NCBI GenBank assembly: GCA_916610825.1
Contig: OU744449.1
Location: 13,681,952-13,745,951, forward strand
Length of the DNA: 64,000 bases
Direction of reading: 5' to 3'
Source: Haliclystus octoradiatus
Taxonomy: Eukaryota; Cnidaria; Staurozoa; Stauromedusae; Haliclystidae
The position numbers and the translations under genes were made by a program. Below the pieces are notes generated by a model, which did no database searches, was not told the DNA's origin, and was given only the letters and a program-made list of their open reading frames with translations. Numbering within the stretch: position 1 is the first letter of the stretch; each line of letters opens with the position of its first letter. Positions 1 through 64,000 of this stretch are shown piece by piece.

Positions 1-3000
1 CAGATGGTGCTTCAGTCTTTTCTACTTGTGGTGCATCAGTTGGTGCAGCAGTTGAGGCGTGTACGGATGGTGCTTCAGTCTTTTCTATTTGCGGTGCATC
101 AGTTGGTGCAGCAGTTGAGGTATCTACAGATGGTGCTTCAGTCTCTTCTACTTGTGGTGCATCAGTTGGAGCAGCAGTTGAGGCGCGTACGGATGGTGCT
201 TCAGTCTCTTCTACTTGTGGTGCATCAGTTGGTGCAGCAGTTGAGGCATCTACAGATGGTGCTTCGGTCTCTTCTACTTGTGGTGCATCAGTTGGAGCAG
301 CAGTAGAGGCGTGTACGGATGGTGCTTCAGTCTCTTCTACTTGCGGTGCATCAGTTATTGCAGCAGTTGAGGCATCTACAGATGGTGCTTCAGTCTCTTC
401 TATCTGTGGTGCATCAGTTGGTGCAGAAGTTGAGGCATCTACAGATGGTGCTTCAGTCTCTTCTACTTGCGGTGCATCAGTTGGTGCAGCAGTTGAAGCA
501 TCTACAGATGGTGCTTCAGTCTCTTCTACTTGTGGTGCATCAGTTGGAGCAGCAGTAGAGGCGTGTACGGATGGTGCTTCAGTTTCTTCTACTTGTGCTG
601 CATCAGTTGGTGCAGCAGTTGAGGCATCTACAGATGGTGCTTCAGTCTCTTCTACTTGTGGTGCATCAGTTGGAGCAGCAGTTGAGGCATCTACAGATGG
701 TGCTTCAGTCTCTTCTACTTGTGGTGCTTCAGTCTCTTCTACTTGCGGTGCATCAGTTGGTGCAGCAGTTGAGGCATCTACAGATGGTGCTTCAGTCTCT
801 TCTACTTGTGGTGCTTCAGTCTCTTCTACTTGCGGTGCATCAGTTGGTGCAGCAGTTGAGGCATCTACAGATGGTGCTTCAGTCTTTTCTACTTGTGGTG
901 CATCAGTTGGTGCAGCAGTTGAGGCGTGTACGGATGGTGCTTCAGTCTTTTCTATTTGCGGTGCATCAGTTGGTGCAGCAGTTGAGGCATCTACAGATGG
1001 TGCTTCGGTCTCTTCTACTTGTGGTGCATCAGTTGGAGCAGCAGTAGAGGCGTGTACGGATGGTGCTTCAGTCTCTTCTACTTGCGGTGCATCAGTTATT
1101 GCAGCAGTTGAGGCATCTACAGATGGTGCTTCAGTCTCTTCTATCTGTGGTGCATCAGTTGGTGCAGAAGTTGAGGCATCTTCAGATGGTGCTTCAGTCT
1201 CTTCTACTTGCGGTGCATCAGTTGGTGCAGCAGTTGAAGCATCTACAGATGGTGCTTCAGTCTCTTCTACTTGTGGTGCATCAGTTGGAGCAGCAGTAGA
1301 GGCGTGTACGGATGGTGCTTCAGTTTCTTCTACTTGTGCTGCATCAGTTGGTGCAGCAGTTGAGGCATCTACAGATGGTGCTTCAGTCTCTTCTACTTGT
1401 GGTGCATCAGTTGGAGCAGCAGTTGAGGCATCTACAGATGGTGCTTCAGTCTCTTCTACTTGTGGTGCTTCAGTCTCTTCTACTTGCGGTGCATCAGTTG
1501 GTGCAGCAGTTGAGGCATCTACAGATGGTGCTTCAGTCTCTTCTACTTGTGGTGCTTCAGTCTCTTCTACTTGCGGTGCATCAGTTGGTGCAGCAGTTGA
1601 GGCATCTACAGATGGTGCTTCAGTCTTTTCTACTTGTGGTGCATCAGTTGGTGCAGCAGTTGAGGCGTGTACGGATGGTGCTTCAGTCTTTTCTATTTGC
1701 GGTGCATCAGTTGGTGCAGCAGTTGAGGTATCTACAGATGGTGCTTCAGTCTCTTCTACTTGTGGTGCATCAGTTGGAGCAGCAGTTGAGGCGCGTACGG
1801 ATGGTGCTTCAGTCTCTTCTACTTGTGGTGCATCAGTTGGTGCAGCAGTTGAGGCATCTACAGATGGTGCTTCGGTCTCTTCTACTTGTGGTGCATCAGT
1901 TGGAGCAGCAGTAGAGGCGTGTACGGATGGTGCTTCAGTCTCTTCTACTTGCGGTGCATCAGTTATTGCAGCAGTTGAGGCATCTACAGATGGTGCTTCA
2001 GTCTCTTCTATCTGTGGTGCATCAGTTGGTGCAGAAGTTGAGGCATCTACAGATGGTGCTTCAGTCTCTTCTACTTGCGGTGCATCAGTTGGTGCAGCAG
2101 TTGAAGCATCTACAGATGGTGCTTCAGTCTCTTCTACTTGTGGTGCATCAGTTGGAGCAGCAGTAGAGGCGTGTACGGATGGTGCTTCAGTTTCTTCTAC
2201 TTGTGCTGCATCAGTTGGTGCAGCAGTTGAGGCATCTACAGATGGTGCTTCAGTCTCTTCTACTTGTGGTGCATCAGTTGGAGCAGCAGTTGAGGCATCT
2301 ACAGATGGTGCTTCAGTCTCTTCTACTTGTGGTGCTTCAGTCTCTTCTACTTGCGGTGCATCAGTTGGTGCAGCAGTTGAGGCATCTACAGATGGTGCTT
2401 CAGTCTCTTCTACTTGTGGTGCTTCAGTCTCTTCTACTTGCGGTGCATCAGTTGGTGCAGCAGTTGAGGCATCTACAGATGGTGCTTCAGTCTTTTCTAC
2501 TTGTGGTGCATCAGTTGGTGCAGCAGTTGAGGCGTGTACGGATGGTGCTTCAGTCTTTTCTATTTGCGGTGCATCAGTTGGTGCAGCAGTTGAGGTATCT
2601 ACAGATGGTGCTTCAGTCTCTTCTACTTGTGGTGCATCAGTTGGAGCAGCAGTTGAGGCGCGTACGGACGGTGCATCAGTTTCTTCTACTTGTGGTGCAT
2701 CAGTTGGTGCAGCAGTCGAGAAATCTACAGATGGTTCTTCAGTCTCTTCTACTTGCGGTGCATCAGTTGGTGCAGCAGTTGTGGCATCTATGCATGATGG
2801 TGAAGTAGAGCCTTCTACACACGATGCATCAATTGGTGCAGCAGTTGAGGCATCTACAGATGGTGCTTCAGTCTCTTCTACTTGTGGTGCATCAGTTGGT
2901 GCAGCAGTTGAGGCTGTTACGGATGGTGCTTCAGTCTCTTCTATTTGCGGTGCATCAGTTGGTGCAGCAGTTGAGGCATCTACAGATGGTGCTTCAGTCT

Positions 3001-6000
3001 CTTCTACTTGCGGTGCATCAGTTGGTGCAGCAGTTGAGACATCTACAGATGGTGCTTCAGTATCTTCTACTTGTGGTGCATCAGTTGGTGCAGCAGTTGA
3101 GGCATCTACAGATGGTGCTTCAGTCTCTTCTACTTGTGGTGCATCAGTTGGAGCAGCAGTAGAGGCGTGTACGGATGGTGCTTCAGTTTCTTCTACTTGT
3201 GGTGCATCAGTTGATGCAGCAGTTGAGGCATCTACAGATGGTGCTTCAGTCTCTTCTACTTGCGGTGCACCAGTTGGTGCAGCAGTTGAGGCATCTACAG
3301 ATGGTGCTTCAGTCTCTTCTACTTGCGGTGCAGCAGTTGAGGCATCTACAGATGGTGCTTCAGTCTCTTCTACTTGTGGTGCATCAGTTGGTGCAGCAGT
3401 TGAGGCTTGTACGGATGGTGCTTCAGTCTCTTCTATTTGCGGTGCATCAGTTGGTGCAGCAGTTGAGGCATCTACAGATGGTGCTTCAGTCTCTTCTACT
3501 TGCGGTGCATCAGTTGGTGCAGCAGTTGAGACATCTACAGATGGTGCTTCAGTCTCTTCTACTTGTGGTGCATCAGTTGGTGCAGCAGTTGAGGAATCTA
3601 CAGATGGTGCTTCAGTCTCTTCTACTTGTGGTGCATCAGTTGGAGCAGCACTAGAGGCGTGTATGGATGGTGCTTCAGTCTCTTCTACTTGCGGTGCATC
3701 AGATGGTGCAGCAGTTGAGGCATCTACAGATGGTGCTTCAGTCTCTTCTATCTGTGGTGCATCAGTTGGTGCAGCAGTTGAGGCATCTACAGACGGTGCT
3801 TCAGTCTCTTCTACTTGCGGTGCATCAGTTGGTGCAGCAGTTGAGGTATCTACAGATGGTGCTTCAGTCTCTTCTACTTGTGGTGCATCAGTTGGAGCAG
3901 CAGTAGAGGCGTGTACGGATGGTGCTTCAGTTTCTTCTACTTGTGGTGCATCAGTTGGTGCATCAGTTGGTGCAGCAGTTGAGGCATCTACTGATGGTGC
4001 TTCAGTCTCTTCTACTTGCTGTGCATCAGTTGGTGCAGCAGTTGTGGCATCTATGCATGATGGTGAAGTAGAACCTTCTACACACGATGCATCAATTGGT
4101 GCAGCAGTTGAGGCATCTACAGCTGGTGCTTCAGTCTCTTCTACTTGTGGTGCATCAGTTGGTGCAGCAGTTGAGGCGTGTTCGGATGGTGCTTCAGTCT
4201 CTTCTATTTGCGGTGCATCAGTTGGTGCAGCAGTTGAGGCATCTACAGATGGTGCTTCAGTCTCTTCTACTTGTGGTGCATCAGTTGGTGCAGTAGTTGA
4301 AGCATCTACAGATGGTGCTTCAGTCTTTTCTACTTGTGGTGCATCAGTTGGTGCAGCAGTTGAGGCGTGTACGGATGGTGCTTCAGTCTTTTCTATTTGC
4401 GGTGGATCAGTTGGTGCAGCAGTTGAGGTATCTACAGATGGTGCTTCAGTCTCTTCTACTTGTGGTGCATCAGTTGGAGCAGCAGTTGAGGCGTGTACGG
4501 ATGGTGCTTCAGTCTCTTCTACTTGTGGTGCATCAGTTGGTGCAGCAGTTGAGGCATCTACAGATGGTGCTTCGGTCTCTTCTACTTGTGGTGCATCAGT
4601 TGGAGCAGCAGTAGAGGCGGGTACGGATGGTGCTTCAGTCTCTTCTACTTGCGGTGCATCAGTTGGTGCAGCAGTTGAAGCATCTACAGATGGTGCTTCA
4701 GTCTCTTCTACTTGTGGTGCATCATTTGGAGCAGCAGTAGAGGCGTGTACGGATGGTGCTTCAGTTTCTCCTACTTGTGCTGCATCAGTTGGTGCAGCAG
4801 TTGAGGCATCTACAGATGGTGCTTCAGTCTCTTCTACTTGTGGTGCATCAGTTGGAGCAGCAGTAGAGGCGTGTACGGATGGTGCTTCAGTCTCTTCTAC
4901 TTGCGGTGCATCAGTTATTGCAGCAGTTGAGGCATCTACAGATGGTGCTTCAGTCTCTTCTATCTGTGGTGCATCAGTTGGTGCAGCAGTTGAGGCATCT
5001 ACTGATGGTGATTCAGTCTCTTCTACTTGCGGTGCATCAGTTGGTGCAGCAGTTGTGGCATCTATGCATGATGGAGAAGTAGAACCTTCTACACACGATG
5101 CATCAATTGGTGCAGCAGTTGAGGCATCTACAGCTGGTGCTTCAGTCTCTTCTACTTGTGGTGCATCAGTTGGTGCTGCAGTTGAGGCGTGTTCGGATGG
5201 TGCTTCAGTCTCTTCTATTTGCGGTGCATCAGTTGGTGCAGCAGTTGAGGCATCTACAGATGGTGCTTCAGTCTCTTCTACTTGTGGTGCATCAGTTGGT
5301 GCAGCAGTTGAGGCATCTACAGATGGTGCTTCAGTCTCTTCTACTTGTGGTGCTTCAGTCTCTTCTACTTGCGGTGCATCAGTTGGTGCAGCAGTTGAGG
5401 CATCTACAGATGGTGCTTCAGTCTCTTCTACTTTTGGTGCTTCAGTCTCTTCTACTTTTGGTGCTTCAGTCACTTCTACTTGCGGTGCATCAGTTGGTGC
5501 AGCAGTTGAGGCATCTACAGATGGTGCTTCAGTCTCTTCTACTTGTGGTGCATCAGTTGGTGCAGCAGTTGAGGCATCTACAGATGGTGCTTCGGTCTCT
5601 TCTACTTGTGGTGCATCAGTTGGAGCAGCAGTAGAGGCGTGTACGGATGGTGCTTCAGTCTCTTCTACTTGCGGTGCATCAGTTGGTGCAGCAGTTGAGG
5701 CATCTACAGATGGTGCTTCAGTCTCTTCTACTTGTGGTGCATCAGTTGGTGCAGCAGTTGAAGCATCTACAGATGGTGCTTCAGTCTTTTCTACTTGTGG
5801 TGCATCAGTTGGTGCAGCAGTTGTGGCATCTATGCATGATGGTGAAGTAGAGCCTTCTACACACGATGCATCAATTGGTGCAGCAGTTGAGGCATCTACA
5901 GATGGTGCTTCAGTCTCTCCTACTTGTGGTGCATCAGTTGGTGCAGCAGTTGAGGCTTGTACGGATGGTGCTTCAGTCTCTTCTATTTGCGGTGCATCAG

Positions 6001-9000
6001 TTGGTGCAGCAGTTGAGGCATCTACAGATGGTGCTTCAGTCTCTTCTACTTGCGGTGCATCAGTTGGTGCAGCAGTTGAGACATCTACCGATGGTGCTTC
6101 AGTATCTTCTACTTGTGGTGCATCAGTTGGTGCAGCAGTTGAGGCATCTACAGATGGTTCTTCAGTCTCTTCTACTTGCGGTACATCAGTTGGTGCAGCA
6201 GTTGTGGCATCTATGCATGATGGTGAAGTAGAACCTTCTACACACGATGCATCAGTTGGTGCAGCAGTTGAGACATCTACAGATGGTGCTTCAGTATCTT
6301 CTACTTGTGGTGCATCAGTTGGTGCAGCAGTTGAGGCATCTACAGATGGTGCTTCAGTCTCTTCTACTTGTGGTGCATCAGTTGGAGCAGCAGTAGAGGC
6401 GTGTACGGATGGTGCTTCAGTCTCTTCTACTTGCGGTGCATCAGTTGGTGCAGCAGTTGAGGCATCTACTGATGGTGCTTCAGTCTCTTCTACTTGTGGT
6501 GCATCAGTTGGAGCAGCAGTAGAGGCGTGTACGGATGGTGCTTCAGTCTCTTCTACTTGCGGTGCATCAGTTGGTACAGCAGTTGAGGCATCTACTGATG
6601 GTGCTTCATTCTCTTCTACTTGTGGTGCATCAGTTGGTGTAGCAGTTGAAGCATCTACAGATGGTTCTTCAGTCTCTTCTACTTGTGGTGCTTCAGTCTC
6701 TTCTACTTGTGGTGCATCAGTTGGAGCAGCAGTAGAGGCGTGTACAGATGGTGCTTCAGTTTCTTCTACTTGTGGTGCATCAGTTGATGCAGCAGTTGAG
6801 GCATCTACAGATGGTGCTTCAGTCTCTTCTACTTGCGGTGCATCAGTTGGTGCAGCAGTTGAGGCATCTACAGTTGGTGCTTCAGTCTCTTCTACTTGCG
6901 GTGCAGCAGTTGAGGCATCTACAGATGGTGCTTCAGTCTCTTCTACTTGTGGTGCATCAGTTGGTGCAGCAGTTGAGGCTTGTACGGATGGTGCTTCAGT
7001 CTCTTCTATTTGCGGTGCATCAGTTGGAGCAGCAGTAGAGGCGTGTACGGATGGTGCTTCAGTCTCTTCTACTTGCGGTGCATCAGTTGGTACAGCAGTT
7101 GAGGCATCTACTGATGGTGCTTCATTCTCTTCTACTTGTGGTGCATCAGTTGGTGTAGCAGTTGAAGCATCTACAGATGGTTCTTCAGTCTCTTCTACTT
7201 GTGGTGCTTCAGTCTCTTCTACTTGTGGTGCATCAGTTGGAGCAGCAGTAGAGGCGTGTACAGATGGTGCTTCAGTTTCTTCTACTTGTGGTGCATCAGT
7301 TGATGCAGCAGTTGAGGCATCTACAGATGGTGCTTCAGTCTCTTCTACTTGCGGTGCATCAGTTGGTGCAGCAGTTGAGGCATCTACAGATGGTGCTTCA
7401 GTCTCTTCTACTTGCGGTGCAGCAGTTGAGGCATCTACAGATGGTGCTTCAGTCTCTTCTACTTGTGGTGCATCAGTTGGTGCAGCAGTTGAGGCTTGTA
7501 CGGATGGTGCTTCAGTCTCTTCTATTTGCGGTGTATCAGTGGGTGCAGCAGTTGAGGCGTGTACGGATGGTGCTTCAGTTTCTCCTACTTGTGGTGCATC
7601 AGTTGGTGCAGCAGTTGAGGCATCTACTGATGGTGCTTCAGTCTCTTCTACTTGCGGTGCATCAGTTGGTGCAGCAGTTGAAGCATCTACAGATGGTGCT
7701 TCAGTCTCTTCTACTTGTGGTGCATCAGTTGGAGCAGCAGTAGAGGCGTGTACGGATGGTGCTTCAGTTTCTTCTACTTGTGGTGCATCAGTTGGTGCAG
7801 CAGTTGAGGCATCTACTGATGGTGCTTCAGTCTCTTCTACTTGCGGTGCATCAGTTGGTGCAGCAGTTGTGGCATCTATGCATGATGGTGAAGTAGAACC
7901 TTCTACACACGATGCATCAATTGGTGCAGCAGTTGAAGCATCTACAGATGGTGCTTCAGTCTCTTCTACTTGTGGTGCTTCAGTCTCTTTTACTTGCGGT
8001 GCATCAGTTGGTGCAGCAGTTGAGGCATCTACAGATGGTGCTTCAGTCTTTTCTACTTGTGGTGCATCAGATGGTGCAGCAGTTGAGGCGTGTACGGATG
8101 GTGCATCAGTCTTTTCTATTTGCGGTGCATCAGTTGGTGCAGCAGTTGAGGTATCTACAGATGGTGCTTCAGTCTCATCTACTTGTGGTGCATCAGTTGG
8201 AGCAGCAGTTGAGGCGTGTATGAATGGTGCATCAGTTTCTTCTACTTGTGGTGCATCAGTTGGTGCAGCAGTCGAGGCATCTACAGATGGTTCTTCAGTC
8301 TCTTCTACTTGCGGTGCATCAGTTGGTGCAGCAGTTGTGGCATCTATGCATGATGGTGAAGTAGAACCTTCTACACACGATGCATCAGTTGGTGCAGCAG
8401 TTGAGACATCTACAGATGGTGCTTCAGTATCTTCTACTTGTGGTGCATCAGTTGGTGCAGCAGTTGAGGCATCTACAGATGGTGCTTCAGTCTCTTCTAC
8501 TTGTGGTGCATCAGTTGGAGCAGTAGTAGAGGCGTGTACGGATGGTGCTTCAGTTTCTTCTACTTGTGGTGCATCAGTTGATGCAGCAGTTGAGGCATCT
8601 ACAGATGGTGCTTCAGTCTCTTCTACTTGCGGTGCATCAGTTGGTGCAGCAGTTGAGGCATCTACAGATGGTGCTTCAGTCTCTTCTACTTGAGGTGCAG
8701 CAGTTGAGGCATCTACAGATGGTGCTTCAGTCTCTTCTACTTGTGGTGCATCAGTTGGTGCAGCAGTTGAGGCTTGTACGGATGGTGCTTCAGTCTCTTC
8801 TATTTGCGGTGTATCAGTGGGTGCAGCAGTTGAGGCGTGTACGGATGGTGCTTCAGTTTCTCCTACTTGTGGTGCATCAGTTGGTGCAGCAGTTGAGGCA
8901 TCTACTGATGGTGCTTCAGTCTCTTCTACTTGCGGTGCATCAGTTGGTGCAGCAGTTGAAGCATCTACAGATGGTGCTTCAGTCTCTTCTACTTGTGGTG

Positions 9001-12000
9001 CATCAGTTGGAGCAGCAGTAGAGGCGTGTACGGATGGTGCTTCAGTTTCTTCTACTTGTGGTGCATCAGTTGGTGCAGCAGTCGAGGCATCTACAGATGG
9101 TTCTTCAGTCTCTTCTACTTGTGGTGCATCAGTTGGTGCAGCAGTTGAGGCGTGTTCGGATGGTGCTTCAGTCTCTTCTATTTGCGGTGCATCAGTTGGA
9201 GCAGCAGTAGAGGCGTGTATGGATGGTGCTTCAGTCTCTTCTACTTGCGGTGCATCAGTTGGTACAGCAGTTGAGGCATCTACTGATGGTGCTTCAGTCT
9301 CTTCTACTTGTGGTGCATCAGTTGGTGCAGCAGTTGAGGCGTGTTCGGATGGTGCTTCAGTCTCTTCTATTTGCGGTGCATCAGTTGGTGCAGCAGTTGA
9401 GGCATCTACAGATGGTGCTTCAGTCTCTTCTACTTGCGGTGCATCAGTTGGTGCAGCAGTTGAGACATCTACAGATGGTGCTTCAGTCTCTTCTACTTGT
9501 GGTGCATCAGTTGGTGCAGCAGTTGAGGCATCTACAGATGGTGCTTCAGTCTCTTCTACTTGTGGTGCATCAGTTGGAGCAGCAGTAGAGGTGTGTACGG
9601 ATGGTGCTTCAGTCTCTTCTACTTGCGGTGCATCAGTTGGTGCAGCAGTTGAGGCATCTACTGATGGTGCTTCAGTCTCTTCTACTTGTGGTGCATCAGT
9701 TGGAGCAGCAGTAGAGGTGTGTACGGATGGTGCTTCAGTCTCTTCTACTTGCGGTGCATCAGTTGGTACAGCAGTTGAGGCATCTACTGATGGTGCTTCA
9801 GTCTCTTCTACTTGTGGTGCATCAGTTGGTGTAGCAGTTGAAGCATCTACAGATGGTTCTTCAGTCTCTTCTACTTGTGGTGCTTCAGTCTTTTCTATTT
9901 GCGGTGCATCAGTTGGTGCAGCAGTTGAGACATCTACAGATGGTGCTTCAGTCTCTTCTACTTGTGGTGCATCAGTTGGTGCAGCAGTTGAGGCATCTAC
10001 AGATGGTGCTTCAGTCTCTTCTACTTGTGGTGCATCAGTTGGAGCAGCAGTAGAGGCGTGTACGGATGGTGCTTCAGTCTCTTCTACTTGCGGTGCATCA
10101 GTTGGTGCAGCAGTTGAGGCATCTACTGATGGTGCTTCAGTCTCTTCTACTTGTGGTGCATCAGTTGGTGCAGCAGTAGAAGAATCTACAGATGGTGCTT
10201 CAGTCTCTTCTACTTGTGGTGCTTCAGTCTCTTCTATTTGCGGTGCATCAGTTGGTGTAGCAGTTGAGGCGTCTACGGATGGTGCTTCAGTCTCTTCTAT
10301 TTGCGGTGCATCAGTTGGTGCAGCAGTTGAGACATCTACAGATGGTGCTTCAGTCTCTTCTACTTGCGGTGCAGCAGTTGAGGCATCTACAGATGGTGCT
10401 TCAGTCTCTTCTACTTGTGGTGCATCAGTTGGTGCAGCAGTTGAGGCTTGTACGGATGGTGCTTCAGTCTCTTCTATTTGCGGTGCATCAGTTGGTGCAG
10501 CAGTTGAGACATCTACAGATGGTGCTTCAGTCTCTTCTACTTGCGGTGCATCAGTTGGTGCAGCAGTTGAGACATCTACAGATGGTGCTTCAGTCTCTTC
10601 TACTTGTGGTGCATCAGTTGGTGCAGCAGTTGAGGCATCTACAGATGGTGCTTCAGTCTCTTCTACTTGTGGTGCATCAGTTGGAGCAGCAGTAGAGGCG
10701 TGTACGGATGGTGCTTCAGTCTCTTCTACTTGCGGTGCATCAGTTGGTGCAGCAGTTGAGGCATCTACTGATGGTGCTTCAGTCTCTTCTACTTGTTGTG
10801 CATCAGTTGGTGCAGCAGTTGAAGCATCTACAGATGGTGCTTCAATCTCTTCTACTTGTGGTGCTTCAGTCTCTTCTATTTGCGGTGCATCAGTTGGTGT
10901 AGCAGTTGAGGCGTCTACGGATGGTGCTTCAGTCTCTTCTACTTGTGGTGCATCAGTTGGTGCAGCAGTTGAGGCATCTACAGATGGTGCTTCAGTCTCT
11001 TCTACTTGTGGTGCATCAGTTGGTGCAGCAGTTGTAGCATCTAAAGATGGTGCTTCAGTCTCTTCTACTTGTGGTGCTTCAGTCTCTTCTATTTGCGGTG
11101 CATCAGTTGGTGCAGCAGTTGAGACATCTACAGATGGTGCTTCAGTCTCTTCTACTTGCGGTGCATCAGTTGGTGCAGCAGTTGAGGCATCTACTGATGG
11201 TGCTTCAGTCTCTTCTACTTGTGGTGCATCAGTTGGTGCAGCAGTTGAAGAATCTACAGATGGTGCTTCAGTCTCTTCTACTTGTGGTGCTTCAGTCTCT
11301 TCTATTTGCGGTGCATCAGTTGGTGTAGCAGTTGAGGCGTCTACGGATGGTGCTTCAGTCTCTTCTATTTGCGGTACATCAGTTGGTGCAGCAGTTGAGA
11401 CATCTACAGATGGTGCTTCAGTCTCTTCTACTTGCGGTGCAGCAGTTGAGGCATCTACAGATGGTGCTTCAGTCTCTTCTACTTGTGGTGCATCAGTTGG
11501 TGCAGCAGTTGTGGCTTGTACGGATGGTGCTTCAGTCTCTTCTATTTGCGGTGCATCAGTTGGTGCAGCAGTTGAGGCATCTACAGATGGTGCTTCAGTC
11601 TCTTCTACTTGTGGTGCATCAGTTGGTGCAGCAGTTGAAGAATCTACAGATGGTGCTTCAGTCTCTTCTACTTGTGGTGCTTCAGTCTCTTCTATTTGCG
11701 GTGCATCAGTTGGTGTAGCAGTTGAGGCGTCTACGGATGGTGCTTCAGTCTCTTCTATTTGCGGTACATCAGTTGGTGCAGCAGTTGAGACATCTACAGA
11801 TGGTGCTTCAGTCTCTTCTACTTGCGGTGCAGCAGTTGAGGCATCTACAGATGGTGCTTCACTCTCTTCTACTTGTGGTGCATCAGTTGGTGCAGCAGTT
11901 GTGGCTTGTACGGATGGTGCTTCAGTCTCTTCTATTTGCGGTGCATCAGTTGGTGCAGCAGTTGAGGCATCTACAGATGGTGCTTCAGTCTCTTCTACTT

Positions 12001-15000
12001 GCGGTGCATCAGTTGGTGCAGCAGTTGAGACATCTACAGATGGTGCTTCAGTCTCTTCTACTTGTGGTGCATCAGTTGGTGCAGCAGTTGAGGCATCTAC
12101 AGATGGTGCTTCAGTCTCTTCTACTTGTGGTGCATCAGTTGGAGCAGCAGTAGAGGCGTGTACGGATGGTGCTTCAGTCTTTTCTACTTGCGGTGCATCA
12201 GTTGGTGCAGCAGTTGAGGCATCTACTGATGGTGCTTCAGTTTCTTCTACTTGTGGTGCATCAGTTAGTGCAGCAGTTGAAGCATCTACAGATGGTGCTT
12301 CAGTCTCTTCTACTTGTGGTGCTTCAGTCTCTTCTACTTGCGGTGCATCAGTTGGTGCAGCAGTTGAGGCATCTACAGATGGTGCTTCAGTCTTTTCTAC
12401 TTGAGGTGCATCAGTTGGTGCAGCAGTTGTGGCGTGTACGGATGGTGCTTCAGTCTTTTCTATTTGCGGTGCATCAGTTGGTGCAGCAGTTGAGGTATCT
12501 ACAGATGGTGCTTCAGTCTCTTCTACTTGTGGTGCATCAGTTGGAGCAGCAGTTGAGGCGTGTACAGACGGTGCATCAGTTTCTTCTACTTGTGGTGCAT
12601 CAGTTTGTGCAGCAGTCGAGGCATCTACAGATGGTTCTTCAGTCTCTTCTACTTGCGGTGCATCAGTTGGTGCAGCAGTTGTGGCATCTATGCATGATGG
12701 TGAAGTAGAACCTTCTACACACGATGCATCAATTGGTGCAGCAGTTGAGGCATCTACAGACGGTGCTTCAGTCTCTTCTACTTGTGGTGCATCAGTTGGT
12801 GCAGCAGTTGAGGCATCTACAGATGGTGCTTCAGTCTCTTCTACTTGTGGTGCATCAGTTGGTGCAGCAGTTGAGACATCTACAGATGGTGCTTCAGTAT
12901 CTTCTACTTGTGGTGCATCAGTTGGTTCAGCAGTTGAGGCATCTACAGATGGTGCTTCAGTCTTCTCTACTTGTGGTGCATCAGTTGGAGCAGCAGTAGA
13001 GGCGTGTACGGATGGTGCTTCAGGTTCTTCTACTTGTGGTGCATCAGTTGGTGCAGCAGTTGAGGCATCTACAGATGGTGCTTCAGTCTCTTCTACTTGC
13101 GGTGCATCAGTTGGTGCAGCAGTAGAGGCGTGTACGGATGGTTCTTCAGTCTCTTCTACTTGCGGAGCATCAGTTGGTGCAGCAGTTGTGGCATCTATGC
13201 ATGATGGTGAAGTAGAACCTTCTACACACGATGCATCAATTGGTGCAGCAGTTGAGGCATCTACAGATGGTGCTTCAGTCTCTTCTATCTGTGGTGCATC
13301 AGTTGGTGCAGCAGTTGAGGCATCTACAGATGGTGCTTCAGTCTCTTCTACTTGCGGTGCATCAGTTGGTGCAGCAGTTGTGGCATCTATGCATGATGGT
13401 GAAGTAGAACCTTCTACACACGATGCATCAATTGGTGTAGCAGTTGAGGCATCTACAGATGGTGCTTCAGTCTCTTCTACTTGTGGTGCATCAGTTGGTG
13501 CAGCAGTTGAGGCATCTACAGATGGTGCTTCAGTCTCTTCTACTTGTGGTGCATCAGTTGGAGCAGCAGTAGAGGCGTGTACGGATGGTGCTTCAGTCTC
13601 TTCTACTTGCGGTGCATCAGTTGGTGCAGCAGTTGAGGCATCTACAGATGGTGCTTCAGTCTCTTCTACTTGTGGTGCATCAGTTGGTGCAGCAGTTGAG
13701 GCTTGTACGGATGGTGCTTCAGTCTCTTCTATTTGCGGTGCATCAGTTGGTGCAGCAGTTGAGGCATCTACAGATGGTGCTTCAGTCTCTTCTACTTGCG
13801 GTGCATCAGTTGGTGCAGCAGTTGAGACATCTACAGATGGTGCTTCAGTCTCTTCTACTTGTGGTGCATCAGTTGGTGCAGCAGTTGAGGCATCTACAGA
13901 TGGTGCTTCAGTCTCTTCTACTTGTGGTGCATCAGTTGGAGCAGCAGTAGAGGCGTGTACGGATGGTGCTTCAGTCTCTTCTACTTGCGGTGCATCAGTT
14001 GGTGCAGCAGTTGAGGCATCTACAGATGGTGCTTCAGTCTCTTCTATCTGTGGTGCATCAGTTGGTGCAGCAGTTGAGGCATCTACAGATGGTGCTTCAG
14101 TCTCTTCTACTTGCGGTGCATCAGTTGGTGCAGCAGTTGAGGCATATACAGATGGTGCTTCAGTCTCTTCTACTTGTGTTGCATCAGTTGGAGCAGCAGT
14201 AGAGGCGTGTACGGATGGTGCTTCAGTTTCTTCTTCTTGTGGTGCATCAGTTGGTGCAGCAGTTGAGGCATCTACTGATGGTGCTTCAGTCTCTTCTACT
14301 TGCGGTGCATCAGTTGGTGCAGCAGTTGTGGCATCTATGCATGATGGTGAAGTAGAACCTTCTACACACGATGCATCAATTGGTGCAGCAGTTGAGGCAA
14401 CTACAGCTGGTGCTTCAGTCTCTTCTACTTGTGGTGCATCAGTTGGTGCAGCAGTTGAGGCGTGTTCGGATGGTGCTTCAGTCTCTTCTATTTGCGGTGC
14501 ATCAGTTGGTTCAGCAGTTGAGGCATCTACAGATGGTGCTTCAGTCTCTTCTACTTGTGGTGCATCAGTTGGTGCAGAAGTTGAAGCATCTACAGATGGT
14601 GCTTCAGTCTCTTCTACTTGTGGTGCTTCAGTCTCTTCTACTTGCGGTTCATCAGTTGGTGAAGCAGTTGAGGCATCTACAGATGGTGCTTCAGTCTTTT
14701 CTACTTGTGGTGCATCAGTTGGTGCAGCAGTTGAGGCGTGTATGGATGGTGCTTCAGTCTTTTCTATCTGCGGTGCATCAGTTGGTGCAGCAGTTGAGGT
14801 ATCTACAGATGGTGCTTCAGTCTCTTCTACTTGTGGTGCATCAGTTGGAGCAGCAGTTGAGGCGTGTACGGATGGTGCTTCAGTTTCTTCTACTTGTGGT
14901 GCATCAGTTGGTGCAGCAGTTGAGGCATCTACAGATGTTGCTTCAGTCTCTTCTACTTGCGGTGCATCAGTTGGTGCAGCAGTTGTGGCATCTATGCATG

Positions 15001-18000
15001 ATGGTGAAGTAGAACCTTCTACACACGATGCATCAATTGGTGCAGCAGTTGAGGCATCTACAGATGGTGCTTCAGTCTCTTCTACTTGTGGTGCATCAGT
15101 TGGTGCAGCAGTCGAGCCGTGTACGGATGGTGCTTCAGTCTCTTCTATTTGCGGTGCATCAGTTGGTGTAGCAGTTGAGGCGTCTACGGATGGTGCTTCA
15201 GTCTCTTCTACTTGTGGTGCATCGGTTGGTGCAGCAGTTGAGGCTTGTACGGATGGTGCTTCAGTCTCTTCTATTTGCGGTGCATCAGTGGGTGCAGCAG
15301 TTGAGGCATCTACAGATGGTGCTTCAGTCTCTTCTACTTGTGGTGCATCAGTTGGAGCAGCAGTAGAGGCGTGTACGGATGGTGCTTCAGTCTCTTCTAT
15401 TTGCGGTGCATCAGTTGGTGTAGCAGTTGAGGCGTCTACGGATGGTGCTTCAGTCTCTTCTATTTGCGGTGCATCAGTTGGTGCAGCAGTTGTGGCATCT
15501 ATGCATGATGGTGAAGTAGAACCTTCTACACACGATGCATCAATTGGTGCAACAGTTGAGGCATCTACAGATGGTGCTTCAGTCTCTTCTACTTGCGGTG
15601 CATCAGTTGGTGCAGCAGTTGTGGCATCTATGCATGATGGTGAAGTAGAACCTTCTACACACGATGCATCAATTGGTGCAGCAGTTGAGGCATCTACAGA
15701 CGGTGCTTCAGTCTCTTCTACTTGTGGTGCATCAGTTGGTGCAGCAGTTGAGGCATCTACAGATGGTGCTTCAGTCTCTTCTACTTGTGGTGCATCAGTT
15801 GGTGCAGCAGTTGAGGCTTGTACGGATGGTGCTTCAGTCTCTTCTATTTGCGGTGCATCAGTTGGTGCAGCAGTTGAGGCATCTACAGATGGTGCTTCAG
15901 TCTCTTCTACTTGCGGTGGATCAGTTGGTGCAGCAGTTGAGACATCTACAGATGGTGCTTCAGTCTCTTCCACTTGTGGTGCTTCAGTCTCTTCTACTTG
16001 TGGTGCTTCAGTTGGTGCAGCAGTTGAGGCATCTACAGATGGTGCTTCAGTTTCTTCTACTTGTGGTGCATCAGTTGGTGCAGCAGTTGAGGCGTGTACG
16101 GATGGTGCTTCAGTCTCTTCAATTTGCGGTGCATCAGTTGGTGCAGCAGTTGAGGCATCTACAGATGGTGCTTCAGTATCTTCTAATTGCGGTGCATCAG
16201 TTGGTACAGCAGTTGAGGCATATACAGATGGTGCTTCAGTCTCTTCTACTTGTGGTGCATCAGTTGGAGCAGCAGTAGAGGCGTGTACGGATGGTGCTTC
16301 AGTTTCTTCTTCTTGTGGTGCATCAGTTGGTGCAGCAGTTGAGGCATCTATAAATGGTGCTTCAGTCTCTTCTACTTGTGGTGCATCAGTTGGTGCAGCA
16401 GTTGAGGCATCTACAGATGGTGCTTCAGTCTCTTCTACTTGCGGTGCATCAGTTGGTGCAGCAGTTGAGACATCTACAGATGGTGCTTCAGTCTCTTCTA
16501 CTTGTGGTGCATCAGTTGGTGCAGCAGTTGAGGCATCTACAGATGGTGCTTCAGTCTCATCTACTTGTGGTGCATCAGTTGGTGCAGCAGTTGAAGCATC
16601 TACAGATGGTGCTTCAGTCTCTTCTACTTGTGGTGCTTCAGTCTCTTCTACTTGCGGTGCATCAGTTGGTGGAGCAGTTGAGGCATCTACAGATGGTGCT
16701 TCAGTCTCTTCTACTTGTGGTGCATCAGTTGGAGCAGCAGTAGAGGCGTGTACGGATGGTGCCTTAGTTTCTTCTACTTGTGGTGCATCAGTTGGTGCTT
16801 CAGTCTCTTCTACTTGTGGTGCTTCAGTCTCTTCTACTTGCGGTGCATCAGTTGGTGGAGCAGTTGAGGCATCTACAGATGGTGCTTCAGTCTCTTCTAC
16901 TTGTGGTGCATCAGTTGGAGCAGCAGTAGAGGCGTGTACGGATGGTGCCTTAGTTTCTTCTACTTGTGGTGCATCAGTTGGTGCTTCAGTCTCTTCTACT
17001 TGTGGTGCTTCAGTCTCTTCTATTTGTGGTGCTTCAGTTGGTGCAGCAGTTGAGGCATCTATAAATGGTGCTTCAGTCTCTTCTACTTGTGGTGCATCAG
17101 TTGGTGCAGCAGTTGAGGCATCTACAGATGGTGCTTCAGTCTCTTCTACTTGCGGTGCATCAGTTGGTGCAGCAGTTGAGACATCTACAGATGGTGCTTC
17201 AGTCTCTTCTACTTGTGGTGCATCAGTTGGTGCAGCAGTTGAGGCATCTACAGATGGTGCTTCAGTCTCATCTACTTGTGGTGCATCAGTTGGTGCAGCA
17301 GTTGAAGCATCTACAGATGGTGCTTCAGTCTCTTCTACTTGTGGTGCTTCAGTCTCTTCTACTTGCGGTGCATCAGTTGGTGGAGCAGTTGAGGCATCTA
17401 CAGATGGTGCTTCAGTCTCTTCTACTTGTGGTGCATCAGTTGGAGCAGCAGTAGAGGCGTGTACGGATGGTGCCTTAGTTTCTTCTACTTGTGGTGCATC
17501 AGTTGGTGCTTCAGTCTCTTCTACTTGTGGTGCTTCAGTCTCTTCTACTTGTGGTGCTTCAGTTGGTGCAGCAGTTGAGGCATCTACAGATGGTGCTTCA
17601 GTTTCTTCTACTTGTGGTGCATCAGTTGGTGCAGCAGTTGAGGCGTGTACGGATGGTGCGTTAGTTTCTTCTACTTGTGGTGCATCAGTTGGTGCTTCAG
17701 TCTCTTCTACTTGTGGTGCTTCAGTCTCTTCTATTTGTGGTGCTTCAGTTGGTGCAGCAGTTGAGGCATCTACAGATGGTGCTTCAGTTTCTTCTACTTG
17801 TGGTGCATCAGTTGGTGCAGCAGTTGAGGCGTGTACGGATGGTGCTTCAGTCTCTTCAATTTGCGGTGCATCAGTTGGTGCAGCAGTTGAGGCATCTACA
17901 GATGGTGCTTCAGTATCTTCTAATTGCGGTGCATCAGTTGGTACAGCAGTTGAGGCATATACAGATGGTGCTTCAGTCTCTTCTACTTGTGGTGCATCAG

Positions 18001-18626
18001 TTGGAGCAGCAGTAGAGGCGTGTACGGATGGTGCTTCAGTTTCTTCTTCTTGTGGTGCATCAGTTGGTGCAGCAGTTGAGGCATCTATAAATGGTGCTTC
18101 AGTCTCTTCTACTTGTGGTGCATCAGTTGGTGCAGCAGTTGAGGCATCTACAGATGGTGCTTCAGTCTCTTCTACTTGCGGTGCATCAGTTGGTGCAGCA
18201 GTTGTGGCATCTATGCATGATGGTGAAGTAGAACCTTCTACACACGATGCATCAATTGGTGCAGCAGTTGAGGCATCTACATATGGTGCTTCAGTCTCTT
18301 CTACTTGTGGTGCATCAGTTGGTGCAGCAGTTGAGGCGTGTACGGATGGTGCTTCAGTCTCTTCTACTTGTGGTGCATCAGTTGGTGCAGCAGTTGAGGC
18401 ATCTACAGATGGTGCTTCAGTCTCTTCTACTTGTGGTGCATCAGTTGGTACAGCAGTTGAGGCATCTATGCATGATGGTGAGGTAGAACCTTCTACACAC
18501 GATGCATCAGTTGGTGCAGCAGTTGAGGCAGCTACAAATGTTCCTTCAGTCTTTTCTTTCTGTGGTGCATCAGATGGTGTAGCAGTTGAGGCATCTACAG
18601 ATGGTGCTTCAGTCTTTTCTACCTGA
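1..18626 (-). repeat. 63-bp coding tandem array B (within exon 16)
   Basis: This is the same 63-bp unit as array A. Extra 24-bp part-units (plus-strand GGTGCTTCAGTCTCTTCTAC repeated) and units missing 12 bp keep the frame. Higher-order copies are visible: 319-558, 1060-1299 and 1927-2166 (shifts 741 and 867 bp), 7264 and 8542 (1278 bp), 11332 and 11722 (390 bp), 16354-16743 and 17065-17454 (711 bp). Sixteen units encode the two-Cys variant (core [11 protein letters not shown]), at about 2.8, 4.05, 5.07, 5.85, 6.2, 7.9, 8.36, 12.7, 13.2, 13.4, 14.35, 15.0, 15.5, 15.65, 18.2 and 18.5 kb. Confidence 0.95.
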
Positions 18627-18924
18627 GGTGCTGACGTCGTTTCTTCTACCAGTGGAGCTTCTGTGTCTACTGGTGGTGGTGGCGGTGCAATAGTTGGCGC
18701 TTCCACTTTAGGTGCAGACGATGTTTCTCCTACCATTGGTGCTTCTGTGTCTACTGGTGGTGGTGGTGGTGCAATGGTTGGTGCCTCACTCTCTTCTATT
18801 TGAGGAGCAGAACTTGTTCCATTGATGCTCGGAATATCAGTAATGGTTGGCATAGGTGACAAATCCACTGCTATTGTGGGATCTAGTTTGGTTTCATTCT
18901 TTCGAGGCTTTACACTTGATGGTT
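1..18924 (-). CDS. Exon 16: second repeat array, at least 18.9 kb, running off the left edge
   Basis: Residues 4995 onward. The acceptor (pyrimidine tract, then GAAAACAG) precedes [17 protein letters not shown], with possible N-glycosylation sites NET and NGT. Two copies of [16 protein letters not shown] follow, then the same 21-residue unit as exon 14. The reading frame at position 2 has the same register as at 18922, so all length changes over 18.9 kb are multiples of three. The variant units I checked (for example plus-strand TATAAA, TAATTG and TTAGTG changes) contain no in-frame stop. About 294 units fit. No other frame gives the same register at both ends. The 3' end of the gene lies beyond position 1. 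Confidence 0.87.
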
Positions 18925-21900
18925 CTGTTTTCGATTGAAGAGAGAAGAAAAGGTCGATTTTAATCATTTCAATGATATTCAAATAAGTTATATACTAGTC
19001 AAATTGTAGAAGGGGGATAGTGTTACTTCGTAGATAAACCCCACCAATTTTAATTCTTGTTTTCCCTTGTTTTATCATTTATAATCTTGAATTATATCAT
19101 ACTATGATTAATGAATGAATTTCCATATCCAACGAATTTCCACAACCAGCCTATGATATGTTCGAGGTATTAGTTGAGAAATAGGCAGGTCCACTTAAAA
19201 TTTAAAAGCTGATTTTATTCCTGTTTCGGATATATCAAATCTGCAGAATCCTATAAAAATATTAAAACTTCCAAAGCAATTTCTAAAAACTGTTCAATTT
19301 CGAATTTCACATCCAATAATATCCTAGAACATCAAAACGATCCGTGATTGGCTTGCTATATTCTGACGTCATTTTCCGGAAATAACAAAATCATAACACG
19401 CTAAACAATGGAGACTTTAGTATTTTTTGTAATTATTGGTATCATTGAACGTCGTATTTTCATTAGCACTGCTGTTCCTGTTCAAAATACTGAAGACTGA
19501 CTTTAAAGAACTTCCGATGACCTGAAATATTTATCCTTGGAAATCGCTCTGAAATATTCATATTAATTTACGTAGTTTTTGTCTATGTTCGAGCATGATT
19601 CGAGTGTCAAAGCGACAAGGAACAAGGATGGTAGCTTAGCAAATTATGTGAATTTTAAATTACATACATAAAGTTTTAAATGAGTTGAATGATAAGTTAA
19701 GGAGTTGTATGATGCTAATTTATTAGAAAATTAGCCACATTATTTTCTCGCGAATCATGTGGCCTATTAAAATCTCAAATTTATTAGCTATGATTCTACT
19801 ACGATTCTACGAAAAAAATGTTCACTGTCTTCGCTAATGAATGAGGTAACATACTACAATCAATATGATAACTACTACATCAATATCATCCATTGCCTTC
19901 ACACAAACAGCATGATTAATTATTGCAAGTCGATTAATGCGTCAGAAAATTCAGTTAAATCCAAGTAAATGTTTGATAATTAATGCAAATGAATAATTTT
20001 TTTTTTCGGTTTTCAGAAACGCGTCGCGTTTCCATTGATGGATTAAGATGTATTCACTCATCAACAATGCGGTCACATAGAATACGTAAATAATTTGTCA
20101 CTAAAGGGCTAGTCACAAAAGAATAGTTGCAACATTTGAAAGTGTTGTTAATCCGCAAACTAGATCTTATTCAATGCTCTCAATGACGCCTGCGAATTTA
20201 TTTCAGCTGAAAATGGGGCATTTTGGGGTTAGTCACATCAAATGTAACATCAATTTATTAGTCTTTGAGTCTGTCAGACAGACCACAACATACCACACTA
20301 CTTGCGAATTTGACATCATAAAGCAGATCAAAGCTCTTTCTTCCCAAGGACATTTTGATTTGGGACACCGATGATTAAAATGCGTCCGTGTTGTCCTTTT
20401 CGAAAACTAAATGTTAGATGTTCACATTATATGCTTACTATTTGAATAATTCCCAATCGGTATATTGATACTGGTTAGTAACGTGACTGGTGCTTGATCT
20501 TTGTGGTGCCAGAGAAGCTTTCTTTGGTATCGTTTATGTGTCAATTATCAATTTTTGGCTGCTAGCACCAATCAATCAAGCACCAAATATAACAAGTACT
20601 GTACATGTTATGTGTTGGAGCAGTGAGCATAACAGTGTTGAACACAAGAAAGCGTTGACAATGATAACACCAGCAGGGAAGGTGCACATTAAAAAGGTAC
20701 ATGTGCTCTTCCTAGAAATAATTTGAACTAGAAATAAAAAAAACTTTTTTCTGATGCATTAATCGACTTGAATTAATGCATTAATTCCAACAAAAGTTAG
20801 GATTCTGAGAGTAAAGATCCCAGGAGGCTAGAGCAAATTTAGAAGAAATGTAATATTTTTCTGATTTATAGATCAAACCTGAATAAAATGTTTAAATGCT
20901 CTTAGATTCAGGACGGCTAAATCATCTGTGAGACACTGTAAAAAAGTAATGTAGACGGTGTCGCCCTACCGAAGGCTTCCGTACCACTTCTCTATTTCTA
21001 GAGGAGTGGCTCTTTTCGCTAAGAGCAATGATTTTAAACGCTCTTTACTGATCTTAGCCGCGACACTGAAGATCAATTTCAACAGATTTGATGGCAGACA
21101 GGTCTCGATTGTCAATGCGTAACCGATGCGCCACAGCTACTCACAATGCAATTCCCTCTGGACCATTCCATCCGCCATCCTCAGATGGTACTCATTTGAT
21201 GTTTCAGATAAAGTCAAGGCTGAGTTGACCTTAGGGGGATTTGAACCACAGTCGATCAGATGTGATACGATCAGAAGTTCGGTTGCTCTGCCATCTGAGC
21301 TAATCCCCCTTCACTGAGACACTGTACACTGGTAAAGGTAATCAAAGGTATGCAGAAATACGATTGTTTGATAAATGATCAATTTTATCTTATTTGCTAA
21401 TTGATTTGAGTTTGACATTAGCTTTAAGTACTATCAGAAACCAGGTTTCTAGCTTCCATCAACATTAATTAATTGTTTGATGGCAATAAAGAGAAGTAGC
21501 TCACCTGAAACTCCAAAGGGTAGTTCAGTTGAAAAATCTAGCAAAACATCAGTGACAGTCGACATACCATCCATACTAGTTGTCATAACAGGATTGAGAG
21601 GTACGTCAGTGGAGAACCCTGGAGGAATCATATCTTTGTCAGTAGTCACTACTCTTGTAGAGGGAGGAGGTGTTATTGAAGCAAATATTCCAGTTCTAAG
21701 AATACCACCAGAAAAGTCATCCGTCGATGGTTCAGCAGCAGGTGTAGTAGCAAACCCTGATTGTAAACATATAGCACAAACATCAATATAGAAACAAATA
21801 AATCACATTGAATATCTGTTTGTAAAATCAGAAAGACCAGTCACGACAATTAACATATGAGTGGGTATTAGCCATAGAATTACATAGACTGCTGACCAAA

Positions 21901-24900
21901 ATGTGCAACATGGGGAACAAAGATGGCTGACGCAAAAGGACTTATTTTAGCGCTGTCCTCATTGACATTTCCAAAATTATTTGATCTCTCCTATAAACTC
22001 TTTTGTAATCTAAACTCCAAACAATATGTTCTCACTGTCATAGAAAGATAGTTTAAATAGGACTTTCCTGCCAGCGAAGTGAGATTTGTTCATAGGATCA
22101 CATTATTTCCAAACATTTGTGAATAATTTTAAATCACACCGAGAGACAAGGAAATATAAAAATTTAAAAAAAAAACTATTTACCTTCAAATACCATTAAA
22201 AAATGGATATTTTAACTCATGTATGATGCAACTTGAAATTGGTAGTCATAAATAACTCTTTTATCGAAAAAAATCCTGTTCATTTAGAAACAACAAAATT
22301 GCTCAAAATGTGGCTTGAAATTTTCGTGTTTTCTTGCCTCTGTTTTGGTACATTGCGTCAGCAATTATGGATGCCCATGGTCGCTATGTGTTTTCCACGA
22401 AGTTTGGCAATGGAATCAGCAGTCTATGTAAGTCTATGGTGTTAGCACAATCACATAGATGATATGGATAATTAAAAGGTATAACATTCAATATCGCATC
22501 ACATACTATCATATGACATGTTTTATCAGGTGATATGTTGAAAATGTTTGATTCTTGCAGAAATACGGTCAAAATAAGCTCATTATACTTGCTTGATATT
22601 AAGCAATTCTCAAATGAGGCTACACATAGTATTCAGAATTATTCAGGCCGCAATCGAAATATGAGGCCATAGGCTGAGGCAGATAACTTATTTCAACGAA
22701 GTCTGAATTATTCTGAATATTTTGCAAAGCCGAATCCAATAATTGTCTTGGTATTCTTTCAAAATTTCAAAACAAAGTCGTAAGAAAATATTACCAGAGA
22801 AAGAGGACACTTACTAGCTTATGATTCCTAAATAATTAGAACTTGAAATTATGGTAAAATGCCGACTTTCAATAATAAAAACCTCTTAAGATATACAATC
22901 ATGATTAGTTAAATAGTTGTACAATTTAGTTCACTTACATCTAATCATATATTTTTCAAATTCCATTGTTTTTGAAAAATAAATAAAATAGTTAATAAGG
23001 CTAGTAAATAAAGTCTCCACTTTTCTGATAAAACTGTTCTTTGCCACTTATTTTATGGGCTACAAATTTTGTAGGCAAGGTTAAACACGGACAATACAAA
23101 TGGTTTGCGGTTTGTCCCACCTATCCCCTCAATTAGATTAATAATAAGTTTGTATTTAATGTTTCCACTGACTATCAGTGTGACCGTTCCTTGTTTGGTG
23201 GGGATAGGTTCGCTCACAGGTTCACATATGGTTTCGCTGTCTGACACATCTGCTTTTGGGGAACTCCAACCAACCAAGCCTATCATAATTATTCAAAAGG
23301 GGTTGTCACGCTTAGGCCAACTATACAGCATTGTGTGTGGGTACTAGGGAATGAGTTAGTGATTTCCACTGGATCTAAGAAAATATGGCGACAAAATCAA
23401 TATTTAAGGGTATGACGCGTTTTACCTTGAAAATTATCTTTTTTATTGAATCTCGGGGAAAGCCTAATAAAATTTGTAATTATAATATGAGTGTAATTTA
23501 TCCCACAATGCCTTCAAATTGTGTGATCTCAAAACAGTTATTGTTATCTAACGAGTAAAATTGTTGGTTCAAGTTATACGTTCTACACAACAGACCGTAT
23601 TAGCAGCATGTAAAGAGGAATAAAAAAAAGTAGTAAAATATACCGAATTGTCAAAGAGTTGCATTTCTCAACTGATTGGCATAGAAAGGCTTGAGACATA
23701 TGATACACTTGCAAAGAAATTTGTACACAAACTTGGAACATCGTTTATCGATGCCACTGGTGATAAACGAGCATGAGCATTCATGATGCCATTCACAACT
23801 TCAAATGATTATGAGTAAAATCGACTTTTATTGGCGAAAAAGTAAATGCTGTTTAAATTTGAATGAGTACTATTTGAACTTTATGTTTATAATTACAGAA
23901 AAACATTTACATAAAAACATTAACAAAAAAATGTACAAACATACCTGGAAATCCGGGGCCAGTAACAGGAACAGTTGATTCAAATGAAGAAACATCAGTG
24001 GCGGAAGTCTCTTCTACTTGCGGTGCATCAGTTGGTGCAAAAGTTGAGGCATCTGCAAATGGTGCTTCAGTCTCTTCCACTTGCGGTGCATCAGTTGGTG
24101 CAGCAGTTGAGGCAATTATGCATGATGGTGAAGTAGAACCTTCTTCACACGATGGGTCAGTTGGTGCAGCAGTTGAGGCGTGTACAGATGGTGCTTCAGT
24201 CTCTTCTACTTGAGGTGCATCAGTTGGTGCAGAAGTTGAGGCATCTACAGATGGTGCCTCAGTCTCTTCTACTTGTGATGCATCAGTTGGTGCAACAGTT
24301 GAGGCATCTACAGATGATGCTTCAGTCTCTTCTACTTGAGTCGCATCAGTTGATGCAGCAGTTGAGGCGTCTATGCATGATAGTGAAGTAGAACCTTCTA
24401 CACACGATGCATCAGTTGCTACAGCAGCGGAGGGATCTAAAGATGGTGCAACAGTTTCTTCTACCTGTGGTGCATCAGTTTGTGCAGCAGTTGAAACATG
24501 TGCAGATGGTGCTTCAGTGTCTTTTACTTGAGGTGCGTCAGTTGGTGTAGCAGTTGAGGCATCTACAGATGGTGCCTCAGTCTCTTCTACTTGCGGTGCA
24601 TCAGTAAGTGCAGCAGTTGAGGCATCCACAGATGGTGCTTCAGTCTCTTCTACTTGTGGTGCATCAGTTGGTGCAGCAGTTGAGGCATCTACAGATGGTG
24701 CTTCAGTCACTTCTACTTGTGGTGCATCAGTTGGTGCAGCAGTTGAAGCATGTACAGATGGTGCTTCAGTCTCTTCCACTTGCGGTGCATCAGTTGGTGC
24801 AGCAGTTGAGGCATCTACAGATGGTGCTTCAGTCTCTTCTACTTGAGTGGCATCAGTTGGTGCAGCAGTTGAGGCGTCTATGCATGATGGTGAAGTAGAA

Positions 24901-27900
24901 CCTTCTACACACGATGCATCAGTTGGTACAGCAGCGGAGGGATCTAAAGATGGTGCAACAGTTTCTTCTACCTGTGGTGCATCAGTTTGTGCAGCAGTTG
25001 AAACATGTACAGATGGTGCTTCAGTGTCTTCTACTTGAGGTGCATCAGTTGGTGCAGCAGTTGAGGGATCTGCAGATGGTGCTTCAGTGTCTTCTACTTG
25101 AGGTGCATCAGTTGGTGCAGCAGTTGAGGGATCTGCAGATGGTGCATCAGTCGCTTCTACTTGTGGTGCATCAGTTGGTGCAGCAGTTGAGGCATCTACA
25201 GATGGTGCTTCAGTGTCTTCTACTTGAGGTGCATCAGTTGGTGCAGCAGTAGAGGGATCTGCAGATGGTGCATCAGTCGCTTCTACTTGTGGTGCATCAG
25301 TTGGTGCAGCAGTTGAGGCATCTACAGATGGTGCTTCAGTCTCTTCTACTTGTGGTGCATCAGTTGGTGCAGCAGTTGAGGCATCTACAGATGGTGCTTG
25401 AGTCTCTTGTACTTGTGGTGCATCAGTTGGTGCAGCAGTTGAGGCTTGTACGGATGGTGCTCCAGTCTCTTCTATTTGCGGTGCATCAGTTGGTGCAGCA
25501 GTTGAGGCATGTACAGATGGTGTTTCAGTGTCTTCTACTTGTGGTGCATCAGTTGGTGCAGCAGTTGAGGCTTGTACGGATGGTGCTTCAGTCTCTTCTA
25601 TTTGCGGTGCAGCAGTTGAGGCTTGTACGGATGGTGCTTCAGTCTCTTCTATTTGCGGTGCATCAGTTGGTGCAGCAGTTGAGGCATCTACAGATGGTGC
25701 TTCAGTCTCTTCTACTTGTGGTGCATCAGTTGGTGCAGCAGTTGAGGCATCTACAGATGGTGCTTCAGTCACTTCTACTTGTGGTGCATCAGTTGGTGCA
25801 GCAGTTGAAGCATGTACAGATGGTGCTTCAGTCTCTTCCACTTGCGGTGCATCAGTTGGTGCAGCAGTTGAGGCATCTACAGATGGTGCTTCAGTCTCTT
25901 CTACTTGAGTGGCATCAGTTGGTGCAGCAGTTGAGGCGTCTATGCATGATGGTGAAGTAGAACCTTCTACACACGATGCATCAGTTGGTACAGCAGCGGA
26001 GGGATCTAAAGATGGTGCAACAGTTTCTTCTACCTGTGGTGCATCAGTTTGTGCAGCAGTTGAAACATGTACAGATGGTGCTTCAGTGTCTTCTACTTGA
26101 GGTGCATCAGTTGGTGCAGCAGTTGAGGGATCTGCAGATGGTGCTTCAGTGTCTTCTACTTGAGGTGCATCAGTTGGTGCAGCAGTTGAGGGATCTGCAG
26201 ATGGTGCATCAGTCGCTTCTACTTGTGGTGCATCAGTTGGTGCAGCAGTTGAGGCATCCACAGATGGTGCTTCAGTCTCTTCTACTTGTGGTGCATCAGT
26301 TCGGGCAGCAGTTGAAGCATCTGGTGCTTCAGTTTCTTCTACCTGTGGTGCATCAGTTTGTGCAGCAGTTGAAACATGCACAGATGGTATTTCAGTCTCT
26401 TCTACTTGCGGTGCATCAGTAAGTGCAGCAGTTGAAGCATCTACAGATGGTGCTTCAGTCTCTTCTACTTGTGGTGCATCAGTTGGTGCAGCAGTTGAAG
26501 CATCTACAGATGGTGCTTCAGTCTCTTCTACTTGTGGTGCATCAGTTGGTGCAGCAGTTGAAGCATCTACAGATGGTGCTTCAGTCTCTTGTACTTGTGG
26601 TGCATCAGTTGGTGCAGCAGTTGAGGCATCTACAGATGGTGCTTCAGTCTCTTCTACTTGAGGTCCATCAGTTGGTGCAGCAGTTGAAGCATCTACAGAT
26701 GGTGCCTCAGTCTCTTCTACTTGCGGTGCATCAGTAAGTGCAGCAGTTGAGGCATCCACAGATGGCGCTTCAGTCTCTTCTACTTGTGGTGCATCAGTTG
26801 GTGCAGCAGTTGAGGCATCTGCAGATGGTGCTTCAGTGTCTTCTACTTGAGGTGCATCAGTTGGTGCAGCAGTTGAGGGATCTGCAAATGGTGCATCAGT
26901 CGCTTCTACTTGTGGTGCATCAGTTGGTGCAGCAGTTGAGGCATCCACAGATGGTGCTTCAGTCTCTTCCACTTGTGATGCATCAGTTGGTGCAGCAGTT
27001 GAGGCATCTACAGATGGTGCTTCAGTGTCTTCTACTTGAGGTGCATCAGTTGGTGCAGCAGTTGAGGCATCTGCAGATGGTGCTTCAGTGTCTTCTACTT
27101 GAGGTGCATCAGTTGATGCACCAGTTGAGGGATCTGCAGATGGTGCATCAGTCGCTTCTACTTGTGGTGCATCAGTTGGTGCAGCAGTTGAGGCATCCAC
27201 AGATGGTGCTTCAGTCTCTTCTACTTGAGGTGCATCAGTTGGTGCAGCAGTTGAGGGATCTGCAGATGGTGCTTCAGTGTCTTCTACTTGAGGTGCATCA
27301 GTTGGTGCAGCAGTTGAGGGATCTGCAGATGGTGCATCAGTCGCTTCTACTTGTGGTGCATCAGTTGGTGCAGCAGTTGAGGCATCTACAGATGGTGCTT
27401 CAGTCTCTTCTACTTGTGGTGCATCAGTTGGTGCAGCAGTTGAGGCATCTACAGATGGTGCTTCAGTGTCTTCTACTTGAGGTGCATCAGTTGGTGCAGC
27501 AGTAGAGGGATCTGCAGATGGTGCATCAGTCGCTTCTACTTGTGGTGCATCAGTTGGTGCAGCAGTTGAGGCATCTACAGATGGTGCTTCAGTCTCTTCT
27601 ACTTGTGGTGCATCAGTTGGTGCAGCAGTTGAGGCATCTACAGATGGTGCTTGAGTCTCTTGTACTTGTGGTGCATCAGTTGGTGCAGCAGTTGAGGCTT
27701 GTACGGATGGTGCTCCAGTCTCTTCTATTTGCGGTGCATCAGTTGGTGCAGCAGTTGAGGCATGTACAGATGGTGTTTCAGTGTCTTCTACTTGTGGTGC
27801 ATCAGTTGGTGCAGCAGTTGAGGCTTGTACGGATGGTGCTTCAGTCTCTTCTATTTGCGGTGCAGCAGTTGAGGCTTGTACGGATGGTGCTTCAGTCTCT

Positions 27901-30900
27901 TCTATTTGCGGTGCATCAGTTGGTGCAGCAGTTGAGGCATCTACAGATGGTGCTTCAGTCTCTTCTACTTCTGGTGCATCAGTTGGTGCAGCAGTTGAGG
28001 CATCTACAGATGGTGCTTCAGTCTCTTCTACTTGTGGTGCATCAGTTGGTGCAGCAGTTGAGGCTTGTACGGATGGTGCTTCAGTCTCTTCTATTTGCGG
28101 TGCATCAGTTGGTGCAGCAGTTGAGGCATGTACAGATGGTGCTTCAGTGTCTTCTACTTGAGGTGCATCAGTTGGTGCAGCAGTTGAGGCATCTACAGAT
28201 GGTGCCTCAGTTTCTTCTACTTGCGGTGCATCAGTTGGTGCAGCAGTTGAGGCATCTACAGATGGTGCTTCAGTCTCTTCTACTTGTGGTGCATCAGTTG
28301 GTGCAGCAGTTGAGGCTTGTACGGATGGTGCTTCAGTCTCTTCTATTTGCGGTGCATCAGTTGGTGCAGCAGTTGAGGCATGTACAGATGGTGCTTCAGT
28401 GTCTTCTACTTGAGGTGCATCAGTTGGTGCAGCAGTTGAGGTATCTACAGATGGTGCTCCAGTCTCTTCTATTTGCGGTGCATCTGTTGGTGCAGCAGTT
28501 GAGGCGTGTACAGATGGTGCTTCAGTCTCTTCCACTTGCGGTGCATCAGTTGGTGCAGCAGTTGAGGCATCTACAGATGGTGCTTCAGTGTCTTCTACTT
28601 GAGGTGCATCAGTTGGTGCAGCAGTTGAGGCATCTACAGATGGTGCTTCAGTCTCTTCTACTTGTGGTGCATCAGTTGGTGCAGCAGTTGAGGCATCTAC
28701 AGATGGTGCTTCAGTCTCTTCTACTTGCGGTGCATCAGTTGGTGCAGCAGTTGAGGCATCTACAGATGGTGCCTCAGTCTCTTCTACTTGCGGTGCATCA
28801 GTTGGTGCAGCAGTTGAGGCATCTACAGATGGTGCTTCAGTCTCTTCTACTTGTGGTGCATCAGTTGGTGCAGCAGTTGAGGCATCTACAGATGGTGCTT
28901 CAGTCTCTTCTACTTGTGGTGCATCAGTTGGTGCAGCAGTTGAGGCTTGTACGGATGGTGCTTCAGTCTCTTCTATTTGCGGTGCATCAGTTGGTGCAGC
29001 AGTTGAGGCTTGTACGGATGGTGCTTCAGTCTCTTCTATTTGTGGTGCATCAGTTGGTGCAGCAGTTGAGGCATCTACAGATGGTGCTTCAGTCTCTTCT
29101 ACTTCTGGTGCATCAGTTGGTGCAGCAGTTGAGGCATCTACAGATGGTGCTTCAGTCTCTTCTACTTGTGGTGCATCAGTTGGTGCAGCAGTTGAGGCTT
29201 GTACGGATGGTGCTTCAGTCTCTTCTATTTGCGGTGCATCAGTTGGTGCAGCAGTTGAGGCATGTACAGATGGTGCTTCAGTGTCTTCTACTTGAGGTCC
29301 ATCAGTTGGTGCAGCAGTTGAGGCATCTACAGATGGTGCTTCAGTGTCTTCTACTTGAGGTGCATCAGTTGGTGCAGCAGTTGAGGCATCTACAGATGGT
29401 GCTTCAGTCTCTTCTACTTGTGGTGCATCAGTTGGTGCAGCAGTTGAGGCATCTACAGATGGTGCTTCAGTCTCTTCTACTTGCGGTGCATCAGTTGGTG
29501 CAGCAGTTGAGGCATCTACAGATGGTGCCTCAGTCTCTTCTACTTGCGGTGCATCAGTTGGTGCAGCAGTTGAGGCATCTACAGATGGTGCTTCAGTCTC
29601 TTCTACTTGTGGTGCATCAGTTGGTGCAGCAGTTGAGGCATCTACAGATGGTGCTTCAGTCTCTTCTACTTGTGGTGCATCAGTTGGTGCAGCAGTTGAG
29701 GCTTGTACGGATGGTGCTTCAGTCTCTTCTATTTGCGGTGCATCAGTTGGTGCAGCAGTTGAGGCTTGTACGGATGGTGCTTCAGTCTCTTCTATTTGTG
29801 GTGCATCAGTTGGTGCAGCAGTTGAGGCATCTACAGATGGTGCTTCAGTCTCTTCTACTTCTGGTGCATCAGTTGGTGCAGCAGTTGAGGCATCTACAGA
29901 TGGTGCTTCAGTCTCTTCTACTTGTGGTGCATCAGTTGGTGCAGCAGTTGAGGCTTGTACGGATGGTGCTTCAGTCTCTTCTATTTGCGGTGCATCAGTT
30001 GGTGCAGCAGTTGAGGCATGTACAGATGGTGCTTCAGTGTCTTCTACTTGAGGTCCATCAGTTGGTGCAGCAGTTGAGGCATCTACAGATGGTGCCTCAG
30101 TCTCTTCTACTTGCGGTGCATCAGTTGGTGCAGCAGTTGAGGCATCTACAGATGGTGCTTCAGTCTCTTCTACTTGTGGTGCATCAGTTGGTGCAGCAGT
30201 TGAGGCTTGTACGGATGGTGCTTCAGTCTCTTCTATTTGCGGTGCATCAGTTGGTGCAGCAGTTGAGGCATGTACAGATGGTGCTTCAGTGTCTTCTACT
30301 TGAGGTGCATCAGTTGGTGCAGCAGTTGAGGTATCTACAAATGGTGCTCCAGTATCTTCTATTTGCGGTGCATCTGTTGGTGCAGCAGTTGAGGCGTGTA
30401 CAGATGGTGCTTCAGTCTCTTCCACTTGCGGTGCATCAGTTGGTGCAGCAGTTGAGGCATCTACAGATGGTGCTTCAGTGTCTTCTACTTGAGGTGCATC
30501 AGTTGGTGCAGCAGTTGAGGCATCTACAGATGGTGCTTCAGTCTCTTCTACTTGTGGTGCATCAGTTGGTGCAGCAGTTGAGGCATCTACAGATGGTGCT
30601 TCAGTCTCTTCTACTTGTGGTGCATCAGTTGGTGCAGCAGTTGAGGCATCTACAGATGGTGCTTCAGTCTCTTCTACTTGCGGTGCATCAGTTGGTGCAG
30701 CAGTTGAGGCATCTACAGATGGTGCCTCAGTCTCTTCTACTTGTGGTGCATCAGTTGGTGCAGCAGTTGAGGCTTGTACGGATGGTGCTTCAGTCTCTTC
30801 TATTTGCGGTGAATCAGTTGGTGCAGCAGTTGAGGCATGTACAGATGGTGCTTCAGTGTCTTCTACTTGAGGTGCATCAGTTGGTGCAGCAGTTGAGGTA

Positions 30901-33900
30901 TCTACAGATGGTGCTCCAGTCTCTTCTATTTGCGGTGCATCTGTTGGTGCAGCAGTTGAGGCGTGTACAGATGGTGCTTCAGTCTCTTCCACTTGCGGTG
31001 CATCAGTTGGTGCAGCAGTTGAGGCTTGTACGGATGGTGCTTCAGTCTCTTCTATTTGCGGTGCATCAGTTGGTGCAGCAGTTGAGGCATCTGCTGATGG
31101 TGCTTCAGTGTCTTCTACTTGAGGTGCATCAGTTGGTGCAGCAGTTGAGGGATCTGCAGATGGTGCATCAGTGGCTTCTACTTGTGGTGCATCAGTTGGT
31201 GCAGCAGTTGAGGCATCCACAGATGGTGCTTCAGTCTCTTCTACTTGAGGTGCATCAGTTGGTGCAGCAGTTGAGGCTTGTACGGATGGTGCTTCAGTCT
31301 CTTCTATTTGCGGTGCATCAGTTGGTGCAGCAGTTGAGGCATGTACAGATGGTGTTTCAGTGTCTTCTACTTGTGGTGCATCAGTTGGTGCAGCAGTTGA
31401 GGCTTGTACGGATGGTGCTTCAGTCTCTTCTATTTGCGGTGCATCAGTTGGTGCAGCAGTTGAGGCTTGTACGGATGGTGCTTCAGTCTCTTCTATTTGC
31501 GGTGCATCAGTTGGTGCAGCAGTTGAGGCATCTACAGATGGTGCTTCAGTCTCTTCTACTTCTGGTGCATCAGTTGGTGCAGCAGTTGAGGCATCTACAG
31601 ATGGTGCTTCAGTCTCTTCTACTTGTGGTGCATCAGTTGGTGCAGCAGTTGAGGCTTGTACGGATGGTGCTTCAGTCTCTTCTATTTGCGGTGCATCAGT
31701 TGGTGCAGCAGTTGAGGCATGTACAGATGGTGCTTCAGTGTCTTCTACTTGAGGTGCATCAGTTGGTGCAGCAGTTGAGGCATCTACAGATGGTGCCTCA
31801 GTTTCTTCTACTTGCGGTGCATCAGTTGGTGCAGCAGTTGAGGCATCTACAGATGGTGCTTCAGTCTCTTCTACTTGTGGTGCATCAGTTGGTGCAGCAG
31901 TTGAGGCTTGTACGGATGGTGCTTCAGTCTCTTCTATTTGCGGTGCATCAGTTGGTGCAGCAGTTGAGGCATGTACAGATGGTGCTTCAGTGTCTTCTAC
32001 TTGAGGTGCATCAGTTGGTGCAGCAGTTGAGGTATCTACAGATGGTGCTCCAGTCTCTTCTATTTGCGGTGCATCTGTTGGTGCAGCAGTTGAGGCGTGT
32101 ACAGATGGTGCTTCAGTCTCTTCCACTTGCGGTGCATCAGTTGGTGCAGCAGTTGAGGCATCTACAGATGGTGCTTCAGTGTCTTCTACTTGAGGTGCAT
32201 CAGTTGGTGCAGCAGTTGAGGCATCTACAGATGGTGCTTCAGTCTCTTCTACTTGTGGTGCATCAGTTGGTGCAGCAGTTGAGGCATCTACAGATGGTGC
32301 TTCAGTCTCTTCTACTTGCGGTGCATCAGTTGGTGCAGCAGTTGAGGCATCTACAGATGGTGCCTCAGTCTCTTCTACTTGCGGTGCATCAGTTGGTGCA
32401 GCAGTTGAGGCATCTACAGATGGTGCTTCAGTCTCTTCTACTTGTGGTGCATCAGTTGGTGCAGCAGTTGAGGCATCTACAGATGGTGCTTCAGTCTCTT
32501 CTACTTGTGGTGCATCAGTTGGTGCAGCAGTTGAGGCTTGTACGGATGGTGCTTCAGTCTCTTCTATTTGCGGTGCATCAGTTGGTGCAGCAGTTGAGGC
32601 TTGTACGGATGGTGCTTCAGTCTCTTCTATTTGTGGTGCATCAGTTGGTGCAGCAGTTGAGGCATCTACAGATGGTGCTTCAGTCTCTTCTACTTCTGGT
32701 GCATCAGTTGGTGCAGCAGTTGAGGCATCTACAGATGGTGCTTCAGTCTCTTCTACTTGTGGTGCATCAGTTGGTGCAGCAGTTGAGGCTTGTACGGATG
32801 GTGCTTCAGTCTCTTCTATTTGCGGTGCATCAGTTGGTGCAGCAGTTGAGGCATGTACAGATGGTGCTTCAGTGTCTTCTACTTGAGGTCCATCAGTTGG
32901 TGCAGCAGTTGAGGCATCTACAGATGGTGCCTCAGTCTCTTCTACTTGCGGTGCATCAGTTGGTGCAGCAGTTGAGGCATCTACAGATGGTGCTTCAGTC
33001 TCTTCTACTTGTGGTGCATCAGTTGGTGCAGCAGTTGAGGCTTGTACGGATGGTGCTTCAGTCTCTTCTATTTGCGGTGCATCAGTTGGTGCAGCAGTTG
33101 AGGCATGTACAGATGGTGCTTCAGTGTCTTCTACTTGAGGTGCATCAGTTGGTGCAGCAGTTGAGGTATCTACAGATGGTGCTCCAGTCTCTTCTATTTG
33201 CGGTGCATCTGTTGGTGCAGCAGTTGAGGCGTGTACAGATGGTGCTTCAGTCTCTTCCACTTGCGGTGCATCAGTTGGTGCAGCAGTTGAGGCATCTACA
33301 GATGGTGCTTCAGTGTCTTCTACTTGAGGTGCATCAGTTGGTGCAGCAGTTGAGGCATCTACAGATGGTGCTTCAGTCTCTTCTACTTGTGGTGCATCAG
33401 TTGGTGCAGCAGTTGAGGCATCTACAGATGGTGCTTCAGTCTCTTCTACTTGTGGTGCATCAGTTGGTGCAGCAGTTGAGGCATCTACAGATGGTGCTTC
33501 AGTCTCTTCTACTTGCGGTGCATCAGTTGGTGCAGCAGTTGAGGCATCTACAGATGGTGCCTCAGTCTCTTCTACTTGTGGTGCATCAGTTGGTGCAGCA
33601 GTTGAGGGATCTGCAGATGGTGCATCAGTCGCTTCTACTTGTGGTGCATCAGTTGGTGCAGCAGTTGAGGCATCTACAGATGGTGCTTCAGTCTCTTCTA
33701 CTTGTGGTGCATCAGTTGGTGCAGCAGTTGAGGCATCTACAGATGGTGCTTCAGTGTCTTCTACTTGAGGTGCATCAGTTGGTGCAGCAGTTGAGGGATC
33801 TGCAGATGGTGCATCAGTCGCTTCTACTTGTGGTGCATCAGTTGGTGCAGCAGTTGAGGCATCTACAGATGGTGCTTCAGTCTCTTCTACTTGTGGTGCA

Positions 33901-36900
33901 TCAGTTGGTGCAGCAGTTGAGGCATCTACAGATGGTGCTTCAGTCTCTTCTACTTGTGGTGCATCAGTTGGTGCAGCAGTTGAGGCTTGTACGGATGGTG
34001 CTTCAGTCTCTTCTATTTGCGGTGCATCAGTTGGTGCAGCAGTTGAGGCATGTACAGATGGTGCTTCAGTGTCTTCTACTTGTGGTGCATCAGTTGGTGC
34101 AGCAGTTGAGGCTTGTACGGATGGTGCTTCAGTCTCTTCTATTTGCGGTGCATCAGTTGGTGCAGCAGTTGAGGCTTGTACGGATGGTGCTTCAGTCTCT
34201 TCTATTTGCGGTGCATCAGTTGGTGCAGCAGTTGAGGCATGTACAGATGGTGCTTCAGTCTCTTCTACTTGAGGTGCATCAGTTGGTGCAGCAGTTGAGG
34301 CATCTACAGATGGTGCTTCAGTCTCTTCTACTTGTGGTGCATCAGTTGGTGCAGCAGTTGAGGCATCTACAGATGGTGCTTCAGTCTCTTCTACTTGTGG
34401 TGCATCAGTTGGTGCAGCAGTTGAGGCTTGTACGGATGGTGCTTCAGTCTCTTCTATTTGCGGTGCATCAGTTGGTGCAGCAGTTGAGGCATGTACAGAT
34501 GGTGCTTCAGTGTCTTCTACTTGAGGTGCATCAGTTGGTGCAGCAGTTGAGGCATCTACAGATGGTGCCTCAGTTTCTTCTACTTGCGGTGCATCAGTTG
34601 GTGCAGCAGTTGAGGCATCTACAGATGGTGCTTCAGTCTCTTCTACTTGTGGTGCATCAGTTGGTGCAGCAGTTGAGGCTTGTACGGATGGTGCTTCAGT
34701 CTCTTCTATTTGCGGTGCATCAGTTGGTGCAGCAGTTGAGGCATGTACAGATGGTGCTTCAGTGTCTTCTACTTGAGGTGCATCAGTTGGTGCAGCAGTT
34801 GAGGTATCTACAGATGGTGCTCCAGTCTCTTCTATTTGCGGTGCATCTGTTGGTGCAGCAGTTGAGGCGTGTACAGATGGTGCTTCAGTCTCTTCCACTT
34901 GCGGTGCATCAGTTGGTGCAGCAGTTGAGGGATCTGCAGATGGTGCATCAGTCTCTTCTACTTGTGGTGCATCAGTTGGTGCAGCAGTTGAGGTATCTAC
35001 AGATGGTGCTCCAGTCTCTTCTATTTGCGGTGCATCTGTTGGTGCAGCAGTTGAGGCGTGTACAGATGGTGCTTCAGTCTCTTCCACTTGCGGTGCATCA
35101 GTTGGTGCAGCAGTTGAGGGATCTGCAGATGGTGCATCAGTCTCTTCTACTTGTGGTGCATCAGTTGGTGCAGCAGTTGAGGCATCTACAGATGGTGCAT
35201 CAGTCTCTTCTACTTGTGGTGCATCAGTTGGTGCAGCAGTTAAGGCGTCTACAGATAGTCCTTCAGTCTTTTCTACTTGAGGTGCATCAGTTGGTGCAGC
35301 AGTTGAGGCTTCTACAGATGGTGCTTCAGTCTCTTCTATTTGTGGTGCATCAGTTGGAAGGTCTTCATATGGTGCTGTAGTAGGCAGTTGTCCAAGACAT
35401 GTCTGTTTGTCTTCACTCAATGCATAACCATTTCTGCAGGAGCAGGTAAATGATCCAACATTATTGTTACATATATGTTGGCAACCACCATTTATTTCGG
35501 TACATTCATCAATATCTGGAAGGGAGAAACAATGTTCGTATTAGTTGAATAAAGTAACTGATTTGCAGAAGACTGAATTGAAGACCAGACTTGCATCGTG
35601 AACTAAATATTTTGTTATAATTGAGTTACAAACCTTTGCAGGATGATAAATCACTTTGAAGTGCAAATCCTTTGTTGCAAGAGCATTTATAGTCATATAT
35701 TGAGTTGATACAATTCTGTTGACATCCACCATTGCTTATTGCACAAACATCGACATCTGTGATGATATAATTTCAAGGTATGTATATATTAATCATGCTG
35801 TATAGGGATTAAATGGATAGATGACATGATATGATAGCTTGAACAGAAGTAAATAAAAAAGCATATATAGATTAACAACGGCAAAACTTTCCAGTGTTCA
35901 GATTTTGGGTTCATAGAGCAGGCTTTTATTTTATACTTTTAGAAATGGAAAGTTGATTTACTGACAAAGCAATAATGTAAAATTTATTTTAAAAAATACC
36001 AGTAAGGAATTGACAATGAGGATAAGTACTCTTGCTTATTAGCCATGATAGCTTTACATATCTATTGATGTTTACAAAGTTAAACAGCAGCTATCGATTC
36101 TGCCTCTCTCAATAGATTTCACAACCTTTTATATTTAACTGATGTGAACACTTTGTCACTTTTACCAATGTTTAGTCCTGTGATCACGTTTACTGCTGAT
36201 AGTTATATTGGATTTTTGATAGGTTGAAAATTGGGATCCGTTATATAAATTTCTTTTACGATAAGACAAAATTAGCAAGACACTTTGCATTTTGCTTGGG
36301 AAAGAGGCAAACATGTGATAATTGAAATTGAGTTCAAAATGGCTGTCATTTTGGTTTCAAATCCATATGTTGCCTGAGCTATGTCTCTCTATGTCTAAGT
36401 CATAATGAATATTGGAATGTTTGTGCAAGGTTTAATAAGGTTACTGGACACCATCATGATCATATGGTTTCAATTTGTAGTTGCAATCTTTCCCAACAAA
36501 TGTTAGTTATTGAAAAAAAGGTCATGTGAAATTGAGCAATTCGATTGGTTGAATAGGGTCGAACTTCAGTCCATTCTAAATTGTATTGACCTCTCCATGT
36601 TTTTTAACCATTCTAGCGAAAATGCAATGGATAATTGCGTTTTTGATGCATTAAAATACCTTAAAATTCATATTACGATTTCTGTTCCAATATTGACCTG
36701 TTACTCATTGAATAAAAAAGTTATTGATCTCATGCTCAATGAATATCAGCATAATAACCTTGGCAGGCTTCGGTCATCATCATCCGATGTTCACCTCGCT
36801 TTTCGTGAATTAACTGTTACATATCGCATGGGCATTGCTAATCATATCTGATCAACTTTGAATCCCCTTAAGTATCTAAAACATGAAATGAGTACCATCT

Positions 36901-39900
36901 AAGGAATAGCATTACATTAGTCCAGAGGGAATTGCATTTTGGCTAGCTGTGGCGCATCGTTGCGCATAGAAAATTGATGCAAATCTGCCATGAAATCTGT
37001 TGAAATTCACCTGCAGTGTTTCAGCTGTGATCAATAAAGAACATTTAATATCATTGCTCTCATAAAAAAGAGCTACTACTCTAGAAATAGAAGAGTGGTG
37101 CGGGTGCCTTCGGTAGGGAGATAAAGTCTCAATTACGATTTAATTTAGGTTGCAAAGCTTTTCTTCAAAGTCTGTCAATAAGATCAGCAGTCTCTTAGTC
37201 TATGGATTTAACCATTTTAAAAACATCATTATATATTACCTGATGAAACCCTAAAGTTTCTAGCTGTCATATATACAAGGCGATGGCACCAAAAGCCAAC
37301 ATAATTGTTAGAATCTGAGTTTGCCATGGGTCCTTCCATATTTGCTTCAGATACCAATATACCATTGACATAAACCATAACCTGGCGTCCATCAACAACT
37401 GTCTTTAACTTGTACCATTCACCTGACTTGAATGAAAAATCTACTTCTTTTGTTGCTTCTTTACCATCTAAACTCATGTAAATAAATTTACTGACCCAAA
37501 ACAGGTAGCCCCAAGCATGGCTCACTTTGCTGGGAAAAAAAACATGCCAATACTGTAGGTTTAGTTACGTGCATAATAAAGCTAGAGCCAAACGGAAGAA
37601 CATTTTTCACATTTCCAAAAATGTTCTGTGTTCTGTTGCCGAACATCGACAGGGTGCCAAACGATAGAACATTGGAAATTTATTTAACAAACATTGCTTT
37701 CGTTTTATTGAGATCGTTCCTATATTTGAAAACATGATCCTTTTGCCTATGATTGCTGTCAATACCACCATCAGGAATTCAATAGTCAGAAAATTTATGA
37801 TTGTAATATAAAAAATGATATTTAATTGAAATCTAAATAGGCCTACAGTTTTAGCAGTTCAATTGTGAAAGTTGAATTTACTAAAATTTAAATACTATAT
37901 AGAGATAAACAGAAAATATAACTATACTCCAATACTTTTTATGCGAGTTTAATTATGGTTTAATCCATGTGATTAACATAGATGTTTGCCGTCACGATCT
38001 TCAATTCGCTACCAGGCAACAACCAATCACAGAGCAGAGACGAGAATATCCAGTATAACAAGATAACAAGAAGTATCACAGTATAACAAGAAAGGCAGTC
38101 TTATCTTACCTATTTTTAGTTTCGCTTCCCATTTTGTATTTGAATATGTGACCACATGACCCATAGCCAATGTGATTTTGTGGCTTGATTTCTGTTTCAA
38201 TAACTACAAGAAAAATTGATTGTAGTATTGTAATTATTATTGTATTGAAAAAGTATTGAAATTATAACAGCAACAATCAGCTACTGAAAAATTCAAGATA
38301 CTCATCAATCATGAAAACAATAATGTTATTTGGAAGGACAAACTTTAACTCGCTAAGGTAATATTCATTGTTACTTTAGTTACCGATTAAATGATAAGAT
38401 TGAGGCAATAAATAAACTTCTGACAACCAGGTATTGCTTATGTTTCCAACATTTCCGTTGTACACGGCTAGATTATAGAGTTAGTAGATGAAAAGTTGTC
38501 ATGTTTTCCATTATATATTCTTTAGAGTTTGATTGGATTAAAACTTTGACAAATATATTTATCTATGCAGAAACAGGATTAAATCAAAAGATTTCAGTTG
38601 ACGCAGTTTTAACATGGCATTAAATTAAATTCACAATTAAACAGAGTGATGTGATTCCCTGCATTAATTAAAATTGATAAAATAAGGTGCCTTTATTAGC
38701 AGTACTTCTATAAATAGAAAAATTGAAATATTCACAAACCCAGTGAATTGTGGTTGCAATGCTATTCAGGATGCTGTACAACGGTAGCACAATATTTACA
38801 TTACATTTACGAAGTGGATAATGTTCCGGCAGCCGGAATCCTGAATGCTAGAGATAATGTTCCGTGTGTCTTTTGCGCATGCGTAATGTGTTGTTTGCAA
38901 TGGATTTCTCTCACATTTGTTCACGATGCAATGGCGACGGATGGTCCTCTTCCTCGGTCACGTTAATAACAATTCTGTTCATCTATTTAATAATAGAATA
39001 TAAAATAATTTGAATTGAAAGTGCTAGAGGTTGAAAACACTTTATATGAGGGAGATGGATGCCACACCACACCGTTCTTCAAAACTTATAGAAAAAGCGA
39101 AGAAACTCGGCTTCGGTTTTGAGTTTCTGACTTTTGACTTTTGGTATACGACAAAATCAGAATTGGTAGGCCGCATATAGCATCAGTTACAGGAAAAGGG
39201 AACAACTAATAAGTAATTATCCAACATTATTAAAAATTAACAAAGTAAATTGTTAGGCTACATAAATATTCTCTGAAACCTAGAGAGCCAAATAAATGTC
39301 ACGACATTCAATTATTGAAAACGCTGGGTCGCATCGCGGAAAAGCTCCGATAAATCAAACACACAATAAAATGATTAATGCATAGATATGATGAATATCG
39401 TTTCTGTTTTATATTTATTCCAAACAGTCGATCCAATCTACAGTGTCGGTGCTATAATTTTTTTCACAAACTATTTAAGATTTTATTTGGGTCGATCGAC
39501 ACAGCCATGTTTACTATCTACATACGCATGCGCAAAGGAAACACGGAACATTATCTTTTGATGACAGCTTTCCGGCAGCCGGAACAATATCCACCGAGTT
39601 ACATTTAATCTATGTAATATAATATCTATGTAATGCAATAGCACATAAATGGCATTGAAAGGAATGAAATAAAATTCTTACTGTAGCGAGAGCGGTGAAT
39701 AGGCTTTGCCCATAGTCTTGCAGGTCCAAAATGCCAAACTTCATCTTCAGCATCAGGAATGTAAGCGTCGATAGTGTCTCCTTTTTCTTCCCAAACTCCT
39801 ACCATAGGTTTTAGCCATGCACTAGAACCTCTCAATTGTACAGCTCTAGAAATATCTACAACAGCAAAACAGTTATATAGTAATGACAAGAATATATTTC

Positions 39901-42900
39901 AGGCAATGTTGAAGCAAAACAAATAAACCAACCAAAGTAAGTGAATTCTTTGCCTGGATAAATCAATACAATGCATTGAATCATAGAATATCATGCAATC
40001 ATTACTCCGTCTTAATTATCAGCTAGACTTACTACTACAAACTTAGGAAAACAGTTCAATAAGTAGTCCAATTCTGGATAGCATACCTGCAGATTCACAC
40101 AATTTTGTAAGAAATGATTGTAAGAAACCATCAGAGAGGATCCTTTCATATGATGGTGCAACAAAAACATTATCCAGGCTGTTAGCTATTCTCCTCATTT
40201 GACCAACATCAATTGGATTACCAGCAGAAACGGTAAAGATATGTGTGCCTTTATTCTTCATCAAACTTGCAATTGTTTCTGGTAAAGCTCCACCATGTTT
40301 TATCTGCGTTTGAAGTCCATCAGAGACAAGTATAAGCAAACGAGGAATATTTTCTCGAGCTCCGTTAGGTCCAGAGAAAATTCTCCTTTCTGCTACTTCA
40401 AGAGCAACATCAATCCTACTTCTCCCACCTGGATACCGCAGTGACTGCACTCTCTCATTGAATGAGCTGACATCATCAAAATCGGATAATTGGATCACAG
40501 CGTTTGCATCAGAACCAAATGTAACAACACCAATTCTAGTGCCGCGTTGTGACACACCAAAATCTTTTGCAATTGCTTGGACAAGTTTTTTATGTGTTTC
40601 AAATTTCTTTCCTGTACTCTGTGAGCCATCAAGCAATATAACTATATCTGAAGTCTTCTGACATTTTCTTTGTAGTTGAGCTGATAATATACAACAAAGA
40701 GACACCTTAAAGTTGTATATCAAGACATATAATAGTTATATAGGAGGAAGGTTGTTTATTAAAAACGAAATGTTTTATATTCTATTGGGTGTCTGCAGTT
40801 TGGAGTCTCATATAGTTTGACAATTCTGTCAACAATTTTAGAAAGCCTGCCGGCAATAGAGCTATTTCACATGCAAAAATGTATATTTGTTAAAAATGTA
40901 TTGTGAATTTATCTTTAAAATTATTATAAGGGGTGAGACAGTAGGGGAATCTTCACAACCGGTTAACAGAAATAAATAACTGGTAGTTAACCAGTTAACC
41001 GAAACAACAATAGCTTTACTGTTTTAATACCAGTATTCACGCAATAGAAAAATAATGAAAATATCATCTCATTTAATTTGACTGGATTTCGAATGCCAGG
41101 TAGGTAAAAAACATCATTACTTTTAATAAAATAGTATATTAATCGTATGCAAATGCTATTATCCTATTGTCAGCATCAGTCATGAAGTATTAAGATTTTC
41201 AAAAAAGATTAAATTTATATTTCTTCCGCGAAAGAGCGGCGATAAAATTAAATCAATTTTTTGTGAATCTTGTGGTTCAATGTTGAACTAAATTTTCGCT
41301 TCATTCTTTGAATTATTTCCGAAGCGAACAAATGACCCTTGTAGACCTTCCTGTATTTCCATTTTTAGAAGAAAAGGTGACAATTCCACAACGACTGCTC
41401 ACGCGAACTGTTTGTTTACATTGTTCACGATTCATTCGAAACGCAAGATCGATTCATTTTGTTGAAAACTAATTTGTTTCATTGTTTTCAAATTCATTAA
41501 AATTTCAAAACAATAAAAAATCAATCAACTGAAAGCAGGCAATAGACTTTAATCAGACTTATTATTTTGAATAAATTCAAACCAAAATTGGATGGCTAAT
41601 TGTTTAGCATTAAAATAAAGTGGTAGTCCAACCCCTAATTATTATTATAAGATAGTTGTGTGTGTTAAAATTATCTTGATACATTTGTATTGGTTCAGAA
41701 TCTGTGAAATATATGTGTTATACTACAGAAAACTAATTCCAAGCAGTGTTTTAATATTAACTGTCATAATCATGAAAATTGAGCCATTCAATGATCATAT
41801 GCAAACTGTGGACTTTTTGCTTTTTCAAGGTGTTCATGAACAGTTCATAAACTCAGCAATTTTTTCAGCCTTTTTTGGTAGTAGGTATTCTGGATTATTT
41901 TCAAACTCCAGATTTGATACGAATGAAATGACTATTATAAATTGACTCTGAATATGTTGGTTCAAGTTACTCCTTTAATTTACGATTCACCTGACGTTTC
42001 AAGTTTAACTTTTGAATCAAATAAAAATTCCCAATCTTTCATATTCATTAGTTAAGGATTTTCTCTGTCTCATTGTAAAATGTAAGAGTGTCTTTATTAA
42101 GTTAACCTAAGTTTAAAAAAACTACACAAAAGATTCATTATGGTCCATGTTGATCACCTGTTTATGAATGTGTACCTAATTGCACGCATACTCCTCTACA
42201 ATACATTTATGTTTGTCAGTATGCAGTTTCATTTTTATTGAGTCATGCATTTTTAAGCACAGGGGATGTGATATAATAAAGTGGATAGACATCTTTCATT
42301 CCTCCTTAACTTTTGAATTTCAAATGCTTGAGAAGCTATGAGAATTGACACAAACTGGTGTCCAGTGTCCTGAACAACCTACACAAATCCTTTTTTCGGT
42401 AAGTCACCATTTGATACGGTTGTATTGTATTGTGACTTGTTGGATGTTGTTTGGTGACATCTTCTGATCATAAGAGCCTGCCATACACAGATTCCTGGGT
42501 CATCCAAAATGTTTATTAAATCTATTTGACAGTTCAAAAACTTGAGTCAAAACAAGTCCACATTTTCAAGCTACTCTCCAGCAGAACGATAGGCATGGTT
42601 TGCCCTTGATTGAAGGCTGACATTATATCACTATTTATGTATTATTTATTAAAGTACTGATGTCTGTTAATATGGCAATATTCTGTCTGTTTTGGAATTC
42701 TGGAATACTGTACTAGCATACCTGCATTGTAGCATGCTGCCTTTGATACCTCGTTGGTAAATGTTCTTGATTGTAGCTCATCAAATGACAATGCTTGAAA
42801 AACATCTTTTCTACTTTTTGTCAGTCGAAGAAGTTCACCAACATCAACATCAAGACCAATGGCAATAGCAAATATCTAGAATGAGAAATATTATTATTTG

Positions 42901-45900
42901 GATAACAAATGATCAGTTCAAAGGGAATAAAACATATGTGAATTGACTTTGAGGAAATGGGAAGTATAACTTTTGACATTATCTGCACTTCAGTACAGGC
43001 AAATTTTCCAATACATCCTAAAACCAAGCATAGTCGATTGGCAACAAGCAAGCATCTAGATATGAAACACATCGACATCAGTAGCAAAATCTTATTAATA
43101 TTTTCCATCAAGAGAACATCTGCTACCTAAAATGCTTACATGATTATAACAATTAACAAGGACACTGATTACAATCGACCTATCATCTAAATAATTATTT
43201 GCCCAATCAACTGCAAAACAAAGTAGCTCAGATTAGCAGGGTTTGGATAGATTTTTGGATTTTTGGATCAATTGTCTCATTGTTCTATTTAATTTGTCTC
43301 ATCTTTGACAATAATTAAATTACAATGTTTACATTCATGTGATATTTATGCATCCTCAGCCTGGACTGCTATAAATCAGAACTAGAAAAATATTCATGCT
43401 AAACAAGGATATTTAAATTTATGAACATTGGAAATCCTGTTTCGGTCCAATTCTCTCGATTTGAAGATCTATTCACAAATCTCAGAATTTTCAAACTTTG
43501 AGTTATGAAAGGTGTGTCAAATGTTATACTATTATATTAAACTATCAAATTATTCCTAGCAAATTTAATGGCTGACTGAGCAGACAAGAAATATAGTTGA
43601 AAGCATGTGCCAGAGTTGAATTATGGCAATCTTCATCGCAAATTCTTGCACTCAGAATGTTGGGAAACATCATATGTTCATCAACCCTTTGATTATGTTC
43701 ACCTAGCACACTTCCTATAAGTGATGTTTTGTTATATGAATCAAGTATGTCTACCTTAACACCAATATCATGGAGAGGTTGCACAGCAATTTCTGGTAGA
43801 ACTGATCCACTGGCAGTACTGTAAAGCCCATCTGTAAGTATGATAAGAATCTTTGGAACACCTTTCCTTGCAAATCTGTTGTTATTAAATAGATCACGGT
43901 ACGCTAAATTCAAAGCAATATCAATACGTGTCTGGCCACGTGGAGGAGGAAGATTATCAAGAGCTCTTTTAAAGGACAAACTGTCATAGTGATCATCAAA
44001 GTTGATGACAATATCAGCACGGTTATTGTATGTTATTGCACCAGCATGTGTTCCGCTTTCTGATAAACCAAAATCATCAACAATCTTTTTGACTAATGAT
44101 AGCAGTTTGTTATACTGAGTGCCAATGCTACCGGATGCATCGATCATAAATCCAATATCAACTACTGTTCCACATTTCCGTTTTTCTTCCAAAACCTGTT
44201 CTTGTTGAACTGAAAATATTGAAATATAAATAAAAAATCAAGGCATGTCATAATATTGAAGAAAGATCTAATAACACAGGCATTATATCAACTTCTTACT
44301 CAACTGTATATCTAAGGGACTCAATACAAGCTGTGTATGATATTGCTATATAAGAAACAAAAAGAGTGTCGCTTGTGAGAAATCGCATCTTCAAGCGCCC
44401 ATTTATTCTCTATGTATATCTCATCTGTTGATATTAGTCATCAGGCCTCGTGACACATCCAGTCATCCATGGAATGCGGTGACCTTATGTATAAATTGTG
44501 GCTATACACGTCGTCTGGTGTAGCCTAGCTTACATTTCAGTTGTCACGCACCTCTAAAACTAAAGGATTGGAGATATTGTTTATCTATCCTACTCTTTCT
44601 TTCATTCATAAATATTCTTTTTTTAAATTATCACAGATGTTAGCTAGGGTTGGAATTTACTTCCTTCAATTATCAGGGCGACAACATTTAATTGTGTAAG
44701 GGATGGGCATATGATGAACAGTAATCGCAGCTGAAAACGGATGATCTAGCATATAATGTGTACATCAAACATACCAATGATAACCAATATAAATACAAGA
44801 CTATGGCGTTAGTAGATTGTTATATTCTACATTATATTCAATTGAAACATACAATTATGATTTGATTGATCTTACCAATTCCAGAGAAAATACTTTGCGA
44901 TACCTTCTTAACAAAGGCAGGACTTGAAACTTGCTTCCATGAATCAACAACAAAAAAATCTACTTGTTCTTGGATGTAAGGCGCAAACAAACTCTGTATT
45001 GACATGTCACCTTGAGTAACAATATATATTCTGATTCCCAATGATCTGAGTACATTTATACGTTGGCTAAGTTGTGCTATATACTCATTGCTACTGTTAC
45101 CATCACCAACACAAATTATCAATACCCTAGAATAGAAAACGCCAGTCTAAAGCAATGTTTAATCAAATTTATCCTAATCATTATCCTCATTTCTCGATGT
45201 ATGCAGGACCATTTTTACAGGTAGGCACTAGAGACACCTGCCTCCGGCCCGCCGTTGCAAAACGACCCTCCGAAACAAAACTTTTTTTTTCAATTTAAAC
45301 GTTTATCACAAAAGCATTTAGGAACATGTTGATTTAAAAAAATTGTGTTCTACATAATTTTTCTTAAATAGAGAAATAGAAAAATTGATAAAACTATTTT
45401 TAAAAGTTTAACATACATAGTTATAAGTATCAAATTTAAAAGCAATGAAAATTTAGCATTTGCAATGCTTTGAAGCATTTACAATGCTTTGATAAATCAA
45501 TATTGTATGTAATCTTGATTTGAAGGTTGTCAACATTGAGATTAATTACAATTACAACTTAGTTCGGTAGGTCGTTCCAACACGAAATGACTTGTGAAAA
45601 ACTTCTTGATACAACTGTTAGCATTTAAAGATGGACCTGCATGCTTTTTAGCTTTAGACTATGCCCACGCATGATTGAAGATAAAAGCAGCCGTTTTTGC
45701 GTAATTCGTCATCAACAACATCATAACATTGAGAATTTTCATCACACGGCTGTAACCCTTCATAATTTTCAGACATTCTTCATTAATATATACTGACATT
45801 TTAACCACATACCGGTATATTGACACTTCCTTATTTTACCTAGTTTACATTGATCGTTATTATTGATATTGTATCTTAGACTTCATTTATTAATTGGTAC

Positions 45901-48900
45901 TTCTGTTTGACTTATAGTTTACATTAATTTTTATAGATACTAAATACTAAATACCAAATACAATTATTAAGTTATTATTGTCATTTATATTGTAAAGCCC
46001 ATAGAACTGCTAACATAATTAAGCAACGATCTTCAAGTTACATCTTTCGAGAAAAATGGATTGTGCCTCAAACATATTAAACATACTTTTCTTGAACCAG
46101 TCTATTAAAGACAATATCAATTCAATTTCAAAAAAATCCAATAACCAACATTGGATAACTAAGTATTCACTATATGTAATTCGGGAGTCAAATTTAGCCA
46201 AAAAGCATCATAACAAGGTTGCGGAAACTGGAAAATTTTCATTTAACATAGGCCCTCCCCTGACCAATCCCTACATTTCTAAAAACTTTCTAAAAACGGC
46301 CCTGGTATAAGATACAAGAGGGATGGCTCACCAAGCATGTAGCTCCGTACAAATGAGGTTGTCGCGCAACATTGTAAATGTATCAAGTAACCCTATCTAT
46401 CAGGTATGATAAACATGGGGATCATGGGATTCTAGATCCTGGAAGGCTAAAGCAGAGACATCAGAAAATTGAGAATTTTTTTTATGTTTTTGGTCCAAAT
46501 CTCAACAACCAAAATCAGAAGAAAAGTTGGAAATTTCATAGAATTCTGGAAAGCCGAACATTTTGTCAAACAAATCCTACATATTGTGCAAATGTATTTC
46601 ATTTTCAAAATTGCTGGACATTGTAAATCAATACTGACCTAGGAACTTCGATACGAGCTCCAGCTTCTGCTGAATATAGACTGGTTGCAGCAAGTTCCAG
46701 TCCTCTACCAAAACTGAATGATCCTCTTTCAATTGCTAATCTATCAAGACCAGTTTGGTAATCATTTGCATTATAAAAGTCATTGAATCGAACACCAATA
46801 TCTGCCATTTCACCAAACCAAATCAAACCGAAATGAGCATCGCGTTCTGATAATCTGAAAAATTGTGTTAGTAAACGGGAGAAGTGCAATTGATAGTAGA
46901 TGTCTTGGCTTGACACTTTGAATGATGAATCAATCATAATTCCAATATCTGCTGTGACAGAGAAACCATTTTGTGAACCTGAAAAATTTAAATCAAAAGC
47001 TGCAAAGGATCTTTCTATAAAATCTTCCATTAATTAATTCACTTATGCCTGAAAACTGTTTCATTATATCATGTGAAAACAAAGATAATGTGAAGAGGAA
47101 ACAAGCATTACTGGGCTGGGTAAAATTACATCATATGATATGAAAGTTCATTCAATTCTGAAAAATAGAAGAGCAAGCAAATGATAGTAAATGTTTCTAC
47201 CAAGCCCTAATAGTAGGCCTACTGTATTCAAATTTTTTGAAGTTCACCCTAGAGCAATATGCTGCATAAAACGAAAATCAACAAAAACCAAGACGATCAT
47301 CACTTTGCAAAAAAGGTTGTATTTCTAAAATTTGAATTTAATGGTTGAAAACGAAATGTGTGTTGAAATAAAGATTTACTGTTGCCAATTACTTCTGTCG
47401 TTAGAATTGGCATCAATTGACCAGTCATTTTGTAATCAATATCTAATAATGATTCTTACCTATCTGGACGAAGCTGCATGAAACATCTGCTAATGTTGTT
47501 ACAAATGATTCAGTGTTTAACTGAGATGCCCGAGCAGCTAGGAAAATATCCTCTGATGAAGAAACAAGCTTTTTCAATTCAGCAGTGTTAACGTCAGTAC
47601 CAATTCCAATTGCAAGAATTTTAATCCCTAAAACATCAACGATATAAATGATTTAATAAACTATCAACTGAACAAAATTCCATCAACAAGACGACTTGCA
47701 TTGATAAATACTCATCAAGAAGAAATATTATGCAGAAATATTATGCATTCATTAAAACAAGCTTGTTTCAAATATGTTCATACTTTAGAGGCTTTAACTA
47801 ACGTTGTTGAGTTACCCAGATGATGAATAATTTGCGTTTATTTGCCCTCTTATGTATTTTTCCTATATTTTTCATCCAATAAAGTTGATAGCTCTACATT
47901 CGTTAGCATAGTAGCCTATATCTTGGGATTTGGCAATAATGAAAAAATGTGAAAAGGTTAAATTAAATTTTCCATTATCACGTCAGTCTTTAAACCTTGG
48001 AGATGATATTGTATTGACACATTGTTGCAACCTAATTTCTGAAGTTCTACCCTATTGTCTTGACTTGTTAAGTCACGTTGAAGACACTTATGAATCAACA
48101 GTGTTCGATTAGACATCAAAAGTTAGAACAACGTCGATTTAATATTAAATCAATTCTCCTTGTCTAGGATCTAAAGTAAATTTTTACACAAATGTAAACA
48201 ACTATGCAAATCTTTCCTGATAAATCGGTGTTCTACGATGATCATTTATTCAGAAGACATGGTAGCCTAAATTTACTCTCATTACATTTCCTCTGTGATT
48301 TTCATCATTGAAGACAGTAGGTCCCGCAAACTGTGAGAACCAGCATATTGCAATGCATGGCAATCAATCAATTTATCTATTTTATCATGTAATCAAGCAA
48401 ATAAACAAATTAGTAAAATAGAAATATACAGCTGCAGTAGTGGCACAGAATGGCGAGTTTGAAACGACATTGACAAGGCAATGACATGATTGCATGTTAA
48501 TATCATTATGAAAATGAAGATGTGTGCTGGTAGGAGACATACTGCGATGTTGGAAGAAGTGTGTCTTGCATACAGTAGGCCTATATATATATATATGTAT
48601 ATATAGTAATATCAAGGTACTTGTGTTGTCTTTGCTGTTTCAATAGTGCTCAATGCCATAAATGCAGAGCTGTTTAATAATTCATAAACGAAAATATAAG
48701 ACATTCATATTTGCTACTATTAGTTTCACGCCAAGGCGATCATCAGGCAATTTAATCTGTGAAAAATATGTGATACATTATATGGTATATATATAAGCAG
48801 CTAATTTTATTGTTAGGTTTTCTATTTATGTAATTACCAAATATAAACAATAGAAAACCTAACAATAAAATTAGCTGCTTATATATATACCATAGAATGT

Positions 48901-51900
48901 ATCACATATTTTTCACAGATTAAATTGCCTGATGATCGCCTTGGCGTGAAACTAATAGTAGCAAATATGAATGTCTGATTTTTTCGTTTACTAATTACAT
49001 GTATATATATATATTTATATATAATAATAAACGGAGTGGATAAATCTACGGCAGGAAGTTCTTTGTTCCTCTGTTTTGAAAGTTCATCACAAAAATGGAT
49101 TCTATTTTCAAGTCAAACTCCACATAATAATAATACCAAGTTATAATATAATCATACCAAAACTGTTGTGATCATTGTTTTTATATATACTAATAATTAG
49201 AATCAATGTGTGTATCCATGTTCAAAACATTCTCTTTTCAAAAACTTCGAAAGAGATTGTATATAGTCAATCAATTAATGATAATAGAATTAATTTTTAA
49301 GGGTCAATTTCAATCAAGTGCGCATGCTCGGTAAACTTCCGTAGCTTTATCCAACCGCTAAAGCTACGGCAACCGTAGCTTTATCCTTGTCCAATAATAA
49401 AAGGAGTCAAAGACTACACATTCATAATTGTTACTAATAGTTTCATGCTTACGCAATCATCAGACAAATAAACTAATGATTGTCTGATGATTGCGTAAGC
49501 ATGAAACTATTAGTAACAATTATGAATGTGTAGTCTTTGACTCCTTTTATTATATTTAGCTCTGTCAAATGATATCGAGCACTATTTTTTGCTATTAGAT
49601 AATATGTAATATATATTTATATATGTATATGTATTATAGTAGGCCTATATATAACTTTATTGATGGCAAAACATTATTAGAGTGCTCAATGCAAATATGT
49701 AGCCCAGTATAGAAATAAAGTCAAAGATAGGACATTTGTCTCTGTTGCTCAGAGTATGAATATGAATAAAAATCAAACCGGCTAATGAGCGTTATCAAAC
49801 AGAACTCTGAGTAACGGAGACAATGCATTATCATTGACTTTATTTGTATGTGTATTATATATGCAATGCATATGTTATTTATTTAAATTCATACCTGATT
49901 GCAGTAAATTATTTGCCACAATTGTAGGAGGAATAGCTTGGCCTTGCATTGTTTGTACGCCATCAGTCATCAAAATGACAAGTTTAGAAACACCAGGTCT
50001 TCCGCCGCTGATAAATTCACGGTTAGCTTGCCTGAGTGCAAGATCAATCCTAGTTGCACTACGAGGATTTGGGATCTAAAAAAATCATAATGTTACTTCA
50101 AATTAGTACATGCCTTGATAATGTTGATAAACTTCATTTTATTAACAGCTACATTATCTCAATATGACCATAGTGAATAGAATAATCAATTGATATGGCA
50201 CAAATGTGAAAAGAACAAAGTAGCTGGTCAATAGAGACTCTTCTGCATTCAGTACTGCGAAAATCAGGGTGGTCACTGTGCAAATGTTGGAGTCACCCCG
50301 AAATACAAGTTCGCATCATATCATAAGTGTTATCAAAATTTGTGATCTGAATCTGATCCGAATCCCTGCAATTCAGAAAAAAGATCTAAAATGTTCTAAG
50401 ACTCAGACTGTTCAAAATCAATCAAGTATTCATCTTCATCAATAGTTCTGTCTGACAACTGCATTCAATATCAATCTTTATTCCATTTCTGATAGGTCTA
50501 CTAATAAAATAAATAGCTAAAAATAATAAATGCAACCATAATAGGTCAATTACTGATCAGCATATATTAATATCAAGGAAACCAGAAATCTGTTACGATC
50601 TGTTCTTTATATGGGAAAAGACAATGTAATCCGACAATGGAAAATCCCAATCTGTATCTAGCAAAATTTGGTCTTGTGAAAAAGGTTTTCAGCTAATCAA
50701 GTCCTGAAAAATGAAGATAATGATGATGGGGTCAGATTGAATGAGATTTAAAGACCTGTAATTTAGTTATGTGCAGTGATGTTTCCTGAAAAAAAATAGC
50801 GGGGGAATGGCTCGCAATTCTTATAGGGGCCAAAGGCCCCTACTTGGAAGGGTCTGTGGGCATGCCCCCAGAAAAATTTTCTAAATTATAATCTTTTGAG
50901 AGCTATGTAGTGCATTTCAAGATACCCATTCAGTATATTATATCGGGTGATCAATTATTTCCTTGTTAAAACATGAAGTTAACTAGAAAGTTAAATTTAT
51001 TAAAATTTAGTATCTTATTAAATGACACAGACACCTGTAAAGCTTGGATGGCGATTGCGTTCCAAATTCAATTTTACGTATAAAATGGAATTCAACTGTC
51101 AGACCTTCCAAGTCTCACGGCTTTGCCATCAGTCTCACGCTTTTACACTGAATCTCACAGTTTTGCGGTTTCTCTCATTTTCTCAAGGCAAATCCAATCT
51201 TGAGAAAATGTCCCTGCTTTCTGTGTATAAACTCTTTGATAGTCCAATTAAAGGAGCAAAAATGACCGGCAGGCGCTACGCACTTCGGATCACGTGCATG
51301 TTTATTGTTCATAACACAATGTACATTGTTGACATGAATTTATAACAGATTAGGCCTGCGTAGAACAATAGTTTCAAAGCGAGACGGTTGAATTACGCTA
51401 AGCATAAATTCAACTTGTGCTCGCAGCGGTCGCCGGTCAATCTTGCCCCTTTAATGTCCAACAGTTTAATTTATACTCTGTTGGATTATTCTGAAGGCTG
51501 CTGTTTCTAGACTGATTTTATGTTTTAGCTACACGTGCAAGTGTTAACATCATCCAAAATGTTGACGTAAATTTTGGATCCATGACGAAATGCATGCCCC
51601 TAAATCCTCTAGAATTGGGTCACCCTTCAGGAAGACCCCTATATTTTATCCCCTGAATACGGAATTTCAAAAGTTGGAAGGTCTGAACTATTCCCCTACG
51701 TTCCCCCACCAAAACGTCAATGATTATGTGCACCAGGCATCTGATATTGTCTACAACAGCTGCTAAAAGTTAATAGGCCTGAAGGTGGGGGCATACTTGA
51801 ATTTTTAGCACTAAAGGAGATTTGATTATTTTAATTTTGACTTGAACCTTTTTCTATATTAGGCTTTCTTGTCATTCCAACTTTTGTTTTGAGTTTTGTA

Positions 51901-54900
51901 AAAGTGAAATATTTAAATATGGTACTGTACTTCAATACAAAATATTTCAGAGATTTGACATCAGTTAGGCTATCCAAACATCCGTTAGACCAAAACAATG
52001 ATTAATGTTTATCGAATTAATGTTAATTTGTAATTTCCCCTGTGATGAATGCAGTACAGTTATTCCCTTGTAATTATTGTGAATGCGACAAACCTTGGTT
52101 TATGCCAGTAGGCAAAAGTTTTCAGAACATTAGGCCGACAGTATGCCACAGTCATTCTGATAAGCATAGTTCCATATCAATTGTTTCGATATCTCAGATG
52201 ATATAAATTCCAATGTAGTATTATCAGACTGTCCAGATAACCACAAACAGTGAAGTCAGCTTTCCGTTTCACACAGAAAGGGTCATATAATAGGAACTGT
52301 TTAGCCTACTGTTCGGTCCATTTTTGAAAATAATATCCATCGTATCAAATCACACGGAGCGTACTTTCCTAGTACTTTCTAAGATATAAAGTTTATAAGT
52401 ATCTAATTCTGTATCCAACTGCAGAGTAAAACCGCATATCCCGCAGTCTGTCCTTCATCAATTCAGAAATCATAAAGACAGTGGTTGTCAACATAGGCTG
52501 CCATTTTGATCCAGTGAGCACGTTTAGGATATAAATTTTTGAAATGACGTAGGCTTTTGCTTTTAGCTCTGGTTTCAGTTCTATAATTTGAGGAATAAGA
52601 ATTGCATATCAGTTCTGTTCTTTTACTGACTACTGCAATTCCTTGAATGTAAGGATTGCAAGATAATATGTCGAAAACATGATTAAAGTCGGATGGAGGA
52701 AGAAAAAGAAAGCCCACCCAAAAATCCATCTGAAAGGTAAACCTGGTAAAACTTTCTCAATTGTGCTTACTAAATCGCAAACATATTTTAGCTAGGTTAA
52801 ACGCTATGCAATAAGATACATAGCTTTCAATTGATATCGTACTTGAAGTGATTATTCGCGCCAGGCATAATTATGGGGTCCCCGAACCAAGATTGACCAG
52901 AGCCTTCATGACAGTATAATATAGATATTTTGCTCTGGGATCGACATCACAAGTAACAGGTCGACATCAGAGGAAATGCCGATCAAGCCCAGCCCGTAGA
53001 GAGGTATAATAATATCGCAATCAGTTGCGTCAAAGTTTGAAATATGATATTACCCGACAGTGATAGTCTTCACAGCTAAATCCAATGTTGGGGATTATGT
53101 TGTGGGTAACATTCTGGTTTGCTCACACCCTTCAAAATTGTGATGCTGTTTGCATGAAGAGATTAAAATGGGTGGAAAACACTAAACAGAGTTGTGAAAT
53201 GTTGATTCAGCATTACAGTTTACTTTTCTACACAGTATGACTACAGACTACAGTATGTGCCTTCTGTACGGGTGGACTTTATAGTTCTATAGTATACATT
53301 TCGTATCAAAATTTTGTAACTGGAGAACAGGGTAAAATTCAACCCAATTTCCATATACTTTAATACGCATCTTAGAAACCAGTTTGATTAGTTTTTCTAA
53401 TATACTTCTCAATGGATTCAAATCAAAAATAGGTTTCGTTTGTTCCTATTTCTATCCTTTACAGTACTGGAATTTGAATTGCCTGTGATAGACATGAAAG
53501 CTTGATTTACGATATGTGAGCTATATTTGACCATGTTCTTCCTTTATCAGGCTATTAACTCCGTATTAACTCCAATAGATATACTGTATTACGAACGTTG
53601 AAATAAAACTTAGATATACAGCTCTATATTATTTTGAAATCTTTTTATTTGTGCAAAGTTTTATTACTAAGTTCAGCATTATTTAGATTTTCGTGCATAG
53701 GCACAGTATGCTTCAAAGTTTTATTTGGGTAGGATTTGCCTGTCTGGTTGATGTCTGATTCTAACCACAAAATACTAATCGATGAAAACAGGAAGAGATG
53801 GGATTACCATTGCATGCTGGAGTCCGAGTGCAGAATGAATAGTGGTTCACCAAGTGCTTAACTGTGTGTAATACAGTATATCAGATACGATATGGAACAG
53901 ATTGACAAGGGTAATCAATTTGAAACCAGTGAAACCGGATGAATATCGGCAAACTCAAGTGGCTAAATACTACATTACTGACCATTTAAAGGCTTGCGAT
54001 TGGCTTGTGGTAGATTATATAATATTCAATTGACTTATGACAAACAACTAGTCATGTGGATTTCAACACTGATACTATCAAAACGCTATATGTATAGCCA
54101 GCCACTTCATGCATGGTCTGCTCAAAGGGAAACGTTTTCAATGAAATTTTGCACAGCCGTCGTTTCTCCTTAGATCGATTAAGCTAAAACAGGGTCAAAG
54201 ATAAGGAAGCAAATGTTATGAATTATCAGTTATGCACTAACCTTATCAATAGCTTGCATAAATGCATCGTTATTTGTGAAATCTCTTAAACGGACTTCAA
54301 GGGATGGATTTGAGCTAATGACAGCAACTCCAACATGGGTTCCCGGTGCAGAAACACCGCCAAAACGACTTACAATATTTTTTACAAGATTGAGTTGATA
54401 GCTAAATTCAGAGCCAACACTCCCAGATCCGTCAACAATAAATATAACATCGACAGGATAACGACATCCTTCGTTTTGATCTATAATGGAGGATAAAATA
54501 ATACAGTATATGAGCTTACACACTTATATTTAGTTTGAACTGCAACCTACCAAAAGCTTATAATGTGCTATAACTCACTATGTATTAGGATTAATATTTG
54601 TCTTGCTTTCAACTTTGGTGACTTTTGTGGGTATTAGAGTTAATTTAAATACTCGTGTTTTAATCATTGACCGATTAAGGTTTCTCTGTGACTCTATATA
54701 TCATGCCAATTGTAGGTGTTGTGGACTTTGCTTCAACTACCTCAATTTCATTGTTAGTTAGTTAACATAATTCGTCCTAAGTTCTTGTCAATTGCATTGG
54801 AAGAAAACTCAGTGTTTTACAATACGCTCCAAATAAAAAATCAGATTGAGCTTGAATAAGTAATTGGATTATTAATGGGTCATATACATGATAATCCAAA

Positions 54901-56272
54901 TTACTGAATGCGTAACACGATAACCTGAAATCATCATTATCATCGTCATCATCATATTTTATTAAGGTCATTGTAAGGAATCTTTTCATCTGTCGGTCAA
55001 ATACAGCATTAATGCCCTGAAATTTATGCAAGGTGCATCGTATCATGCGAGGTAAGCCGTCGACTATAAGAGGAACACTTCATATCTCGAATTCCGAAAG
55101 AAGAACTTTGTAAATTGATCGGCTGCACCCTCATTTTTAAAAATGTCAACACAATTTGTATAATTCACGAAAAACAATATTGTAAGCGGTTATGTGTCGA
55201 AAGATGTAAGTGCCTTAGGAGATTCCTGAGATTTAAAATCCTAAAATACAATTTACATGTCATTATCATGTTTCTGGGTTTCACACTGCGATACACTCAA
55301 ATTGAGTTGCTGTCCATTGACTATGAAAAATAATGTAATTTCAACAAGGGGAGCTAAACTCTCAGCAAATTGAACAATCGACAGTTTTGATGACAGTTTT
55401 TCAATCACGAAATGTCAATAGAATCGCTGAAGAGTTTCCATATAGCTTGTTTTTATAACATTGAAATGTTGCACGTAATTTGATATAGTGGAATGATTGT
55501 GTTTCGTATTATATCAGGATGTCAAAATGAAAGTTACTTAAAAATGTAATCTAAAAATTATTGTTTTTGCCCAATTATAAGAGTAATAGTCAATTTTAAT
55601 GTTCGTTGCGTTACTTTGCACTGACTGTCACATTACGTGTTTGACATATTGACTTTGTCTTGTTGAGGCAATAGACATGTCAATATAATGTAGTAGACAA
55701 AATCACGAGAAAATACAACAGAACGAGAAGCGGATGGTCTTTGCAGAATTAGCTTTTACAGCTTACTATGGGCTGTGGATTATTTATATTACCTTCAACT
55801 GAGTAAAAACTGGTTCTTTATTAGCTACGTCCGGTCACTATAATATAATTAGCATGGATCTCCACACTCAACAAACAGTGGGAGTTTTGAATTGATCCTG
55901 AGGGCAAAGCCCAAATTCTAAAAAAAATTCTAACAGGGCTGCTATAAACGATACTAAAACGACCACAACTTTCTATGCAGACTGCTGACTATGTAGAACT
56001 TTCGGGGTATGAGCTTTGCCGTAAAGAGCAGTATTGGATGTGAAATAGATAAAGAGACATAGCTTCATGAAAAGGCGAATTATAGCACTTGGTTGCTAAA
56101 CTCTAGACGCCGGCCTTGAGAAACTGTAACAATGTCTGGCATAAATAAAAGACACGCAAAGCCGAAGTGACTTACTTTGTAACGATTGTGAGCTAGCAGT
56201 CCATGGTGTGCTGATAGCTAAAAGCCATACAACCAGTTGCATGACGGTTTGCATCTCGACCAGCGATGCCAT
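1..56272 (-). CDS. Giant secreted VWA / ConA-like / EGF / tandem-repeat protein (gene span, 3' end outside window)
   Basis: Sixteen coding exons join in one frame: 56272-56176, 54480-54242, 50075-49895, 47627-47460, 46978-46639, 45126-44876, 44209-43755, 42875-42722, 40680-40087, 39855-39682, 38203-38110, 37529-37240, 35756-35634, 35515-23945, 21756-21505 and 18924-1. Every junction has GT and AG ends and compatible phases. The sum is 33,907 nt, about 11,302 residues, with no stop yet. Domain order: signal peptide, VWA1 (about 38-222), VWA2 (235-420), VWA3 (440-622), VWA4 (636-820), ConA-like (827-1012), EGF1 (1013-1053), EGF2 (1054-1093), acidic Pro/Thr/Ser repeat array, Ser/Thr/Pro linker, second repeat array. 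The family of modules is extracellular matrix or adhesion. A role as a giant adhesive, coat or mucus-like protein is inference. I do not recognise a named orthologue. Confidence 0.88.
18925..21504 (-). other. Intron 15 (2.6 kb)
   Basis: It lies between the linker exon and the second repeat exon, phase 1. It carries SINE copy 1 (20950-21310). The rest is AT-rich with nothing I can support. Confidence 0.65.
20950..21310 (-). mobile_element. tRNA-derived SINE, copy 1 (full head)
   Basis: Read on the minus strand, it starts at about 21309 with GGGGGATTAGCTCAGATGGC. It has an A box (TAGCTCAGATGG, 21302-21291) and a B box (GGTTCAAATCC, 21247-21237) at the spacing of RNA polymerase III promoters. 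The T arm and 3' acceptor are collapsed into CCCCC, so it is not a working tRNA. The body and tail (to a GCCTTCGGTAGGG end near 20961) align with a second copy in the opposite orientation at 36841-37127. That shared body proves a dispersed element. It lies in intron 15. Confidence 0.78.
21505..21756 (-). CDS. Exon 15: non-repeat Ser/Thr/Pro-rich linker
   Basis: Residues 4911-4994, phase 1 at both ends, 252 nt. It reads [20 protein letters not shown], later [20 protein letters not shown], then [16 protein letters not shown] and [12 protein letters not shown]. There is no 21-residue repeat, no Cys and no recognisable domain. The acceptor is TACAATCAG and the donor is TTTCAG then GTGAGC. It separates the two repeat arrays. 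It may be what is left of the non-repetitive stalk into which repeat exons grew, but that is inference. Confidence 0.82.
21757..23944 (-). other. Intron 14 (2.2 kb)
   Basis: It separates the first repeat exon from the linker exon, phase 1. A GC-richer stretch at about 23100-23350 has short open frames on both strands but no domain I recognise. No exon is required here by phase or homology. Confidence 0.6.
23945..35515 (-). CDS. Exon 14: EGF domain 2 fused to an 11.3-kb acidic Pro/Thr/Ser repeat array
   Basis: One uninterrupted exon of 11,571 nt (residues 1054-4910). It starts with a calcium-binding [19 protein letters not shown], then [12 protein letters not shown] (hydroxylation pattern intact), then SEDKQTC. 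A short linker ([14 protein letters not shown]) leads straight into about 180 copies (array length divided by 63) of a 21-residue unit with the core [15 protein letters not shown]. Each unit has about five Glu/Asp, five Ser/Thr, three Pro and almost no basic residues. This fits a negatively charged, O-glycosylated, extended stalk. The last units diverge ([20 protein letters not shown]) before the donor CCAG then GTATGT, phase 1. No stop occurs in this frame. Confidence 0.93.
24000..35380 (-). repeat. 63-bp coding tandem array A (within exon 14)
   Basis: The period is 63 bp. On the plus strand each unit contains GGTGCATCAGTTGGTGCAGC, followed by a GTTGAGGC(A/G) stretch and a GATGGTGCTTCAGT stretch. 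Units differ mainly at a few sites that switch Asp/His/Gln/Glu after SV and Val/Ile after APQ. Higher-order copies are visible. A block at 24608-25038 recurs 1062 bp on. A block at 25265 recurs at 27518 (2253 bp). A block near 28.6 kb recurs 756 bp on (12 units), and 27.8-30.1 kb recurs 3591 bp on (57 units). Four units near the 3' end (24.1, 24.4, 24.9, 25.95 kb) carry two Cys each. Confidence 0.95.
35634..35756 (-). CDS. Exon 13: EGF domain 1
   Basis: Residues 1013-1053, phase 1 at both ends. Six cysteines in EGF order: [16 protein letters not shown], then [11 protein letters not shown], then [14 protein letters not shown]. The segment [10 protein letters not shown] fits the Asn/Asp beta-hydroxylation pattern C-x-N-x4-Y-x-C of calcium-binding EGF modules. 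The acceptor is ATCATCACAG and the donor is CTGCAAAG then GTTTGT. It is separated by a 118-bp intron, the shortest in the gene, from EGF2. Confidence 0.93.
35757..37239 (-). other. Intron 12 (1.5 kb)
   Basis: It contains SINE copy 2. A 113-codon plus-strand frame (36510-36851) just before the SINE has no recognisable similarity and is treated as chance. Confidence 0.65.
36841..37127 (+). mobile_element. tRNA-derived SINE, copy 2 (5'-truncated head)
   Basis: Opposite in orientation to copy 1. Shared stretches include AAATGAGTACCATCT, GTCCAGAGGGAATTGCATT, AGCTGTGGCGCATCG, AAATCTGTTGAAATT, CTCTAGAAATAG and GCCTTCGGTAGGG, all in the same order. The tRNA-like head is cut back to its last part (TCTGATCAACTTTG then AATCCCC). 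That is the 5' truncation expected after incomplete reverse transcription, or it is decay. It lies in intron 12 of the large gene, antisense to it. Confidence 0.75.
37240..37529 (-). CDS. Exon 12: C-terminal part of the ConA-like domain
   Basis: Residues 916-1012. Key stretches are [19 protein letters not shown], then [20 protein letters not shown], then NGILV, ending [19 protein letters not shown]. The pattern of a Trp-containing strand, then a strand ending in VYVNG, then a YVGFW strand is typical of laminin-G/ConA-like lectin folds, which bind sugars or proteins. Two Cys (GSCGH in exon 11, FWCHR here) could pair. The donor is TCATCAG then GTAATA, phase 1. The domain as a whole spans three exons and is bounded by phase-1 introns. 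Confidence 0.85.
37530..38109 (-). other. Intron 11 (0.58 kb)
   Basis: It is phase 2 inside the ConA-like domain. A small imperfect hairpin (AGAACATTTTT and AAAAATGTTCT) lies at 37598-37627. Nothing else is recognised. Confidence 0.65.
38110..38203 (-). CDS. Exon 11: middle of the ConA-like domain
   Basis: Residues 885-915, phase 1 in and phase 2 out, 94 nt. It reads [20 protein letters not shown] and then [11 protein letters not shown]. The element ETEIKP followed by a glycine-rich turn and an FKY strand is common in ConA-like sandwiches. The acceptor is TTTTCTTGTAG and the donor is AAATAG then GTAAGA. It is too short to be recognised alone. Frame and phase continuity with its neighbours support it. 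Confidence 0.8.
38204..39681 (-). other. Intron 10 (1.5 kb)
   Basis: It contains the inverted-repeat element 38803-39606, whose right end lies only about 75 bp from exon 10. Outside that element it is AT-rich with no other feature. Confidence 0.7.
38803..39606. mobile_element. Inverted-repeat (MITE-like) element in intron 10
   Basis: The left end, with GTGGATAATGTTCCGGCAGC then GATAATGTTCCGTGTGTC and TTTGCGCATGCGTA, is mirrored at the right end in the same order on the other strand. The arms are about 85 bp and diverged by roughly a fifth. The interior is about 630 bp without a recognisable transposase. Both ends stop near ACATTTA, and a clear target-site duplication is not visible. It is a non-autonomous DNA element of unknown superfamily. 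Confidence 0.65.
39682..39855 (-). CDS. Exon 10: start of a ConA-like (laminin-G/DUF1080-like) domain
   Basis: Residues 827-884, phase 1 to phase 1. It begins [20 protein letters not shown] and later reads [20 protein letters not shown]. Read through exons 10-12, the segment has the strand pattern of a concanavalin-A-like beta sandwich. The family call is an inference from pattern only. The donor is CTACA then GTAAGA. Confidence 0.8.
40087..40680 (-). CDS. Exon 9: complete VWA domain 4
   Basis: Residues 629-826, phase 1 at both ends, so the domain sits on one exon, unlike VWA1-3. It shows [20 protein letters not shown] with an intact DxSx[10 protein letters not shown] follows, then [14 protein letters not shown], with Ser in place of the usual Thr. 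[12 protein letters not shown] and [11 protein letters not shown] complete the core, with a closing Cys in TKLCESAG. The single-exon layout suggests this copy was added or lost its introns separately from the others. The donor is TCTGCAG then GTATGC. Confidence 0.92.
40681..42721 (-). other. Intron 8 (2.0 kb)
   Basis: It lies between VWA3 and VWA4, phase 1. It carries the possible hAT-like element at 40929-41637. A 95-codon plus-strand frame at 41658-41945 resembles nothing I know and is probably chance. Confidence 0.65.
40929..41637. mobile_element. Possible non-autonomous hAT-like element in intron 8
   Basis: The left terminus AAGGGGTGAGAC and the inverted right terminus TAGGGGTTGGAC form short imperfect terminal repeats of the hAT kind. 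Both are flanked by ATTATTAT (40921-40928 and 41638-41645), an 8-bp duplication of the right length for hAT. The flank is low in complexity, so the duplication is weak evidence. No transposase is present. Confidence 0.4.
42722..42875 (-). CDS. Exon 8: C-terminal part of VWA domain 3
   Basis: Residues 578-628, phase 0 in and phase 1 out. [20 protein letters not shown] is the last core strand and helix of VWA3. It is followed by a closing Cys in SKAACYNAG, the partner of the Cys at the start of exon 7. The acceptor is CTCATTCTAG and the donor is AATGCAG then GTATGC. Confidence 0.9.
42876..43754 (-). other. Intron 7 (0.88 kb) with an open 5' extension
   Basis: The exon 7 frame stays open for about 70 codons past the donor to a stop at 43545. 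The donor, GTAGAC, is weaker than others in this gene. The homology-correct continuation is the exon at 42875. The remainder is AT-rich without other signals. Confidence 0.7.
43755..44209 (-). CDS. Exon 7: most of VWA domain 3
   Basis: Residues 426-577. After a charged linker ([11 protein letters not shown]), Cys and beta-1 give [20 protein letters not shown] with a full DxSx[16 protein letters not shown] and [11 protein letters not shown] supply the other MIDAS residues. I place the 3' end at AAG followed by GTAGAC (phase 0), because the next exon continues DIGVK into IFAIAIGLD exactly as VWA domains require. The frame stays open for about 70 more codons into the intron (to a stop at 43545), so a retained-intron form would be truncated there. 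Confidence 0.87.
44210..44875 (-). other. Intron 6 (0.67 kb)
   Basis: It lies between VWA2 and VWA3, phase 1. No further signal recognised. Confidence 0.7.
44876..45126 (-). CDS. Exon 6: C-terminal third of VWA domain 2
   Basis: Residues 342-425. It joins exon 5 in phase 2 to give [18 protein letters not shown], in which the usual TDG has become [21 protein letters not shown] follows, a standard VWA beta strand, and then [20 protein letters not shown]. The closing Cys found in the other three VWA domains is absent, which matches the lost N-terminal Cys of exon 5. The donor is ATTG then GTAAGA, phase 1. Confidence 0.87.
45127..46638 (-). other. Intron 5 (1.5 kb)
   Basis: It splits VWA2 in phase 2 and carries the LINE 3'-end remnant at about 45480-45790. 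Short GC-rich patches near 45220-45280 and 46245-46305 flank that region and may mark the limits of a larger decayed insertion. Confidence 0.6.
45480..45790 (-). mobile_element. LINE 3'-end remnant (reverse-transcriptase C-terminal tail, frameshifted)
   Basis: On the minus strand, 45669-45650 encodes RGHSLKL. Downstream in the same frame come [14 protein letters not shown] (CWNDLP near 45582-45565), a stop, and VDNLQIKI. The series RGHSLKL, FF/FS-Q-V, WNxLP, then a Lys-rich tail is the C-terminal signature of CR1/L2/Rex-type non-LTR elements. Upstream pieces in other frames ([12 protein letters not shown]) fit the same region. At least two in-frame stops and frame changes show it is dead. It sits in intron 5, in the same strand sense as the gene. 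Confidence 0.65.
46639..46978 (-). CDS. Exon 5: first two thirds of VWA domain 2 (MIDAS lost)
   Basis: Residues 229-341. The fold is recognisable: beta-1 [15 protein letters not shown], then a helix, then [19 protein letters not shown], then [18 protein letters not shown]. The metal site is degenerate. DxSxS has become D-S-S-F-K, and the Thr/Ser of the TRIDLAL element is replaced by SFGRGLEL. The Cys that precedes beta-1 in VWA1, 3 and 4 is also missing. The exon ends CCTAG then GTCAGT in phase 2. This domain probably keeps a structural role but is unlikely to bind ligand through a metal ion. Confidence 0.88.
46979..47459 (-). other. Intron 4 (0.5 kb)
   Basis: It lies between VWA1 and VWA2 and is phase 1. 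AT-rich, no repeat or coding signal recognised. Confidence 0.75.
47460..47627 (-). CDS. Exon 4: C-terminal part of VWA domain 1
   Basis: Residues 173-228, phase 1 in and phase 1 out. The sequence [20 protein letters not shown] is the usual final strand and helix of a VWA domain, followed by [11 protein letters not shown] and a closing Cys in [11 protein letters not shown]. That Cys would pair with the one before beta-1. The donor is CAGATAG then GTAAGA. With exons 2 and 3 this completes a domain of normal length (about 185 residues). Confidence 0.9.
48699..48976. repeat. Long hairpin 1 (128-bp arms, 22-bp loop)
   Basis: The left arm 48699-48826 and right arm 48849-48976 are inverted copies that match at 127 of 128 positions (one A/C difference near 48780). 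The similarity extends outward with mismatches to about 48684 and 48996. The arm end nearest the outside (ACATTCATATTTGCTACTAT) resembles the arm of hairpin 2. It is a foldback element or palindromic MITE in intron 3. Transcribed with the gene, it would form a long double-stranded RNA stem. Confidence 0.9.
49394..49553. repeat. Long hairpin 2 (74-bp perfect arms, 12-bp loop)
   Basis: The arms 49394-49467 and 49480-49553 are exact inverted copies. The stretch from CATTCATAATTGTTACTAAT through CAATCATCAGACAA aligns with the matching part of hairpin 1, so the two hairpins belong to one family. A shorter inverted pair (CCGTAGCTTTATCC and GCTAAAGCTACGG) lies just to its left at 49338-49385. Confidence 0.9.
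49713..49845. repeat. Imperfect hairpin 3
   Basis: AAATAAAGTCAAAGATAGGA with GTCTCTGTTGCTCAGAGT on the left is matched on the right by ACTCTGAGTAACGGAGAC and ATTGACTTTATTT in inverted order, with several mismatches. The loop is about 50 bp. It is the third inverted-repeat unit within 1.2 kb of intron 3 and is older or more decayed than the other two. Confidence 0.7.
49895..50075 (-). CDS. Exon 3: middle of VWA domain 1
   Basis: Residues 113-172, phase 0 to phase 1. It reads on directly from exon 2 as [19 protein letters not shown], giving the second MIDAS element (the Thr of SATRIDLAL). It then gives the third, [11 protein letters not shown], with the conserved Asp-Gly. All three metal-coordinating parts are therefore present in VWA1. 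The acceptor follows a run of T residues. The donor is CAATCAG then GTATGA. The plus strand is also open here for 81 codons, which is only a shadow. Confidence 0.9.
50076..54241 (-). other. Intron 2 (4.2 kb)
   Basis: The largest intron in the window. It holds the foldback at 51242-51462. A GC-richer patch near 50790-50870 includes the small palindrome TAGGGGCCAAAGGCCCCTA (50824-50842) and GGGCATGCCCCCAG. That patch looks like part of an old dispersed repeat, but I cannot name it. The rest shows nothing I can support. VWA1 is complete without any exon from here. Confidence 0.65.
51242..51462. repeat. Foldback element in intron 2
   Basis: The left arm (AATTAAAGGAGCAAAAATGA then CCGGCAGGCGCTACG) is matched by the right arm (CGCAGCGGTCGCCGGTCAAT then CTTGCCCCTTTAATG) in inverted order with several mismatches. 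Arms are about 45 bp and the loop about 130 bp. The GC-rich arm ends contrast with the AT-rich intron. No open frame of note lies inside. Confidence 0.6.
54242..54480 (-). CDS. Exon 2: N-terminal half of VWA domain 1
   Basis: Residues 33-112. The domain opens with [20 protein letters not shown], which holds the beta-1 strand and an intact MIDAS motif DxSxS (D-G-S-G-S). The helix and strand that follow ([19 protein letters not shown]) are typical of von Willebrand factor A domains, which bind proteins through a divalent metal. One Cys stands just before beta-1, as in extracellular VWA modules of the matrilin and collagen type. Acceptor AG precedes 54480. The donor is AAG then GTTAGT in phase 0. 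The exon lies between a 1.7-kb and a 4.2-kb intron. Confidence 0.9.
54481..56175 (-). other. Intron 1 (1.7 kb)
   Basis: AT-rich, bounded by GTAAGT and a TTATAG acceptor. It contains a small ATC/GTC trinucleotide tract near 54930-54957 (plus strand ATCATTATCATCGTCATCAT). I see no further exon or mobile element in it. Confidence 0.7.
56176..56272 (-). CDS. Exon 1: start codon and signal peptide
   Basis: The ATG at 56272 opens 32 codons beginning [19 protein letters not shown]. This is a short N-region, then a hydrophobic core ([12 protein letters not shown]), then small residues (TASS) suited to signal-peptidase cleavage near residue 26. The exon ends TTACAAA followed by GTAAGT, a perfect donor, in phase 1. 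Joining to the exon at 54480 gives the codon AAT and continues directly into VWA1. No upstream in-frame ATG is seen nearby, and a second Met lies at residue 7. A secreted or extracellular product follows from known signal-peptide rules. Confidence 0.85.
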
Positions 56273-56340
56273 ATAGTTCTGAGCCTTGTAGAAAGGGCCC
56301 AGTATAATTTCAATATATTTCCTATCGATTAGAGTCGATT
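56273..56340 (-). promoter_or_regulatory. Candidate 5' end of the giant gene
   Basis: Upstream of the ATG on the minus strand lies AAATATATTG (56320-56311), which could be a TATA element about 40 bp before the start codon. Close to the ATG is TTTCTACAAGGCTCAG (56294-56279), which ends in AG and resembles a splice acceptor. Either the gene has a very short 5' leader, or a leader is added from an upstream non-coding exon or by trans-splicing. The sequence alone does not decide. Confidence 0.25.
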
Positions 56341-58369
56341 AACAAGCATACAAATTCTTTCCCACAATAAAATCCTTTTTCGTAATACCAGCAGAATATG
56401 ATCGGATAATATAAGGGAGCCAGTGTCGCTTCAGCAATGTGCAGGACTAGAGGTAAAGTCGCATGCCGTTTCGTCCGACCGTCACCGGCTCCAATGCTGC
56501 TTGTAAATTAAACTCGGCAAGCTATTTTACCACACGATGATACTGCTCTAACTGCGGTTGAATAATGTCAGCACGAGTTCTTACAGACGCTTGAATTGTA
56601 TAGTCTGCGGGATGCTTAGGCTGTGAGAAGTGTCGTAGGGCAAGACCCTCGTCAACCCGATCCAAATTTATATCGCTCGAGGTCTCGTCGGTGTTTTCTT
56701 TCACAAGCATGCATTGAATACGATAAACGAATGACGATGCCGCATGAAGAAGGGTCAGACAAATTGGTCAGCTTGTGAGTTGACCGCTTGAGTAACTTGA
56801 GTCTGTCAATACAAACCAAAGAACTGTTCGCATCCCCTGAGCTATTCGACCCTAAACTGTAATACACGGTCATTCATTACTATTTCTTATAAAATTATAT
56901 CCAATGTCGAATCCGTGTCCAAATATGACTTATTCTTCTTTGTACAGTATAGTTCTTGGCAAATATAATATGTGGTACTATTTAATTGAGTGTTATATGT
57001 TAGTGACTAACAGCCCATCATAACACACACCATTACGTCATTTCCTTTTTAATCGAACATCGACAACTCTATTTAGAACTTGCTTATGATCAGTTCAATG
57101 CGCTGTGTTAAATGGCGTTCCAATAGCTCTGTACATTGCAATGTATTTTGTGTTAACATCGTATTGACTGCTACATGATGTAATTCATCTGCAAAATGGT
57201 TATCCAGTAATCTATAGTATTGTTACATGAATTACACCTTGTATTGCCGTTGACTTCCTCTGCTTAGCTCCTGGATTAGGAGGAGATTTCAAAATTTGCT
57301 AATGTCGATTCAAACGAATTAACTGGCGGTTTAATGGTGAAGGTTTTTGCATTACTAAGAAACGCCGTTTTGTATTTTATTCAAAATCTTGCAAATGAAC
57401 AAATACACGAGACAACAGAATCAAGGCAATATTGACAAAATCTGTTAGATAGAACTTGTCGTTATTTTAGGCAGGATTCAACAGTGAATAAAATCTACAT
57501 GCCTAGCTTAGAATAACAAATTTCAAGAAATACGTACACTAAAATAAATAAAAAAATCCACACATCAAAAACTGTAATGTGGAATTTACTGACCATTTAA
57601 TTGTATTAGTTTAATTACGATCAGCTAAAATAAAACTTGTACACATTTGTAAATGTGTAATCCCATAATATATATATCTATTAAAATTTATACCATCAAA
57701 AACTTCTTAAAAGATAGATTGATGACGAATATACAGAATTGGTGATACCATTTACAGTATCGACATTATAGGAATGAACCTATTTCCATTGGAATATCAT
57801 GGATTAATTACTTTATTAATATCAATGTATTATATCAATTTCTAATCAAAATGTGTGCATTTGGAAGGTAATATGCGGGATTGGAGGGGGTTTACTAATA
57901 ATACGAATAATTCCTGTAATATATCATTTTTGGAGAAAATAAATCAAATTTAAATTTGCTCTAGGCAGCTGCGGTTTCTGAGAAACTAGGTTAACTTTAC
58001 TATTGACATCAGTGACCCTTATGGATATGGACACAGTTGTTATTTCCTTTATTTTGCAAATATGGAATCATGCATTGCAAGGTAAACGGAAAATTCAACT
58101 CGCGTCAGCTCTATTTAGTATCCAGTCTACTTTTTCAATAGTACGAGCGCGGTTACGTTTCCACGTAATGTTGCTTTTGCGTCTATCGTCAACTTAATCG
58201 CATTCAGTAATGGCGTTTGTCTCGTAGTTTAGTAACTGCAATATTCAAGGTCAGCAACACAGAGTAGCGTGCTACAACATATAAGCTTTCACGACTGCCT
58301 TTACTTCATGGCTCATCAAAATTATAAGGGGAATATGTAGGATAACATATTTTGCGAGGCAAGCGCAAT

Positions 58370-58673
58370 AATGTATGCATCCAGCAGAGCGATCAAGTTA
58401 GCTGTTATTTTGATATGTTTTTATGAAGCTGATGCAAGTTGAATTGAGGCTGACACGAGTTGATAGTATAGAAATATAAAAAAGAACAGAAGTAGTTTGT
58501 TGTTTATGCTTACGATATACCAAGAAAACCCATCAAAGTCTTACAGCATCACTTTATATTAGTTTGGATTATTTATGCCCTATAAGAATGCATCCAGAGC
58601 GATGAAATTGGCTGTTATTTTGATATGTTTTTATGAAGCTGATACAAGTTGAATTAAGGCTGACACGAGTTGA
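58370..58673. repeat. Diverged direct repeat, two copies
   Basis: Copy 1 (about 58375-58463) and copy 2 (about 58587-58673) share GCTGTTATTTTGATATGTTT then TTATGAAGCTGAT, AAGTTGAATT and GGCTGACACGAGTTGA. They differ by a few substitutions at a shift of about 210 bp. Both follow a GCATCCAG/AGAGCGAT stretch. No coding potential is seen. It may be a local tandem duplication or two parts of one unknown repeat. Confidence 0.75.
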
Positions 58674-58973
58674 GTCATTTTGAATAAACATGCCGAAGAA
58701 TTGCAGAACAAAAATCCCCAAAAAAATTCGCGAAAAGTTTAGATGATGTTCCTTTAGTGTTCAGTAATAATAATAATCAGTAATAATATCTTCACATATA
58801 ACGTAAATTATGAAAAAATTGAATTGTTTCTCCCGTTCCCAATCAAAATCGTAACTTTTAAATCAAACGTCCAATGCATAGAAATGTTTTTTGGCGGGAA
58901 ATATGATTCAAAGAGATCAATCCTTTTATTGTTCGTTTTAACATGGATCATGGATTTTGATTAATAATTTGAA

Positions 58974-59600
58974 ATGGATCAATCCAGTAACCTAGCGTCA
59001 GTTGAAAAATTGGAAGAAGATGAAGTCAGTACTCTGGAACTGGATTGTAATCCCATCATAATAGAATCTGGTCAAATAGAACAAACCAGTATTATACCTC
59101 AAGCAGCTTGGGAATCTCTGTTTTCAAGACAAGATACCAAGTCAAGCGGGACAGCGAAAGACCTAGATGCAGCTGAAAACCTTATCAGGCACTTCAGCTT
59201 GGCAACAACAACAACTTTTGTAGTGCGGAATACGTACTGCTAGAAGGGTTTTGGAAAAACAGGTATGACAATTAAACAACTGTAAAAACGCAAACAACAA
59301 AACTACTTTGGGAATGTCTTGTTATTTGCGAGAAATCATCTCAATTAAGGAATTTCTTACATCTCAGAACTATCTGATGTGAAGATTCATATTATGTTTA
59401 GAACAATGATGTACCGTACATAGCTTTGAATCGGAAGGTGTATGTCTGCCAGCATGGGAAATCACAGCCCAAACCAAAAGTTTGCAAAGTAAGTAAGCAG
59501 TCAGTCATATACAGATCCATCTCTGCAGCATACAAATTAAACATGAAATACAGTAGTAAGAAGACTGCTTGCAAGAGATGAATCTCAAAACGTTTTTTGT
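58974..59600 (+). pseudogene. Broken CARF-like (ALS2CR8-type) coding fragment
   Basis: An ATG at 58974 opens 89 codons (MDQSSNLASVEKLEEDEVST onward) up to a TAG. After the TAG the frame continues KGFGKT to a possible donor at 59264. From 59402 a second open stretch reads NNDVPYIALNRKVYVCQHGK, then SISAAYKLNMKYSSKKTACK, a TGA at 59579, and then ISKRFLYFPNF. The pattern of VPYIALN-K-VCQ-G, then a basic Cys segment, then FP resembles the DNA-binding-like domain of calcium-responsive transcription factor and its many invertebrate relatives. Two in-frame stops suggest a decayed copy, perhaps carried by a mobile element. The assignment rests on pattern memory only. Confidence 0.33.
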
Positions 59601-62600
59601 ATTTTCCCAATTTTTGCCACCTCTGTACAGCAGCCACCTGTCTATTGCAGCCATGACAATGTTGTAGCAATGTACCATGTGACTTGATGTACTCATTGAA
59701 TTATCATTTGAAAGCGTGTTGTCTAAACAGGAAATGTCGAGGACCCTTCATAAGATTTATTCTAATAAAATACTTGTAATGGTGATTCCTGCTCCCATGA
59801 AATCCATAAACAGTTAGTTAATCAATATATTGAGCTAAAGGAACACTTTCGTCATTCTTTTAAAAGTGGAAATAATGGAATGACCTCTCTATTAACGGGA
59901 CTGGGGGAATTTTTTATGAGAACGGCCCTTAAAAAAATCCTGAAACGGCCCCTGAAAAAATTGGGAAACAAAACAACAACACAATCTAAAAATGATGTCA
60001 ATTTCTGAAGGGCAACAAAGAATTGTAACTTTGCAAACTATGACCTCCAAACATTTATAACTGTACCATAGAATTTCATTTCAAATATTATATCTAGCTA
60101 TTATTTCAAATACAAGTGAATATGAACAAAAAATATATATTAGTCGAATGATAGTTTGTACCAAGTGATGCATTTGAAACATGACACACTCCACTTAATA
60201 ATGATCAAATATAAGCAGCAAATATTATAAAGTCAATAATCTTATAATCAATAGTTGTATATCATAAACTTAGAACAAACCCAACTAATGACACACATAA
60301 TAATCTAGAATACACCATAGAGACATCTGGAGGCTACGCAGTTGACCTCTCCTGAAAATCGAAAATTTGCAACATTAATCTATCCACACTAACCAAGAAT
60401 AATTTACATAAAAAATTGTCCCAACAAGGATGTCGAGAGTGGATAAATAGAACAAGTAGAAACAACAGATAGCCTCCAGGGGTTATTTGAAAATGTACTG
60501 CTGATTACAGGGAGGGTCAAATTTTGCTAGAAAGCTTGAATATAACACTATGTTAACAATGAAACAATCAATTATCATTTGCAGATATGAAGACCTGAAT
60601 CTGAAGCTTTACAGCGAGGTGTAAATTTACTCAATTGCATTACAGATATCAGAAATCCATTCAACATGAATCGCATACATGTATTATCGATGCATGAAAG
60701 GAAGGTACTACATTATCAAGTTGAATTTGTAACAATCTCTCACAGGATTAACCATTTGGTCTGTTATGTTTCTTGTGGCATGTGTGATGTGTGATGTGTA
60801 GAATGTACAGATCATTAACTTAGTTATGTCTTTTTTGATAGCTAATTGAAATGGATGATGGTCGCCTAAATGACAACATTATAAATGCATGCTAAAAGAT
60901 GCTGCAAGATTGATACCAATCTGATAATGGCTTCCAAGACATACTTTTGCAAAGAAAAATCCTTGAAACCAAAAAAAAATTGGGCAACAGAAACAACTTG
61001 GCATGGAAGGAAAGTCAATAATTAAACTTTACGATACATTTCATGAAAAAATCCAGCGCTCTCTCTCTATAAATTCCGTCAGAACTTTTGAAAGAACTTA
61101 CAGTATGATTACAACCAAAATATGTTGTTCAATAGCTAATGAAAAGTCTGATCTCGTGTAGCGGGAAACAATAGGTTGCAGGAGTCAAGTTTGAAACGTT
61201 TTGAGGGTGTATTTAAAGCATAAATGATGAATTAGGCCTACTTGTACTTGCATTAGTTTTATGTGAAATATCATAGCCTTATGGTAATTGCTCTCATAAA
61301 TAAGAAATGTGAATTTTCTGCTAGGGTTTGGCTTATGAATCATAAAAAAATATCAATTTTTATCCGCTTCTGGATGTAAATAGTGTAGGATGTAAATTCA
61401 ATGTGAAATAATCAGGGGTCATCAATAAACCAGATTTCAGAGAAGGGTGATTGCACCCCTGAGAAGAAAGAGTGTTCCCTGGAAATGTTTCGGGGTAACA
61501 GAATTACGTTTCAGTAATAATTTGCAGACGATTGCTGGTTTCGTTAAATTGGAGATCTCGGAAATTACATCACAAGTGCACAGTTGCGGGTACAAGGTGG
61601 AGGGGTATCAATCATCACAGATGTATCTTTAAATCGTCCCTGAAAAGGTTTGGCACTGGAGGCACACTAAGAGTAACAAAAGCTCTACAAACATCAATTA
61701 TGCGGGCATTTTAATTAGCAATTTTAAAGAACTAGTCACTAAGTTACACTCAATGAGTGTAATTTCAGCAAATGCTGTAGTATTTATACCCTTACTAAAG
61801 CTAGAAAATTTATGGAAAATTGATAGATCCGCTTTGTTGGATCCCTCGTATTTGCCGTATGAGAGTCTCGTATATTTGCTACTCTCTCTAGTTGTATAAT
61901 CTTCTTTCCCTCGTATTTGGAGTTTCACTGTCTCTTATAGTTGCCAAAATATCTGTATTCACTTGCAATCTGCTCTCTCTACTACGCGGTGTTTAGCTAT
62001 CTCTTGTAGCTGCAATAGGCTCTCTGTTAGCATTTAATCTACTTGTTCTTGCATTAGGACTTGCAGTGTTCCGTCTGTATTTTGCTACACACTCTCTATA
62101 GTTCCTTGTAACCCGGGAGGTAGCTCAAATATGAAGGGAATTTGGAGACGTGCCAATTTTGAGGGGTCCATATTCCAGCTGAGAAAAGGTAGTTTATAGA
62201 AAGTTTCAGATTTTGGATATTTTTTGGATCCTTTTTTTAAATTGCTAGAGATTTTTGAAAAAATAAATTTGGAATCTGTCTGAAGAACATTGAAATAAAA
62301 ATAAAAAAGTTGAAATACCTTTTCGTTTTTTAGAACTTCTGGGGTAGCTTTTTCAAGTTCCAGAACTCTTTGGATACTTCACTTTTTCCAAGTGACACTC
62401 CGCCCCCAGCCCCCTGTCGATGTAGAGCCAGAGATACACTTTGGGGATTGTATTTTCAAGTTTATGCTATGCATATATTGTAGGATTGATTTTGTAGTCT
62501 TGCGAATTACCGTTGATAATTAGATCACAATTTTGAATACCGTAATTAAACACAAACGCTTTGTTTATAATTTATTTCGTTTCACTGCTGAGGCTGAGGA

Positions 62601-62744
62601 GGTAATAAATTGCCGGACTTGTTTAGATTTTCAAGTTTCAACTCGTTCAATTCTTATCTGTGATGCAGGCCGCGTTTTAATTGACTTTTTATGTTGTTGA
62701 CTGCAAACACATCTTCATTCCTGCAGGCTGTAGGCCTTATTTAA

Positions 62745-63597
62745 GGGCCATTTACACTGCAGCAAAACAGGCACGGTACTCGTCAATTAACACCCGAGGT
62801 GTTAACAAGAATGCGGCCCGTGCTGACTTTTTTCAAGGTTTACACAGCTTATTAAAAGCTGTTTTCAAGATCGCCCGTGCCTATTTTTACGCGGGCCGAG
62901 ATTGAAAACTTACAAACTGAATTATAGGTTCCTCATTATTTAATGGTTTTATCGGTGAAATTCGATAAATTGAGATTCAATCATGTTAAATAACTTGTCA
63001 GGATTCCGTTGAACTGAAAATCACTATGTTTTTCATCAATTATAATATTTATATTTTTGTGACATTCTTATCTCAATTGAGCAAAATTCATATACATTTG
63101 AGTTAGTCTTTCACCTCCTGGACATGCTACCACGCTAGAGCAGTATTTCTGTAACAAAATACACATCTAAATTTACGCTCCGCACTCGCAGTTACAATTT
63201 GCATAATTAAACCTTTATACTACAGAAAATTCATCAATTTTCTACAGAAATACGAAACAAAATATGCTTAATATGCTTATCTAACTTGCTAATCTTTAGT
63301 CTGTTACTGATTTTATTAGAAAACCTCAGAATTCCACTGTAAAGAGACGCAACTTCTACGATGATGTCATAATTACTGCAAAACGGCACGGTGCCCACTT
63401 TTTGAGCGGCCGAGACTACCTCGAGAAATGTTCTCGGCAAGATCAAAATAGTAGGCACGGTGCCGCTTTTCAATGTCTGAAAAAGCCGTTTAGACAGTGT
63501 TTTTGCTTGGCCCGTGCTCAAAACCACTTGACACCTTCACACCTTTGACGTGTTAATTGACGAGTACCGTGCCTATTTTGCTGCAGTGTAAATGGCC
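62745..63597. mobile_element. 853-bp element with long terminal inverted repeats (MITE-like)
   Basis: The left end GGCCATTTACACTGCAGCAA continues to ATTAACAC. The right end repeats it in inverted order, with one mismatch in about 49 bp. Weaker inverted similarity goes on inward for a further 100 bp or so (CCCGTGC, GCACGG and GGCCGAG motifs on both arms). Flanks TTTAAG and TTTTAG are similar but not a clean duplication. Short open frames inside are not recognisable. It is a non-autonomous DNA transposon, superfamily unknown. Confidence 0.75.
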
Positions 63598-64000
63598 TTT
63601 TAGTTATCGGAACAAACTTCAGAGATCAATTTCTAAATTGATGATATTTGCAATCGAAGAATGAAGAGTTTGTTTACATTTATTTTGATATTATTACGTT
63701 TTCACTGCCGCTTTTGTTACACATCCAGCTATCATTATAATGAGGAAGTGCTGTTTTACAGAAATAACAAAAGGGTGTTCTGCTTCAATGTTTCTAGACA
63801 AATAGAGTGTTTATCATGTATGGAAACTGTTTGATTAAGCAGCTCCTTTGAAGAATAGCGCGGCATTGGGAACAAATAAAAAAGCAGTTTTTGGTTATTT
63901 TTCCGTCAAAACTTGGCCAATCGAAGAAATAAAGCACTGGAAGGACGCCTCCGGGTTACGACGAATCCAAAGATATAAGTCATGCATTGATTGGATCTAA

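Follow-up and report, generated by a model that had tools for sequence, protein, structure and literature searches.

Which protein is encoded by a gene carrying two giant exons of one short repeat, and is a protein of that length plausibly made? This question is raised by a minus-strand locus of chromosome 4 in Haliclystus octoradiatus. A large part of the gene lies inside a 64,000-nucleotide stretch of DNA (hereafter, the window) and its 3' end lies outside. The surface gels and attachment of this lineage are little known at the gene level, and the matches listed in our literature search include no paper on this gene.

A gene model that crosses the window edge

We find that 19 coding exons (two of them tentative) spread over 72.7 kb form a gene model of 16,254 residues with a predicted mass of 1.63 MDa and a single stop codon, the terminal one (Table 1). 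Reading phases agree throughout, from the first exon to the final stop, given either tentative exon 11 or an alternative exon 12 acceptor. The predicted order is a signal peptide, four VWA domains, a ConA-like patch, two EGF domains, a repeat stalk, a ZP module and a membrane anchor; the signal peptide, the hydrophobic patch GPLIVV and the transmembrane helix were called by eye. In the preliminary description, made from the window, this architecture could not be named. That impression arose because the window edge cut off the C-terminus: the ZP module, cleavage site and transmembrane-like tail found outside the window place the gene in a named class, the ZP-module precursors, whose type of tail forms egg coats and other filaments of cell surfaces. 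The case illustrates how a window boundary can conceal the one domain that makes sense of a giant gene. The domains are individually known; their combination and size are unusual. The earlier size of at least about 11,300 residues holds as a lower bound but understates the roughly 16,250 residues of the model. Based on this model, it is reasonably probable that a single gene encodes a type I membrane precursor, about 16,250 residues long, with a binding head, a disordered polyanionic stalk and a ZP assembly end.

The gene itself contains no N, and the 144 kb examined has 5,000 N, all at 64001-69000 in window numbering. Rfam at gathering thresholds returned no family in the window. The large plus-strand open frames at 12405-18623 and 27506-35377 were rejected as mirror images of the repeat's stop-poor antisense.

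Table 1. Coding exons of the gene model, in window positions or, for sequence beyond the window, C5 positions
Exon	Window	C5	Strand	Content and basis
1	56176..56272		-	Start codon and signal peptide (by eye), 32 residues; donor phase matches exon 2
2	54242..54480		-	First part of VWA 1, DGSGS motif; Pfam VWA 2.7e-13, spliced domain 2e-30
3	49895..50075		-	Middle of VWA 1; phase and homology
4	47460..47627		-	End of VWA 1; phase and homology
5	46639..46978		-	First part of VWA 2; Pfam 5.7e-12, spliced 9.6e-18
6	44876..45126		-	End of VWA 2; phase and homology; no VWA match alone
7	43755..44209		-	First part of VWA 3 (DASGS); Pfam 2.2e-22, spliced 5.7e-28
8	42722..42875		-	End of VWA 3; phase and homology
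9	40087..40680		-	Whole VWA 4 (DGSQS); Pfam 2.3e-33
10	39682..39855		-	Start of ConA-like region; phase only, no Pfam match alone
11 (tentative)	38110..38203		-	ConA-like region; phase filler
12	37240..37529		-	ConA/laminin-G-like core
13	35634..35756		-	EGF 1; FXa_inhibition (EGF-type) 2.8e-10
14	23945..35515		-	EGF 2 (EGF_CA match) and first repeat array; 11,571 bp
15 (tentative)	21505..21756		-	84 residues rich in Pro/Thr/Ser
16	1..18924 (part)	13667973-13700875 (entire)	-	Second repeat array; 32,903 bp
17		13667177-13667556	-	
18		13666245-13666621	-	End of ZP-C, RRKR/S, GPLIVV patch
19		13665483-13665604	-	Transmembrane-like helix, stop

In the head, the VWA and EGF domains described earlier are confirmed by Pfam, whereas the ConA-like part is marginal. 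The DxSxS metal-site motif is present in three of the four VWA domains and is degenerate in VWA 2 (DSSFK, exon 5). Exon 12 matches Laminin_G_3 (2.1e-6; 28.4 bits, cut-off 27.6) and 3keto-disac_hyd (2.3e-6; 28.2 bits, cut-off 26.8). An alternative exon 12 acceptor, 5 nt further in, joins exons 10 and 12 in frame without exon 11, and Laminin_G_3 then scores 27.7 bits as compared with 26.6 when exon 11 is included (cut-off 27.6). Judging by phase, exons 11 and 15 are optional, which corrects the earlier exon model in these details. For exon 1, the region from 54.5 to 63.9 kb was scanned for an ATG followed by an open frame and a scored, in-phase donor; this left one donor with three nested ATGs, which were ranked using the hydrophobic core.

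Two giant repeat exons and the frame that stays open

The 11.6-kb size claimed earlier for exon 14 was borne out: the exon is stop-free, with an acceptor (CTTCCAG/ATATTG) at 35515 and a donor (CCAG/GTATGT) assigned. Exon 16, given as at least 18.9 kb, proved larger once the neighbouring DNA was included, running 13,979 bp past window base 1, and no stop was found in its frame over the full 32,903 bp. Both arrays are built from one unit of 63 bp, or 21 residues. Exon 14 holds about 180 units and 4 Cys-x8-Cys pairs; exon 16 holds about 507 units and 33 such pairs, followed by the start of ZP-N. Tandem Repeats Finder (TRF) array scores are 18,277 for exon 14 and 11,633 for the part of exon 16 within the window (1-12328). 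The resulting stalk has 14,776 residues in approximately 687 units, a net negative charge of about 3,150, a Pro+Thr+Ser content of 38.3% and 74 cysteines, all within the 37 C-x8-C pairs. In composition it is a naturally occurring Ala/Thr/Pro/Glu/Ser polymer with a defined sequence, nearly without basic residues. All 149 genome matches of the unit (150 of 526 candidates scored) lie at this locus, as do all 32 exact genome matches of the Cys loop.

Internal exons of this size had been called very rare. They are rare, yet human mucins provide precedents: the MUC4 VNTR exon reaches 27,843 bp in its longest allele, and the MUC12 VNTR exon, reported to exceed every other protein-coding exon in some humans, is described as far longer than 27,303 bp, with predicted proteins of up to 23,080 residues (PMC13345508, a 2026 preprint). 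We therefore rejected the idea that exon 16 is the largest exon known. If made as modelled, the protein would nevertheless be among the longest single chains and exon 16 one of the larger animal protein-coding exons, as judged from the few known giants.

To what extent is the repeat frame coding? The coding frame has no stops, whereas the two other minus-strand frames have 264 and 343 in exon 14 and 901 and 1014 in exon 16. A closer comparison is provided by the two antisense frames that are open in the repeat consensus, where one-step stop changes are about equally available (6 and 7 for the antisense frames, 6 for the sense frame). In exon 14 this pair of frames carries 51 stops, which fall into 13 distinct 21-base contexts; in exon 16 the pair has 131 stops in 30 contexts. 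The sense frame, stop-free beside many stops in comparable antisense frames, is probably kept open by selection. Where a codon departs from the consensus by a single base, the nonsynonymous to synonymous ratio is 236:208 in exon 14 and 586:681 in exon 16, against an expected 2.3-2.6:1; these counts omit the codons changed at two or more bases (73 and 379, respectively) and are not independent, because repeat copies duplicate one another. Counted as distinct kinds of change, exon 14 shows weak nonsynonymous depletion (40 of 132 nonsynonymous, 20 of 51 synonymous) and exon 16 none (72 of 132 and 26 of 51). Cysteines are retained in all 37 pairs, which is no strong test because only a few bases distinguish one loop from another.

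A satellite-like array or an assembly artefact, open by chance and with no giant protein made at the modelled length, would fit the ease with which 63-bp tandem repeats expand and the recurrence of exact 150-base words at spacings of, for example, 1,608 and 2,835 bp, a recurrence that makes a fixed copy number unlikely. Set against the stop-free sense frame, the N-free gene and an assembly built on 68-fold HiFi reads (QV 56.6), we regard this explanation as very improbable.

The join between the two arrays bears on a further alternative, in which at least two transcripts separate the VWA-EGF head and first array from the second array and ZP module, or in which the repeats are spliced out to leave a shorter stalk. 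The 5-kb intron between the giant exons has room for a second start, and GT and AG both occur in the repeat consensus. However, exons 14 and 16 are both in phase 1 and their join is open with or without exon 15 (the longest of four phase-compatible open segments listed in this intron, the others being nested inside it), and one repeat unit is common to both sides. We consider separate transcripts or a stalk shortened by splicing unlikely and keep the two giant repeat exons, as first described, in one predicted gene in which both are open and phase-consistent.

The ZP module and a proposed assembly mechanism

Downstream of the stalk, both halves of a ZP module score well above their cut-offs: ZP-N matches PF23344 (1.6e-11; 44.9 bits, cut-off 24.7) and ZP-C matches PF00100 (2.2e-31; 109.2 bits, cut-off 24.6). 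Of the 31 ZP matches in the genome (all 36 candidates scored), the best belongs to this gene (1.1e-14), and the best of the 13 matched PDB sequences are GP2 (1e-18), TGF-beta receptor 3 and uromodulin. A basic cleavage site, RRKR, stands at residue 16150, immediately after the last ZP-C cysteines. Beyond it come GPLIVV and another basic site, RKQR, and the protein ends in a hydrophobic helix with a short tail. The true position of the cut is uncertain because of this second site in exon 18. Anthozoan ZP proteins are reported to conserve Arg-X-Lys/Arg-Arg between the ZP and transmembrane regions (PMC4890752), and the N-terminal region of uromodulin is described as a branch projecting from the ZP filament (PMC7737619).

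We propose as most likely that the precursor is cleaved and polymerises through its ZP module into filaments with micrometre-long anionic side arms. Judging from its domain families, the head (four VWA, ConA-like patch, two EGF) would bind a partner, for example a sugar, collagen or some other matrix protein. From its composition, the stalk would be extended, disordered and polyanionic, with many residues that could carry O-glycans, and at 0.36 nm per residue its contour would reach up to about 5 micrometres. The ZP module would be the assembly end. The precursor would arrive at the cell surface anchored by its C-terminus, where a furin-like or trypsin-like protease may cleave after RRKR; by analogy with uromodulin, GPLIVV would depart with the propeptide and the ZP modules would then form a filament in which every subunit bears one stalk and head as a side arm. 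Such filaments would make up a hydrated coat swollen by its charge, a brush or gel that covers an epithelium or lies within the mesoglea. A role as coat, gel or adhesive, first suggested for a secreted-pathway protein, is compatible with this prediction; a tunic, once named as a source of its peptides, does not apply to a cnidarian. A tunicate source was rejected, since the assembly matches Haliclystus octoradiatus and the order of the mitochondrial genes is that of Medusozoa. More conjecturally, the 37 Cys-x8-Cys loops may give disulfide loops or cross-links along the arms. The full version, a bottlebrush ZP polymer with a core filament, one VWA-tipped polyanionic single-chain arm of up to about 5 micrometres per subunit and 37 identically built, cross-linkable Cys loops, is a tentative possibility. 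If true, one molecule would unite two animal routes to a surface gel, the ZP filament and the VNTR mucin, and repeat copy number would set stalk length.

The same tail may be read differently. In a tethered mucin-like glycocalyx protein resembling a giant MUC16, the ZP module would be a folded spacer, RRKR would stay uncut and the helix would hold the stalk on the cell. The Pro/Thr/Ser content, the placement of the repeats in huge single exons as in mucins and the transmembrane-like helix all fit, and anemone mucin4-like proteins with a ZP domain have been reported (PMC9080433). However, a complete ZP module directly followed by a cleavage site and a candidate hydrophobic patch is the layout of polymerising ZP proteins, and neither SEA nor VWD turned up when pieces of the head and tail were scanned with Pfam. 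We view tethering as rather doubtful and retain the cleaved, polymerising precursor.

Relatives and comparison with known systems

Searches of public proteins for the same domain order, as first suggested for the VWA-to-EGF region, did not recover it. A VWA3-EGF2 query gave 60 matches among 7,324 candidates, with PF00100 listed in none; the best were cnidarian multi-VWA proteins, followed by collagen VI and fibrillins. The head gave 5 matches with no ZP domain listed (7,991 candidates sharing most words scored), and the single match of the ZP part (3,735 candidates) was a fish protein listed with ZP but without VWA. The absence of a same-order relative is weak evidence because these searches require shared 5-residue words and bounded length. 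Within the genome, with 150 of 203 VWA candidates scored, only this gene's two of the 31 ZP matches lie near a VWA match (about 55 kb), and the next nearest is about 625 kb away. A calculation over 41 of the 150 VWA places gave 628 kb; the other 109 either belong to the C11 cluster at 0.6 Mb or sit on contigs that have no ZP match.

Among individual proteins, Actinia tenebrosa LOC116289461 (P0004) is alike in its listed VWA and Laminin_G_3 domains and an EGF-like stretch seen by eye, and its VWA is 28% identical to VWA 4 over 197 residues. It differs in having 934 residues, listed CAP and C-type lectin domains and no ZP listed, and its ConA-like region gave no alignment with that of this gene. 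The nearest PDB sequence relatives of VWA 4 are collagen VI alpha 3 (4.3e-56, four stretches) and proximal thread matrix protein 1 (8.2e-20), VWA proteins that belong to collagen microfibrils and to mussel byssus, respectively, and are not known to carry ZP.

Uromodulin and GP2, which have solved structures, share with this gene ZP-N and ZP-C and a basic site, and have an N-terminal region able to project from the filament, as that of this protein might; their hydrophobic patch and membrane anchor have candidate counterparts here, seen by eye. However, the uromodulin branches are described as about 12 nm long with EGF and D8C domains (PMC7737619), whereas here a 14,776-residue stalk carries a VWA head. 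Drosophila Dumpy is alike in its ZP domain and megadalton size (here a predicted mass). The Dumpy body is made of EGF/DPY modules in long arrays, in contrast to the two EGF domains and low-complexity repeat found here, where stalk cysteines occur only in C-x8-C pairs. Dumpy is reported as a giant apical-matrix ZP-domain protein of 3.2 MDa (PMC10597583). Aurelia mesoglein is likewise a medusozoan matrix protein with a ZP domain, but it is described with a 1,421 bp mRNA, DSL and ZP domains and a positive charge, and with no mention of VWA or a stalk (PMC3504029). In the present gene the repeat stalk precedes the ZP module, and the pieces scanned gave no match to a DSL domain before it.

Lastly, the VNTR mucins MUC12, MUC4 and MUC16 encode their tandem repeats, which are rich in Pro/Thr/Ser, within a single very large exon (PMC13345508), and this gene resembles them in that respect. 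The mucin end domains (VWD, CK, SEA, NIDO/AMOP) gave no Pfam match in the head, the tail pieces or the first ~150 stalk residues, and the gene differs from these mucins in its strongly acidic unit and its ZP end. If made as modelled, the protein would connect VNTR-mucin exons with ZP polymerisation.

Gene model and the ZP module

The gene was modelled from open frames, splice signals and phases on the minus strand throughout, against a genome of 261.9 Mb in 33 contigs, of which C5, the contig that carries it, comprises 28,991,210 bp. C5 corresponds to chromosome 4 of the stalked jellyfish, and the window covers C5:13681952-13745951. The published assembly jrHalOcto1.1 is described as 262 Mb in 33 scaffolds with a mitochondrial genome of 18.3 kb, and its total of 261,898,343 bp is 36,537 bp above the genome searched (PMC9975415). 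In the mitochondrial contig (C33; 18,316 bp), COX1 runs against the direction of the other genes, frames resembling DNA polymerase are visible by eye at the contig ends, and ARAGORN gives five tRNA-like matches, including Trp and Met. Such a gene order is known for Medusozoa.

Features of the gene model (window positions unless a contig is named)
Feature	Content	Position	Strand	Basis
Putative signal peptide exon		56272-56176	minus	gene model
VWA1	three exons		minus	
VWA2	two exons		minus	
VWA3	two exons		minus	
VWA4	one exon		minus	
ConA-like region	three exons, exon 11 tentative		minus	
EGF1	one exon	before exon 14	minus	
Exon 14	EGF2 and first repeats		minus	
Exon 15	tentative		minus	
Exon 16		starts 18924, leaves window at base 1, ends C5:13667973	minus	
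Last three exons	rest of ZP and tail	beyond window	minus	

The 19 coding exons join into 48,765 bp including the stop codon, the only one in the model, and encode 16,254 residues (1.629 MDa). The lower bounds in the preliminary description, about 11,300 residues for the protein and at least 18.9 kb for exon 16, hold and are exceeded in the model: exon 16 is 32,903 bp long, with 13,979 bp beyond the window edge. The reading frame from exon 14 to exon 16 is kept whether exon 15 is included or skipped. An alternative acceptor likewise allows exon 10 to join exon 12 without exon 11, so the protein could be shorter by as many as about 117 residues. We regard the gene anatomy and domain identities as established, and infer that one transcript covers the whole gene. 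A 5,000-N run (64001-69000; C5:13745952-13750951) begins at the window's right edge, upstream of the proposed gene start. Retroelement-like open frames lie on both sides of the gene (window approximately -56700 to -52900, -37000 to -34300 and 82500 to 84000), in pieces that by eye resemble integrase, reverse transcriptase and gag.

The preliminary description had no name for the architecture; the C-terminus, which lay outside its view, supplies the class. ZP-N spans the end of exon 16 and the start of exon 17, after the last repeat, and ZP-C is encoded by exons 17-18, followed by RRKR/S, a GPLIVV stretch, RKQR/S, a hydrophobic helix and a short tail. The spliced C-terminal piece matches PF23344 (1.6e-11) and PF00100 (2.2e-31), the exon-17 match ranks first of 31 PF00100 matches genome-wide, and the closest PDB sequences to the ZP part are GP2, TGF-beta receptor 3 and uromodulin. 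Judged by its ZP-N, ZP-C and cleavage site, the predicted product is a ZP-module protein.

Elsewhere in the genome, 21 of the 31 PF00100 (ZP-C) matches fall within 1 Mb of chromosome 5 (C6:18.97-19.99 Mb), a large predicted ZP gene cluster. Dense tandem arrays of VWA exons at C8:17.44-17.47 Mb and C10:0.94-1.00 Mb hold 32 and 44 of 150 scored matches, counted by hand. The exons recur about every 1.5 and 1.7 kb, and many of the matches have almost the same score; these are perhaps two further giant VWA proteins.

The repeat stalk and its reading frame

The stalk (residues 1094-15869; 14,776 residues) is 38.3% Pro+Thr+Ser, 21.7% Asp+Glu and 0.43% Lys+Arg, lacks Trp, and has a net charge of about -3,150. 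Wraparound alignment gives about 180 units of 50 kinds in exon 14 and 507 units of 142 kinds in exon 16, with 173 and 426 units, respectively, of exactly 21 residues. All 74 cysteines fall in 37 C-x8-C pairs, leaving none unpaired; 34 of the 37 pairs share one ten-residue sequence, and the distance from the start of one pair to the start of the next is 43-1,448 residues, with a median of 236. Identical 150-base stretches recur at offsets of, for example, 1,608 and 2,835 bp, which suggests that whole blocks were duplicated recently, and array copy number therefore likely differs among animals.

Because the copies arise by duplication, counts of stops and substitutions are no formal test of coding. 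The sense frame has no stop in either array, including exon 16, where one had been sought as evidence against the preliminary description. Two antisense frames are likewise open in the repeat consensus, with 6 and 7 one-step changes to a stop and 6 in sense. In these two antisense frames, exon 14 has 41 and 10 stops (in 7 and 6 distinct 21-base contexts) and exon 16 has 7 and 124 (4 and 26 contexts). Two long plus-strand open frames (12405-18623, 2,073 codons; 27506-35377, 2,624 codons) we do not count as genes; they run antisense to the repeat unit and are open because it is stop-poor.

Relative to the consensus, exon 14 has 208 synonymous and 236 nonsynonymous single-base codon differences and exon 16 has 681 and 586; the expected ratio is 2.3-2.6 nonsynonymous to one synonymous. 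These counts exclude codons in which two or more bases differ (73 and 379). Counted as distinct kinds of change, nonsynonymous differences show no depletion in exon 16 (72/132 versus 26/51 synonymous) and little in exon 14 (40/132 versus 20/51), a result that weighs against coding.

Proposed working and known systems

ZP precursors are transported tethered, cut after the ZP module, lose a hydrophobic patch and then polymerise (PMC7737619; PMC9692296), and the N-terminal region of uromodulin forms a 12-nm branch off the filament (PMC7737619). The arrangement around the cleavage site is the same in anthozoan ZP proteins (PMC4890752), and the medusozoan ZP protein mesoglein is found in the mesoglea and has been located at the oocyte with an antibody (PMC3504029). 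By analogy, the predicted protein would most probably be secreted and then cleaved, and its ZP modules would polymerise into a filament. The stalks would form arms with VWA heads at their tips and, at 0.36 nm per residue, a contour length of up to about 5 micrometres. Such arms may act mechanically as a brush, and the head may bind a ligand; the DxSxS motif is kept in VWA1, VWA3 and VWA4 and not in VWA2. Candidate sites are a mucus or cuticle-like surface coat, the mesoglea, a pedal adhesive and the egg coat.

Apart from this gene, no ZP match in the genome has a VWA match closer than 600 kb (31 ZP matches; 150 of 203 VWA candidates scored), and word-limited searches of public proteins with the head, the ZP part and VWA3-EGF2 listed no match with both VWA and ZP. 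Within these limits the combination of VWA and ZP was not found elsewhere; the exon size has precedent, as exons of a similar order of size are known in human mucin alleles (PMC13345508). In working, the predicted protein would be partly mucin-like, and the pieces scanned contained no mucin end domains. With Dumpy it shares a megadalton size and a ZP module, but it differs in the body of the protein.
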